DNA of 41,421 nt, taken from the IMG/VR virus record IMGVR_UViG_3300036851_000104, positions 1-41,421 of that record. One strand, 5' to 3'. The position numbers and the translations under genes are program-made. Numbering within the stretch: position 1 is the first letter of the stretch; each line of letters begins with the position of its first letter. Below are positions 1 through 41,421 of the stretch, one piece after another. Below the pieces are notes generated by a model that searched no databases, was not told where the DNA came from, and was given only the letters and a program-made list of their open reading frames with translations. This stretch comes from a virus.

Positions 1-51
1 CGCGTTGAGCGGGAGCCTGCCCAGCTTTCGATCAGCGAGGTGGCGGCATGA
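1..51 (+). CDS. 3' end of winged-helix HTH protein (partial)
   Basis: These are the last codons, ending in QLSISEVAA and a TGA at 49-51, of the gene that is complete at 41040-41345. It is present here only because the contig is a cut circle and should not be counted as a separate gene. Confidence 0.85.
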   Translation, partial: RVEREPAQLSISEVAA

Positions 52-127
52 CTCGCTGCCTCCATTGCGGCAAGCCGCGCCGTTCCGCCAAGGGCCTGAA
101 GAAGGTCTACCGCAACGCCTACGAGCA
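1..127. repeat. Direct terminal repeat, left copy
   Basis: These bases are identical to 41295-41421. The length of 127 equals a common maximum assembly k-mer, so the repeat probably marks a circularly closed assembly and not a biological terminal repeat. It falls inside coding sequence: the end of the HTH gene at 41040 and the start of the zinc-ribbon gene at 48. Confidence 0.95.
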
Positions 128-239
128 GGACGAATTCTGCACCTCCGTGTGCGCGAAGGCTTATTACGGCGTCGTCAATGCTGGGGATAGCGTTGGGGTT
201 GGCGGGCACATTGGTTACCGGAAGCCGAGGGTCGCGTGA
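48..239 (+). CDS. Small zinc-ribbon protein
   Basis: This is a 63-residue protein with CLHC near the N terminus and a second cysteine pair, CTSVC, about 30 residues later. Together they fit a four-cysteine zinc ribbon. The ATG at 48 overlaps the stop of the preceding HTH gene (ATGA). The gene lies early after the cro-like gene, so it is probably made early in infection. The family function is unknown. A DNA- or RNA-binding accessory role is only inferred from the zinc ribbon. A partial second copy of its start lies at 41342-41421 because of the terminal repeat. Confidence 0.7.
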   Translation: MTRCLHCGKPRRSAKGLKKVYRNAYEQDEFCTSVCAKAYYGVVNAGDSVGVGGHIGYRKPRVA

Positions 240-532
240 GCGTCACCGCGATCGCGGAGTTCCGCGCGAGTACGGCCGCGCTCGAGGTTCACCGGCTGCA
301 ACGCCAGGTCCGCCATTTACGCGGCCAGCTGACGGAGGCGCGGATCGAGACGCAGCAGGCGAAGTCGACCGCGACGTTCTGGCAGCACATGTATGAGGAC
401 GCGAGCGCGAAGGTCTGGAAGCCGTGCGGTTACTGCGGATCGCAGACTCGCGAGGACGCGTGCGCTCGCTGCCGTGATCTGTTGGCACTGGACCCGAACG
501 TTCAGGCGTCGAAGCGAAGGAGGGATCGGTGA
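236..532 (+). CDS. Small coiled-coil zinc-finger protein
   Basis: This is a 98-residue protein starting at GTG 236, which overlaps the previous stop in a GTGA arrangement. Residues about 15-50 are rich in Arg, Gln, Leu and Glu in a pattern fitting a coiled coil. The C-terminal half carries CGYCGS and CARC, a CxxC...CxxC zinc ribbon. No enzyme motif is visible. It belongs to a chain of overlapping early genes (48-1599), so it is probably co-transcribed with them. Its function is unknown. Confidence 0.7.
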   Translation: MSVTAIAEFRASTAALEVHRLQRQVRHLRGQLTEARIETQQAKSTATFWQHMYEDASAKVWKPCGYCGSQTREDACARCRDLLALDPNVQASKRRRDR

Positions 533-759
533 CCCGCTACGTCGTCCTTGAACTCGATCGGGGTGAGCACGTCTGGCGTGATCTCGCTGCCGTCGACGCT
601 CATTCAGCCGAGGCGGCGATCCGCAAGTACGCGGGCGACCAGGGCGGAACGTTCGTCGCCGTGCCGGAGCGTTCGTGGACGGCGTACACGGCGAGCGTGG
701 AGACGCGCCGGCAGATCAAGCTTGAGGTCACCGGGGCGGCCGCGGAGGAAGGCGAGTGA
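529..759 (+). CDS. Hypothetical early protein
   Basis: This is a 76-residue acidic protein starting with GTG at 529 and overlapping the previous stop by four bases. The sequence alternates strand-like and helix-like stretches (RYVVLELD, then AEAAIRKYAG, then GTFVAVPERSW), which suggests a small alpha/beta fold. I do not recognise the family. The overlaps on both sides argue that it is translated. Confidence 0.65.
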   Translation: MTRYVVLELDRGEHVWRDLAAVDAHSAEAAIRKYAGDQGGTFVAVPERSWTAYTASVETRRQIKLEVTGAAAEEGE

Positions 760-827
760 TCTATCTGACCTGGTTGTTGATGGTTGGCGCGGCGTCGGTG
801 TTCGTGCGGCTGGCGGCAGGCCGATGA
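756..827 (+). CDS. Very small membrane peptide
   Basis: This is a 23-residue frame starting at GTG 756 (GTGA overlap with the upstream stop) and ending at TGA 825-827, where it overlaps the next ATG. Nearly the whole peptide is one hydrophobic segment, with arginines only near the C terminus, so it would be a single-pass membrane peptide. Support comes from the overlaps and hydrophobicity only. Function is unknown. Confidence 0.45.
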   Translation: MIYLTWLLMVGAASVFVRLAAGR

Positions 828-1264
828 GCAAGCCGGAAGTAACGCGTGTCTGCTCGGGCTGTCGTCAAGAGAAGCCCCTGGAAAGCTTTCATCGCGACTC
901 TCAGAAGCGCCTAGGCCGCAAGTATGAATGCCGAGCATGTGCGGCGTACCGCACTCGCCAGTTGCGAATCGAAAATCCGAACTGGAAGGCTGGGCGACGC
1001 CAGGGAATCAGAAAGAGCCGATCACTAAAGGAGTGGCGGCGCAGAAATCCCGAGAAGCAAAAAGCGCACGACGCTATCAATCGGGCGATTCGCAGAGGAC
1101 GGCTCGTCCGCCCTAGCCGCTGCGAGACCTGTGGCATTCATTGCAGACCACATGCCCATCACTCGGACTACTCACGTCCGCTTGATGTGTCTTGGCTTTG
1201 CGACCGCTGCCATCACGGTATGCATTGGGAAGAACGCTGGGCAAACGAGAGACAGATCGCATGA
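824..1264 (+). CDS. HNH-like zinc-finger protein
   Basis: This is a 146-residue protein. The start is taken at ATG 824, where it overlaps the preceding stop; the frame extends further upstream only as a shadow of other genes. The N-terminal part has CSGC...CRAC. The C-terminal part has CETC, then AHHSDYSRPL, then LCDRCHHGMH, an arrangement common in short phage HNH-like proteins. It may be a free-standing nuclease or a DNA-binding zinc protein. Its base composition is visibly less GC-rich than its neighbours, which suggests separate acquisition. Confidence 0.75.
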   Translation: MSKPEVTRVCSGCRQEKPLESFHRDSQKRLGRKYECRACAAYRTRQLRIENPNWKAGRRQGIRKSRSLKEWRRRNPEKQKAHDAINRAIRRGRLVRPSRCETCGIHCRPHAHHSDYSRPLDVSWLCDRCHHGMHWEERWANERQIA

Positions 1265-1599
1265 CTGAAACCTTTCGGACAATTCCGATCACCCGCCGCA
1301 CCCGCGACCTGCTCGCCAGAATCGATAGCTATGCGGAACTTGCCGCGCCGATCCCATCGCATATTCGTTGGGAGATCCGCGAGCTGGTCGACCAGTGGGA
1401 TGACGCGGTTGATAGCGAAGTTGTCGTTGAGGAGGCACTTGCTGAGGTCCGTCATTTGCCTGGCTGCGGGGAAGGCTTCTGCGTTGATGGCTGCCCTGCT
1501 TGGCCGTACATCAAGGCGGCGATAAACGCGCACCAACGGAGGCAGCCGATTTCCCCGACTCCACGGATTCTTCCGGCGACTACAGGGCGGACATCTTGA
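1261..1599 (+). CDS. Hypothetical early protein with cysteine cluster
   Basis: This is a 112-residue protein starting at ATG 1261, inside an ATGA overlap. A C-terminal stretch contains CGEGFCVDGC, a tight cysteine cluster that could bind metal. The rest looks helical and acidic. It directly precedes the recombination nuclease and overlaps its TTG start, so the two are probably translated together. The family is not recognised. Confidence 0.65.
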   Translation: MTETFRTIPITRRTRDLLARIDSYAELAAPIPSHIRWEIRELVDQWDDAVDSEVVVEEALAEVRHLPGCGEGFCVDGCPAWPYIKAAINAHQRRQPISPTPRILPATTGRTS

Positions 1600-2528
1600 A
1601 GGATTCCGCGACCACCTCCCTCCCAACGGCGGCGGCCGACACGGTCTCGGCAACCGCGGCCGCCGCCCCCCCTCCCGGCATCCATGAACTTTCAGCGGAC
1701 GCCTATCACGCCGACCCGTGTGCGCAACCATCACTGAGCTCATCGATCGCCCACCTGCTGATCGAAAGTTCGCCGGCACACGCTCGCGTCGCACACCCGC
1801 GCCTGAATCCCGATTACCAGCGCGTCGATTCCGATCGCTTCGACCTTGGCAATACCGTCCATGCGCTGCTCCTCGAGGAGTGCGACCCTGAAGCCGCCGT
1901 TGCCGTAATTCATGCGAACGACTGGCGTACCAACGCGGCGAAGGAACAACGAGAGTTCGCTCGCGCCGAGGGCAAGATCCCGTTGCTTACTCATCAGCTC
2001 GATTCGGTCCTGGCCATGTGCAAGTCGGTCCGCAGGCAGATCACCCAAACTGAGTGCGACCCGCCGCTACTTGGCGTCGGCAAGCCAGAACAGACGCTGA
2101 TCTGGCAGGAGGGCGACGTTACCTGTCGTGCGCTCGTCGACTGGCTGCATGATGACTGCCGCGCCATTGACGACATCAAAACCACGAGCGCGAGCGCGAA
2201 CCCGGACCGATGGACGCGCACCCTCTATTCGATCGGCGCCGACGTTCAAGCTGCTTTTCACCTGCGTGGCCTGAAAGCGCTCACTGGTAAGGACGCGGAG
2301 ATGCGCTACATCGTCGTTGAGACCGCGCCGCCCTTTGCGCTTAGTGTTGTCTCGCTCGCACCGTCCGCGCTCTCGATTGCACAGGACAAGTGCGAATGGG
2401 CAATCAATCGCTGGCGGGAGTGCATGGAATCCGGGCAATGGCCGAGCTACCCAAGGAAGGTGGCATATGCCGAGGCACCCGCTTGGGCCGAGGTTCAGTG
2501 GCTTGAAAAGGAAGCGAGAGCTGCGTGA
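1596..2528 (+). CDS. RecE-like / DUF3799 PD-(D/E)XK exonuclease
   Basis: This is a 310-residue protein that I read as a phage DNA-end-processing exonuclease of the RecE/DUF3799 type, which generates single-stranded DNA for annealing. Visible features are an N-terminal YHADPCAQPSLSSS segment, GNTVHALLLEE (the conserved G-x-x-x-H near the nuclease core), and the active-site-like DDIKTT followed by YSIGADVQAAFH. That D...(D/E)xK plus downstream Gln helix is typical of the family. The TTG at 1596 overlaps the previous stop and follows an AGGGCGG stretch; the frame upstream of this is a shadow of the previous gene. It lies two genes from a Sak4-like ATPase, as expected for a recombination module. 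Confidence 0.75.
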   Translation: MKDSATTSLPTAAADTVSATAAAAPPPGIHELSADAYHADPCAQPSLSSSIAHLLIESSPAHARVAHPRLNPDYQRVDSDRFDLGNTVHALLLEECDPEAAVAVIHANDWRTNAAKEQREFARAEGKIPLLTHQLDSVLAMCKSVRRQITQTECDPPLLGVGKPEQTLIWQEGDVTCRALVDWLHDDCRAIDDIKTTSASANPDRWTRTLYSIGADVQAAFHLRGLKALTGKDAEMRYIVVETAPPFALSVVSLAPSALSIAQDKCEWAINRWRECMESGQWPSYPRKVAYAEAPAWAEVQWLEKEARAA

Positions 2529-2980
2529 ACGCGCGCGCACGCCGAGAGTTGCGATTCATCAGGGGGCTCATTGATCTATCGCCTGGCGAATGCTGGGATT
2601 GGAAAGGGCCGCTGGACTACAAGGGCTACGGCAAGTTCAACTTTGGCGAGCGTCACACGGGGGCGCATCGTGTCGCTTACGAACTCTGGGTTGGTCCAAT
2701 CCCTGAGGGGATGACCATCGACCATCTTTGCCGCAACCCAGCCTGCGTCAATCCCAAGCATCTCGAGGTCGTCACGTCGGCCGAGAATACCCTTAGGGGA
2801 TTCGGCGTCACCGCTATCAATGCGCGAAAGACGCATTGCCCCCAGGGGCATGAATACACACCGGAGAACACGATGCTATGGGGTCCGAATCGTCGATGGC
2901 GTGTGTGCCGGACATGCGATCGCGAGAAGCAACGTCTTCGATGGCGTAAACGGAAGACAGAGAAGGCGGAGGCGTCGTGA
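2525..2980 (+). CDS. HNH endonuclease (HNH_3 type) with C-terminal zinc finger
   Basis: This is a 151-residue protein starting at GTG 2525 in a 4-base overlap. The N-terminal half has CWDWKG, then the HNH core in TIDHLCRNPACVNPKHLE. The C-terminal half has CPQGHEYTPEN...CRTCDRE, the second zinc site often seen in phage homing-type HNH proteins. It sits between the two genes of the recombination module, as free-standing homing endonucleases often do. It is paralogous to the HNH at 6303 (shared GYG, HR.AYE, IDH.C.N and NP.HLE). Confidence 0.88.
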   Translation: MNARARRELRFIRGLIDLSPGECWDWKGPLDYKGYGKFNFGERHTGAHRVAYELWVGPIPEGMTIDHLCRNPACVNPKHLEVVTSAENTLRGFGVTAINARKTHCPQGHEYTPENTMLWGPNRRWRVCRTCDREKQRLRWRKRKTEKAEAS

Positions 2981-4023
2981 CGTTCACCTTTCGCCCTGCC
3001 CGCCGTGAGCAAACTCCGCTTGTCGTTGGCATCGCCGGACCGACCAAGAGCGGGAAGACCTACAGTGCCCTACGGCTCGCAACCGGCCTTGCGAACGGTG
3101 GGCCTATCGCGATGGTCAACGCGGAAGGTCCGAAAGGCCACCAATATGCGGACACGTTCGACTACCTCGCCACCGACATCACGGCACCCTACCGGCCCGA
3201 GCGTTACACGGAAGTCCTGAAGACAGCGCTTGCCCTCGACCCGCGTCCTGCTGTTGTGATCATCGATTCGCTGTCGCATATGCATGACGGCCCAGGTGGC
3301 ATGTTGGAGTACCACGATGCCGAACTCGATCGGCTTGCAGGCAGTGACAACAAGGCCCGGCTGCGCTCTACATGGTCGGCCTGGGTCAGGCCAAAGGCGG
3401 CCGAGAATGAGTTCATTTATGCCGCGCTTGAGTCCGGCGCCCATCTGATTCTCTGCTTCAGAGCGAAACAGAAAATCAAGCCAGTCAAAGGTAGTGAGCC
3501 GATCGACTTGGGCTGGCAACCGATCTCGAGCGAGCGAGTGTCGTTCGAGACCCTGTTCACGCTGATGCTGCCGCCGCATTCGAAGGGCGTCCCGGACTTG
3601 ACGATTTCGGAGATGCGGGAGCCGTTCGATTCGCTGATTCCGAAGGATCAGCAGATCAGCGAGGCGACGGGTCGGCGATTGGCCGAGTGGGCGCGCGGCG
3701 GGCCTGGGCCGTTGGTGGAGGGGGAAGCTGCGACGCCAGATGGCGGTGAGATGCCGGTACCGGCTGGCGCACCCCCCTCCACGAGCGGCTTCCAGGCGCC
3801 ACACGGGACCGCCAGCGAACCATCCGAGCCGCCGCTCGAACTCACGGCCGCGGTGCTGATTGAGTCGCTGAAACAGGCGGGGATCGCGTCGGAGCGGGCG
3901 GCTGCGGTTGGCCGGGAGTTGTTTCCTGGCCGGTCGGGGGTGAAGGCGATGACGGCGGTGGAGCGCGGCGAATTGTGGCGAGCGTTGCGGGAGCAGCCGG
4001 CCGAGCAGGGAACGCTTGTGTGA
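2977..4023 (+). CDS. RecA-fold ATPase, Sak4-like recombinase
   Basis: This is a 348-residue P-loop ATPase. Residues 21-28 are GPTKSGKT (Walker A) and residues 92-98 are AVVIIDS (Walker B). Phage Sak4-type and related AAA/RecA ATPases load onto single-stranded DNA and promote annealing. A low-complexity Pro/Gly/Ala-rich linker near residues 240-290 precedes a small helical C-terminal domain. Starting at GTG 2977, it overlaps the HNH gene upstream. With the RecE-like nuclease at 1596 it forms a recombination pair. No separate RecT/Erf-type annealase or SSB was recognised, so this ATPase is the likely annealing factor. Confidence 0.8.
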   Translation: MTFTFRPARREQTPLVVGIAGPTKSGKTYSALRLATGLANGGPIAMVNAEGPKGHQYADTFDYLATDITAPYRPERYTEVLKTALALDPRPAVVIIDSLSHMHDGPGGMLEYHDAELDRLAGSDNKARLRSTWSAWVRPKAAENEFIYAALESGAHLILCFRAKQKIKPVKGSEPIDLGWQPISSERVSFETLFTLMLPPHSKGVPDLTISEMREPFDSLIPKDQQISEATGRRLAEWARGGPGPLVEGEAATPDGGEMPVPAGAPPSTSGFQAPHGTASEPSEPPLELTAAVLIESLKQAGIASERAAAVGRELFPGRSGVKAMTAVERGELWRALREQPAEQGTLV

Positions 4024-4223
4024 TGACGTGGATTCGCGGCACTCATCCATTCCAGTTCCGATCAGGCGAATGGGCGGAACTTCTCACGACCGCGCCAAGC
4101 CCTGACGGAAAGGACTGCTACGTCGTTCGCTTTCGGGATGGGGCGACTGATTACTGGCGCGTGGATGATTCGGTTGAGCGCTACGAGTTCACTGAAGAGG
4201 TGCCATATGAGCGAGCATCCTGA
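4023..4223 (+). CDS. Hypothetical small protein
   Basis: This is a 66-residue protein starting at ATG 4023, directly against the ATPase stop. It is strand-rich with several Trp and Tyr residues, and includes YVVRFRDGATDYWRVDD, which resembles a small beta-barrel or SH3-like fold. No family is recognised. It overlaps the next gene by 17 bases. Confidence 0.65.
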   Translation: MTWIRGTHPFQFRSGEWAELLTTAPSPDGKDCYVVRFRDGATDYWRVDDSVERYEFTEEVPYERAS

Positions 4224-4476
4224 TCGTCTCGGCGCCCTCGTCGACAGCTGGCAGGAACGCTCGGCGGATTACGTCCGCCAAGCTCAGAAGCTTGACGACG
4301 AAGGCAAACCGATGGAAGCGCTCCGCCTCGGAACCTACGCGCTGCAATGGAACCTCGCCGCCAAAGAACTCTCCAACACATTGGTTGAGCTCGCGGCCGA
4401 CCAGCTGGACGAGCCGTTGCGCGAGGCGACCAGGGAACTGTTGCGGCCACGGCACCTGAAAGCAGTGCCGGAATGA
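4207..4476 (+). CDS. Hypothetical helical protein
   Basis: This is an 89-residue, strongly helical, charged protein. ATG 4207 lies inside the end of the previous gene, after a GAAGAGG sequence that can serve as the ribosome site. There are no cysteines or enzyme motifs. It looks like a small all-alpha binding protein. Function is unknown. Confidence 0.65.
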   Translation: MSEHPDRLGALVDSWQERSADYVRQAQKLDDEGKPMEALRLGTYALQWNLAAKELSNTLVELAADQLDEPLREATRELLRPRHLKAVPE

Positions 4477-4760
4477 GCGAAGAAGGCCAGGCGGCTATTG
4501 CGCCGCTCACGCATGAAACAACGATCGAAATCGCGCGAGCAGTCGCCGACTACTGGCGGAAGGCTGCACTCGCATGGGGTGACCGCCCGATCCCCGGCAG
4601 CCTGATGGCACATCCGCTCTGCTGTGTCCTCGCCGCGCTTGACGGCACCACAGCACGGCCGGAAGACCTCGGCGTTGAGGCTAGCTCACCTGAAGCCCTA
4701 CGCATTGAAGTAGCGGGCTACCGAGAGGCAGGAGCAATTGAGCGACAGGAAACCTTGTGA
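4473..4760 (+). CDS. Hypothetical protein
   Basis: This is a 95-residue protein with an ATGA overlap at its start (4473) and a GTGA overlap at its end. It is mostly helical, with no recognised motif. Its place in an unbroken chain of overlapping genes leading to the integrase supports translation. Function is unknown. Confidence 0.6.
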   Translation: MSEEGQAAIAPLTHETTIEIARAVADYWRKAALAWGDRPIPGSLMAHPLCCVLAALDGTTARPEDLGVEASSPEALRIEVAGYREAGAIERQETL

Positions 4761-4891
4761 CCGGCTACGCGCTCCTCATCGCCGCCGCCACGATCGCCTA
4801 CGGAATCACCAGCTTCGCGATCGGACTCCGCATCGGCGCACTCATCGCCAGAAGAGAACGCAGACAACGCGGACGGGTGATCTATGGGTGA
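4757..4891 (+). CDS. Small single-pass membrane protein
   Basis: This 44-residue frame starts at GTG 4757 in a GTGA overlap and ends at TGA 4889-4891, overlapping the excisionase-like gene. It has one long hydrophobic segment (residues about 4-31) followed by a basic tail RRERRQRGR, so it is predicted to insert with the tail in the cytoplasm. Function is unknown. Confidence 0.55.
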   Translation: MTGYALLIAAATIAYGITSFAIGLRIGALIARRERRQRGRVIYG

Positions 4892-5081
4892 ACGCTTCGA
4901 ACAACTGATCGACTGCAAGGGCATCCAAGACGAGCTCGGAGTCACCCGCGCCGCCGCCGAAAAGATGATGCGGCAACTCCCCAATGTCCAGGTCGAAGGC
5001 TTGCGCAAGCTGTACGTCAAGCGCAGCGACCTGAAAGCTCTCCTTGAGCGAAGCACGAAGAAGGAGACGCAGGCCGCGTGA
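4884..5081 (+). CDS. Excisionase-like MerR-type HTH protein
   Basis: This is a 65-residue protein fitting a winged helix-turn-helix of the excisionase/MerR class: a helix-turn-helix around DELGVTRAAAEKMMRQLP, then a wing with LRKLYVKRSDLKALLER. Such proteins bind attachment-site DNA and steer the integrase toward excision. It overlaps the integrase start by four bases, which supports the role. A generic small DNA-binding regulator cannot be excluded. Confidence 0.75.
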   Translation: MGERFEQLIDCKGIQDELGVTRAAAEKMMRQLPNVQVEGLRKLYVKRSDLKALLERSTKKETQAA

Positions 5082-6133
5082 CCTCGGTCTACATCACTCG
5101 GCGTGAAACGAAGGACAGTGGACCACGCTACGTCGTCCGCTACCGCCTCGGTGGACGCGGCACCAAGCTCGAGCATGCCGGCAGCTTTAAGACACAGCGC
5201 GAAGCGAGGATACGCCGTGATCTTGTCGCTGGCGAACTCGCGGCAGGACGCGATCCAAGACCAGCGCTTCGCGTCATTCCAGCCGAGACGCGCGACTATC
5301 GCGAATGGGCAAAGGCATATAAGGCCAGCCGCGTCGACCTTAGCGACCGCACTGCTCGAGGCGTCAATGCGCACCTGAAACGACTGCTGCCGTTCTTCGG
5401 TGAGCGCGACCCCCGGACGATCACCGTCGGCGACACGCAGGAATGGATTGGCATCAATGCTGACCTGACACCCGCGACGCTTCGCCGCTATCTCTCCACA
5501 CACCGGCTGATCCTTGACTTCGCGGACGTCGAGCCGAATCCCGCCCGCGATCGGCGCCTCAAACTCCCGACTTCAGACCATGTCGAAGTATCACCGCCGA
5601 CCGCTGGGCATCTGCTGGCGCTGCTTGATGTGACCCCAGCTAGGTGGCGGTTGCCATTGATTGTGATCGAACAGACGGGGATGACCGTCGGCGAAATCGA
5701 GGCGCTCAGCTGGGGCGACGTCGACGAGAGCGGCTGCCAATTTCGTTTGCGCCGACGGACGGTCAAGGCCCAAATCGCCGCCAGGGCACGGTGGGTGCAG
5801 GTGCCCGCCTGGCTGATGGGCTACGTGTCGGAGCTCTGCCCGGTCGACGATCGCGCCGCCGACCGCCAAGTCTTTCAGCGATTCAACGCCGATTCGGCTT
5901 GGGGTGTGATGGATCGCGCCTGCCGAACAGCGAAGATCCCGCACTACCATCCTCACGATCTGCGCCACCGTCGCGGCTCACTGTGGCACGGCCAGGGAAT
6001 ACCCGCCAAGCTGCTCGCGGAGCGCCTAGGGCACTCCCGTGCGTCAACGTCGCTGGACGTTTACAGCCACGTGATGCCGCTCGACGAGGTGCCGCAGGAA
6101 GCATTCGAAGCGTTGCTCGTGAGGTTCCCGTGA
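5078..6133 (+). CDS. int: Tyrosine-recombinase integrase (altered first catalytic Arg)
   Basis: This is a 351-residue phage integrase. An N-terminal arm-binding-like domain (residues about 1-65) is followed by a SAM-like core-binding domain (about 75-165) and the catalytic domain. Active-site residues visible are H293 and R296 in HDLRH, H319 in LGHS and the nucleophile Y329 in DVYSH. The first catalytic Arg, normally in TGxRxGE, is replaced by Thr203 (TGMTVGE), so catalysis may be impaired. The GTG start at 5078 overlaps the excisionase-like gene. No attachment site could be identified from the sequence alone. Confidence 0.92.
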   Translation: MTSVYITRRETKDSGPRYVVRYRLGGRGTKLEHAGSFKTQREARIRRDLVAGELAAGRDPRPALRVIPAETRDYREWAKAYKASRVDLSDRTARGVNAHLKRLLPFFGERDPRTITVGDTQEWIGINADLTPATLRRYLSTHRLILDFADVEPNPARDRRLKLPTSDHVEVSPPTAGHLLALLDVTPARWRLPLIVIEQTGMTVGEIEALSWGDVDESGCQFRLRRRTVKAQIAARARWVQVPAWLMGYVSELCPVDDRAADRQVFQRFNADSAWGVMDRACRTAKIPHYHPHDLRHRRGSLWHGQGIPAKLLAERLGHSRASTSLDVYSHVMPLDEVPQEAFEALLVRFP

Positions 6134-6306
6134 ACATTCACCAGCTGATTCACGGCGCAATCTCGCTGCTGGAGTTGAGCGTGGGTTTCCATGTGGGAAA
6201 GGTACGGGGTCAGCAGCCAGGCGGAAGCCGCCTAACCATCCTTGTTGTAGAGGCTGTGCCTGCCGCTGAATGCTGGCGGCGTGAGGCATCGGTGAACACG
6301 CGATGA
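6130..6306 (+). CDS. Hypothetical small protein after integrase
   Basis: This is a 58-residue frame starting with GTG 6130 in a 4-base overlap with the integrase stop and ending in an overlap with the following HNH start. It has no recognisable domain. The overlaps at both ends support translation, but this segment could also hold attachment-site sequence, which often lies next to the integrase. Confidence 0.5.
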   Translation: MNIHQLIHGAISLLELSVGFHVGKVRGQQPGGSRLTILVVEAVPAAECWRREASVNTR

Positions 6307-6776
6307 CGATGGAATGGCCTAGAACCGGTGTTCGTTTCCGCAGCGCTGATCTAGAGGAATCAGACCGGAGCAAGCCGCGGCTGCTCGATCTGTTCAATGC
6401 GCGCGTCACTCGCAGCGATATCTGCTGGGAATGGACTGGCGCACATAACGACCTCGGGTACGGCCAGTTGTGGTTTGCCGGTCGGATGGTCTATACGCAT
6501 CGCTTCGCTTACGAACAGTTCATAGGCCCGATCGGAGAAGGACTGGAGATTGATCATCGCTGCGGAAATACCGGGTGCTGCAATCCAACACATCTTGAAG
6601 CTGTCACACATCAAGAGAACATTCGACGAGGTCGCGCAGGAACGAAGACAGCCTGCAATTACGGCCACGATTGGACTAATCCCCGCAATGTCTACATTCG
6701 CCACGACGGACGCCGCTGGTGTGCTGCGTGCTCTCGCGAACGCCAGAACCGTGCCTACGCAGAAGGCCGGCGATGA
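6303..6776 (+). CDS. HNH endonuclease (HNH_3 type)
   Basis: This is a 157-residue protein with CWEWTG, the HNH core IDHRCGNTGCCNPTHLE and a downstream zinc pair (ACNYGHDW...CAACSRE). It matches the layout of the HNH at 2525 and the two are clearly paralogous. It is probably a mobile homing-type endonuclease. It is less GC-rich than the flanking genes, which supports recent arrival. It overlaps the methyltransferase start by four bases. Confidence 0.88.
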   Translation: MTMEWPRTGVRFRSADLEESDRSKPRLLDLFNARVTRSDICWEWTGAHNDLGYGQLWFAGRMVYTHRFAYEQFIGPIGEGLEIDHRCGNTGCCNPTHLEAVTHQENIRRGRAGTKTACNYGHDWTNPRNVYIRHDGRRWCAACSRERQNRAYAEGRR

Positions 6777-7468
6777 GTCGGCCACGTCTCTTGGATCTCT
6801 TTTGCGGCGCTGGCGGCGCGGCAATGGGCTATGCGAGGGCGGGCTTCGAGGTTGTCGGCGTGGACATCAAGCCGCAGCCGCGCTATCCGTTCGCTTTCTA
6901 CCAATACGACGCTCTGGAGTTTCTTGGATCACTGAATTCGCTGGCTGAGTCTGCGTGGTGGCCTGATGACTTTGACGCGATCCACGCGAGTCCGCCGTGC
7001 CAGCGATACAGCCGTCTTGCGAAGATGCATCCGGCGCGTGAGTACCCAGACCTGATCGGGCCGACTCGCGAAGCCCTGCACGAGACCGGACTGCCTTTCG
7101 TGATCGAGAACATCGAAGGCGCTCCGCTCGCGCACTATCCGACACTCGATGGCCTCTGGGGCATCATCCTCTGCGGGTCCATGTTCGGACTCGGCGTTGA
7201 GCGGGGCGAGCTACGGCGCCACCGCGCGTTCGAGGCGAACTTCCCGCTCGTGCAGCCTCAGTGCCGACACCGTCGCCGCGCGGTCGGCGTCTACGGCCAT
7301 GGCGGGCACTCGGGCAAGCACCGGATGCTTTACCGGGATGAGGCCGCCGAGGCGATGGAGATCGCGTGGGCGAACCGTGACGAGATGGCCCAAGCGATCC
7401 CGCCCGCCTACACCGAATTGATCGGCCACCAGCTGATCCAGCACCTGAAAGCACAGGCGGCCGCGTGA
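6773..7468 (+). CDS. C5-cytosine DNA methyltransferase
   Basis: This is a 231-residue protein with methyltransferase motif I DLFCGAGG (residues 8-15), the catalytic motif IV SPPCQ (Cys76) and motif VI ENIEG (from residue 112). A C-terminal AIPPAYTELIGHQ resembles motif X. It should transfer a methyl group from S-adenosylmethionine to cytosine C5. It is short for a classical enzyme, with a reduced target-recognition region. There is no partner restriction gene, so protection from host restriction is the likely role. ATG 6773 is chosen because it overlaps the HNH stop; further upstream is a shadow of that gene. Confidence 0.85.
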   Translation: MSRPRLLDLFCGAGGAAMGYARAGFEVVGVDIKPQPRYPFAFYQYDALEFLGSLNSLAESAWWPDDFDAIHASPPCQRYSRLAKMHPAREYPDLIGPTREALHETGLPFVIENIEGAPLAHYPTLDGLWGIILCGSMFGLGVERGELRRHRAFEANFPLVQPQCRHRRRAVGVYGHGGHSGKHRMLYRDEAAEAMEIAWANRDEMAQAIPPAYTELIGHQLIQHLKAQAAA

Positions 7469-7983
7469 TCCGCGCGTTCGCTCTCGCCGCCGCGCTCACA
7501 GCCTCAGCGGTCACCGCTATAGCGGCCACCCCGAACGGTGATCGGCCGGCCCCTCAGATGCGGCAGCTGGCGGTTGCTGAGCATGACCTTCGTCGTGCCC
7601 GCTTGTACGCCGACCGGCTCGAGCGGATCGTCAAGCGGCAGGTGAACCGGGCGGAGCGGAATGAGCGGCATCTGAAGAAGGCGCGGCGGGTGTTCCGGGC
7701 GTCGCTGAACGAATCACCGACCGGGCTGCATCCATTCGAGACGGCCTTCCACTGCATCCATCGCTACGAGGGTTCGTGGACGGACCCAAACCCGCCGTAT
7801 TGGGGCGGCTTGCAGATGGACCGTTCATTCCAGGCGATCTATGGGGGCTGGGCTGTGCAGGCGTTTGGGACGGCGGACAGGTGGCCGATCAGCGTGCAGA
7901 TGGCGACAGCGATCCGGGCTCTCGTTTCTGGCCGCGGCTTCTATCCGTGGCCAGCGACTGCGCGGAAATGCGGGCTGCTGTGA
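7465..7983 (+). CDS. Secreted transglycosylase-like (Rpf-like) protein
   Basis: This is a 172-residue protein. Residues 1-24 form a signal peptide (MIRAFALAAALTASAVTAIA), followed by a charged helical stretch to about residue 80. The C-terminal domain has CIHRYEGSW, PPYWGGLQMDRSFQ, GTADRWP and RGFYPWPATARKCGL. This matches the transglycosylase-like/resuscitation-promoting-factor fold of actinobacterial secreted proteins, which cleave peptidoglycan glycan chains. The Glu in RYEG is the probable catalytic acid. Its place in the early region, far from the lysis genes, is unusual and suggests a lysogenic or host-altering role. Confidence 0.8.
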   Translation: MIRAFALAAALTASAVTAIAATPNGDRPAPQMRQLAVAEHDLRRARLYADRLERIVKRQVNRAERNERHLKKARRVFRASLNESPTGLHPFETAFHCIHRYEGSWTDPNPPYWGGLQMDRSFQAIYGGWAVQAFGTADRWPISVQMATAIRALVSGRGFYPWPATARKCGLL

Positions 7984-8150
7984 CGCGGCGGCGGGCACCA
8001 GGCGGTCAAGAACAAGTTTCGCCCCTCGGACGTATTCAGCGGACCGGGTACCACGCAAACCCGCGGGAAGGGTCGCAAGCCCGGCTCAGAGACGAGGGCT
8101 GCTCACGCTGCGACCGAGGGGCGAACCGGATTCCCGAACAGGAGGACGCA

Positions 8151-8294
8151 ATGAACACCGAAGGCGAAATCTATGTAGACGACCCTGCCCGCATTCCACA
8201 GGAAGACATTGAGCGGCTACGTGAATGGGGCGACGAGATCGAGGCCGAGGAGCTAGAGCGGAAAGTCAAAGAACTCGAGGCCAAACTTCCATGA
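8151..8294 (+). CDS. Small acidic helical protein
   Basis: This is a 47-residue, strongly acidic protein ending in a coiled-coil-like helix (EAEELERKVKELEAKLP). ATG 8151 follows a strong AGGAGG six bases upstream, so I prefer it. The same frame also opens at GTG 7980 in an overlap with the transglycosylase stop, and would then encode 104 residues including a CSRC pair. Both starts are possible. Bases 7984-8150 hold nothing else that I can see. Function is unknown. Confidence 0.6.
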   Translation: MNTEGEIYVDDPARIPQEDIERLREWGDEIEAEELERKVKELEAKLP

Positions 8295-8322
8295 TGGTCA
8301 GCGCACCCAGAGGAACGGGGCC

Positions 8323-8688
8323 GTGAGCGGGCGAGCCACCGAACTCGAACGGCAGTGTCTCTGTACGGAAGAGGATTCATCAGATGGCAGCGCAACTCAC
8401 GAGGACAACCCGTACTGCCCGATTCACGGCATCGTGGCTGACCTTCGCGATTTGCAGGCTGAAAACGCGAAGCTTTTGGAGGATCTGCGGCTGCTCCACG
8501 CCATCCGCGAATGGGTCGAAGGAGTGAAGCGAGCAGCTGAGGCTGACCCGTCCGGGAAGATTTCGTGTGATGCGTTGATCGAAGGTTCTACGAAAGTGCT
8601 TGAGGCGTGGCGGGTTCACAGAGAGCGATGTTCAGAATCAGCAGAGATTCGGCGACAACGTGAAGACTTCCATCGAAGGTTGGCTTGA
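8323..8688 (+). CDS. Repeat-family small protein 1
   Basis: This is a 121-residue protein starting at GTG 8323. It shares two blocks with the gene at 8891: RATELER at the N terminus and LLEDLRLLHAIRE in the middle, followed by a related EAWRVHRE ending. The last 63 bases or so look like a degenerate second copy of the gene's own 3' end. Residues 15-40 include two Cys and two His and may bind metal. It belongs to a block of repeat-built genes at 8.3-9.4 kb. Function is unknown. Confidence 0.65.
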   Translation: MSGRATELERQCLCTEEDSSDGSATHEDNPYCPIHGIVADLRDLQAENAKLLEDLRLLHAIREWVEGVKRAAEADPSGKISCDALIEGSTKVLEAWRVHRERCSESAEIRRQREDFHRRLA

Positions 8689-8714
8689 GTGCGGGTTCAC
8701 AGAGAGGAGTAGGG

Positions 8715-8894
8715 ATGAGCCTAAATGACCGCCAGCATGTTGAAGCAGTGGCAATCATCCGCCGCATGGCCGAGGCCAAGAGGATTGAAGGAGACCCGGA
8801 AGCGTGGGCCGCTGCGCGAGGATGGCTGCGCGAAAATCACCCCTCGACCGAAATGTATTTGGCGGCGCTTCACAGAGAGGAGCAGCAGCGGTGA
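8715..8894 (+). CDS. Repeat-family small protein 2
   Basis: This is a 59-residue helical protein ending in LHREEQQR, the tail encoded by the repeated TTCACAGAGAGGAG sequence. ATG 8715 follows a copy of that repeat, which supplies the ribosome site. A TTG at 8685 overlapping the previous stop is a weaker alternative. Function is unknown. Confidence 0.65.
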   Translation: MSLNDRQHVEAVAIIRRMAEAKRIEGDPEAWAAARGWLRENHPSTEMYLAALHREEQQR

Positions 8895-9154
8895 TAGAGC
8901 GAGCCACCGAACTCGAACGGCTGGAGTCTCTGCTTGGGGATGGCTCGTTTATCGACCGGGATGCCGCTGCGATTCGGGGCCTTTTGGAGGATCTGCGGCT
9001 GCTCCACGCCATCCGCGAGGACGCGATCCAACGGATTGAGCGGCGCATCGATTCGGACGATTCGTTGGAGGGCGGCGAGTGTGATTGCGAGTGGTGCGTT
9101 GAGGATCGCGCGGCGTTGGAGGCGTGGCGGATTCACAGAGAGGAGCAAAGGTGA
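8891..9154 (+). CDS. Repeat-family small protein 3
   Basis: This is an 87-residue protein from GTG 8891. RATELERLESL and LLEDLRLLHAIRE are shared with the gene at 8323, and it ends in EAWRIHREEQR. A CDCEWC stretch may bind metal. Its ribosome site lies within the repeat copy that encodes the end of the previous gene. It is paralogous to the 8323 gene and probably arose by local duplication. Function is unknown. Confidence 0.65.
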   Translation: MIERATELERLESLLGDGSFIDRDAAAIRGLLEDLRLLHAIREDAIQRIERRIDSDDSLEGGECDCEWCVEDRAALEAWRIHREEQR

Positions 9155-9381
9155 GCAGGTTCGCGCTCGTCGAAGCTGTCGAAGCGCTGACGCGAGAGAG
9201 TTACGTCGTTCTCACCGCCGACCAGGCCGAGGCTGTTACGGCGCTTCTAGGCGAGGTTGCGTTCGGTGTCCTGCCTGAGCACGAGAGCGTGTGGCGTGAG
9301 GAACTTGCGTCGAGGGCTGAAGACGTCTTGGCGGCGTGGCCTACTGGGGTTCACAGAGAGGAGCAGCAGCGGAATGAGTGA
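9151..9381 (+). CDS. Repeat-family small protein 4
   Basis: This is a 76-residue protein from GTG 9151, in an overlap with the previous stop. It is mainly helical and ends in VHREEQQRNE, again encoded by the shared repeat. The body is unrelated to the 8323/8891 pair, so different bodies carry the same tail. Function is unknown. Confidence 0.65.
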   Translation: MSRFALVEAVEALTRESYVVLTADQAEAVTALLGEVAFGVLPEHESVWREELASRAEDVLAAWPTGVHREEQQRNE

Positions 9382-9550
9382 CATACGTCCGATTTCAACG
9401 ACGCCTAGACCGATCCAGTGCGGCGAGTGCGGAATGATCCTGACTTCGTGGGCTGAATATCACCCGCTGACCGCCTGCCAGCTTTACGCGGTCTACAAGA
9501 ACGCTCAGCAGGTGCGAGCCGAACTGGAACTTCCTGCGGTGAAGACGTGA
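9374..9550 (+). CDS. Small zinc-knuckle protein
   Basis: This is a 58-residue protein from ATG 9374, which lies inside the last repeat copy. CGECGM plus a later Cys (TACQ) suggest a small metal site. It overlaps the following gene by four bases. Function is unknown. Confidence 0.6.
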   Translation: MSDIRPISTTPRPIQCGECGMILTSWAEYHPLTACQLYAVYKNAQQVRAELELPAVKT

Positions 9551-9750
9551 ATGCGGTGAGTGATGCCCTGACAGCTACGCAGCGCGGTATTCTCGCGGGC
9601 CTTGCTGGTGATGATGCCTACAACCCTTACCTTTGGCCAGCGCAGGTCGAGATGTGGGACGCGGGTTATCGCTTGGGGGCGAGACTCCATGCCATAGCGG
9701 TAAGCGATCGTGAGTGTCTCGGGGAGCCAGAAAGCGAGGGCGGAACGTGA
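9547..9750 (+). CDS. Hypothetical small protein
   Basis: This is a 67-residue protein starting with GTG 9547 in a GTGA overlap. No motif is recognised. The overlaps on both sides and the codon pattern support translation. Function is unknown. Confidence 0.6.
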   Translation: MNAVSDALTATQRGILAGLAGDDAYNPYLWPAQVEMWDAGYRLGARLHAIAVSDRECLGEPESEGGT

Positions 9751-10007
9751 GCGATGACGCAACCGTTCTGATCTTCGCTACCCGCTATGCACTCGGGCGC
9801 CGGACGTTCGCGCCGAAGATTGTCTCAGAGGCACTTGTCCGGCATCAGAAGGCGATCTCTGCCAATGACGCAGACGTGCTCATTCGCGACATTGAGGAGC
9901 AGGCTGAGCGAGGCTACGGCGACAGATGTGACGAGGACACGTGGCTAGACACGCTCGGTTGGCTTCGGGACATGCGCGAGCGCGATCTGTTCGGGGGTGC
10001 GCCGTGA
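9747..10007 (+). CDS. Hypothetical protein
   Basis: This is an 86-residue helical protein from GTG 9747, overlapping genes on both sides. LIFATRYALGRRTFAPKIVSEAL is followed by acidic helices and RDMRERDLF. It resembles a type of small phage protein that I have seen without known function. No catalytic motif is visible. Confidence 0.62.
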   Translation: MSDDATVLIFATRYALGRRTFAPKIVSEALVRHQKAISANDADVLIRDIEEQAERGYGDRCDEDTWLDTLGWLRDMRERDLFGGAP

Positions 10008-10375
10008 CAGCCCGTGAGCGAGAAGCGCGGCTACTGAGCGATGACCGCCTCGGTGCGCTGCGGGATTACTACCTGCATCAAGAGGACGGTCGGGGCAACT
10101 ACGAGGACATTTTCGCACACATCGAAGTCTTGGAGCGTCGCCGGGCGGAACTCGACGAAGAACGGCAGGTGCTTGCCATGCAGCTCGAAACCGAAGGACG
10201 AGTGGCGGCAGGCTACGTCGAGCAGCTCGTGCAACTTAAAGACGCGCTGCGGTGTTATCGCGCCTTTGATGATGTGATTGCCGCTCTCTCCGATGCTCGA
10301 CGCGAAGCATTTCGAGAGCTAGAGATCGCCCGTGCTGGTCTTGCTTCCCAAGATAGCGAGGCGGCAAATGGCTGA
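10004..10375 (+). CDS. Coiled-coil hypothetical protein
   Basis: This is a 123-residue protein from GTG 10004 in a 4-base overlap. Residues about 40-85 form a likely coiled coil (VLERRRAELDEERQVLAMQL), and the C terminus is another long helix. A structural or binding role is inferred from the coiled coil only. It overlaps the next gene by eight bases. Confidence 0.62.
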   Translation: MTAREREARLLSDDRLGALRDYYLHQEDGRGNYEDIFAHIEVLERRRAELDEERQVLAMQLETEGRVAAGYVEQLVQLKDALRCYRAFDDVIAALSDARREAFRELEIARAGLASQDSEAANG

Positions 10376-10670
10376 CCGGCTATTCGCCGTCGAACCCCGC
10401 CTCACAGACCGCCAAAAGCTCGTGTTGGATTGCGTGCGGGATTCCGGCCCGGATGGCGTCGACCCGGCCGAGATCGGCGCCTACCTGCACGCTCAGCGGA
10501 TCGCCGGCGGGCATCCTCGATGGGACAGGTGCGAATGGTGCCGGACCGATGGAGCCGCTGTGCTCAGAAGCAAGGCATTGAGACAGCTGGTGAAACGGCG
10601 GCGCAAGGACGGCCGCTATGTGCTCAGAGACCCACGCGAGAGTTCACAGACCGAAAGGATCCCCTATTGA
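10368..10670 (+). CDS. Winged-helix-like protein with CxxC
   Basis: This is a 100-residue protein from ATG 10368. RLTDRQKLVLDCVRDSG followed by VDPAEIGAYLHAQR, then LRQLVKRRRKDGRYVLRD, has the pattern of a winged-helix DNA-binding domain, with CEWC inserted as a possible metal site. It may be an early regulator. A chain of overlapping starts joins it to both neighbours. Confidence 0.65.
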   Translation: MADRLFAVEPRLTDRQKLVLDCVRDSGPDGVDPAEIGAYLHAQRIAGGHPRWDRCEWCRTDGAAVLRSKALRQLVKRRRKDGRYVLRDPRESSQTERIPY

Positions 10671-10837
10671 GCCGCCTCCATCGTTGCCGCTGCGGTCACC
10701 TGCGCGAATCCCACTCGGACCACTGCCTGATCCCTAAATGCCCCTGCAACCAATTCCAGCGGCTAGAAGCGCTCCGGTCCGCCACCCCGATGGCGTTTCC
10801 GCGCGCCCAGCATCGCAACCGCAAAGGCCGCACATGA
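10667..10837 (+). CDS. Small cysteine-rich protein
   Basis: This is a 56-residue protein. TTG 10667 overlaps the previous stop (TTGA). CRCGH, then HCLIPKCPCNQF, gives a Cys/His-rich zinc-binding arrangement often seen in short actinobacterial phage and plasmid proteins. The tail is basic. Function is unknown. Confidence 0.6.
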   Translation: MSRLHRCRCGHLRESHSDHCLIPKCPCNQFQRLEALRSATPMAFPRAQHRNRKGRT

Positions 10838-10861
10838 GCGAAGAGACAATAAGGAGGCGCG

Positions 10862-11119
10862 ATGCCTGAGACGGCTGGCGAGCGACAACGACAAGTCTTC
10901 GCAGTGTCAAGCGGTGCGTACTCCGATTACAGCGTCTGGTGCATCTTCGAATCGCGTGAGAACGCTGAGAACTACGCGGCAGCCCACGCCAAGATGTCTG
11001 TAGAGGAATATCGGCGTCGAAGCCAGCTTCCCGGCGACCACAGAGAATCGCTTGGTTATCACGTACCACAGGTAGAAGAGTTCGACTTCTACGCGACGGG
11101 CGAGATTCCGGTCGAATGA
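10862..11119 (+). CDS. Hypothetical conserved-looking protein
   Basis: This is an 85-residue protein. ATG 10862 follows AAGGAGG, one of the best ribosome sites in the early region. The pattern VFAVSSGAYSDYSVWCIFESRENAENYAA resembles small phage alpha/beta proteins that start with a sensor-like strand. The function is not known to me. No membrane segment. Confidence 0.65.
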   Translation: MPETAGERQRQVFAVSSGAYSDYSVWCIFESRENAENYAAAHAKMSVEEYRRRSQLPGDHRESLGYHVPQVEEFDFYATGEIPVE

Positions 11120-11129
11120 GCGGCGAACG

Positions 11130-11210
11130 ATGAAGTTTCGTCTGCCCGCCGTCCGGCTGTGGGTGCGCTGCTGGGTCAGGGTCGGCGGACGCTGGAGAAC
11201 ACTGCTGTGA
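11130..11210 (+). CDS. Tiny basic peptide
   Basis: This is a 26-residue frame from ATG 11130 to TGA 11210, overlapping the AbrB-like gene start at 11207. It is rich in Arg and Trp. Only the overlap supports it, and it may be a non-functional leader. Confidence 0.3.
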   Translation: MKFRLPAVRLWVRCWVRVGGRWRTLL

Positions 11211-11392
11211 GCAGTACATGGCAATGGCCGGAGCCAGAACCTCAGCGAGTTCGCATGCGGCAGAAAGGGCAGATCACTATTCCAGTCGCAATTCGCTGGC
11301 ATCTCGGTATCAAGCCTGGAGATTACGTGCGCTTTGAATATGACGACATCACGCGTGAACTCCGATTGATTCCTGTAAAGGATGAGCAGTGA
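11207..11392 (+). CDS. AbrB/SpoVT-like DNA-binding protein
   Basis: This is a 61-residue protein starting with GTG 11207. RMRQKGQITIPVAIRWHLGIKPGDYVRFEYD is a clear swapped-hairpin AbrB motif, normally a dimeric DNA-binding transcription regulator or antitoxin. No toxin gene is visible next to it, since the following gene looks like a nuclease-fold protein. A phage or host transcription regulator is therefore the better guess. Confidence 0.78.
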   Translation: MSSTWQWPEPEPQRVRMRQKGQITIPVAIRWHLGIKPGDYVRFEYDDITRELRLIPVKDEQ

Positions 11393-11754
11393 CTGCCTGG
11401 AAAGACCTTGAGCGAAGATGCTGTAGAGCACTCGGCGGCGAACGCAGAGGCCCGATCGGCCGCTCCATGAGCGACTGCGTCGACGTGCCGTTCAGCGTGC
11501 AGGTCAAACGCTCGAGCCGCCCAGGCCCCCCCGTGCTCGCCAAATGGGTGCTCCAAGCGCGCGAACAATCAAAGAGGGAACAGCTCCCCTGGCTCGTCGT
11601 CGTCGCCGGACACAACGACAAACGACCCACCGCCACACTCGACTTCGCCGAGTTCGTGCGGATCGCCAAACAAGCAGGCGTGATCTTCCCGGTCACGCTC
11701 GAATTCGCAGACAGCGGCCCAGACGGAACCGAGCTCAGAGAGGCCCAGCGATGA
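11389..11754 (+). CDS. PD-(D/E)XK-type nuclease, possible Holliday-junction resolvase
   Basis: This is a 121-residue protein from GTG 11389. WKDLERRCCRALGGERR, then SDCVDVPFSVQVKRSS, then a WLVVVAG strand, follows the restriction-endonuclease-like fold used by resolvase-type nucleases, with D...QxK in the active-site place. The Gln in place of the usual Glu/Asp means activity is uncertain. It lies directly before the replication genes, with which a resolvase fits. Confidence 0.6.
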   Translation: MTAWKDLERRCCRALGGERRGPIGRSMSDCVDVPFSVQVKRSSRPGPPVLAKWVLQAREQSKREQLPWLVVVAGHNDKRPTATLDFAEFVRIAKQAGVIFPVTLEFADSGPDGTELREAQR

Positions 11755-12353
11755 AACGCCCCGCCCCCTACGTGCCGCTGTCGGTCACGTTCCACACTGG
11801 GCGGACCGGCAGCGCGATCCTCAACGAGTTCGGCCTCGAGGGACTCGCCGTCTGGACATGCCTAATCGCCTCCAGCGCCGACGGTCAACCCTACGGCACC
11901 GTCATGTTCTCCCACGACCAAGACTGGGGAGCGATCGGACTCGCAATGCACCCGCCAAGCTTCACCCTCTACGACTTCCTCAAACTCCTCGGACGCAACA
12001 AACAGACGCGCAAGACGCAACACGGACGCAACATTTACGTGACGTTAACGGCGTGGGAACGCTGGAACAACATTAAGGCCACAGAAGTCGCACGTCTACG
12101 AAAAGCCCGCTCACGCGCCAAATCCGAGCGTGACATCGACCGTGACCTAACCGTGACATCAACAGGACAAGCCTGGGACAACAGGCGTGACCCAGATACA
12201 GATACAGATACAGAGAAAGAGGGAGAAGGTCCTTCTAGAGGTACACAGGGTACTAGTGCCGGCGCACGCAACCACAAGGGCCTCACCCCCGAAGAAATAC
12301 TCGACCTCGACCCAGACCAGCTCGCCGAGTGGGAAGCAGAGCTCAGCCTATGA
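11751..12353 (+). CDS. Replication initiator-like protein
   Basis: This is a 200-residue protein from ATG 11751. The N-terminal part (YVPLSVTFHTGRTGSAILNEFGLEGLAVWTCLIA) looks like the winged-helix start of phage replication initiators/replisome organisers. The middle ends around WERWNNI. The tail is hydrophilic, with DTDTDTE encoded by GATACA repeats near 12195 and a final short acidic helix. It overlaps the loader-like gene. It probably binds the origin, which may lie within this gene, but no iteron array was seen. Confidence 0.62.
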   Translation: MKRPAPYVPLSVTFHTGRTGSAILNEFGLEGLAVWTCLIASSADGQPYGTVMFSHDQDWGAIGLAMHPPSFTLYDFLKLLGRNKQTRKTQHGRNIYVTLTAWERWNNIKATEVARLRKARSRAKSERDIDRDLTVTSTGQAWDNRRDPDTDTDTEKEGEGPSRGTQGTSAGARNHKGLTPEEILDLDPDQLAEWEAELSL

Positions 12354-12919
12354 CCATCGGCGAAGCCAAAACGCTCACCGCTCAACTGATCGCCGCTTAC
12401 CCCAGCGCAAACGTCCACGGCCAAACTGCCTCGCTCTGGATCAGCGAACTCAGGTCGCTCGACTACGATCTCGCCCAAACAGCCGTCCGCTCGCTGCTCG
12501 AGGGCTGCAAGTTCTTTCCCAGCTTCGCCGAGCTCCATGAGCACATCGGCTACGAACGCGAACGCCGCAACCGCGCCCAACGCGAAGCCGAACGCAAAGC
12601 CGCAGACCAGGCAGCCGACGAACTTCCGCGCATCCCGCTCCGCGACATCCCCCAAGTCCAAACGCTACTGACCAAATTCAGGCGGCTCGACCAAGTCGGC
12701 GAACCCACATTGCCGGCCGGCCGCTGCGGCGAGTGCCACAAGAACGCCAACGGCCTCTACGAGCTCGGCAAGTTCCAGCTCTGCCACGACTGCCGCAGCA
12801 AACGACTCGCCGCCGAACGGCTGTTGAAGAAGCCGGCGATCGAACGGTCCGAGTGGGTGCCGAACGAAACCGAGATGCCGCTGCCAGCCGACAAGACCGC
12901 CCAGGCGGCGTCAGAATGA
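12350..12919 (+). CDS. Helicase-loader / replisome-organiser-like protein
   Basis: This is a 189-residue protein from ATG 12350. The N-terminal helical region (LTAQLIAAYPSANV...LWISELRSLDYDLAQTAV...FPSFAELHEHI) matches the pattern of phage loader proteins of the G39P type that recruit the host replicative helicase. A C-terminal CGECHKN...CHDCRSKR zinc ribbon could contact DNA. The window encodes no helicase or polymerase, so host enzymes must be recruited. It overlaps the initiator by four bases. Confidence 0.65.
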   Translation: MTIGEAKTLTAQLIAAYPSANVHGQTASLWISELRSLDYDLAQTAVRSLLEGCKFFPSFAELHEHIGYERERRNRAQREAERKAADQAADELPRIPLRDIPQVQTLLTKFRRLDQVGEPTLPAGRCGECHKNANGLYELGKFQLCHDCRSKRLAAERLLKKPAIERSEWVPNETEMPLPADKTAQAASE

Positions 12920-12926
12920 GCAGCCG

Positions 12927-13130
12927 ATGAGGCTCCATCCTCGCCATGAGATCACTGAACGAGCCAAGATCGACCTCGGCGGCCAGATCAGCGATTGGCT
13001 CGGTCGCCATGACCTCACCTGGGCCGAAGCGATCCGCATCCTCGCCTACGAGCTCGCCTCACTGACGAAGTACCTGATCCGCGAAGAGCGGCATCCCGAC
13101 GACCCGGACAAGAAAGCCGATGAAGCATGA
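12927..13130 (+). CDS. Hypothetical small helical protein
   Basis: This is a 67-residue protein from ATG 12927. LTWAEAIRILAYELASLTKYLIREERHPDDPDKK resembles a small conserved protein type found in actinobacterial phages and prophages, of unknown function. It is helical with a charged tail. It sits between replication and late genes. Confidence 0.65.
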   Translation: MRLHPRHEITERAKIDLGGQISDWLGRHDLTWAEAIRILAYELASLTKYLIREERHPDDPDKKADEA

Positions 13131-13160
13131 GCCTGAGCAGCCCGTGGAAGGACTGAGCCG

Positions 13161-13367
13161 ATGAAGGGTGACATCTTGTGCGTCGTCATTGACTATGAGC
13201 ATCGAGACGACGGTGAACATGTCGTCGTCCGCGGTGTTTACCGCAATAATCATTCCTTCCCGATCGAACGTGAAGCAACAACCCACCGAAATGTCGTTCC
13301 CGTATTTGAGGAAACGGACATGAACATTGATGCTTTCAAACTTGAAGCGCGGAAGCTAAACCAATGA
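13161..13367 (+). CDS. Hypothetical small protein
   Basis: This is a 68-residue, strand-rich protein from ATG 13161. It is less GC-rich than its surroundings, as is the next gene, suggesting a later insertion. It overlaps the membrane-protein gene by four bases. Function is unknown. Confidence 0.6.
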   Translation: MKGDILCVVIDYEHRDDGEHVVVRGVYRNNHSFPIEREATTHRNVVPVFEETDMNIDAFKLEARKLNQ

Positions 13368-13510
13368 GCGAAGGAGGAACCATTGCATTCGCTGTCCTTG
13401 CGATTTTCTTTCTGATCCTTTTCCTGCCGTTCGCATTCACAATGGCCTTGGACCTCGTTCATGCATGGGGCAACGAATGGCGACGAATCTTCGGCAAAAC
13501 GAAGCGATGA
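13364..13510 (+). CDS. Small membrane protein
   Basis: This 48-residue frame starts at ATG 13364 (ATGA overlap) and ends in an ATGA overlap with the next gene. Residues about 7-28 form one hydrophobic segment (IAFAVLAIFFLILFLPF). The tail is basic (WRRIFGKTKR). It is likely single-pass. Function is unknown. Confidence 0.58.
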   Translation: MSEGGTIAFAVLAIFFLILFLPFAFTMALDLVHAWGNEWRRIFGKTKR

Positions 13511-13743
13511 CCGCCTCCGACCACCCAACCACGTTCTCAATCAGAATCCCCGCCGCACAACACGAACGTTGGGCACCCGAAGTCGCCACAAGCATGATCG
13601 GGAAAGAAACGACAATCCGAGACCTCGATGGGCAGCTGCATCCGGCGACCATCACAGCGGCAATCGTTACCGAAAACGGAGAAAGCCTGGAGATCACTGT
13701 CGAGTTCCTTGGCAGTGGACCCAAGGAGCTGCAAGGGCGATGA
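13507..13743 (+). CDS. Hypothetical beta-rich protein
   Basis: This is a 78-residue protein from ATG 13507, in an overlap with the membrane protein. The pattern ATITAAIVTENGESLEITVEFLG suggests a small beta barrel. No catalytic residues are evident. Function is unknown. Confidence 0.6.
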   Translation: MTASDHPTTFSIRIPAAQHERWAPEVATSMIGKETTIRDLDGQLHPATITAAIVTENGESLEITVEFLGSGPKELQGR

Positions 13744-13797
13744 CCGCATCCGAGCTCCGCGCCAAACCCGCCGACCGCACCGCTACCCTCAACGCCA

Positions 13798-14268
13798 ATG
13801 CTGCAAGGCAAGCTAGTGCTGCACGACTGTACCGACACCGAAGCACTCTGCCAAGCCATCATCGCCAAAGCCGGCCTCGACCTCCGACCCCACCAACGCG
13901 ACGACCTTCTAGCGTTTCTAATCGCGACGGCCTGGGAGTTGAGCCTGCGGTATGAGGCAGGCAGAGGAAGCACCACATCGTTCACCGGCTGGGCAACCAC
14001 AAACCTCAGACTCCGCATCACCGACTGGTTCCGCCAAGAATACGGACGCACCCGCTACAGCTTCTCTGATCGGAAATACGAACGGCCACAACCCCAGCTA
14101 CTCAGTCTCGACGACGATCAACTGGCAATCCCTCAGCCCACAATCCATCTGGACAGCGAGAGAGATAGCGATGCGGATCTCCTACGGATACTCGCACCGA
14201 GAGATCGCCCGGCACTTCGGAGTCACGGCCGCAACGGTCGACACGTGGATGACAAAGCTGCGGCATGA
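13798..14268 (+). CDS. Sigma-factor-like protein, N-terminal half (possible frameshift)
   Basis: This frame encodes 156 residues. Residues about 25-105 (DDLLAFLIATAWELSLRYEAG...FTGWATTNLRLRITDWFRQEYGRTRY) have the pattern of sigma-70 region 2, which contacts RNA polymerase and the -10 element. After about residue 115 the frame becomes low-complexity, whereas a region-4-like helix-turn-helix continues in the +1 frame (13952-14296). The gene is therefore either frameshifted by design, broken by an indel, or two separate proteins. A frame from ATG 13740 overlaps the previous gene but gives no plausible domain. Confidence 0.55.
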   Translation: MLQGKLVLHDCTDTEALCQAIIAKAGLDLRPHQRDDLLAFLIATAWELSLRYEAGRGSTTSFTGWATTNLRLRITDWFRQEYGRTRYSFSDRKYERPQPQLLSLDDDQLAIPQPTIHLDSERDSDADLLRILAPRDRPALRSHGRNGRHVDDKAAA

Positions 14269-14296
14269 GATCGAGCACCAAGGAGAACTGAAATGA
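13952..14296 (+). CDS. Region-4-like HTH reading frame (+1 relative to sigma-like half)
   Basis: This overlapping frame ends in SIWTAREIAMRISYGYSHREIARHFGVTAATVDTWMTKLRHEIE, a clear helix-turn-helix like sigma region 4. The first two thirds look like a shadow of the 13798 frame. The real coding part may be only the last 60 or so residues, joined to the upstream half by a +1 shift near 14150, or a 41-residue protein from ATG 14171. The stop overlaps the next ATG (14293). Confidence 0.45.
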   Translation: MRQAEEAPHRSPAGQPQTSDSASPTGSAKNTDAPATASLIGNTNGHNPSYSVSTTINWQSLSPQSIWTAREIAMRISYGYSHREIARHFGVTAATVDTWMTKLRHEIEHQGELK

Positions 14297-14487
14297 AAGG
14301 AACATCGGATTACTGGCGAGGCATCTTCGTAGGCATAGTGCTCGGAGCAATCGTCTTCGGCTATGACCTCGGCTTCCTTGCCACCATCGGAGCAGGAGTC
14401 ATCGCTGGCTTCACAGTCAGCTTCACATTCAGCATGCTTGAGGAGGCAACCAGCTGGATGCGCAGACGGCTCAGTAGAAGTAGCTAG
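14293..14487 (+). CDS. Small membrane protein before the late region
   Basis: This is a 64-residue protein from ATG 14293. Two hydrophobic stretches (residues about 10-27 and 29-48) suggest two membrane passes, followed by a basic tail MRRRLSRSS. Its stop codon TAG (14485-14487) is the TAG of the first copy of the TAGCCGAAAA motif. Function is unknown. Confidence 0.6.
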   Translation: MKGTSDYWRGIFVGIVLGAIVFGYDLGFLATIGAGVIAGFTVSFTFSMLEEATSWMRRRLSRSS

Positions 14488-14494
14488 CCGAAAA
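14484..14494 (+). promoter_or_regulatory. Start-associated motif copy 1
   Basis: CTAGCCGAAAA. Its TAG is the stop codon of the 14293 gene. The ATG of the HNH gene lies 11 bases after the last A. Confidence 0.7.
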
Positions 14495-14504
14495 CCATGA
14501 GGCC

Positions 14505-14915
14505 ATGCAACGCCTCTGCCCAACCCACGGCCACTACACCGAAGCACGCTGCCCAGCCTGCCAACGCCAACGCAACAACGAGCCAGCCAAACAAGCACGC
14601 AGCACCCGCACCTACCAGCTAGCCAGAGCAGCAGCCAAACAACGCGACGGCCACACTTGCCAACGATGCGGTGCAGTAGACTGGTTATTCCAACCAACGG
14701 TCAACGATGGACGCGAATACAAGAAGCTTGAGGCTCATCACATCGACGGCAACCCACGCAACCACGCGCTCTCAAACCTGACAACACTCTGCGCTGATTG
14801 TCATGGCGATATTGATAGGGGGGCACCCGGCGCAACGCAAACTGTTGCGCAACCACCCCGCGCCAAGTTTTCACAAAAAAGAGTTCGCGAGCCTGATGAG
14901 CCCTCAGTCGCATGA
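14505..14915 (+). CDS. HNH endonuclease next to terminase
   Basis: This is a 136-residue protein from ATG 14505. An N-terminal CPTHGHY...CPAC zinc knuckle is followed by a canonical HNH nuclease: CQRCG, then EAHHIDGNPRNHALSNLTTLCADCH. Genes of this type beside TerL in cos-type HK97-like phages take part in cutting packaged DNA, so a packaging role is likely. The stop overlaps the TerL start. No separate small terminase was found beside it. Confidence 0.9.
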   Translation: MQRLCPTHGHYTEARCPACQRQRNNEPAKQARSTRTYQLARAAAKQRDGHTCQRCGAVDWLFQPTVNDGREYKKLEAHHIDGNPRNHALSNLTTLCADCHGDIDRGAPGATQTVAQPPRAKFSQKRVREPDEPSVA

Positions 14916-16399
14916 GGCCGTTTACGGTCGAGCATTTCGACGAGTGGACGCAGCGGCTGACGCTTGATACCGGCGAGCAGTGGCGGCCTGAGCCGTTCCA
15001 GCTGGCGTTCGTTGAGGATGTGTTCGCGGGCTACCGGGAATGCTGGCTTGTTGTCCCCCAGGGGAACGGGAAGACGACGCTGGTGGCCGGCTTGGCGCTC
15101 TATTACTTGGAGCATTACCCGGACGCGGCGATTCCGATTGCGGCTTCGGCGATCCCGCAGGCGAACACGTTGTATCTACAGGCGCAGGGGTTCGTTGTCC
15201 GTTCGGAGTGGATGTACGAGCTGGCGCCGGATTTGTTGGCGCGGGCGACGGGGAAGCGCAAGTTCGAGACGCCTCGGTTCGAGTGCCAACGGGGGTTCCG
15301 TCGGGTGCGGCACCACAAGGGCGGTTTCCTCGAGATCCGCGCCGCCGACGCGGGGACGGGCGACGGGATCATTCCGGGCGGGCTGGCGATCTGCGACGAA
15401 CTCCACCGTCACCGGAACCTCGAGCTATACAAAACCTGGAGCGGGAAGTTGCGGAAGCGCGGCGCGCAGATGATCGTGATCTCGACGGCCGGCGAGCCAG
15501 GGTCGGAGTTCGAGAACATGCGCGACGAGTTCCGCCGCCAGGGCGACGCTGTCCGTGAGGAGACATTCACGCGGTCGGCGAAGGAAGACTTGTCGGTGAT
15601 CCATGATTGGGCGGTCCCGGAGGATGGCGACGTGGATGATCTCGATCTGGTTGCGAGGGCGAACCCGTTTTCGGCGATGGATGTTGAGGCGTTGCGGGAG
15701 GAGCGCGAGTCGCCATCGTGGGAGTTCGGGCATTGGCGGCGGTTCAGTTGCAATCTGCCGACCCGCAGCGAGTTCGCGGCGATCACCGAGGCCGAGTGGT
15801 TCGGCGCCGAGGTCGATGACGAGATCCCGGAGGGCGAGCAGCTTGACGTTGGCGTTGATGTCGGCTGGAAGTACGACACGACCGGGATCCAGCCGCTCTG
15901 GATCCGCGACAGTTCCTATCGCCTGTTTGATCGCGGAGTGACGTTGACGCCGCCGAAGGACGGCGACTCACTGCACCCGGACGCGATCAAGCACGCGCTC
16001 GTCGAGATCAACGCGCGGAACCCGATTCGCCGGGTTGTCATGGACGTGTCGAACGCGCTCGATGTAGCGGCGTGGATCGAGGACGAGTTCGCCTGTGAGC
16101 TTGTCGATCGTGGGCAGACGAACAAGTTCCACTGTGAGGATTACGAGCGGTTCATGGAGGCGTTGCGGCAGGGATGGCTGAAGCATTCCGGGGATGAGGG
16201 ATTGACTCGGCATGTGTTGAATGCGATCGCGCGGCCGGCGACATATGGGGATCTGCGGTTTGACCGGCCGTCGAGCTCGCGGACGAACCAGGCGAAGCAG
16301 GATCTGCGGGTGATTGATCGTTTGACGGCGGCGGCGATGGTGCATACGTCTGCCGCGGTTGATTTGAAGCAGGGCGATGCGTCGTTCGCGTTGGCTTAG
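14912..16399 (+). CDS. terL: Large terminase subunit (TerL)
   Basis: This is a 495-residue packaging ATPase/nuclease. Residues 49-55 are PQGNGKT (Walker A), D162-E163 lie in LAICDELH (Walker B), and DVGVDVGWKYD near residue 312 begins the RNase-H-like nuclease domain that cuts the concatemer. Length and order fit HK97-type TerL. ATG 14912 overlaps the HNH stop by four bases. It pumps DNA into the prohead through the portal encoded immediately downstream. Identification is secure; the packaging strategy (cos or pac) is not visible. Confidence 0.95.
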   Translation: MRPFTVEHFDEWTQRLTLDTGEQWRPEPFQLAFVEDVFAGYRECWLVVPQGNGKTTLVAGLALYYLEHYPDAAIPIAASAIPQANTLYLQAQGFVVRSEWMYELAPDLLARATGKRKFETPRFECQRGFRRVRHHKGGFLEIRAADAGTGDGIIPGGLAICDELHRHRNLELYKTWSGKLRKRGAQMIVISTAGEPGSEFENMRDEFRRQGDAVREETFTRSAKEDLSVIHDWAVPEDGDVDDLDLVARANPFSAMDVEALREERESPSWEFGHWRRFSCNLPTRSEFAAITEAEWFGAEVDDEIPEGEQLDVGVDVGWKYDTTGIQPLWIRDSSYRLFDRGVTLTPPKDGDSLHPDAIKHALVEINARNPIRRVVMDVSNALDVAAWIEDEFACELVDRGQTNKFHCEDYERFMEALRQGWLKHSGDEGLTRHVLNAIARPATYGDLRFDRPSSSRTNQAKQDLRVIDRLTAAAMVHTSAAVDLKQGDASFALA

Positions 16400-16410
16400 T
16401 TAGCCGAAAA
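16400..16410 (+). promoter_or_regulatory. Start-associated motif copy 2
   Basis: TTAGCCGAAAA, one base different at the first position. It directly follows the TerL stop. It lies 6 bases before GTG 16416 or 12 before ATG 16422 of the portal gene. Confidence 0.65.
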
Positions 16411-16415
16411 CCCTT

Positions 16416-17762
16416 GTGGTTATGCGGCTCGGCCCGCTGAACATCGTCAACAGCCAACGCTTGCAGCGTTCTTCGCTGTCGCTTGACGAGTACGTCGAAT
16501 ATTTTACGTACTTGTCGCATCAGTATCCGCTGCTGGGCGGGGTGTCGTACCCGACCGAGAAGCTAGAGGAGATCGGCAGTGGCTTCCCTGGCTTGGTGCG
16601 TGGTGCGTACCAGGCGAATGGGGTTGTGTTTGCGTGTGTGCTGAAGCGGCTGCTGCTGTTCTCGGAGGCTAGGTTCCAGTTTCGGCAGCTTCGTTCCGGT
16701 CGGCCGGGTGAATTGTTTGGGAGGGAGTCGCTGCTGCCACTCGAGCAGCCTGAACCGGGGAAGACGACCGGTGATCTGCTGGCGCGGATGGAAGTGGACG
16801 TGTCGTTTGCCGGCAACTCGCTGATCGTCAGGCGTGGCAACAGGCTGAAGAGGCTGCGGCCGGATTGGGTCGGGATCGTCTTGGGCGGCGACGGGGAGAA
16901 CGACCCGGATGCCGAGGTGATTGGCTACCGCTATTGGCCCGGCGGTCCGCACTCGGGCGAAGAGCCGCAAAACTTTCTCCGCGAAGAGGTCGCTCACTAT
17001 GCGCCGATCCCCGACCCGCTCGCCCAATACCGGGGCATGTCATGGCTGACCCCGGTCGTCCGCGAAGTGATGGCCGACAGTGGCTGGCGCGACCACAAGA
17101 TCAAGTTTCTGGAGCATGGCGGCGTGCCGCCAGTGTTCTTCAAGGTCGACCCACAGTCGATGACCGAGGATCAACTCGTGGCGTTTGCGGATAAGTACCG
17201 TGCTGCCGCCGAAGGCGCCGGGAATGCATATCGCTCAATTTTCATGCGTGCTGCCATCGACCCGATCCCGCTCGGCGCCAACATCCAGCAGATGGACTTC
17301 AAGGTCGTACAGGGTGCCGGCGAAACCAGAATCGCGGCCGCGGCCGGGGTACCGCCGACGGTCGTCGGACTGAGCGAGGGATTGCAGGGCTCATCGTTGA
17401 ACGCCGGCAACTTTGGGGAGGCGATGCGGAACTTCGCCGACCTGACGATGCGGCCGTTGTGGCGGAACGCCGCCGGGTCTCTGTCAACGATCATCGACAT
17501 TCCTTCGGGCTCGGAGCTCTGGTACGACGACCGCGATATCCCCGCGTTGCAGGAAGATGTGAAAGAGGCGGCCGAAGTGCTCGAGTCAAACATGCGGTCA
17601 ATTAAGGCAGGTGCAGAGGCAGGCTTCGATACGGACTCGGTCGTCGATGCCGTCACAAGTGGTGATCTGAAGCGGCTGAAGCACACTGGGCTTCTCAGCG
17701 TGCAATTGCAGGAGCCCGGATCGCAGAACGGCAAGCCGACCGAGATCGAAGTTCCTAGCTAG
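16416..17762 (+). CDS. Portal protein
   Basis: This is a 448-residue dodecameric head vertex protein of the HK97/SPP1 portal superfamily. The pattern GFPGLVRGAYQANGVVFACVLKRLLLFSEARF near the N terminus, RGMSWLTPVVREV in the middle and the clip/stem region with GAGETRIAAAAGVPPTVVGLSEG match the family. GTG 16416 or ATG 16422 may be the start; neither has a Shine-Dalgarno sequence, and motif copy 2 lies just upstream. The stop codon TAG is part of motif copy 3. Confidence 0.93.
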   Translation: MVMRLGPLNIVNSQRLQRSSLSLDEYVEYFTYLSHQYPLLGGVSYPTEKLEEIGSGFPGLVRGAYQANGVVFACVLKRLLLFSEARFQFRQLRSGRPGELFGRESLLPLEQPEPGKTTGDLLARMEVDVSFAGNSLIVRRGNRLKRLRPDWVGIVLGGDGENDPDAEVIGYRYWPGGPHSGEEPQNFLREEVAHYAPIPDPLAQYRGMSWLTPVVREVMADSGWRDHKIKFLEHGGVPPVFFKVDPQSMTEDQLVAFADKYRAAAEGAGNAYRSIFMRAAIDPIPLGANIQQMDFKVVQGAGETRIAAAAGVPPTVVGLSEGLQGSSLNAGNFGEAMRNFADLTMRPLWRNAAGSLSTIIDIPSGSELWYDDRDIPALQEDVKEAAEVLESNMRSIKAGAEAGFDTDSVVDAVTSGDLKRLKHTGLLSVQLQEPGSQNGKPTEIEVPS

Positions 17763-17769
17763 CCGAAAA
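17759..17769 (+). promoter_or_regulatory. Start-associated motif copy 3
   Basis: CTAGCCGAAAA, preceded by CTAG as a near-duplicate. TAG is the portal stop codon. The next ATG is 8 bases after the last A, with no purine-rich ribosome site between. Confidence 0.75.
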
Positions 17770-17776
17770 CCTGCAC

Positions 17777-17971
17777 ATGCCGTATTCGGTGAGCAAGGAC
17801 GCCGAGGCATGTTCTACGAGCCGACCGTGGGCGGTCAAAAACTCCGAGACAGGGAAGCTCCATGGTTGCCACGCCTCCAAGCAGCAGGCGCAGAAGCAGC
17901 AGGCGGCGTTGTACGTGCATGTTCCTGAGGCAGCTAGCCGAAAACCTAGAGAGCAGCAGTGGAGACTCTGA
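17777..17971 (+). CDS. Small conserved phage protein, flanked by motifs
   Basis: This is a 64-residue protein from ATG 17777. PWAVKNSETGKLHGCHASKQQAQKQQAALY is a pattern I recognise from small proteins next to, or fused to, prohead proteases in actinobacterial phages. Motif copy 3 lies before it. Motif copy 4 lies inside its 3' end, where it is read as ASRKP, one base out of the frame in which its TAG would stop translation. The last ten residues may therefore be a read-through extension. Function is unknown. Confidence 0.75.
   Translation: MPYSVSKDAEACSTSRPWAVKNSETGKLHGCHASKQQAQKQQAALYVHVPEAASRKPREQQWRL
17934..17944 (+). promoter_or_regulatory. Start-associated motif copy 4 (inside coding sequence)
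   Basis: CTAGCCGAAAA. It is located inside the end of the 17777 gene. The next start downstream is GTG 17959, which opens a chain of tiny frames leading to the protease. Confidence 0.65.
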
Positions 17972-18044
17972 TGAGAAAGAAGGTGGTGAGGTTGGGATGA
18001 GCGTCGAGTTGTTCCGCGCACAGTGGACGGCGGCGTTCATTTGA
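17959..18044 (+). other. Two tiny overlapping leader frames before the protease
   Basis: GTG 17959 opens a 13-codon frame ending at 18000. ATG 17997 overlaps its stop and opens a 15-codon frame ending at 18044. TTG 18041 of the protease overlaps that stop. This is a chain of stop/start overlaps suited to translational coupling, but the peptides show no domain and may be chance frames. Confidence 0.4.
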
Positions 18045-19045
18045 GCGTGCTCAACGATCTCCCCGATTCCAGCTTCCTGCATGTCGAAGGCGGGGGCAAA
18101 AAGGACGAGGATGGAAAGACCGTCCCTCGCACCTTGCGTCATTTCCCGTACAAGGATGCGAACGGAAACGTTGATTTGCCGCACCTCAGGAACGCGCTCG
18201 CCCGGATCCCGCAGTCTAGTCTCGCGGCTGATTTGAAGAGCAGACTGACCTCCAAGGCGCAGGGCATCCTTGAGAAGCAGTCGGCCCGCAGCACCATTTT
18301 TACGGATTCGTTTGTGCGCGCGGCCAGTTTCGACTTCGACCTACAGCGGACCAAAGGTAATGGCAAGGCGATCATGTCCGGTCGCCTCGCCAGCTTCGGC
18401 GACTGGACGGAGATCGATTCTCCGTTCGAGGGTCATTTCATGGAACGGATCGCGCCGGGGGCTTTCGCAAAGACGATCCAAGAGAACGGGCAGAAGCTGA
18501 AGGTGCTGTTCCAGCATGGCCTCGATCCGGCGATCGGCAAAAAGCCGCTCGGGCGCATCCTTGATCTAGCCGAGGATGCTCAAGGCGTGCGCTACGAAGT
18601 CGAGTTGCTGGATGCGCCCTACGTCGATGATCTGATTCCCGGTCTTGAGGCTGGCCTCTATGGGACCTCGTTTCGGGCTCGGGACATCAAGAACGACGAG
18701 ACGCGCTGGCCGAAGCGCTCCGACTTCAACCCGAAGCGTCTGCCGGAAGTGACCCGGCTCGAATTGGAGATGAAGGAGTTCGGGCCAGTCACCTTTCCCG
18801 CCTACGCCGATACGACCGCGCGCATGCGTTCGATGACCGATGAGTTCATGTTGCCTGGGCTGCGCGAGTTGATCGCAGCGCTCAGGCCCGAAGATGTTGA
18901 ACGAGCCGCAGCACTCACCGAGCCGGAGCCGGAGCCGGAGGAAGAGACGCCGGAGTCCACTCCCGCACCAGAAGTGAGCCGCAGCACTCGGCCACGCCAC
19001 GACTACTTGGAAGGAAAGGAGGAGAAACCATCGTGGCATCTGTAG
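18041..19045 (+). CDS. Prohead (capsid maturation) protease
   Basis: This is about 334 residues. An N-terminal domain of about 80 residues (LPDSSFLHVEGGGKKDEDGK...LPHLRNALARIPQS) is of a type often fused to actinobacteriophage proteases. It precedes the HK97-family serine protease with SFGDWTEID, the catalytic His159 in FQHG and Ser210 in YGTSFR. It cleaves the capsid scaffold domain during maturation. The acidic Glu/Pro-rich tail is probably disordered. TTG 18041 is chosen because it overlaps the upstream stop; GTG 18023 and GTG 18047 in the same frame are alternatives. Confidence 0.9.
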   Translation: MSVLNDLPDSSFLHVEGGGKKDEDGKTVPRTLRHFPYKDANGNVDLPHLRNALARIPQSSLAADLKSRLTSKAQGILEKQSARSTIFTDSFVRAASFDFDLQRTKGNGKAIMSGRLASFGDWTEIDSPFEGHFMERIAPGAFAKTIQENGQKLKVLFQHGLDPAIGKKPLGRILDLAEDAQGVRYEVELLDAPYVDDLIPGLEAGLYGTSFRARDIKNDETRWPKRSDFNPKRLPEVTRLELEMKEFGPVTFPAYADTTARMRSMTDEFMLPGLRELIAALRPEDVERAAALTEPEPEPEEETPESTPAPEVSRSTRPRHDYLEGKEEKPSWHL

Positions 19046-20523
19046 AGAAAGAGACCGACGACAGCGGCGAGCGCTCTCGCTCAATTGAAGAACTCGACGC
19101 GGAGATCGAGCAGCGCAAGGAACGTCTGCGCCAGATCGACACGGAATACGTCGGCAAGCGGTTCTCGGCCGAGAGCAAAGACGAATGGAACAGGCTCAAT
19201 AGCGAGGTGGACGAACTCGAGGAAAGCAAGCGCGAGCTCGTCGTCCGCAGCGATCGGCTGCGCGTACTTGCCGAGAAGGACGAGCATGTCGAGAAGGTGG
19301 TCGATCCGTTCCAGGTGCAGAAGCCTCGCCCTGAGAACATCTTCGACCTCTCTTCGATCCGGCGTGACTTCAATGATCCCTCCGTCGAGGGGCGGGAGCT
19401 TCGCGACCGGGCGAAGATGCTGATCGAGCGGAGCCAGTTCCCGCACGAGCGGACCCGCCGCGAGGAGATCCAGGGGCATCTCGAGGTGCTGGTGGAAGGA
19501 GAGGAGAACGAGGCGCGGATTGCCCGTCACCTCATGTACACCGGCTCGCCGGAATACCGGCGTGCATTCACGAAGTATCTGGCGAACCAGCCGCGCTCGC
19601 CGCGGGAAGAGGACATGCTTCAGCGTGCCGCATCGCTGACGACCACAGCCGGCGGGTTCGCGGTCCCCTTCGTCTTGGATCCGAGCGTGATCCCAACCTC
19701 GAACGGAGCGATCAACCCATACCGCTCAGTTGCGAGTGTCGCTTCGATCAGCGTCGACGAATGGCGCGGTGTGAGCTCGGACGGGATCACGGCGGCGTTC
19801 CAGGCCGAGGCGGCAGCTGTTACCGATGCCGCCCCGACGCTGGCTCAGCCGACCGTCTCGACGGAGATGGCACGCGCGTTCGTGCCGTTCTCGATCGAGA
19901 TTGGGCAGGACTGGGGCAGCTTCGCCTCCGAGATGGCGGCGATGCTCTCCGATGCGAAGGACGTGCTTGAGGCGAGCAAGTTCGCGCTCGGCTCGGGCAC
20001 GAACGAGCCGTTCGGCGTGATCACCGGCGCAACGACCGTCTACACGGCGGCAAACAGCACTTCGCTGGTGGTCGCCGATGTCTACGGAGTACACAACGCG
20101 CTTCCGCCGCGGTTCCGCTCAAGGGCGAGCTGGACGTTGAACAACGCGACCGCCGATCGGATCCGCCAGCTTGATACGGCTGGCGGCGCGAACCTGTGGG
20201 TGCAGAACCTTCAGCTTCGCTCGGCGGCACAGGCGAGCACGATGACGGACGGCCGCATGGGAGCCGACCTGCTCGGCAAACCTGCCTACGAGGCAACCGC
20301 GCAGTCGGGAACGTTCACGACCGGCGAAAAGATCGGGGTGATCGGTGACTTCAACTATTACAAGATCATCGACCGGATCGGAATGACGATCGAAACGATC
20401 CCGCACATCTTCGGAGCCGCACAAGGCAATCTTCCGACAGGTCAGAGAGGCTTGTTTGCTTACTGGAGGGTGGGCGCAAAAGTGCTGCATGCCAATGCCT
20501 TCCGAGTCCTGAAGCTGGCCTGA
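19033..20523 (+). CDS. Major capsid protein, HK97 fold
   Basis: This is a 496-residue protein with an N-terminal, charged coiled-coil delta domain (residues about 10-110, e.g. SIEELDAEIEQRKERLRQID) serving as internal scaffold. It continues into the HK97 capsid domain starting near AASLTTTAGGFAVPFV, with SIEIGQDWGSFASEM and the GTNEPFGVITGA loop. The protease encoded upstream should remove the scaffold. GTG 19033 follows a strong GGAGG site and overlaps the protease end by 13 bases, so the two are co-translated. A perfect hairpin lies downstream. Confidence 0.95.
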   Translation: MASVEKETDDSGERSRSIEELDAEIEQRKERLRQIDTEYVGKRFSAESKDEWNRLNSEVDELEESKRELVVRSDRLRVLAEKDEHVEKVVDPFQVQKPRPENIFDLSSIRRDFNDPSVEGRELRDRAKMLIERSQFPHERTRREEIQGHLEVLVEGEENEARIARHLMYTGSPEYRRAFTKYLANQPRSPREEDMLQRAASLTTTAGGFAVPFVLDPSVIPTSNGAINPYRSVASVASISVDEWRGVSSDGITAAFQAEAAAVTDAAPTLAQPTVSTEMARAFVPFSIEIGQDWGSFASEMAAMLSDAKDVLEASKFALGSGTNEPFGVITGATTVYTAANSTSLVVADVYGVHNALPPRFRSRASWTLNNATADRIRQLDTAGGANLWVQNLQLRSAAQASTMTDGRMGADLLGKPAYEATAQSGTFTTGEKIGVIGDFNYYKIIDRIGMTIETIPHIFGAAQGNLPTGQRGLFAYWRVGAKVLHANAFRVLKLA

Positions 20524-20528
20524 TCGCG

Positions 20529-20699
20529 ATGGCAGAGAAGAAAGCCAAGCAGGAGGAGATTCCGCAGACACCTTCCGGGCTTGCGCTCGAGAAAGTGGGG
20601 AATCTCGACGGTGAGGATGTCAAGCCTGCCGACACCGAGAAGGCGCTTGAGCATGGCGAGGCATATCAGGCCGAGAAGAAGAAGCATCGCTGGGGCTAA
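20529..20699 (+). CDS. Small charged protein after capsid
   Basis: This is a 56-residue, Lys/Glu-rich protein from ATG 20529, five bases after the capsid stop. It is probably helical and disordered at its ends (EKKAKQEEIPQ). It could be a minor head or head-to-tail accessory protein, but no family is recognised. Confidence 0.6.
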   Translation: MAEKKAKQEEIPQTPSGLALEKVGNLDGEDVKPADTEKALEHGEAYQAEKKKHRWG

Positions 20700-20709
20700 C
20701 GGCGATGCA

Positions 20710-20742
20710 AGGGGAGCCAGTCCTCAGGGTGCTGGCTCCCCT
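20710..20742 (+). terminator. Hairpin downstream of capsid gene
   Basis: An 11-bp perfect stem (AGGGGAGCCAG and its complement at 20732-20742) with an 11-base loop. There is no T run after it, so it is a candidate attenuator or RNA-stabilising element and not a classical intrinsic terminator. It separates the strongly expressed capsid gene from later genes. Confidence 0.7.
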
Positions 20743-20763
20743 CAACCCTGAGAGGAGAAGCAA

Positions 20764-21060
20764 ATGCCACGAACAACGACAAGAAACCGCAACATGCTGG
20801 TAGCCCGCGAGGCGATCGTGATCAATGTCGGCGCACGCCCGGTCAAGTACGGACAGATCACTGTTCTCGACCGCAAGAGCGGCGAGCGCAAGACGATCGA
20901 TAACCACAACCAGATCGTCGATGAGGGCGAAGACGGGATGCCCTACGCGTTCAAGGCGAATCAGCGGGTGAACAAGAACCATCCAGCCGTGAAGGAAAAC
21001 CCGGATGCGTTCCTTCCCGCCGACGACGTAGACGAGGTCGACCAGGTCGCCGAGGTTTAG
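20764..21060 (+). CDS. Hypothetical head-region protein
   Basis: This is a 98-residue protein from ATG 20764, which follows a GAGGAG ribosome site after the capsid hairpin. A beta-rich N-terminal half (AIVINVGARPVKYGQITVLDRKSGERKTI) is followed by an acidic tail. It may be a head decoration or completion protein. Its family is not recognised. Confidence 0.65.
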   Translation: MPRTTTRNRNMLVAREAIVINVGARPVKYGQITVLDRKSGERKTIDNHNQIVDEGEDGMPYAFKANQRVNKNHPAVKENPDAFLPADDVDEVDQVAEV

Positions 21061-21065
21061 CCTCG

Positions 21066-21278
21066 GTGCAAACGGCTGATCGGGTCGCCGAGCTCGAAGC
21101 GGCGCTGGAACGGGAACGCGCCTACTTTCGCGAGATGATGACGGCGGTGCAGGCCGCCCGCATGTTCGACCGCTTCCATGCCTTCGACGCGATTAAAAAC
21201 GATGCGTGCCCTACCTGCGGTGGCCGGGTGGCAGTTGAAGAAACATCAACGGCTGTCAGGTTGAAGGCGGTCCGGTGA
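21066..21278 (+). CDS. Hypothetical coiled-coil protein with CPTC
   Basis: This is a 70-residue protein from GTG 21066. Its first half is a likely coiled coil (VAELEAALERERAYFREMMTA), followed by CPTCGG as half of a zinc site. It overlaps the glycosyltransferase-like gene by four bases and may be an accessory to it. Function is unknown. Confidence 0.6.
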   Translation: MQTADRVAELEAALERERAYFREMMTAVQAARMFDRFHAFDAIKNDACPTCGGRVAVEETSTAVRLKAVR

Positions 21279-21907
21279 CCGACCTTCTCCTCATTTTGAA
21301 CCCCCGTCGCATCGACGAATGCATCCAATCACTCCGCGAGCTCGATATCGACCGATTATGGATCAGAAACATGAGCGAGCTGGAAATCGATGAGCGGTGG
21401 CCAGAAGTTCTCGAAGCCGCCGCTGGCTACGACCGGTTGATCATCGTCGGCGACGACACGATTGCTCGTCCCCACGCGCTAAAGGCAGTGAGGGCGCTGC
21501 TGGACGAGGGGCATCCGGTCGTGACGGGATACGGCAACCTGGACATGAACGACTGGCGGGTGAATCTGAACAAGGCGCCGCTCGCCGACCAGTCAATAGC
21601 CGACAGTTATGACTTCTACACGCTCGGCGAAGTCCTGGCGTGGCCCGAACCAGCGGTTCCAACAACGGTCTGCGGGTTCTCGCTTACCGGCATGTCCTAC
21701 GAGTTGTGGGAGCGTTTCCCGTTCCAGGCTCATCTCGGCTCCGATTTCAGTCTCTCGAAACGCCTTACGGGGGTTGGCATTCCAATGATCGGCGCCAGGG
21801 AAGGGTTTATCTGGCACGTCAAAGAATTGTGGAATCGTCGCGACCAGGAACCGCGCAAGCGACTGCTGGTAGGCGAGGAGCCCGCGGCTATCGAGCTTGA
21901 GCGATGA
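21275..21907 (+). CDS. Glycosyltransferase-like protein 1
   Basis: This is a 210-residue protein from GTG 21275. The N-terminal LLLILNPRRIDECIQSLRELD and YDRLIIVGDDTIARPHAL give a nucleotide-sugar-binding GT-A-like half with a DD motif (GDDTI). HLGSDFSLSKRLTGVGIPMI follows the acceptor-side pattern of such enzymes. It overlaps glycosyltransferase 2. Glycosylation of virion proteins is established for some actinobacteriophages, so virion decoration is plausible. It is not proven here. Confidence 0.68.
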   Translation: MTDLLLILNPRRIDECIQSLRELDIDRLWIRNMSELEIDERWPEVLEAAAGYDRLIIVGDDTIARPHALKAVRALLDEGHPVVTGYGNLDMNDWRVNLNKAPLADQSIADSYDFYTLGEVLAWPEPAVPTTVCGFSLTGMSYELWERFPFQAHLGSDFSLSKRLTGVGIPMIGAREGFIWHVKELWNRRDQEPRKRLLVGEEPAAIELER

Positions 21908-22602
21908 CTACCCGGCAGTTCCCGAAGAAGAAACTTCGTGGCACAGTCGCGTTTTTCACTGGCGATCCCAGCATCCGCTTCAACGACTCCGTCCGCAGCT
22001 TCCAGGCAATGCTGTCGGAGATGCGAAACGACGACATCAGCGTCGGCATGTTCAGCGGCGTCAACGTCACCGGCAACCTCAACGAGGCTGTCGCGAAGAT
22101 GAAAGGCGACTGGCTCTGGCAGACCGCCGACGATCATGTCTGGGAACCGAACATCATCTATCGCCTCGAAGCCCACAACGTCGACATCGTTGCACCTCAC
22201 TGCCTGAAACGCACTCCAGGTTATGAGCCGGTCATCTATGGGAGCTCAAACGGCGATATTCACTCGCTTGCCCAAATCCCCAGAGAAGGACTGTTCGAAG
22301 TCCACGCCGCTGGTACAGCCGGAATGCTGATCCGCAAGCACGTCTTCGACGAAATCGGAGAGCCGTGGTTTGAGACCTACGGCAAGCAGAACGAGGACCT
22401 GATGTTCTGCCGCAAGCTCAGAGAGCATGGGTTCAAGATTTGGTGCGATCCGACGATCCTGCTCGGGCACATCGCCCTCACTTGCGTTTGGCCGACATGG
22501 ATCGAAGGCCGAGGCTGGGGCATTGACTTTGATCTTGGCGCTGGCGATGTAGAGCAGCGGGTAATCATGGGCCGGGTCGGGAACAGCTTGACGCCCAGCT
22601 AG
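21904..22602 (+). CDS. Glycosyltransferase-like protein 2 (GT2-like)
   Basis: This is a 232-residue protein from ATG 21904. WLWQTADDHVWEPNIIYRL contains a DxD-like Asp pair (ADDH), and EDLMFCRKLREHGFKIWCDPTILLGH matches the end of GT-A/GT2 domains. Together with protein 1 it probably forms a sugar-transfer pair for virion or phage-directed surface decoration. The stop TAG (22600-22602) is part of motif copy 5. Confidence 0.8.
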   Translation: MTTRQFPKKKLRGTVAFFTGDPSIRFNDSVRSFQAMLSEMRNDDISVGMFSGVNVTGNLNEAVAKMKGDWLWQTADDHVWEPNIIYRLEAHNVDIVAPHCLKRTPGYEPVIYGSSNGDIHSLAQIPREGLFEVHAAGTAGMLIRKHVFDEIGEPWFETYGKQNEDLMFCRKLREHGFKIWCDPTILLGHIALTCVWPTWIEGRGWGIDFDLGAGDVEQRVIMGRVGNSLTPS

Positions 22603-22609
22603 CCGAAAA
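22599..22609 (+). promoter_or_regulatory. Start-associated motif copy 5
   Basis: CTAGCCGAAAA. TAG is the stop of the glycosyltransferase gene. The ATG of the next gene lies 9 bases after the last A. A short AGGG lies between them. Confidence 0.75.
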
Positions 22610-22617
22610 GCTTAGGG

Positions 22618-23694
22618 ATGAGACCAGCGCTCGCTCTGGTCGCTGTACTTCTCCCCTTCCTCATCTCAGGGCAGGCTTTCGGAAACCCTGACCCGTTCAG
22701 TTGCGCCGGCTACCCGGAAGCACGCATCTTCCTGGAATCGCAGTCAGGCTGGTCGAACAATGAGACCGACAGCTATGGGCAGGCCGAGCATGTTCACTCC
22801 GGGGCGTGTTTCCCGCTTTACCAGACCGTTCAGGGATCGTTTCAGCTTGACATTGTCTCCAAGCTTCATAACGCGCAGGATGGAAACCGGATGCTCAGGT
22901 TCGTGCGGGTTCAGGATGCGTCGAACACGCTCGTTACAAGGGAGCCGCGGCAGGTCTGCGATATGGCTGATTGTACGTTCGTCAACTCGATCACCGTCCC
23001 GGATCTTGCGACGGGGATGCATGAGCTTCGAATTCATTCGGAGATCCGTCCTGGGATCGTCTCGCGGCCGAAGAGCCTGGCGACAAACGGCTGGCAGGTG
23101 TGTGTTCGTTCCTGCTCTCCGAACCTGACACAGGCCACAAGTACACCCGAGGGGCGGGGCTGGTATGAGACGGCTTCAGGAAGCGTTAAGGGCTACATTA
23201 ACGGCCGTTTTACCTCCCAGTCGGAGTTTCCGTTCCAGGCTGTCTCCGGTCTTTGGGTGCCGCCTGTGCGGATTCTTCAGGGTGCTGGCGACGAGAGGGT
23301 TGATCGGTCGTTTGCCTCGGTTGATCCGCACTTCCATGCCGTCCCGGAGAGCCCAGGCATGATCGTGCTGGATCAGGCTGGGACGTTTACCGGGCGTCTC
23401 TCGATCGACACAACTAGACTCGCGGATGGTCCACATGTCCTGATGTTGAGGGCGTATTCGTCAGGGCAGTTCATGGGTCAATTGTGGGGGTCGCTGGTGA
23501 TTCCGTTCACGGTCGCTAATGGAACATCACCATCACCACCACCGCCGCCTCCTCCGCCTCCGCCTCCGCCGCCAGAGCCGCCGCCCCCGTCTCCATCTCC
23601 GCCTCCACCGCCGCAGTGTTACGACGGTATCGACAACGATGGAGATGGATTTAGTGACCGCGACGATGCTTCGTGTGCGGCGGCGGTCGAGTAG
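22618..23694 (+). CDS. Secreted polyproline protein with calcium-binding-like tail
   Basis: This is a 358-residue protein. Residues 1-22 form a signal peptide (LALVAVLLPFLISGQAFG). The body is strand-rich with several paired cysteines, as in extracellular domains. A Pro-rich linker (about residues 302-332) precedes CYDGIDNDGDGFSDRDD, a DxDxDG calcium-binding-like repeat. I have seen this tail in secreted proteins of Thermoleophilia genomes, so it may be host-derived. It is bounded by motif copies 5 and 6. A role in lysogen surface change or virion attachment is speculation. Confidence 0.7.
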   Translation: MRPALALVAVLLPFLISGQAFGNPDPFSCAGYPEARIFLESQSGWSNNETDSYGQAEHVHSGACFPLYQTVQGSFQLDIVSKLHNAQDGNRMLRFVRVQDASNTLVTREPRQVCDMADCTFVNSITVPDLATGMHELRIHSEIRPGIVSRPKSLATNGWQVCVRSCSPNLTQATSTPEGRGWYETASGSVKGYINGRFTSQSEFPFQAVSGLWVPPVRILQGAGDERVDRSFASVDPHFHAVPESPGMIVLDQAGTFTGRLSIDTTRLADGPHVLMLRAYSSGQFMGQLWGSLVIPFTVANGTSPSPPPPPPPPPPPPPEPPPPSPSPPPPPQCYDGIDNDGDGFSDRDDASCAAAVE

Positions 23695-23697
23695 TAG

Positions 23698-23708
23698 CTA
23701 GCCGAAAA
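23698..23708 (+). promoter_or_regulatory. Start-associated motif copy 6
   Basis: CTAGCCGAAAA, with the preceding gene ending in TAG directly upstream. ATG 23717 lies 9 bases after the last A and has no ribosome site. Confidence 0.75.
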
Positions 23709-23716
23709 CCTCTCTG

Positions 23717-24187
23717 ATGGCGAACTTCGTCTTCAACGTCGCGAAAGGACAGATCGGCGAAATCCTAAGGCGCGTCGACACGAACGATCCGATCAACTCG
23801 GCGATCATCCTCGTCCCTCTCTCAGCCTCAGGCACAGAAGCACAGGGCCAGGATCTCGACACGCTAGCGGCGGTGGAGGCGGACGCGAACTTCGCCGAGC
23901 AGACCCTCGGCGGCTGGGTCCGCAAAACGCTGACGGACGCGAACTTCGCAGTGACCGATTACGAAGCCGATGATACGAACAACCGATTCGATTGCGCGGT
24001 TCCGTCGGTGACGTGGACAGGACCGACAGCCGGGAATAACACGACGGGACTCTTGGTCTGCTACGACAGCGACACGACCACCGGGACCGACTCGAACATC
24101 ATTCCGCTCACCCACCATGATTTCGTGGTGACGGCGGATGGCAACGACGTGATATTGAATGCGGGCGATTTCCTGCGTGCGTCCTAA
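23717..24187 (+). CDS. Hypothetical virion-type protein
   Basis: This is a 156-residue, strand-rich protein from ATG 23717, with many Asp, Thr and Gly residues (TTTGTDSNIIPLTHHDFVVTADGNDVIL). It looks like a structural beta protein and sits among virion genes. Family unknown. It is immediately followed by the next gene. Confidence 0.7.
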   Translation: MANFVFNVAKGQIGEILRRVDTNDPINSAIILVPLSASGTEAQGQDLDTLAAVEADANFAEQTLGGWVRKTLTDANFAVTDYEADDTNNRFDCAVPSVTWTGPTAGNNTTGLLVCYDSDTTTGTDSNIIPLTHHDFVVTADGNDVILNAGDFLRAS

Positions 24188-24649
24188 ATGGACGCGCAGT
24201 ACGTCACCAGAAACACAGTTTTCGCCGCCACCGCCGGCGCGAAAACCGTCCTGAAACTCATCACTCCAACCAGCTTCTACATCGTTCTCGAACTCTTGGA
24301 GCTTTCAATGGATGGTGTGACGAGTTCGGCGGTCCCGGCGATCGTCGACATTTTCACTTCCGACGAAACGACTGCTGGCACTGGGGTGGGGACCGCCGTG
24401 ACGACGCAGGTGGCGGGGAAAACGCAGGCGCATGGATTGACGGTCGGGCAGAACTTCAGCGCCGAAGGCACGACCTACACGGTGATCAAGAGCCTATTCG
24501 TGCCGCAATTCATGGGTGTGTATTCGTACCAGTGGCCGTTGGGGCTCGAATATGCGTCGCCTTCTGATGCTGCCGATTCGATTGGTGCCCGCATCAACGT
24601 GACCGCGAACGTGAACGTCCTGTGTTCGCTCCATTGGAGGCGCGGATGA
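24188..24649 (+). CDS. Hypothetical virion-type protein
   Basis: This is a 153-residue protein from ATG 24188, directly after the previous stop (no gap). Strand-rich, with VGTAVTTQVAGKTQAHGLTVGQNFSAEG. It ends in an overlap with the next gene. I infer a structural role from context only. Confidence 0.7.
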   Translation: MDAQYVTRNTVFAATAGAKTVLKLITPTSFYIVLELLELSMDGVTSSAVPAIVDIFTSDETTAGTGVGTAVTTQVAGKTQAHGLTVGQNFSAEGTTYTVIKSLFVPQFMGVYSYQWPLGLEYASPSDAADSIGARINVTANVNVLCSLHWRRG

Positions 24650-24903
24650 GCTACCGGGTCGTCTATCAGCGGCAGCGTCCTAGCGAGGATGGTCAGGGTT
24701 GGGAGCCGTTTATGTGGTCGGCCGAGTATGCGTCTAAGGAGGAGGCGATGCGGCAGGCTGCCTATGACATCGGGGAGGGCACAGTCCAGCATGTTGAGGA
24801 CGAGGACGGAGGCAAGGTTGCGGGGCGCCAGGAGCTTCGGAAGCATGCGAGGGCTTGCCTCGAGGAGGGGCTTCCGGCTTTTGTTGCGAGGGGAGATGCA
24901 TGA
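24646..24903 (+). CDS. Hypothetical small protein
   Basis: This is an 85-residue protein from ATG 24646 in a 4-base overlap. YRVVYQRQRPSEDGQGW...SAEYASKEEAMRQAAYDIGEG looks like a small alpha/beta domain. Its stop is followed within three bases by the left arm of a strong hairpin. Function is unknown. Confidence 0.6.
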   Translation: MSYRVVYQRQRPSEDGQGWEPFMWSAEYASKEEAMRQAAYDIGEGTVQHVEDEDGGKVAGRQELRKHARACLEEGLPAFVARGDA

Positions 24904-24905
24904 AT

Positions 24906-24952
24906 GGCCCGCTTCCGTCGGGAGTAGAGAGTGTCCTTTCAAGAAGCGGGCC
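24906..24952. other. Stem-loop element A
   Basis: GGCCCGCTT (24906-24914) pairs perfectly with AAGCGGGCC (24944-24952) across a 29-base loop. A related element lies at 37900-37944: both share GGCCCGC/GCGGGCC arms and nearby TTTAGTC sequences. It could end transcription or be a structured RNA. Confidence 0.6.
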
Positions 24953-24996
24953 GTTAGGGAGTTTAGTCGGATTCTGCGGAGAAGGGGGTAAGAACG

Positions 24997-25479
24997 ATGT
25001 CGCCTGAGACTCTCGAAGGCGGAACAGCGCAGACGAAGCACAAGACCGCCGATGAGTCGAATTCGACGACCACACTTGATGATGTCGATGATCTGTTTTT
25101 CGATGTCGAGGCGAATATGGAGTACAGCTACGACTTCGTTGTCCCGTACAAGATCGCGGCTGGTGCTGGGGGGTTGGGTCTTGCGTTGTCTTGCCCGACC
25201 CTAACTGCTCCGGCCTATATCGCATACGAGGCACACATCCCTACTGGCCTCGATGGGACCACCGGACTATATCGAGGACCTGGGACTGCAAGCGACGATG
25301 CCATACAGGCTTCTGGTGCGCCTTCGGCAAATACTGTCTATGTTGCTCGAATATTCGGAGTTCTCAAGAATGGTTCTAACTCTGGCCAATTGAAGCTCCG
25401 CTTCAAGAGCGCGAGTGCTGGTAATGCCGCGACGATCATGGAAGGCGCTTTCGGCACCCTCTATCCGCAACCGGTGTGA
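24997..25479 (+). CDS. Hypothetical virion-type protein
   Basis: This is a 160-residue protein from ATG 24997, which follows an AAGGGGG site. FFDVEANMEYSYDFVVPYKIAAGAGGLGLALSC and Gly/Ala/Ser-rich strands suggest a tail- or fibre-type beta protein. The family is not recognised. Confidence 0.68.
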   Translation: MSPETLEGGTAQTKHKTADESNSTTTLDDVDDLFFDVEANMEYSYDFVVPYKIAAGAGGLGLALSCPTLTAPAYIAYEAHIPTGLDGTTGLYRGPGTASDDAIQASGAPSANTVYVARIFGVLKNGSNSGQLKLRFKSASAGNAATIMEGAFGTLYPQPV

Positions 25480-25487
25480 GGTAACAC

Positions 25488-25772
25488 GTGGGCTTGTACG
25501 AGCGTCTTCTCGGCACCGAGGAACCACCAATCGACATACATCAGTTCTACGGCATGATGGCCGACCGGCGCCGCAACAAAATCACGAGCCAACAGATCAT
25601 CGATCACTTCGCGCTTGATGCCACGGCGCAGAGCGAATTGGCGACACTCGTTACGCGCATGAGCAAGAATCTCGTGACCGCGTTGGAAATCCACGAGGTG
25701 CTGATGGCTGGCCAGGCGGGTGCCGTTCCGTATGACACGGTCGCTGAAGTAAAGACACGCTTCGGGGTCTAA
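25488..25772 (+). CDS. Hypothetical protein
   Basis: This is a 94-residue, helical protein from GTG 25488. LYERLLGTEEPPIDIHQFYGMMADRRRNKITSQQIIDHFAL contains no recognised motif. It could be a small head- or tail-associated protein. Function is unknown. Confidence 0.65.
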   Translation: MGLYERLLGTEEPPIDIHQFYGMMADRRRNKITSQQIIDHFALDATAQSELATLVTRMSKNLVTALEIHEVLMAGQAGAVPYDTVAEVKTRFGV

Positions 25773-25775
25773 CCC

Positions 25776-27065
25776 ATGCCCGGCTGCAAGGTCGGGATCA
25801 TCACCGCCCCGACAACTGATGGAGCAACCATCACCGAAACACTGCCCGCCGGGTTTCAGCTCAAGGCGCTGATGCTCGCAGCCTCATACAACACAGCCGA
25901 CGGCCACGTAGCAGGCCACGCCAGGTTCTCGTTCGGCATCGCCTCCCTCGACGGTGGCTCGATTCAACAGGGTGGACAGCTGATCCACCAAGACGACGGC
26001 ACCGCCTCCTCGCAAACAGCGAATGGCGTCTTCACGACCGCAACGCTGAGGCAGAACCTGAACGGCACGACCACGACCTCCGAGATGGAAGTCGACGTGA
26101 CCGACATGCAGAGCGAGCAATTCACGCTCACGTTCACGACTGCGCCAGCCTCGGCGATCAAGCTCATCTACATGGCGTTCCAGGTCGCCAAAGCCCGCGT
26201 CGTCCCGAAGACGCACACGACGACATCGCCGGAAACTATCGAGGCTCCAGCTGGTTGGGGTCAGCCGGACCTCGTACTCGGAACACACGGCGGCGCGCAG
26301 CTCAACGGCTTCTCCGACTCGTCGCTGACGAACGCGCATATGCCGTTGGGCGTCGCCGTTTCGGATACGGTCAGGCAATGCTCGCTGTTCGCGATGCGCG
26401 ACGCGCAGACCGCCTCTAACTCTGCCCGCTGGCAGAAGCAGCGGTTCATGCTCGGCTCATCGAACAATGCAATGACCTACGAGGCCGACCTGGACATACA
26501 GGCGAACTGGCCCGCCGACGGAATCCAGATCGTCAAGCCCGACCTGAACCCGAACGGAATGGGCGGCGTCTACCTGTTCATCCAAGACCCTGATCTACAA
26601 GTCGCGATGGGCGTGGGGACGATCCGCACCACAGTCGGCGACACCGACCACGCGGCCGGGTTTGCACCCGCTGGCGCCTTGGTGTTCGGTAGCAACATCG
26701 CCGCCAGCACCACGCTCGGTGCTGCGGACGCGGACGGCTACGAGTTCCAGATCGGGATGACCGACGGGGTCACCGATTGCATGGTCGGCATCCTCGACGA
26801 CGACGCCGCGCTCGACATGAATACGCATACGCTGTTCCACTCAACGAAAGGGCTTCGCTACTACACGCCAGTCACGCCGACCTTGGTGTCCGAAGCCGAC
26901 CTATCGTTCAGCGGCAACAACCTGCGTGTCTCAACGACGGATGCGGATACGGTTGCCCGCGAATACGTCTGGGTCGTCATCGGCCCACCACCTGCTGCGC
27001 CGGTCGTGAACCCACCGAGACCGACAATCGTGGCTGACGCGGTAATGAGGTCGTACACGCGATGA
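25776..27065 (+). CDS. Large strand-rich virion-type protein
   Basis: This is a 429-residue protein from ATG 25776. Almost entirely beta-rich, with repeated strand patterns and few cysteines, it looks like a virion surface or receptor-type protein, perhaps two similar halves. It overlaps the repeat protein by four bases, so the two are probably made together. No enzyme motif was seen. Confidence 0.7.
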   Translation: MPGCKVGIITAPTTDGATITETLPAGFQLKALMLAASYNTADGHVAGHARFSFGIASLDGGSIQQGGQLIHQDDGTASSQTANGVFTTATLRQNLNGTTTTSEMEVDVTDMQSEQFTLTFTTAPASAIKLIYMAFQVAKARVVPKTHTTTSPETIEAPAGWGQPDLVLGTHGGAQLNGFSDSSLTNAHMPLGVAVSDTVRQCSLFAMRDAQTASNSARWQKQRFMLGSSNNAMTYEADLDIQANWPADGIQIVKPDLNPNGMGGVYLFIQDPDLQVAMGVGTIRTTVGDTDHAAGFAPAGALVFGSNIAASTTLGAADADGYEFQIGMTDGVTDCMVGILDDDAALDMNTHTLFHSTKGLRYYTPVTPTLVSEADLSFSGNNLRVSTTDADTVAREYVWVVIGPPPAAPVVNPPRPTIVADAVMRSYTR

Positions 27066-28129
27066 GACGCCTCGGCCGTTCCCAGCGATTCAGACCGATC
27101 ATCCTCCACGGCTTTGTCGGCGGACCGCAGACCGTCACGCTCATCCCGGCCGTTGAGACCGACGCGGCTCAGCCGATCTCCTTCACCAAGCCGATCCTGA
27201 AAACGCTCAGTGTCGCGGCAGAAACCGATGCCGCCCAAACACTCAACATCGACAAACAAAAGACGCTGGCAGTAGCCGTTGAAACCGACGCCGCGCAGTC
27301 CCTCAACATCAACAAATCCATCACCATCACGGCCGCTGTTGAAACCGACGCGGCGCAGACGCTGTCGATCACCCACCCGGTCATCCGAACGTTGACGCCA
27401 GCAGTCGAAACGGACGCCTCTCAACCACTCGACATCGACAAGCAGAAGACACTCGCCGCTGCCAGCGAAACCAACGAAGCCCAGCAGCTCAACATTGATA
27501 AAGCCAAGAACCTCTCTGCCGCAGCCGAGACAGACGCATCGCAACAATTGAGCTTCGTCAAACCGATCGTCAAGACGCTCACCGCCGCGACGGAGATCGA
27601 TAGCGCTCAGACATTGAGCATTGGCGGGCCAAAAACACTCACTCCCGCCACCGAAACAGACACCGCCCAGCCGCTCAGCTACGTCAAGCCGATCCGCAAG
27701 ACGCTGACGGCTGCGATCCAAACCGAAACCGCCCAGCAAGTCTCGATCGCCAAGGCGAGGACATTGGCTGTCGCGCTCGAGGCGAATGCGGCGCAGGCGC
27801 TGACGAAGCGCAAGTTCAAGACGCTCACGCCTGCGACCGAAACAGATGTCGCTCAGCCGCTCGCAATTCCGCAACGGAAGACGCTGACGCCGGCGACAGA
27901 GCTCGATGTCGCAATTGCGCTGAACGTCACCGGGCAGGTGATCCCCGGCGTTGTTGCCGTCACGAACGGCGGTGTCTCTGCCGTCACGGCAGGCATCGCC
28001 GTTGGGGCCACCGTGAGCGCCGTAGACGCGACGGGAGCAGTAGCCGCAGCCTCGGCATCATCCAACGGCACCGTGTCCGCAGAGGCCATTACAGGCGCCG
28101 ATGTGGCCGTAGTCGACACTCTCAGCTAG
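27062..28129 (+). CDS. Repeat protein (ETDAAQ repeats)
   Basis: This is a 355-residue protein made of about 13 units of roughly 19-23 residues with the pattern TLTPATETDxAQPL-IxK, from about residue 22 to 295. An Ala/Val/Gly-rich tail follows. Similar tandem units occur in minor structural proteins of actinobacterial phages. It could be an extended fibre or surface decoration. The codons within the repeats vary, so the units are not recent duplications. The stop TAG belongs to motif copy 7. Confidence 0.78.
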   Translation: MRRLGRSQRFRPIILHGFVGGPQTVTLIPAVETDAAQPISFTKPILKTLSVAAETDAAQTLNIDKQKTLAVAVETDAAQSLNINKSITITAAVETDAAQTLSITHPVIRTLTPAVETDASQPLDIDKQKTLAAASETNEAQQLNIDKAKNLSAAAETDASQQLSFVKPIVKTLTAATEIDSAQTLSIGGPKTLTPATETDTAQPLSYVKPIRKTLTAAIQTETAQQVSIAKARTLAVALEANAAQALTKRKFKTLTPATETDVAQPLAIPQRKTLTPATELDVAIALNVTGQVIPGVVAVTNGGVSAVTAGIAVGATVSAVDATGAVAAASASSNGTVSAEAITGADVAVVDTLS

Positions 28130-28136
28130 CCGAAAA
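28126..28136 (+). promoter_or_regulatory. Start-associated motif copy 7
   Basis: CTAGCCGAAAA. TAG is the stop of the repeat-protein gene. GTG 28144 lies 8 bases after the last A, with no ribosome site. Confidence 0.75.
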
Positions 28137-28143
28137 TCAAACC

Positions 28144-29118
28144 GTGGCGAACGTCGAGACCGTCAACGTCGGTGACCGCGCCGTTCCGCAATGGACCTGG
28201 ACGGTCGGAGGCAGCCCGACCGACCCGAGCCAGATCGTCGTCAAACAGCAGGATGCCGACGGCGTCGAATCGACGATCACGACTGCGAGCTCTCCCGCCA
28301 CACTCACAAGCTCCTCAACTCCACTGGCCCGCGTCTCAGCTGGCGTCTTCAAACTCAACCCCGGAATCTCACTCACCAAATCCGGCTACTGGACCTTCCG
28401 CGCCGAAGGAACCGGAACTGCCGAAGCCGCCCCACCCGACTTCGTCTACAAAGTCCTCCCCTCCGAATTCCAAGCCAACGCCGGACTCGAAGCATGGGCA
28501 CTCGTCGGCCTCCAAGAAACCAAAGACTGGCTACAGCAACAAAACATCGAGGTCGGAGACGAACTCGAGCTCGTCGCCCGCATCAACGACATCTCAGACC
28601 GCTTCCACGAAGAAGCAGGCCGCGAATTTAAGACCGTCGGTACGAATCCGCAAACCCGCTACTTCGACGCCGACGCCTCAGCCACCCGAGGCCGCACCGT
28701 CCACGTCGGCGATCTCACCTCGTTCACGCAGGTTCAGATCCTCGACCACGACCTGAACGTCCAGGAAACCGTCGCGTCCGGCGACATCATCAGCCTGCCC
28801 CGCAACCGCCGAACCTGGGAGCCGATCCGGCGGCTCAGATTCACCCGCGACGTGACAAGCGTCCGAGGCGACTATGTCGTATCCGTAGCTGGCACTTGGG
28901 GATTCCCCGCCGTGCCTGGCACCGTCCGCCAAGCGATCCTCGATGCGGTCGCATCGGTGATGAATAGAGATGTCGAGCACTATAGGACCGATCTCGGCCC
29001 AACCACAGGCGGCGAAGGACAAAACGTCATCGTCTTCGCCGGCAGACAACAACTCCTCTCCCTACCCCCCGCCACGCTCGCCGTCGCCCGTGCCTACCAA
29101 GACCCCCTCGTCGCGTGA
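28144..29118 (+). CDS. Head-tail connector-like protein (gp6-like)
   Basis: This is a 324-residue protein from GTG 28144. The N-terminal part (about residues 1-105) is beta-rich and Ig-like. The rest, from LVGLQETKDWLQQQNIEVGDELELVARINDISDRFHEEAGREF, matches the helical connector domain of HK97 gp6-like adaptor proteins that join portal to tail. The position before a gp10-like and a tail-terminator gene fits. Confidence 0.78.
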   Translation: MANVETVNVGDRAVPQWTWTVGGSPTDPSQIVVKQQDADGVESTITTASSPATLTSSSTPLARVSAGVFKLNPGISLTKSGYWTFRAEGTGTAEAAPPDFVYKVLPSEFQANAGLEAWALVGLQETKDWLQQQNIEVGDELELVARINDISDRFHEEAGREFKTVGTNPQTRYFDADASATRGRTVHVGDLTSFTQVQILDHDLNVQETVASGDIISLPRNRRTWEPIRRLRFTRDVTSVRGDYVVSVAGTWGFPAVPGTVRQAILDAVASVMNRDVEHYRTDLGPTTGGEGQNVIVFAGRQQLLSLPPATLAVARAYQDPLVA

Positions 29119-29254
29119 ACAACAACGCGAAGCCTGGTTCCAATACCTCGAGGTCTGCATGAGAGCCCGCGAACACAGCCTGCGACGCTACGAACGAGTC
29201 GAACCCCTCGCCTGGTGGCGGCTACAAAAACAACTCGGCAAGAAAGCCGCTTGA
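29090..29254 (+). CDS. Small head-tail region protein
   Basis: This is a 54-residue frame from GTG 29090, overlapping the connector end, or only 31 residues from ATG 29159. Helical and basic (EHSLRRYERVEPLAWWRLQKQLGKK). It may be a minor connector component. The overlap with both neighbours is its main support. Confidence 0.45.
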   Translation: MPTKTPSSREQQREAWFQYLEVCMRAREHSLRRYERVEPLAWWRLQKQLGKKAA

Positions 29255-29622
29255 TGCCGCCCAAATCCCGGATCAAGCTTGAGTCCCGGTTCCCCGCCGT
29301 GAAGGAGGCAGCCTGGGACACCGTTCGCCATGCCAGAGACCGAGCACTCAACGACGGCGAAGCCGAAGCAAAACGACGGATGGAACGCTCGCAACACGAC
29401 CTCGATCCCGGCGTGGTGCAGCAGGAGAAGCGCGGGTTCCAATCTGGCGCCGTTTTCATCCCGGCGGAGAAATGGCACTATCGCTTTCTCGAGTACGGGA
29501 CCGTCTATATCCAGGCGACACCGTTCATGCGCCCCGCTCACCGCAAGATGCGAAAAACGTTCAAGGACGAGATGGGTGAGCAATTCGAGAAATTCGTGCG
29601 CCGTCGCGTGAGATTCCGATGA
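29254..29622 (+). CDS. HK97 gp10-like connector protein
   Basis: This is a 122-residue protein from ATG 29254. WHYRFLEYGTVYIQATPFMRPAHRKMRKTF is the signature of the HK97 gp10-like family, part of the head-tail completion complex. The length fits the family. It overlaps the following membrane-protein gene by four bases. Confidence 0.85.
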   Translation: MPPKSRIKLESRFPAVKEAAWDTVRHARDRALNDGEAEAKRRMERSQHDLDPGVVQQEKRGFQSGAVFIPAEKWHYRFLEYGTVYIQATPFMRPAHRKMRKTFKDEMGEQFEKFVRRRVRFR

Positions 29623-29855
29623 CCGGCGCTCTCCTCGCCCTCGTCCTGATCCTCAGCGTCCTCTTCGGCGGAATCGCCCTCGTCGTCTTCTACGAACTCG
29701 CCGCACTCCGTAACAAAGCCGACGACGTATTCACTATCTCCACCTATTGGGCGAGGCTCCATAAGGGCAGAATCGGGCTCCTGGCAGTTCTGGGAGGCAT
29801 CCTGACCGTGCTGTACGTGTTCCTGATGGGCGACCTCGTCTTCGAGGCGTGGTGA
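29619..29855 (+). CDS. Two-pass membrane protein
   Basis: This is a 78-residue protein from ATG 29619 with membrane segments at about 3-25 and 51-72, and a basic linker between. A small membrane protein within the connector module is unusual. A second, cryptic holin or an accessory protein are possibilities, neither supported further. Confidence 0.6.
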   Translation: MTGALLALVLILSVLFGGIALVVFYELAALRNKADDVFTISTYWARLHKGRIGLLAVLGGILTVLYVFLMGDLVFEAW

Positions 29856-29858
29856 GCT

Positions 29859-30260
29859 GTGATCCCCGGCTACGTCTGGGCCGTCCCAATGCGGATCATC
29901 CGCTGGAAGGACGGCGACACCTGCGAGGGATATTGCGACAAAGGCTGGCGCGACTTCACCGACCGTGAAGGCGTCCGGCTACTAAATCTCTGGTGCGCCG
30001 AAATGAACGAACGCGGCGGACCCGAAGCGAAAGCCCACGCGGAACAACTCGCCCCGCCCGGCTCCGTCGTCGTCCTCCACTCGAAAGCGCTCACGAAAGG
30101 AGCGCAATGGGCCTCGGCGCAAATGTCGCTTGAGCGAACCCTCGGCGACATCCGCCTACTTGACGGCTCCGACTTCGCCTCACGAATGATCATGGACGGT
30201 TTCGGGTTCCGCACCGAACCAGAACTAAAGGCATGGCTGAACGCGGTGACGGTCCCATGA
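29859..30260 (+). CDS. Staphylococcal-nuclease-like protein
   Basis: This is a 133-residue OB-fold nuclease homologue. D18 and D20 of DGDT are metal ligands, R40 and E48 correspond to the catalytic Arg and Glu, and R93 in LERTLGDI corresponds to the second Arg of the family. The 8-residue spacing of R40 and E48 equals that of the staphylococcal enzyme. It lacks a signal peptide. A nuclease between connector and tail-terminator genes is unusual. It may act on entering or host DNA, or be a virion protein; this is inference. Confidence 0.82.
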   Translation: MIPGYVWAVPMRIIRWKDGDTCEGYCDKGWRDFTDREGVRLLNLWCAEMNERGGPEAKAHAEQLAPPGSVVVLHSKALTKGAQWASAQMSLERTLGDIRLLDGSDFASRMIMDGFGFRTEPELKAWLNAVTVP

Positions 30261-30706
30261 CCCTCCCCGAAGACCTCCTCACCGACTGGCTCATCAGCTA
30301 CCTCGAAGCCGACACAACACTCACCGCAATGCTCAACGGAGCAGAAGGACAGACAGTCGCACCCGAAGTGATCTGGGACCGACTCGCCTCACCATTCGTC
30401 CGCATCGACAGACTCGACGGCGACGACCTCATGGTCATCGGACTCCACCGCATCTGGTCCGACACCACCTACCACGTCCGCGGAGTCCAACACTGGAAAG
30501 GCTCAGGCAGACCCGACCGCACCGACGTCAACGCGATCGGCGCCCGCATCGACACACTCCTCCATGACCATGAGGAAACCACCGCCACCCTGGAGGTTCA
30601 TTCGTTCAGGGAAGAGCCTGAGCCTCTGCCAGCGGTCACGGAGGCAAACGGTGAGCTCTGGTTGCAAAGCGGCGGAATTTTCCGGCTCAGGGCACGGGCG
30701 CTTTGA
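30257..30706 (+). CDS. Tail-terminator-like protein (DUF3168/completion)
   Basis: This is a 149-residue protein from ATG 30257. LLTDWLISYLEADTTLTAML near the start, then VRIDRLDGDDLMVIGLHRIWSDTTYHVRGV, has the shape of HK97 gp10/gp11-region tail-terminator proteins. The position after gp10-like and before the tail tube supports the call. Confidence 0.68.
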   Translation: MTLPEDLLTDWLISYLEADTTLTAMLNGAEGQTVAPEVIWDRLASPFVRIDRLDGDDLMVIGLHRIWSDTTYHVRGVQHWKGSGRPDRTDVNAIGARIDTLLHDHEETTATLEVHSFREEPEPLPAVTEANGELWLQSGGIFRLRARAL

Positions 30707-30711
30707 GTCGC

Positions 30712-31167
30712 TCAGCGCCTGTACGACGACTCTAGGCTTCGCTCAAGCCGATACTCGACTTCAGCATTGAATGAGCGGCCATTTTCCTTACCCGCTACTC
30801 GAAGTCGATCTTTCAAATCTGGATCGATGCGAAGATTGATAGCAACGATTGAACGGCCACGTTTCTTGATCGGAGTATGAGGCACACCACGATGTCCGAG
30901 GTCGCCTTCGGATAGGTGACGTCGGAGATGGGCAGCGCTAGATGCGAAAACTTCAAGGTTCCCAAAGCTGTCATCGCTGGGATCGCCATTGCGATGGTGG
31001 ACTATTTCGCTTTCGGTCAAGGTGCGCCCTAGCTTGATTGCTGCGATGAGACGAGCACGATTGGTTGATCCGCCGCCTTGGAACCACACTCGCCAGCGAT
31101 CATCGCCAAGTTTCCGAACGGCCTTTATACATCGGATTGGATCGGGATCAAGCTCTGAAAATCGCAT
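30712..31167 (-). CDS. HNH endonuclease fused to Arc-type DNA-binding domain
   Basis: This is a 151-residue protein read right to left from ATG 31167. The HNH core is IVHHRNGDPSDDSFGNLE with a further H (SAAHLRRH). Residues from about 106 (SIVAINLRIDPDLKDRL...ENGRSFNAEVEYRLERSL) match the Arc/ribbon-helix-helix fold. It lies on the opposite strand between two tail genes and is less GC-rich than its neighbours, as expected of a mobile homing gene. A ribosome site AGGA lies within an inverted repeat at the start, so self-repression is plausible. Confidence 0.85.
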   Translation of the reverse strand: MRFSELDPDPIRCIKAVRKLGDDRWRVWFQGGGSTNRARLIAAIKLGRTLTESEIVHHRNGDPSDDSFGNLEVFASSAAHLRRHLSEGDLGHRGVPHTPIKKRGRSIVAINLRIDPDLKDRLRVAGKENGRSFNAEVEYRLERSLESSYRR

Positions 31168-31214
31168 GTCCTACGGGGAATGGTAGCGCTCCGGTCGGAG
31201 GACATCGTAGGACA
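31167..31214 (-). promoter_or_regulatory. Inverted repeat over the HNH-Arc start codon
   Basis: TGTCCTACG (31167-31175) and CGTAGGACA (31206-31214) are perfect 9-base complements 30 bases apart. The arm nearest the gene includes AGGA and reaches the first base of the ATG. It could bind an Arc-type dimer, or form an mRNA hairpin that hides the start. Confidence 0.55.
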
Positions 31215-31231
31215 AAGCGTTTTCGTGTTCG

Positions 31232-31254
31232 CTAGCCGAGCCACTAGCCGAAAA
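31232..31254 (+). promoter_or_regulatory. Start-associated motif copy 8 with a partial duplicate
   Basis: CTAGCCGA (31232-31239) followed by the full CTAGCCGAAAA (31244-31254). ATG 31262 of the tail-tube gene lies 8 bases after the last A. This is the only place with a partial second copy. Confidence 0.75.
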
Positions 31255-31261
31255 GCTCTAC

Positions 31262-32251
31262 ATGCCAGAAGTCGCCTCAATATTTTCAGGCGCCCAGATC
31301 GGCGCGGAAACCACCGCTGGCACTCAAGTTTCAGCATCCAAGCTTCTGAATTACCTGAGCCTTGAGCCGGGCATCACGATCAACTTTAACCGCTTCAAGC
31401 CGATGGGGCAATTGGTCGCGTCGGCGATCACGCCAGGTCAGGACTTCACCGAATGGGGCGTGTCGGGGGCGGGCACGTATTCGGAGCTCGTCTACCCATT
31501 CTGTTCGTTATTGGTGAACACGACGCCGACAACGGTGGAGACGACGGCACGCCGCTGGACGTTTACGCCGGCCGGCCGGTCGGAGGACACGATCAAGACG
31601 TTCACGGTCGAGTCGGGTTCGTCGACGCGGGCACAGAAGGCGACATACGTGCTGTTCAACGGGATGGAACTGACGTTCAATCGCACGGATGGCGTCACGC
31701 TGTCCGGGTCGGCGATCGGTCAGCAGATCCAGGACAACATCACGCTGACCGCGTCGCCGACGGCGATTGAGGACCGGCCGATCCTGCCCACTCACTTGGA
31801 CGTGTGGATTGATGCGACGTCGGCTGGTCTTGGGACAACGAAAATGACCCGCGACTTCAACGCGGTGTTCCGTTGCAATGATCGCTGGGGTGCTGTCTGG
31901 CCGCTCAACTCGACGCTGTCCTCGTTCGCCGCGCATGTGAACTTAGAGCCGACTGTTCAGATCGAGTTGACGATGGCGGCGGATTCGCAGGGGATGGGGT
32001 TCTTGACGAACGCTCGTGCCGGGGACACGCGGTATATCCGATTGGGTGCGACGTCGACGGTGCTGGCTGGTACCACGCAGTTTTACGATCTGCGGGTAGA
32101 CATGGCCGGGAAGATTAGCGCGATCAACGCGTTTGATGACCAGGATGGGATCAAGGTCCTGACCTATACGTTCGATGCGATCTATGACGCAGCTTGGGGC
32201 ACCGGGAAGTATTTGGAAGTGCGGTTGACGAACCAGGTGTCGGCGCTGTGA
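31262..32251 (+). CDS. Major tail tube protein
   Basis: This is a 329-residue protein from ATG 31262. Beta-rich (e.g. FTPAGRSEDTIKTFTVESGSSTRAQKATYVLFNGMELTFNRTDG), it sits directly before the two-gene chaperone block and tape measure, the fixed position of the tail tube gene in siphoviruses. It is long for the family, which may include an extra beta domain. Confidence 0.8.
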   Translation: MPEVASIFSGAQIGAETTAGTQVSASKLLNYLSLEPGITINFNRFKPMGQLVASAITPGQDFTEWGVSGAGTYSELVYPFCSLLVNTTPTTVETTARRWTFTPAGRSEDTIKTFTVESGSSTRAQKATYVLFNGMELTFNRTDGVTLSGSAIGQQIQDNITLTASPTAIEDRPILPTHLDVWIDATSAGLGTTKMTRDFNAVFRCNDRWGAVWPLNSTLSSFAAHVNLEPTVQIELTMAADSQGMGFLTNARAGDTRYIRLGATSTVLAGTTQFYDLRVDMAGKISAINAFDDQDGIKVLTYTFDAIYDAAWGTGKYLEVRLTNQVSAL

Positions 32252-32314
32252 TCTGGCTCGCGCCTGGTGTGAACACGTTGCGGCGCCGCTGCATCTTCTC
32301 GATCAGGAGGGCAC

Positions 32315-32467
32315 ATGCCTGACAAGGATGAGAGCAAAGAGGCTGTGAAGGTTGAGGCTCCGGTGGAAGTGAAGGTTGCGGAGCGGAAGTCGGCGTCGAA
32401 GCCGATTGTGGCTGCTGATGGGCATGTGGTGTTGAGCCAGGAGGACATCAATGCCCGCGACTCCTAA
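32315..32467 (+). CDS. Small charged tail-region protein
   Basis: This is a 50-residue, Lys/Glu/Val-rich protein from ATG 32315, which follows an AGGAGGG ribosome site. It overlaps the chaperone gene by 17 bases. It may be a small tail accessory. Function is unknown. Confidence 0.55.
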   Translation: MPDKDESKEAVKVEAPVEVKVAERKSASKPIVAADGHVVLSQEDINARDS

Positions 32468-32900
32468 TCAGGTTCAGCGGCAGAAGATCGTTTCGCACAC
32501 GGTCGATTTCGGCGACGGGGTCACGGTCGACTTCTCGTTTGATCGCAACAAGATCACAGACGCTTGGTTTGACCGCTGGGGGCAGCTGGAGAAGGAGCGG
32601 AGTTCCGGCGCGCTTAACGTCGTCCTCCATGACCTGTTGTTGGGCTGGGACATGGTCAACGACGATGGATCGCCATATCCCTTGACGCCTGAGAATTTGC
32701 GGATCTTCAGCATTCCTGACAAGGGTCTGATCGTCGAGGAGTTGATGAGGGCTGCGGTGCCGCAGAGGGCTGAGGGGGAAGGCTCAAGCGCTATCTCGTC
32801 TACTCCCAGCACGCCCTCTATGGAGCAGCCGGCGAGCCACCCGAATGGGCCGCAGCCTTCCCTGTCGCCCGCACCCTCGGAATCCCCGTCCCTGAAGTAG
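32451..32900 (+). CDS. Tail assembly chaperone, short (G-type) product
   Basis: This is a 149-residue protein from ATG 32451. Its position between tail tube and tape measure and the size match the lambda gpG family, which coats the tape measure during tail building. After a GGGGGAA stretch at 32774-32780 the frame ends in low-complexity Ser/Pro. A -1 shift there gives the longer G-T type product of 180 residues. Confidence 0.85.
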   Translation: MPATPNQVQRQKIVSHTVDFGDGVTVDFSFDRNKITDAWFDRWGQLEKERSSGALNVVLHDLLLGWDMVNDDGSPYPLTPENLRIFSIPDKGLIVEELMRAAVPQRAEGEGSSAISSTPSTPSMEQPASHPNGPQPSLSPAPSESPSLK

Positions 32901-32992
32901 AAGCCGTGCCGCTCTTCTGGGTGGTAGCGGCGCAGATGTGGAACGAGGCGGAGGCGGCGGCGCAGAAGGCCGCTGAGGCGAGGCGCAACTAA
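32451..32992 (+). CDS. Tail assembly chaperone, frameshifted (G-T type) product
   Basis: A -1 shift at G GGG GAA (32774-32780) takes ribosomes from the G frame into a frame reading RYLVYSQHALYGAAGEPPEW...MWNEAEAAAQKAAEARRN, which ends at TAA 32990-32992, one base before the tape measure ATG. The -1 frame has a stop at 32771-32773, just before the slippery run, so the shift must happen after it. The total is 180 residues. Such fusions are conserved in siphovirus tails and set the G to G-T ratio. Confidence 0.78.
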
Positions 32993-35431
32993 ATGGCGAC
33001 CGTCGCGAAACTTGAGGCTGTCCTCAGCGCCGATACGACGCGGTTCGATTCCGCGATGGCGCGCTCCCAGGGTCAGATGGAGGGCGCGAAGCGGATCATC
33101 ACCGGCGCGGCGCTGGGGATCGCTGGCGGGGTCGGGTTCCTTGGTGTGAAGGCTGTTTCGGCGGCTGCTGATTTCGAGGCTGGGCTGAACAAGATGCAGG
33201 CGGTCTCGGGTGCGACGAACGAGCAGATGAAGGAGATCTCGAAGACGGCGATCAAGCTCGGGAATGACACGAAGCTTCCGGGTACATCGGCGAAGGACGC
33301 GGCCGAGGCAATGACCGAGCTGGCGAAGTCTGGTTTGAACGTGGATCAGACGATGAAAGCAGTGCGGTCGACGTTGGTGTTGTCTGCTGCTTCGGGCGTG
33401 TCGAACGCTCGAGCGGCCGAGATCGCCTCCAATGCCCTCAATGCGTTCGGCCTGGATGCATCGAAGACGGGCCGGGTCGTTGATTTCCTCGCCAATGCTG
33501 CGAACGCTTCATCGATTGAGATCGAAGACGCAGCCGATGCGATGAAGATGGCCGGCGCCGTCTTCTCGGGCTTTCAGGGTCCCGCCGTCGGTGCCGAGCA
33601 GGCGTTGAAGGATCTGAATACGGCGGTGGCGATCCTCGGCAACGCGGGGATCAAGGGATCGGATGCTGGCACGGCGCTGAAGCAGATGCTGTTGCAGTTG
33701 ACCGGCCCTAGCGATAAGGCGAAGGGTGCGATGCGCGCCTTGTACGTAGAGGCGATGAATCCGGCCGCCGCGAGCTCGGAGAATCTCACGAAGGCGTTGC
33801 AGGGCGGCAAGGACGCTTCGGAGGCGCTCTCGTCGATCTCGAAGCAAGCGGGTGCGTCGGTGCAGGCTGGCGGCGATATCGCGTTCGACGCGGCCGGGAA
33901 GATGCGTCCCCTGAAAGAAATCATCGACCTTGTTGCTGCCGGGACGAAGACCATGACGCAGGAGCAGCGGTCCGCCTACATCACGATGATCTTCGGCGCC
34001 GACGCCTCACGGGCGGTGATCGCGTTGATGCGTCAGCAGGGTGAAGGCTGGGACACGATGGCCGAGAAGATCGGCAAGGCCGGGGCGGCGGAGGAGCTGG
34101 CGGCGGCGAAGATGAAGGGTTTGCGTGGTGCCCAGGAGGCGTTGCGTTCCTCGTTGGATACGTTGGCGATCACGTTCGGGCTCGTGCTGCTGCCGTACGT
34201 GCAAAGCGCGACACAGGCGCTGACGAACATGACCGGATTCATCGCGGAGCATCAGTCTGCGGCGATCGCCGTTACCGGCGTGCTGTTTACGCTCGCCGCG
34301 TTGTATCTGACGACACGGGCGAACATCATGCTCGTTACTGCCGCGCAGAATCTCGGGACGCTTGCCCATAACGCGTTTGCACTCGCTACGGGTCGTGCGA
34401 CGGCAGCTCAACTCGGATTGAACACGGCAATGCGCGCGAACATCATTGGCGCGATCATCACCGCCCTCCAACTACTTGTTGTGGGAGTAGTCATCGCCTA
34501 CCAGAAATCGGAGACATTCCGGAACATTGTCGACGGTTTGTGGGGCGCGTTGCAGACGTTCTTCGGAGTTCTCAAAGCGGTAGCGGGCTGGATCATCGAG
34601 AACGCAGCGCGTGTCGGCGGATTACTTGAGGCGATCTTTCGTGTCACCCCGCTCGGTGTCTTGATCACTCGGCTGGATGATGTGTTTGGGCTTTTGCGCC
34701 GGTTCGCGACTTGGGTTATCGAGAACGGCGGCAAGATCCTCGATCCACTCATTGATGGGTTCCGCGCATTGGCACGGTGGATTGGGGAAGTCATCGACGG
34801 AATCAAGTGGCTAATCGCGAAGATTCCTTCGCTTCCGAAGCTGCCGGACATCAATCCGTTCGGCGGTGACGTCAGGGATCCGAGGATGATGCTGCCGCCG
34901 CAGGGGCCAGTTGGCGCTGGCCGCGCGGATGTCTCTCCAGCGCTGTGGGATGAACTCTCAGGTGCCCAACGGTTCGGGTTGGTGCTGACTAGCGGTTACC
35001 GCCCCGGCGCGATCACACGGTCAGGGACACGCTCAGACCACTCGTACTATCCGTCGAAGGCGATTGATGTTACCGGGTCGGCGGGAGCGATGGCGCGGTT
35101 CTTCACCTGGCTGATCGGCAACAGGGGTGTGAAGCAGGCGTTCTATGACCCGCTGGGTTCGATCTTCGGCGGTGTCCTCTCAAGCTACCGCGAGGGCGGC
35201 CACTCAGACCATGTGCATGTGGCGACGTATGACCGCGGCGGGTTCCTTCGCCCGGGGTGGAACCTGGCGTATAACGGTTTGGGACGGCCGGAGCCTGTCG
35301 GGGTGGGCAACATCACGATCCCGGTGTCGATCGGCGGGGAGCATGTTGCGACGGTCGTGTTCGACATGCTGCGACGGAAGGCGCAGGTGTTTGAGCGGAA
35401 CAATCAGCGTCCAGCGTTCGGGGCTAGCTGA
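32993..35431 (+). CDS. Tape measure protein with LAS-type peptidase domain
   Basis: This is an 812-residue protein, the longest frame in the window. The N-terminal 380 residues have the phage tape-measure pattern (SAKDAAEAMTELAKSGLNVDQTMKAVR, GSDAGTALKQMLLQL). Hydrophobic segments lie about residues 420-620. The C-terminal domain (SGYRPGAITRSGTRSDHSYYPSKAIDVTG...HSDHVHVAT) has the H...D...HxH zinc pattern of LAS/D-Ala-D-Ala carboxypeptidase-type enzymes and may open cell-wall peptides during DNA entry. At about 1.5 angstrom per residue the tail would be near 120 nm, an estimate. Confidence 0.92.
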   Translation: MATVAKLEAVLSADTTRFDSAMARSQGQMEGAKRIITGAALGIAGGVGFLGVKAVSAAADFEAGLNKMQAVSGATNEQMKEISKTAIKLGNDTKLPGTSAKDAAEAMTELAKSGLNVDQTMKAVRSTLVLSAASGVSNARAAEIASNALNAFGLDASKTGRVVDFLANAANASSIEIEDAADAMKMAGAVFSGFQGPAVGAEQALKDLNTAVAILGNAGIKGSDAGTALKQMLLQLTGPSDKAKGAMRALYVEAMNPAAASSENLTKALQGGKDASEALSSISKQAGASVQAGGDIAFDAAGKMRPLKEIIDLVAAGTKTMTQEQRSAYITMIFGADASRAVIALMRQQGEGWDTMAEKIGKAGAAEELAAAKMKGLRGAQEALRSSLDTLAITFGLVLLPYVQSATQALTNMTGFIAEHQSAAIAVTGVLFTLAALYLTTRANIMLVTAAQNLGTLAHNAFALATGRATAAQLGLNTAMRANIIGAIITALQLLVVGVVIAYQKSETFRNIVDGLWGALQTFFGVLKAVAGWIIENAARVGGLLEAIFRVTPLGVLITRLDDVFGLLRRFATWVIENGGKILDPLIDGFRALARWIGEVIDGIKWLIAKIPSLPKLPDINPFGGDVRDPRMMLPPQGPVGAGRADVSPALWDELSGAQRFGLVLTSGYRPGAITRSGTRSDHSYYPSKAIDVTGSAGAMARFFTWLIGNRGVKQAFYDPLGSIFGGVLSSYREGGHSDHVHVATYDRGGFLRPGWNLAYNGLGRPEPVGVGNITIPVSIGGEHVATVVFDMLRRKAQVFERNNQRPAFGAS

Positions 35432-36033
35432 TGGCGAAGTACACGCCGCAGACGTGGACTGATGGTGTTTCGAGCGCGTCGGCTGCGCGGATGACCGTGA
35501 TCGAGAACGGTATCCGCGAGGCGTCAATGGGCCGCTCAACGACGTTCCCCACCAGCCCGGTCGATGGTGATATCCATGTTTACCCGGCGGATACAACGAA
35601 CGGTGTGATGTGGATGTTCATGTATCGGTCTGTGCCGAACGATTGGGAATTCATTGGTGGGTCGCCGCTATTTGCCGAAGTGACGACAGATGAAAGTACG
35701 ACTTCTACATCTTATGCGGCCTTGGCTACCGCAGGTCCATCAATTGCACTGCCGTTTGTGGGAGATTATATGGTGGAAATTGGCTGTCACTCATATAACA
35801 GTGGTTCCGCGCAGAATTCCATGAGTTATGACATAGGAGCAACAGCCGCTGCCGATGTTGACCGAGTCCTTCCGCAAGTGAGTGCAGGAGGGCAAATCTA
35901 TGTAGCTTCACGGCCTAGAAGAAAGACAGGGCTAACGGCCGTCACGCTAACAGCCAAATACAAAACTAGTGCCGGTACGGCTCAATTCCTGAATCGCTGG
36001 ATGCGGGTTGTACCCATCCGCCATACCCCATAA
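35431..36033 (+). CDS. Tail protein, tip or fibre-like
   Basis: This is a 200-residue protein from ATG 35431, whose start overlaps the tape measure stop. The N-terminal half resembles tail-fibre attachment segments (YTPQTWTDGVSSASAARMTVIENGIREA, a pattern common in phage tail fibres). The C-terminal half is beta-rich. From about 35650 the base composition is distinctly less GC-rich, which suggests recent exchange of the receptor-contacting part. Confidence 0.72.
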   Translation: MAKYTPQTWTDGVSSASAARMTVIENGIREASMGRSTTFPTSPVDGDIHVYPADTTNGVMWMFMYRSVPNDWEFIGGSPLFAEVTTDESTTSTSYAALATAGPSIALPFVGDYMVEIGCHSYNSGSAQNSMSYDIGATAAADVDRVLPQVSAGGQIYVASRPRRKTGLTAVTLTAKYKTSAGTAQFLNRWMRVVPIRHTP

Positions 36034-37896
36034 ATGGCAACAGTCGGAACGAAACTGACGATTCCGTTTACGGTCGGGGCATCACAGATCGTCGGGCAAG
36101 GAAATCACCCAGAATTATGGGTGCTCTACTCGATCGATGACGCGTCCGACACAGATCCGCTTTGGCAAGATGCAACATCCAAGATCCGCGCATGGGCCAC
36201 GTCACGCGGCCGTAATACCGAGCTTGAGGAAATCGATGCTGGCACTGCCACGATCACGCTCGATAACCGCACGCGAACCTTCGATCCTGTAGCGAACACG
36301 GCGATCCGACCAATGAACCGCTGGTGGATTCGCGAGCAGTTCAGCGGAGAAACCCAAGACATGTTTAAGGGGTATGCCGATTCATACGATCAACAATGGC
36401 CAGCTCCAGTCGGCGATGCGCTCGCGGTGGTCTCATGTACCGATGAGTTCAAAGTGCTGGCACTAGACAGGTTGCCGACAACTGACCCTCCAAGGGATAA
36501 CTACGCAGATATGGTCATGTTCGATCAGCCGACAGGCTACTGGCGCATGAACGATGATGCCGAAACATTGCAGGCAGCCTCGACGATAGGGCCGTCGCTG
36601 GCGGCACCAGTTAGCGGTGTGAGCCAAGACACCGATTCAGCAATTATCGGCGACCCTGGTTCGGCATTACAAACAAGCGGCACAGAATATCTATTCCATA
36701 CTGTCGAAGCTGGTGATACAGGCGATGTGGCTGGCTTGGGAGAGTTCACCGTCGAGACATGGTTCATGAACGATTCGAACGCCTACCCGGCCGCGACGAC
36801 CGACATCATCACTGGGCCCACACAAGGCGGAGGGCAAATCACCTATCAGCTTCGTCATCTCTCGTCAGGGGTTCTCGAGATCGCAGCCCGTAACTCTGGC
36901 GGCTCGACCATAACCGCTACGTCATCCTCAATCATCTTGCAACAGTGGCATCACGTCGTTGGGACCATAACTGGCGGTAGTCTGCGTCTATATCTCAACG
37001 GTGCGCAGGTTGCCGCAAACGCATGGACTGGAACATTCGGAGCTGTTGATGCCGGCAGCCAATTCATTGTTGGCGATAATGGTGGAACAAGCGTCACCAT
37101 TGGGCATGATGAGGTTGCGTTCTATCGTTATGGATTGAGCGCATCCCGAATTACCGCGCACTACGTCGCTGGGACACAGCGCGGTTTTCAAACTCAACAA
37201 TCTGGGGCACGCATCGGAGCGATCCTTGATGCCATCGACTCGCAAGCATCCCGGAGACTCGATGCGGGCGTTCGAACTATTTTCCCACGCTACATGATTG
37301 GGCAAGACGCGCTCGGAGAGATTCGTATGGCACTTCGATCCGATGACCCGGACTCTGTGTTGTTCGCAGCGAAGGACGGAACGCTCGTCTATCTCGATAA
37401 TGACCATCGTTCCTCCAGTCCCTATAACACGATCCAACTGACGTTCGACGATGATGGAACAGACCTTCCCTATACCGAGATTGATCTTGATTACAGCGAG
37501 GCGTTCCTTGTAAATGACTGGAATGTCACTCGCACGGGCGGGTTGGTACAGACAGCTTCAGATGCTACGTCAATCAGCAGATATTTCAAACGGTCACAGT
37601 CGATCACTGATCTTCCTGTTACCAGCGATGCTGAGTCTTTGTCGGTTGCAAATGCGATGCTCGCAAAATACAAGGATCCAATGATCCGCATTACATCTTT
37701 GACAGTTACTACGCAACTACCGGACCTGGCGGAAGCGATTTTTCGCCGTGACATCGGAGACCGTATCCGTATTCTCCGTACACCGCCTGGTGGTGGCGCG
37801 AGGATCGACCAGACATCTTTCATCCAGAAGATTGACGCTAGCGGCTCAAACGATGGACAACCGTGGAAGTTTGTTTTCTCGGTGTCGCCGCTGTGA
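36034..37896 (+). CDS. Tail tip/fibre protein with a lectin-like domain
   Basis: This is a 620-residue protein from ATG 36034, adjacent to the previous stop. An N-terminal tail-tip part to about residue 165 precedes a concanavalin/LamG-like insertion (about 165-390: YWRMNDDAETL, FTVETWFMND, QQWHHVVGTITGGSLRLYLNG, DEVAFYRYGLSASRI). The remainder returns to a tip-type fold (RIRILRTPPGGGARIDQT). It probably binds host surface carbohydrate. The gene is less GC-rich than the rest of the genome, as with the fibre gene upstream. Confidence 0.8.
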   Translation: MATVGTKLTIPFTVGASQIVGQGNHPELWVLYSIDDASDTDPLWQDATSKIRAWATSRGRNTELEEIDAGTATITLDNRTRTFDPVANTAIRPMNRWWIREQFSGETQDMFKGYADSYDQQWPAPVGDALAVVSCTDEFKVLALDRLPTTDPPRDNYADMVMFDQPTGYWRMNDDAETLQAASTIGPSLAAPVSGVSQDTDSAIIGDPGSALQTSGTEYLFHTVEAGDTGDVAGLGEFTVETWFMNDSNAYPAATTDIITGPTQGGGQITYQLRHLSSGVLEIAARNSGGSTITATSSSIILQQWHHVVGTITGGSLRLYLNGAQVAANAWTGTFGAVDAGSQFIVGDNGGTSVTIGHDEVAFYRYGLSASRITAHYVAGTQRGFQTQQSGARIGAILDAIDSQASRRLDAGVRTIFPRYMIGQDALGEIRMALRSDDPDSVLFAAKDGTLVYLDNDHRSSSPYNTIQLTFDDDGTDLPYTEIDLDYSEAFLVNDWNVTRTGGLVQTASDATSISRYFKRSQSITDLPVTSDAESLSVANAMLAKYKDPMIRITSLTVTTQLPDLAEAIFRRDIGDRIRILRTPPGGGARIDQTSFIQKIDASGSNDGQPWKFVFSVSPL

Positions 37897-37899
37897 AGT

Positions 37900-37944
37900 G
37901 GCCCGCCCGGTAAGGAGGGGTTTAGTCACCTAACAAGGCGGGCC
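37900..37944. terminator. Stem-loop element B, possible bidirectional terminator
   Basis: GGCCCGCC (37900-37907) pairs with GGCGGGCC (37937-37944) across a 29-base interval, with an inner near-perfect stem (GTAAGG with CCTAAC). It lies between convergent genes: the tail protein ending at 37896 and the reverse gene whose stop begins at 37946. It resembles element A. There is no T run. Confidence 0.62.
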
Positions 37945-38246
37945 TAAGCGAGAGTGTAAACCAGCCGCACTTTCGAGCAGGAGTCGCGGACGTTCGCGAC
38001 ACGCCAGCGCATCCGCTTCCCAGGACCTCTCGCAAGCAGCGACACAGCTACCCCGCGCCCATACCACTCCGCGTAGTCACGGCCGTTCCGGGAACCCGAC
38101 AACTCGCCGCCGTTCGCGAACACGCGCAACCGCTTCACTTTCGCGCTGACCGGGCGCGTCCAGAACGTCTCTCGCTCGCAGACGGTGGCGTTAATCGACT
38201 CACCGCCGGAAGCGAATGCCAATGCCGTGAAGGCGAGGGCGAGCAT
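37944..38246 (-). CDS. Reverse-strand small secreted-type protein
   Basis: This is a 100-residue protein from ATG 38246. Residues 1-13 (LALAFTALAFAS) form a short hydrophobic start compatible with a signal peptide, and the protein has two Cys that could bond. It is Arg-rich and strand-rich. No ribosome site was seen and no family is recognised, but the full-length frame opposite to an empty + strand supports it. It could be a lysogeny-expressed gene. Confidence 0.5.
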   Translation of the reverse strand: MLALAFTALAFASGGESINATVCERETFWTRPVSAKVKRLRVFANGGELSGSRNGRDYAEWYGRGVAVSLLARGPGKRMRWRVANVRDSCSKVRLVYTLA

Positions 38247-38259
38247 TGGTGGAGAGTAC

Positions 38260-38270
38260 CTAGCCGAAAA
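38260..38270 (+). promoter_or_regulatory. Start-associated motif copy 9
   Basis: CTAGCCGAAAA, the last copy, before the endolysin gene. GTG 38280 lies 10 bases after the last A. No ribosome site precedes it. Confidence 0.75.
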
Positions 38271-38279
38271 CCGAAGCTA

Positions 38280-38951
38280 GTGAAACTTGTCTCGCGTCAA
38301 GCATGGGGCGCGCGGGCGTCGAAGTCGGTGACGCCGCTGCCGAACCCGGACGAGCTCGTGTTCCACTACAGCGCCGCGAACGCGGACGAGCAGGCCGCTC
38401 ACGCTAATTGCGCCGCCCGCGTTCGCGGCATCCAACGCTACCACCAAGACACGCAAGGCTGGCAGGACATCGCCTACAGCTTCCTCGCCTGCAAGCACGG
38501 GTACATCTTTGAGGGACGCGGCTGGAACGTGAAGTCGGCGGCCACGGGCACGGCAAACAGCCACACGATCGCCTGCTGCTTCCTCGGCGACGACACCGCC
38601 AACCGCGACGACCTCACCGGCGCCGGCCGCCAAGCGCTCCTCGACATCGCCAAAGCAGCGTTCGCAACTGAAGGAATCAAAAAATTCAGCGGTCACCGCG
38701 ACCACATGTCGACGAAATGCCCCGGCGACGAAATCCACCGGTACGTGACCTCAGCGTCGTTCAAGCGCAACGCGACCACGACCAGCAGCCCGAAGCCGAA
38801 GCGGACCGCCTACGACGTCAGGGTCTTCAACGACAAGGGTGAACTGATTAAGCGCTGGCCCCGTTCGCTCGAGCCGGGCAACCAGCTCGTCAAGTTCGGG
38901 GTGTCGAAGAACAAGCCGAAGCGAATCACGATCGACCGGGTCGACCCGTGA
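38280..38951 (+). CDS. N-acetylmuramoyl-L-alanine amidase endolysin
   Basis: This is a 223-residue protein. The amidase_2/PGRP fold has zinc ligands H29 (FHYSA), H139 (SGHRDH) and C147 (KCPGD). It cuts the bond between muramic acid and the peptide stem. A C-terminal basic domain of about 60 residues (SSPKPKRTAYDVRVFNDKGE) may bind the cell wall. GTG 38280 is preceded by motif copy 9 and no ribosome site. Membrane-protein genes follow at once, forming a lysis cassette. Confidence 0.93.
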   Translation: MKLVSRQAWGARASKSVTPLPNPDELVFHYSAANADEQAAHANCAARVRGIQRYHQDTQGWQDIAYSFLACKHGYIFEGRGWNVKSAATGTANSHTIACCFLGDDTANRDDLTGAGRQALLDIAKAAFATEGIKKFSGHRDHMSTKCPGDEIHRYVTSASFKRNATTTSSPKPKRTAYDVRVFNDKGELIKRWPRSLEPGNQLVKFGVSKNKPKRITIDRVDP

Positions 38952-38986
38952 GGAGAGGATGCGGCCCTCTGCGGCCAGGGTGACGT

Positions 38987-39157
38987 TTGAACCAGTGGTC
39001 CGCTTACCGCGACATCATCCTTTTCTGCGGCGGATTGATCGGGGTCGCGCACGAGATGCTGCTGGCGGATGTGGAGCGTCCGTGGCTGCTCGCGGTCTTC
39101 GCGGCGATGATGGGGCTGCCGGCTTTCCTTCAGCTGGACCGGAAACGCGGCGATTGA
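38987..39157 (+). CDS. Small membrane protein, probable holin
   Basis: This is a 56-residue frame from TTG 38987. Two hydrophobic segments (about 7-23 and 34-48) and a charged end (LDRKRGD) fit a class II-type holin or a phage membrane protein. The stop overlaps the next ATG. The TTG start is a choice made by frame and position; the GTG at 38980 opens a different, less plausible frame. Confidence 0.55.
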   Translation: MNQWSAYRDIILFCGGLIGVAHEMLLADVERPWLLAVFAAMMGLPAFLQLDRKRGD

Positions 39158-39270
39158 TGGGGCGGCTCAAGGATCAAGCCAATGGGCATCCGTGGGTGAC
39201 TGGCTATCTGCTGTTCACGACCACGGTAACGCTCGTCCTGATCGTGTTCCAGGCACTGGGGAAAATCTGA
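39157..39270 (+). CDS. Single-pass membrane peptide
   Basis: This is a 37-residue protein from ATG 39157, which shares its A with the previous stop. One hydrophobic segment (TGYLLFTTTVTLVLIVFQAL) spans most of the second half. It is a candidate holin or antiholin in a cassette of overlapping small genes. Confidence 0.55.
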   Translation: MGRLKDQANGHPWVTGYLLFTTTVTLVLIVFQALGKI

Positions 39271-39602
39271 TGCGCTGGATGCACTCGTCTAACGCCCGGA
39301 TCGCGGCATTCATCCTGCTTGCGCTCGCTGTCGCCGTCGGCCTCTGGCGCCTCCAGGGACTTGCGGACGCAAACCGTGAACGCATTGCCGATATCCAATC
39401 CAACCGCGTCGCGTCCTGCGAGCGGACCTATTCGAGCTACATCGAAGTCTTCCGCCCCTTCTTCCCGCCTGGCCCTCCTACCAAGCAGAACAAGCGTTGG
39501 GCGCCTGAGCAGCGAAAGAACTGGGGCACGTTAACCCGCACCGTCGAACGATTGAAGGGCCGCTGTGACGAACAGGTGAACAACTTGAAGGAGGAGCCAT
39601 GA
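39270..39602 (+). CDS. Membrane-anchored lysis-region protein
   Basis: This is a 110-residue protein from ATG 39270, sharing a base with the previous stop. Residues about 9-27 are one membrane segment (IAAFILLALAVAVGLW), and the rest is polar with a Pro-rich FRPFFPPGPPT stretch and helical tail. It may be a holin partner or spanin-like protein. The envelope of an actinobacterial host would not need a true outer-membrane spanin. Confidence 0.6.
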   Translation: MRWMHSSNARIAAFILLALAVAVGLWRLQGLADANRERIADIQSNRVASCERTYSSYIEVFRPFFPPGPPTKQNKRWAPEQRKNWGTLTRTVERLKGRCDEQVNNLKEEP

Positions 39603-39745
39603 CCCGCATGTGCATACGCCCTATGCCACTGACCTCATCCTCGTATCCCCTCACGCCCGCCCAACTGAGGAAGAACGATCCCTGCCGCTGCCTATGCGGA
39701 AAGCCGGACTGTCGGGACTACGACCTCAAGAAGGAGGAGCCGTGA
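39599..39745 (+). CDS. Small cysteine-rich protein
   Basis: This is a 48-residue protein from ATG 39599, overlapping the previous stop and preceded by AAGGAGGAG. CRCLCGKPDC is a tight Cys cluster that fits a small zinc knuckle. It ends in KKEEP, encoded by the ribosome site of the next gene. Function is unknown. Confidence 0.55.
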   Translation: MTRMCIRPMPLTSSSYPLTPAQLRKNDPCRCLCGKPDCRDYDLKKEEP

Positions 39746-39939
39746 GAGCCCACGACCCGGAAGGCAACGTCGTCCAACGCCGACCCGCAGAATCAGGTTC
39801 CCTGCTCGTAGGCGGCATCGCCTACCTGCTAGCCCGTGCGGTCGGCTGGGAAGACGAACCCGAAGCAGTGTTGGCGATCGTCGGCATCGTCTCGGGCACG
39901 CCCCTGATCGTCACGTTCCTGGTTGGGCTCAAGCGATGA
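39742..39939 (+). CDS. Small two-pass membrane protein
   Basis: This is a 65-residue protein from GTG 39742, which follows AAGGAGGAG and overlaps the previous stop. Hydrophobic segments are about 21-33 and 42-62, with an acidic loop. It is a likely member of the lysis cassette. Its ATGA overlap links it to the next peptide. Confidence 0.6.
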   Translation: MRAHDPEGNVVQRRPAESGSLLVGGIAYLLARAVGWEDEPEAVLAIVGIVSGTPLIVTFLVGLKR

Positions 39940-40004
39940 GCGACGTGACCCTGGTAGCGATCGGGTTCGCGCTCGGCCTGATCATCGGCGTCGTCTTCTT
40001 CTAA
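39936..40004 (+). CDS. Very small membrane peptide
   Basis: This is a 22-residue frame from ATG 39936 (ATGA overlap) to TAA 40004. Almost all is hydrophobic (VTLVAIGFALGLIIGVVFF). It is the last + strand frame before the reverse-strand genes and overlaps the end of the reverse gene at 40001. It may be translated as the end of the cassette. Confidence 0.5.
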   Translation: MSDVTLVAIGFALGLIIGVVFF

Positions 40005-40186
40005 ACCGGCCGCTTGAAGATCGCGTAGCCCTCAACGGCAGCGACGAACTCCCAGCCACCCTGCCCCGCCTTGTTGAAATCGTTCTGGAGTCTCATGCCT
40101 GGAACCTTCTCAAGGTTGTAGGCGAAGTACTCCCAGCGCTGCTTCGGCGTGGCGTCTTGCTCATCGATTGATTTCAGGAATCCCAC
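40001..40186 (-). CDS. Small reverse-strand protein (DUF4177-like)
   Basis: This is a 61-residue protein from GTG 40186 on the reverse strand, chosen for its AAAGGAG six bases upstream. WEYFAYNLEKVPGMRLQNDFNKAGQGGWEFVAAVEGYAIFKRP follows the pattern of DUF4177-type small proteins, where WE and GWE repeats form a short alpha/beta fold. The longer frame to 40291 has no extra support. It lies on the strand of the repressor and could be expressed in a lysogen. Confidence 0.7.
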   Translation of the reverse strand: MGFLKSIDEQDATPKQRWEYFAYNLEKVPGMRLQNDFNKAGQGGWEFVAAVEGYAIFKRPV

Positions 40187-40379
40187 TGCTGCTCCTTTAT
40201 CCACAGATTGGTCAACATCCCTAGCGGGCTGATGGGCAACATGGTATGACGCATGGAAGCACGAGCGACTCACCGCTGCGGCCTGCGGCAACCATGGGCG
40301 ATGAGCGAGCCACGCGGCACAAGCGGCACCGGGAACGCGGCAGACGCGCGGCTCGCCCTCGCCCTTATGCTCGACACGG

Positions 40380-40793
40380 TCAGGCAGGCTTGCGACCTCG
40401 CCGAGGAGGCGCTGTCTCGGCTAGACGAGCTTCCAACTGCTCGTTCAGCCTCGCAAGCCGGGCGACCTCCGCTGCGAGTTCTCGACGGATCTCGGCAAGA
40501 GGACGATCTTCCTCGTTCAGGCCCGGCTCGACAAGCTGGTCTGTAGAAACCTTGAGCACACCAGCCAGCCGGATCAGTTCGCGCACGGGCGGAAGCCGCC
40601 CGGATTCCCAGCGCTGAACGCTTGATGGGCTGACATTCGCCTCGTTGGCGAAGTCGAGCTGCGTCCATCCCCTCTGCTCTCTCGCCTTCTTGATCCGGCG
40701 ACCGATCTCTTGGGGTTCGATCGCCACAGCAAGCAGGAGTGTGCGGAAACTGCGTTCTTTTTGACTCGTCACGTTGCGGGTCATACTTGACAC
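40380..40793 (-). CDS. XRE-family repressor (CI-like)
   Basis: This is a 137-residue protein. IGRRIKKAREQRGWTQLDFANEANVSPSSVQRWESGRLPPVREL is a typical Cro/C1-type helix-turn-helix, followed by a charged, helical C-terminal region (AEIRRELAAEVARLARLNEQLEARL) that probably dimerises. It is divergent from the cro-like gene, with about 34 bases between the GTG starts, and so is the probable lysogeny repressor. It lacks the LexA-type self-cleavage domain. Starts at GTG 40793, ATG 40784 or GTG 40727 are all possible; none has a ribosome site. Confidence 0.85.
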   Translation of the reverse strand: MSSMTRNVTSQKERSFRTLLLAVAIEPQEIGRRIKKAREQRGWTQLDFANEANVSPSSVQRWESGRLPPVRELIRLAGVLKVSTDQLVEPGLNEEDRPLAEIRRELAAEVARLARLNEQLEARLAETAPPRRGRKPA

Positions 40794-40822
40794 GCCGCAT
40801 CGTGACGCCTAAATTGGGCGTC
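40767..40822. promoter_or_regulatory. Operator region of the immunity switch
   Basis: CGTCACG (40767-40773) and CGTGACG (40801-40807) are inverted complements 27 bases apart. GACGCC (40804-40809) and GGCGTC (40817-40822) flank the -10 sequence of the cro-like promoter. They are candidate repressor and Cro binding sites. Confidence 0.55.
40787..40815 (+). promoter_or_regulatory. Sigma70-type promoter of the cro-like gene
   Basis: TTGACA (40787-40792), 17-base spacer, TAAATT (40810-40815). GTG 40828 lies 12 bases beyond, so the mRNA would be near-leaderless. Overlapping on the other strand, TTGACG (40827-40822) followed by a weak CACGAT would serve the repressor. Confidence 0.7.
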
Positions 40823-40827
40823 GTCAA

Positions 40828-41043
40828 GTGGCGACCATCGGAACGAAGATCCGTGAAGCGAGGAAGGCGGCGGGATTCAAGAACGCTGAGAGCTTCGCTG
40901 TCGAACTCGGCGTCGGTATCCGCAGCATCCAACGCTGGGAATCAGACGAGACGACGCCGTCGATCGAGCGTCTGCTTCAGATCGGTCGGCTGACCGGCAA
41001 GCCGCTCTCGTACTTCATTGAGGGTGCGGAGGCGGTCGCGTGA
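40828..41043 (+). CDS. Cro-like XRE-family protein
   Basis: This is a 71-residue single-domain helix-turn-helix protein (IREARKAAGFKNAESFAVELGVGIRSIQRWESDETTPSIERLLQIG). It is divergent from the repressor with the shared operator region between, so it is the probable lytic-side regulator. GTG 40828 has no ribosome site and follows the promoter closely, so it is likely translated from a near-leaderless mRNA. It overlaps the next gene by four bases. Confidence 0.85.
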   Translation: MATIGTKIREARKAAGFKNAESFAVELGVGIRSIQRWESDETTPSIERLLQIGRLTGKPLSYFIEGAEAVA

Positions 41044-41345
41044 GCCAGTGCGCTCGAGTCCTCGAGGTTTTGCGCGACCGTCGCCCGCACACGATCACGG
41101 AGATTCACGACCGCGCCGGGACAATGCGGCTCAACTCGCGGATCTCGGATCTGCGCAAGCAGGGTCACGACATTCGCTATTGGCGCGATGGCGAGCATCA
41201 CGTCTACCAGCTAATCCGGGCGCCCGTTGAACGCGCCTCTATCCCCGAGCCTTGTGCGGATCGCAGTGGTCAGGGAGCTGGGTCGGGGGCGGGGCGCGTT
41301 GAGCGGGAGCCTGCCCAGCTTTCGATCAGCGAGGTGGCGGCATGA
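41040..41345 (+). CDS. Winged-helix HTH early protein
   Basis: This is a 101-residue protein from GTG 41040 in a GTGA overlap with the cro-like gene. ARVLEVLRDRRPHTITEIHDRAGTMRLNSRISDLRKQGHDIRYWRDGEHHVYQL has the pattern of a winged helix. The tail is Glu/Gly-rich and probably disordered. It is the first gene of the early run, which continues at 48 on the circular map. It may regulate early genes. Confidence 0.78.
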   Translation: MSQCARVLEVLRDRRPHTITEIHDRAGTMRLNSRISDLRKQGHDIRYWRDGEHHVYQLIRAPVERASIPEPCADRSGQGAGSGAGRVEREPAQLSISEVAA

Positions 41346-41421
41346 CTCGCTGCCTCCATTGCGGCAAGCCGCGCCGTTCCGCCAAGGGCCTGAAGAAGGT
41401 CTACCGCAACGCCTACGAGCA
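41295..41421. repeat. Direct terminal repeat, right copy
   Basis: Identical to bases 1-127. See the left copy. Joined here, the early genes at 41040, 48 and 236 form one continuous run. Confidence 0.95.

What the first reader, a model, noticed from the sequence alone, without database searches (positions are those of the whole stretch)
14484..38280. Nine copies of a start-associated motif TAGCCGAAAA in the late region
An invariant TAGCCGAAAA, usually GCTAGCCGAAAACC, occurs at 14485, 16401, 17760, 17935, 22600, 23699, 28127, 31245 and 38261, always on the + strand and only in the late region. Eight copies end 6-12 bases before a start codon, and most of those genes have no purine-rich ribosome site. 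In four copies the TAG is itself the stop of the upstream gene. It cannot pair with the anti-Shine-Dalgarno end of 16S rRNA. Genes with good ribosome sites in the same region (e.g. 19033, 20764, 24997, 32315) lack it. It resembles in principle the start-associated sequences described in some mycobacteriophages, but the sequence is different. It could guide translation initiation, mark transcript ends, or be a promoter or recombination junction.
Basis: partly seen in the sequence, partly recalled or inferred. Interest (0 to 1): 0.85.

Follow-up and report, generated by a model that had tools for sequence, protein, structure and literature searches.

The report
Start motif replacing phage ribosome sites
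A complete soil-phage genome carries nine identical copies of a short sequence placed just before its structural genes, where the usual ribosome-binding sequence would be but is missing; related phages carry diverged versions at matching gene starts, so it is probably an unusual "start here" signal for making proteins.

Summary
In detail: nine exact TAGCCGAAAA copies, all +, 0.04 expected. The window is a complete phage. Its closest relative, G001, has eight copies, all at the same junctions, even where neighbouring genes are non-homologous. L072 and L108 carry TAGCCGATAA, and near-complete G019 carries CCGATAGG, at orthologous portal, protease, adaptor or post-g21904 junctions. Of 25 TAGCCGAWAA sites, 20 have ATG/GTG opening >=60 aa 5-10 nt downstream, mostly 7-8 (null 6.8%). 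Across 72 relatives CCGATAG ranks first of 11,832 7-mers for start association, above every Shine-Dalgarno (SD) 7-mer. The eight motif genes lack anti-SD pairing; most other free-standing late genes have strong SDs. No upstream -35-like block, 16S complement or phage antisense was found. Best reading: a lineage-specific Start-Associated Sequence that, unlike the two published ones, has lost the SD and serves structural genes. Its role in translation is inferred, not shown; a -10-only late promoter is the main rival. New variant of a known kind.

The parts
14485..14494 (+). motif copy 1; TAG = stop of 14293-14487; ATG of HNH gene (14505) at +10 (another ATG at +2); not present in G001, whose sequence differs here
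16401..16410 (+). motif copy 2; directly after terminase large subunit; portal GTG (16416) at +5 (ATG at +11); also in G001; variants at portal start of L072, L108, G019 and others
17760..17769 (+). motif copy 3; TAG = portal stop; ATG of small gene 17777 at +7; also in G001
17935..17944 (+). motif copy 4; no start of a long frame at +5..+10 in the window (exception), but G001 has ATG of a 266-aa protease frame at +7, and L072/L108 protease starts carry the TAGCCGATAA variant
22600..22609 (+). motif copy 5; TAG = stop of g21904; ATG of 22618 at +8; a copy follows the g21904 ortholog in G001, G019, L072 and L108 too, although the next genes differ
23699..23708 (+). motif copy 6; ATG of 23717 at +8; in G001 same motif but non-homologous downstream gene
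28127..28136 (+). motif copy 7; TAG = stop of 27062-28129; GTG of head-tail-adaptor-like gene 28144 at +7; conserved in G001 and, as TAGCCGATAA, in L072 (44% aa identity)
31245..31254 (+). motif copy 8; ATG of 31262 (329 aa, no family hit) at +7; partial extra copy TAGCCGA at 31233-31239; G001 has a copy here with non-homologous upstream flank
38261..38270 (+). motif copy 9; GTG of amidase endolysin 38280 at +9; in G001 the orthologous frame has only ATC, at +7, where the start should be
16416..17762 (+). portal protein gene (motif gene, no SD)
19033..20523 (+). major capsid protein gene: strong SD (-16.3), no motif (contrast)

Best explanation
The motif is a cis-acting translation-start signal, an SD-less, lineage-specific Start-Associated Sequence. 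It lies in the mRNA of late genes where the SD would lie (core end 7-8 nt before the start codon) and replaces the SD for those genes; free-standing late genes without it mostly use ordinary strong SDs. Because the sequence is invariant inside one genome but differs between genomes (CCGAAAA, CCGATAA, CCGATAGG), it is probably read by a trans-acting factor, phage or host, that co-evolves with it; the A-rich tail may help 30S loading. Often it also holds the upstream stop codon, giving a compact stop-signal-start joint. Shown: repeat, strand, spacing, lack of SD, conservation at orthologous starts, continuum of variants. Inferred: that it acts in translation and that a factor reads it.
For: Nine copies vs 0.04 expected. 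Eight copies at the same junctions in G001 with 10/10 identity, including four junctions where one or both flanks are not homologous. TAGCCGATAA at portal, protease and adaptor starts of L072/L108 at +7, although these proteins are only about 39-50% identical to the window's. 20 of 25 sites have ATG/GTG opening >=60 aa at +5..+10 vs 6.8% at random positions (P 2e-19); ordinary stops at the same offset 4 of 92. CCGATAG rank 1 of 11,832 7-mers for a start 13-17 nt on: 23/29 vs background 0.13; CCGATA[AG] 28/43 on the gene strand vs 4/31 on the other. G019: 10 copies of CCGATAGG[CT] on the gene strand, 9 followed by ATG/GTG at 14-16 nt. Anti-SD energy -2.0 for all 8 motif genes; free-standing late genes: weak SD 8/8 with motif vs 2/7 without, Fisher P 0.007. 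Strong SDs on MCP show the host anti-SD is ordinary. Some relatives have CCGATAGGAGC, which contains an SD, at protease starts, so the element sits in the RBS register. In G001 the endolysin frame has no ATG/GTG/TTG, only ATC at motif +7.
Against: No expression data exist. Five of 25 sites lack a usual start of a long frame at +5..+10 (W 17935; G001 27521 and 35309; L072 5837 and L108 7668, where a strong SD and ATG follow 26 nt on). No reader factor identified; no 16S or phage antisense complement beyond chance. No better accessibility than random sequence: mean unpaired 0.50 vs 0.45. The link to published SAS is by intermediates in sequence and position, not by proven descent.
Confidence: 0.6

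Rival explanations
1. A -10-only late promoter read by a phage or alternative sigma factor (as T4 late promoters need no -35): each copy starts a leaderless or near-leaderless mRNA at the start codon, which would also explain missing SDs.
For: 7 nt from a -10 box to the start codon is about the leaderless distance (own knowledge). GCCGATAA in L072/L108 equals the sigma-28-class -10 consensus (own knowledge). An HTH protein weakly like sigma-70 region 4, below the Pfam cut-off, is encoded at 13952-14296 just before the late genes and is kept in G001. Two copies (31245, 38261) follow gaps without a + strand gene ending at the motif.
Against: No conserved block 10-20 bases upstream in W or G001. 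Spacing to the start varies 5-10 nt (14-17 from CCGA in the wider family), loose for leaderless starts. Most copies lie inside a tight operon, overlapping the upstream stop. Family members with CCGATAGGAGC carry an SD, pointless in a promoter. Neighbouring genes use strong SDs.
Confidence: 0.2
2. A DNA-binding site such as cluster A stoperators: a repressor binds the copies to silence late transcription in the lysogen.
For: Short, asymmetric, one orientation, at gene junctions; an integrase-like gene (5078-6133) suggests a temperate phage.
Against: Tight link to the start codon and SD register, mutual exclusion with SDs, none in the early region, where silencing is expected.
Confidence: 0.08
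3. An RNA element other than a ribosome signal: processing, stabilising or coupling site tied to the upstream stop codon.
For: TAG is the upstream stop at four W copies; the copy after g21904 stays with the upstream gene in five genomes while the next gene changes; L072/L108 copies there precede a separate SD start.
Against: Other copies stay with the downstream gene while the upstream flank changes (31245, 38261) and there the TAG closes frames of only 3 and 10 codons; start spacing is tighter than this would need.
Confidence: 0.08
4. A short shared boundary sequence kept because it serves homologous recombination between modules, or a duplication relic.
For: Flanking genes are swapped around the motif at several junctions.
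Against: 10-15 bases is short for homology; position relative to starts is constrained; variants differ consistently between genomes; CCGATAG enrichment is start-specific over 72 relatives.
Confidence: 0.04

Closest known systems
Start-Associated Sequences of cluster K mycobacteriophages, GGGATAGGAGCCC (PMC3203893)
   Same: Short asymmetric repeat, 11-19 copies there, one orientation, 3-7 bp before start codons, in the RBS position, sometimes containing the upstream stop codon; function unknown, translation proposed. My control scan finds 9 GGATAGGAG sites in the right part of TM4, all with ATG/GTG 13-19 nt on.
   Different: Theirs contain AGGAG and pair with 16S (-9.4 vs -2.0 here); restricted to non-structural genes, mostly with >50 bp gaps; about half have upstream inverted repeats (ESAS). 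Ours has no SD, serves structural/lysis genes mostly in tight junctions, no upstream conserved block.
SAS of Microbacterium cluster EF phages, GGGAAAGGACCCC (PMC7302621)
   Same: About ten copies in the RBS position, unusually conserved, function unknown.
   Different: Contains an SD-like AAAGGA (-10.1) and linked ESAS; different consensus.
Stoperators of cluster A mycobacteriophages (described in PMC3203893 and PMC4351075)
   Same: Short asymmetric repeats in one orientation along the transcription direction.
   Different: Transcription-silencing DNA sites, not locked to start codons.
Shine-Dalgarno ribosome-binding site
   Same: Position about 7-8 nt before the start codon.
   Different: No pairing with the anti-SD beyond GAAA/UUUC; invariant 10-15 bases rather than a degenerate purine run.

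Membership tests
Start-Associated Sequence (SAS) | Highly conserved short asymmetric repeat, many copies per genome | tested here: met
   9 invariant copies, 0.04 expected; 8 in G001
Start-Associated Sequence (SAS) | One orientation, matching gene direction | tested here: met
   All + in W, all gene-strand in G001, L072, L108, G019
Start-Associated Sequence (SAS) | Within a few nt of start codons, in RBS position | tested here: met
   20/25 at +5..+10, mostly +7/+8
Start-Associated Sequence (SAS) | Contains SD core pairing with 16S 3' end | tested here: not met
   -2.0 kcal/mol in W; -0.5 for TAGCCGATAAGC; met only by CCGATAGGAGC relatives, -8.8
Start-Associated Sequence (SAS) | Published consensus GGGATAGGAGCCC or GGGAAAGGACCCC | tested here: not met
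   W motif differs; intermediates bridge it at orthologous starts
Start-Associated Sequence (SAS) | In non-structural genes with >50 bp upstream gaps (cluster K) | tested here: not met
   Portal, adaptor, endolysin and other late genes; stop-to-start gaps 14-22 bp in six cases
Start-Associated Sequence (SAS) | ESAS inverted repeats upstream of about half | tested here: not met
   No conserved block upstream of about -4
Start-Associated Sequence (SAS) | Role in translation initiation | not testable with these tools
   Unproven for published SAS too (PMC3203893)
Sigma-28-type or other two-box promoter | -35 element 13-19 bases upstream | tested here: not met
   No TAAA or other shared block
Stoperator | Bound by phage repressor | not testable with these tools
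   No repressor identified
Stoperator | Not tied to start codons | tested here: not met
   Start-locked spacing
rRNA-pairing enhancer (non-SD) | Complement in 16S beyond chance | tested here: not met
   Longest exact complement in E. coli 16S 6 nt, best duplex weaker than shuffles; host 16S unknown

The most novel reading that the evidence does not exclude
A phage clade has evolved an SD-independent, sequence-specific translation-start signal for its structural genes, read by a dedicated trans factor that co-evolves with the motif (series CCGATAGGAG, CCGATAGGC, CCGATAAGC, CCGAAAACC), so that a late-gene set is controlled at the ribosome and can even use a non-standard ATC start.
Probability: 0.33. 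Interest if true: 0.88.

Novelty: new variant of a known kind. Interest (0 to 1): 0.62.

Why it matters
Start-Associated Sequences have been unexplained since 2011 partly because the published ones contain an SD, so their conservation could not be separated from ordinary ribosome binding. Here the SD is gone while the non-pairing part (CCGA) is kept, and intermediates show the path. That makes the open question testable: something other than the anti-SD must read this sequence. If translational, it would be a sequence-specific, SD-free way to start a set of genes.

Tried and rejected
G012's repeat GTAGGAGGACTGCCA lies in a tandem-repeat stretch, not at starts. Other viral contigs with a single GCTAGCCGAAAACC or CTAGCCGATAAGCC hit carry no series of copies and were treated as chance. 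Terminase vs genome contigs: nothing; capsid alignment: only four weak loci (47% in a Gemmatimonadaceae MAG, 33-34% in Streptomyces and Microbacterium), so no host. Related isolated phages (Eyre, Brujita, REQ1, prophiGD02-2) lack the motif in the stretches fetched. Search for a protein present only in motif-bearing near-complete genomes gave one weak candidate, 10332-10670 (G001 84%, G019 41%), no family hit. 16S rRNA of three actinobacterial genomes was not found in the held copies, so E. coli 16S was used. mRNA accessibility: no signal. Megablast vs phages: no match. Rfam: none.

Full report
1. What the window is. The window is a whole virus record of 41,421 bases with a 127-base terminal direct repeat, so most likely a complete genome assembled as a circle. 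Nearly all genes run on +. It encodes an integrase-like protein, exonuclease and HNH enzymes early, then HNH, terminase, portal, protease, capsid, adaptor, tape measure and amidase endolysin. Capsid, portal and terminase are distantly related to those of actinobacterial siphophages; the host is not known.

2. The observation. TAGCCGAAAA occurs nine times, only on +, only from 14485 on; 0.04 expected. There are no + strand copies with one mismatch. The conserved block is A-x-C-TAGCCGAAAA-x-C, with nothing conserved further upstream. Start codons lie 10, 5, 7, -, 8, 8, 7, 7 and 9 nt after the core. TAG is the upstream stop at four copies.

3. The close relative. G001 (IMGVR_UViG_3300036851_000152, 42,474 bases, also with a 127-base terminal repeat) has eight copies, all on the gene strand, at the same junctions as eight of the nine here. 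The core is identical in all eight pairs. At 23699 and 17935 the upstream side is alike and the downstream sequence differs; at 31245 and 38261 the upstream side differs. The motif is therefore kept while its neighbours are exchanged.

4. Diverged relatives. L072 and L108 (portal 46-50% identical to the window's) carry TAGCCGATAA four and three times, all on the gene strand, at the portal and protease starts (+7) and, in L072, at the adaptor start (+7). The copy after the g21904 ortholog occurs in W, G001, L072, L108 and, as CCGATAGGC, in G019. In L072/L108 that copy is followed by a separate strong SD and ATG 26 nt on, an exception. A portal search gave about 75 relatives; many have CCGATAGGC, TCCGATAAGC or CCGATAGGAGC before the portal or protease start. 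Over 72 non-redundant relatives CCGATAG is the most start-associated of 11,832 7-mers (23 of 29; background 0.13), ahead of SD 7-mers. G019 repeats the window's pattern with its own sequence: ten CCGATAGG[CT] on the gene strand, nine followed by ATG/GTG at 14-16 nt, and two other-strand CCGATA[AG] hits without a start.

5. Relation to Shine-Dalgarno. Predicted pairing with the anti-SD is -2.0 kcal/mol for all eight motif genes, weaker than random positions (-3.7). Free-standing late genes without the motif mostly have strong SDs (-8 to -16). Two do not (18023, 29215), and their starts are uncertain. Fisher P 0.007. The capsid gene has an SD in the window and in most relatives, so the host's anti-SD is ordinary. 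Pairing falls along the series: GGGAUAGGAGCCC -9.4, UCCGAUAGGAGC -8.8, UCCGAUAGGCGC -4.3, CUAGCCGAUAAGC -0.5, CUAGCCGAAAACC -2.0. The CCGA part is what stays.

6. Alternatives tested. No -35-like block. No complement in E. coli 16S beyond shuffles, and no complement of 10 nt or more elsewhere in the two phages. No unusual accessibility. The start-locked spacing argues against stoperators. The spread of spacing (5-10 nt) and the SD-bearing family members argue against a leaderless promoter, but without transcript ends this rival stays open; an HTH protein with weak sigma region 4 likeness lies just before the late genes.

7. Two odd starts. In G001 the endolysin frame has no ATG, GTG or TTG; the codon aligned with the window's first codon is ATC, at motif +7. 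The G001 ortholog of 31262 likewise lacks a usual start: the aligned first codon is ATT, behind a GGAGGTGA, downstream of an ATG at motif +7 that opens only a short frame (read from the sequence). Assembly errors cannot be ruled out.

8. Placement. It works like, and probably is, a Start-Associated Sequence in the sense of Pope et al. 2011 (PMC3203893) by repeat, orientation and position, but fails features of the published ones: SD content, consensus, non-structural genes with wide gaps, and ESAS. I therefore do not file it as a plain member but as a variant. I found no paper describing an SD-less SAS or CCGATAGG (held library only). Verdict: new variant of a known kind, with a natural series of variants for finding what reads it.

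Noticed in passing
8615-9372: A second repeated start-associated element, TTCACAGAGAGGAGC (copies at 8616, 8697, 8870, 9133, 9351, the first less complete), in the early region; it contains a strong SD and in several copies also encodes an upstream C-terminus ending HREEQQR or similar, so it may stem from duplicated small genes.
   Followed up: partly
30712-31167 (-): Minus-strand frame of 151 aa with HNH_3 and ribbon-helix-helix (Arc-like) matches, a likely homing endonuclease gene, between 30706 and the motif at 31245; a partial motif TAGCCGA lies at 31233-31239.
   Followed up: partly
G001 (IMGVR_UViG_3300036851_000152), reverse complement about 35326 and 27565: Endolysin and the 31262 ortholog lack ATG/GTG/TTG at the conserved start; ATC and ATT stand there.
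   Followed up: partly
window ends 1-127 and 41295-41421: 127-base terminal direct repeats in the window, G001 and G010: circular complete assemblies.
   Followed up: yes
13952-14296: Small HTH protein with sub-threshold sigma-70 region 4 and T5 D5-like matches, just before the late genes, kept in G001 (81% aa) and G002 (35%); terminase small subunit or late regulator.
   Followed up: partly
10332-10670: 112-aa frame found in the motif-bearing genomes G001 (84%) and G019 (41%) but not in G010-G012; no family hit; weak candidate for a motif-reading factor.
   Followed up: partly
L095 (G012) about 17209-17932: Six copies of GTAGGAGGACTGCCA inside a tandem-repeat stretch, not start-associated.
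   Followed up: partly
L023, L028, L059: Three low-GC contigs carry one TAGCCGAAAA 9 nt before the ATG of a 469-aa terminase-like frame; probably chance but conserved among them.
   Followed up: no

Follow-up and report, generated by a model that had tools for sequence, protein, structure and literature searches.

The window analysed here is the whole 41,421-nucleotide stretch of viral DNA, and the locus of interest is a reverse-strand gene that lies between two forward-strand genes. The features of this locus, with positions counted in the window, are as follows.

30233–30706, + strand: left flanking gene, whose position is tail-terminator-like; it is conserved next to the ribbon-helix-helix (RHH) gene in L002, L003 and L183
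30712–31167, − strand: HNH-RHH fusion gene, 151 aa, intact open reading frame with an ATG start
30715–30855, − strand: Arc-type RHH domain, residues 105–151 (Pfam Arc/FitA-like, fold match to Arc/CopG/PutA, identity to the RHH genes of relatives)
30856–30897, − strand: linker, residues 91–104 (pLDDT below 50 at residues 91–107)
30898–31149, − strand: HNH nuclease domain, residues 7–90 (Pfam HNH_3, AF2/Foldseek match to I-HmuI, alignments)
31167–31175, no strand assigned: proximal repeat arm (CGTAGGACA on the − strand), which extends as far as the A of the start codon
31180–31185, − strand: candidate −10 element TACCAT, 12 nt before the ATG and between the repeat arms (TANNNT pattern of relatives)
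31196–31204, no strand assigned: third repeat copy, TGTCCTCCG (− strand), in 10-bp tandem with the distal arm
31206–31214, no strand assigned: distal repeat arm (TGTCCTACG on the − strand), a candidate subsite for RHH binding, close to where the −35 region is expected
31262–32251, + strand: right neighbour, putative major tail protein, conserved in L002–L005, L009, L010, L159 and L183

A preliminary description of this DNA had proposed that the reverse-strand protein couples an HNH nuclease to an Arc-type RHH domain, and this architecture was confirmed by Pfam, PHROGs and AF2/Foldseek. Pfam HNH_3 was matched at residues 39–74 (E 2.9e-5) with 24.1 bits, just below the cut-off of 24.8 bits, and Arc was matched at residues 111–146 with 21.5 bits, above its cut-off of 20.4. 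FitA-like RHH was matched as well, and Pfam and PHROGs place the Arc/FitA-type region at about residues 109–147; several PHROG HNH and Arc-repressor families concur with Pfam on both halves. The AF2 model, computed from an alignment of the window and locus proteins, has a mean pLDDT of 81, with confident HNH and RHH parts and disorder at residues 91–107. Its two top Foldseek matches are the HNH homing endonuclease I-HmuI (probability 0.99) and the Arc repressor. VIA-align gave a Z of 7.1 to I-HmuI for the HNH part and of about 6 to PutA/CopG/Arc for the RHH part. These Z values are moderate, yet the sequence profiles and the predicted folds agree for each half.

The alignments show that the motif VHHRNG...GNLEV...AAHLRRH is kept in the fusion, including H57, H58, N70, H80 and H84. 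The His of the usual “EHRlv” motif, which lies just before the HNH helix and is present in most relatives, is replaced by Ala38; it is also missing in L046, a viral HNH relative. The RHH half has the polar/basic strand and the N-G-R-S-x-N-x-E helix region of Arc-type RHH repressors. By sequence and modelled fold, the protein qualifies both as an HNH nuclease, of predicted activity, and as an Arc-type RHH protein.

The search for further fusions of this kind, which the preliminary description had suggested, yielded none among the matches listed from pattern-based scans (80 HNH loci and 34 RHH loci). A single-protein scan found no close relative of the whole fusion protein in viral or genome contigs, and the matches of the protein in phages and plasmids covered the HNH part only. 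No HNH-RHH fusion in phages was found in the literature searched; in the available portion of a paper on phosphorothioate systems, RHH is treated in DndE and not as an HNH fusion. The fusion is so far known from a single copy.

The corresponding slot was compared in the closest relatives, which were found by searching with the downstream putative major tail gene (L002, L003, L004, L005, L009, L010 and L159) or through the RHH search (L183). All eight carry a stand-alone Arc-type RHH gene of 43–55 aa on the same strand in the same slot, and none of them has an HNH there. The RHH half of the fusion shares 30–53% identity with these genes, whose products score 28.9–40.6 against Pfam Arc (cut-off 20.4), except for that of L010 at 19.1. 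More distant relatives showed no RHH gene at this position, and in L012, for which the open reading frames were listed, the two flanking genes abut. A low-confidence model of the right neighbour matches the folds of major tail and tail tube proteins. Judged from this comparison, the RHH gene is the old resident of the slot and the HNH is the addition in the window phage. Since the relatives keep the antisense RHH gene without the HNH, the locus can be described as an established antisense regulator cassette that gained a nuclease half, and the antisense Arc-type cassette itself is an old feature of this phage group. The earlier picture of a nuclease inserted in the tail operon is therefore half correct.

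Four of the relatives (L004, L009, L010 and L159) carry antisense cargo genes beyond the RHH gene. This small cargo differs from one relative to the next (L004 2299–3904, L009 2275–2919, L010 2407–2918 and L159 1248–2392) and resembles a moron cassette; the L004 slot also contains a partial second copy of that contig's own genes. In L002, the major tail gene apparently starts at an ATT after a 13-codon leader frame (3967–4003); shortly before this ATT stands GGAGGTG, which resembles a Shine-Dalgarno.

The base composition of the fusion gene bears on its origin. Its GC3 of 0.467 is the lowest among the 41 window genes compared (median 0.735), and the two halves are similar in this respect, at 0.48 for the HNH half and 0.45 for the RHH half. 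Seven typical window genes have GC3 values of 0.72–0.79 and the RHH genes of the relatives have values of 0.69–0.85; other window genes go down to 0.50, and the low value of the fusion is not unique. Because both halves look foreign in GC3, the fusion probably formed elsewhere, arrived already fused and replaced the resident gene. Joining of an HNH in place to the resident RHH gene was considered and is disfavoured, the RHH half being as GC3-poor as the HNH half. No donor of the fusion was found. The window phage has an integrase gene and is therefore probably temperate; no prophages of this lineage were found in sequenced genomes.

The preliminary description had also reported a 9-base inverted repeat at the start of the gene, spanning its ribosome site and first base. 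The repeat is present and exact, with TGTCCTACG at 31167–31175 and CGTAGGACA at 31206–31214, 9/9 complementary and 30 nt apart. The proximal arm does reach the A of the ATG, but the AGGA and the ATG are separated by only 1 nt, a spacing too short for an ordinary Shine-Dalgarno. Against dinucleotide-shuffled versions of the 81-nt start region, the repeat has a p of 0.008, and an equally extreme repeat occurs at 1 of 46 other gene starts. A family of three copies was seen in 2 of 600 shuffles, but also in about 2% of all window tiles, and the 41-kb window holds about six distinct perfect inverted repeats of at least 9 bases with a spacer of up to 40. The three related 9-mers bracket the candidate promoter of the fusion gene (p about 0.008 locally). 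The repeat is locally unusual, and as an operator it is a candidate only, for which these values are suggestive and not decisive.

A lack of conservation of the repeat beside homologues had been named beforehand as half of a refutation, and its sequence is indeed not conserved: the slot of the relatives was searched for it with a negative result. Inverted repeats at the relatives' starts are marginal as a group (p about 0.04). The preliminary description had further expected the empty site in relatives to point to the cutting target. Empty sites were found, in the sense that the RHH gene stands without an HNH in all eight relatives, but the repeat of the fusion was not found at their slot, and nothing indicates that the fusion cuts the known relatives.

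In four of six relatives (L002, L004, L005 and L009), the first antisense gene has a TANNNT element at a distance of exactly 6 nt upstream of its ATG, against a background rate of 0.5% of ATGs for this arrangement (P about 8e-9). This is a leaderless-type layout, which indicates that the slot has its own antisense promoter. The corresponding −10-like element of the window, TACCAT, is 12 nt from the ATG, as opposed to 6 nt in the relatives, and a consensus promoter and terminator scan of the fusion-gene region found nothing. The fusion gene is probably leaderless or nearly so. The gene may plausibly repress itself through the repeat, since the candidate −10 element and the start lie within the span of the arms; with both arms occupied by a repressor, the upstream part of the promoter and the start site would be covered.

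The same repeat could instead act in RNA, by folding in the mRNA and hiding the start codon, as had been proposed earlier for this gene. Folding of this kind is known from the mRNAs of T4 homing endonucleases, and the predicted fold reaches −18.6 kcal/mol (z −2.4) if the distal arm is transcribed. However, z drops to −0.7 when 30 nt more of downstream sequence are included, and the promoter pattern of the relatives, together with TACCAT between the arms, places the likely transcription start downstream of the distal arm, so that the RNA would lack this arm. We regard control at the RNA level as very improbable.

A further repeated motif occurs elsewhere in the window. AGCTAGCCGAAAACC, with the core TAGCCGAAAA, is present in nine copies, at 14484, 16400, 17759, 17934, 22599, 23698, 28126, 31244 and 38260 (+), and CTAGCCGA occurs 11 times versus 0.99 expected. 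At eight of the nine copies, AGCTAGCCGAAAACC stands 7–11 nt before a start codon; the genes that follow are mostly structural and lysis genes, seemingly lacking a Shine-Dalgarno, and the motif also occurs in the relative contig of L002. Cluster K mycobacteriophages carry start-associated sequences (PMC3203893), which are alike in position and different in sequence. Alternatively, AGCTAGCCGAAAACC could be a late promoter element. Near the left end of the window, an endonuclease VII-like gene (548–1264) adjoins an exonuclease VIII-like gene.

The fusion might alternatively be mainly a regulator, in which the RHH half keeps its former antisense role (at its own promoter, perhaps also at the major tail gene), while the HNH half is carried along passively or is decaying. 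This reading accounts for what is conserved at the locus in eight relatives, namely the RHH gene, for the position of the repeat at the promoter and for the loss of the “EHRlv” His beside an intact RHH half. However, that His is likewise missing in L046, and the retention of H57, H58, N70, H80 and H84, the confidently predicted HNH fold and the intact frame speak against a passenger; we consider this explanation rather unlikely. Still less probable, in our view, is a nuclease for exclusion, which the lysogen would express from the gene's own promoter and which would cut incoming phages that carry the RHH operator. The integrase and the moron cassette-like slot, with its own promoter and with variable cargo in L004, L009, L010 and L159, are compatible with such a role, but PADLOC gave no defence-system match, operator-like sites were not found at the relatives' slot and the operator of the fusion itself would be a target.

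Among known systems, I-HmuI and the phage HNH homing endonucleases (Pfam HNH_3) share the HNH fold and catalytic residues with the fusion, I-HmuI being the best match of solved structure. I-HmuI is intron-encoded, whereas 30600–31400 gave no match to a group I intron or to any other Rfam family, both flanking genes are intact and the C-terminal DNA-binding part of the fusion is an Arc-type RHH. The Arc repressor and Arc-type RHH regulators (PF03869) have the RHH domain in common with the fusion, and stand-alone versions occupy the same locus in the relatives; the fusion differs by its N-terminal nuclease, and the candidate operator sequence varies among relatives. I-TevI represses itself by binding to an operator that overlies its promoter, and it cuts that operator poorly (PMC2988022). 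It joins nuclease and DNA-binding parts by a flexible linker, as the fusion appears to do, and the site over its own promoter is proven, whereas that of the fusion is proposed. I-TevI differs in its GIY-YIG nuclease, its other binding domain and its intron location; it is the closest working analogy, under which the nuclease would be both held in check and aimed by the RHH half. Phage homing endonucleases are known to combine nuclease domains with DNA-binding domains common to other phage genes, and homing genes adjoin essential genes (PMC10448857); the main text of that paper on domain shuffling contains no mention of Arc, MetJ or ribbon.

The reading we prefer, to which we give about an even chance, is that the gene encodes a homing-type nuclease, free-standing, whose I-HmuI-like HNH is connected through a flexible linker with an Arc-type RHH; the latter would aim the nuclease and repress the gene's own promoter, and the fused gene would have arrived as a unit. 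RHH dimers would occupy the repeats of TGTCCTACG type on either side of the antisense promoter of the fusion and shut it off, and the same domain would bring two HNH domains to related DNA, which they would nick or cut. The fused gene would have entered from a lower-GC phage, replacing the resident RHH gene by recombination at the slot. Membership among the homing endonucleases is only half established: the empty site is present in relatives, and mobility is putative. Points against this reading are Ala38 in place of the usual His, the 12-nt distance of TACCAT from the ATG, the negative consensus promoter scan and the failure to find the repeat at the relatives' slot; with a single known copy, neither mobility nor selection for activity can be demonstrated.

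Homing nucleases owe their specificity to borrowed DNA-binding domains. A more specific proposal, which we put forward as possible but doubtful, is that of a repressor-guided homing nuclease, in which one RHH domain would be both the autorepressor and the aiming part, and in which the ready-made fusion would have spread into the regulator locus of another phage lineage by matching the resident repressor gene. The un-fused repressor at the same site in the relatives and the fusion in the window phage form a before-and-after pair for the borrowing of a DNA-binding domain, and the fusion would be a natural case in which aiming and self-restraint could be one function.
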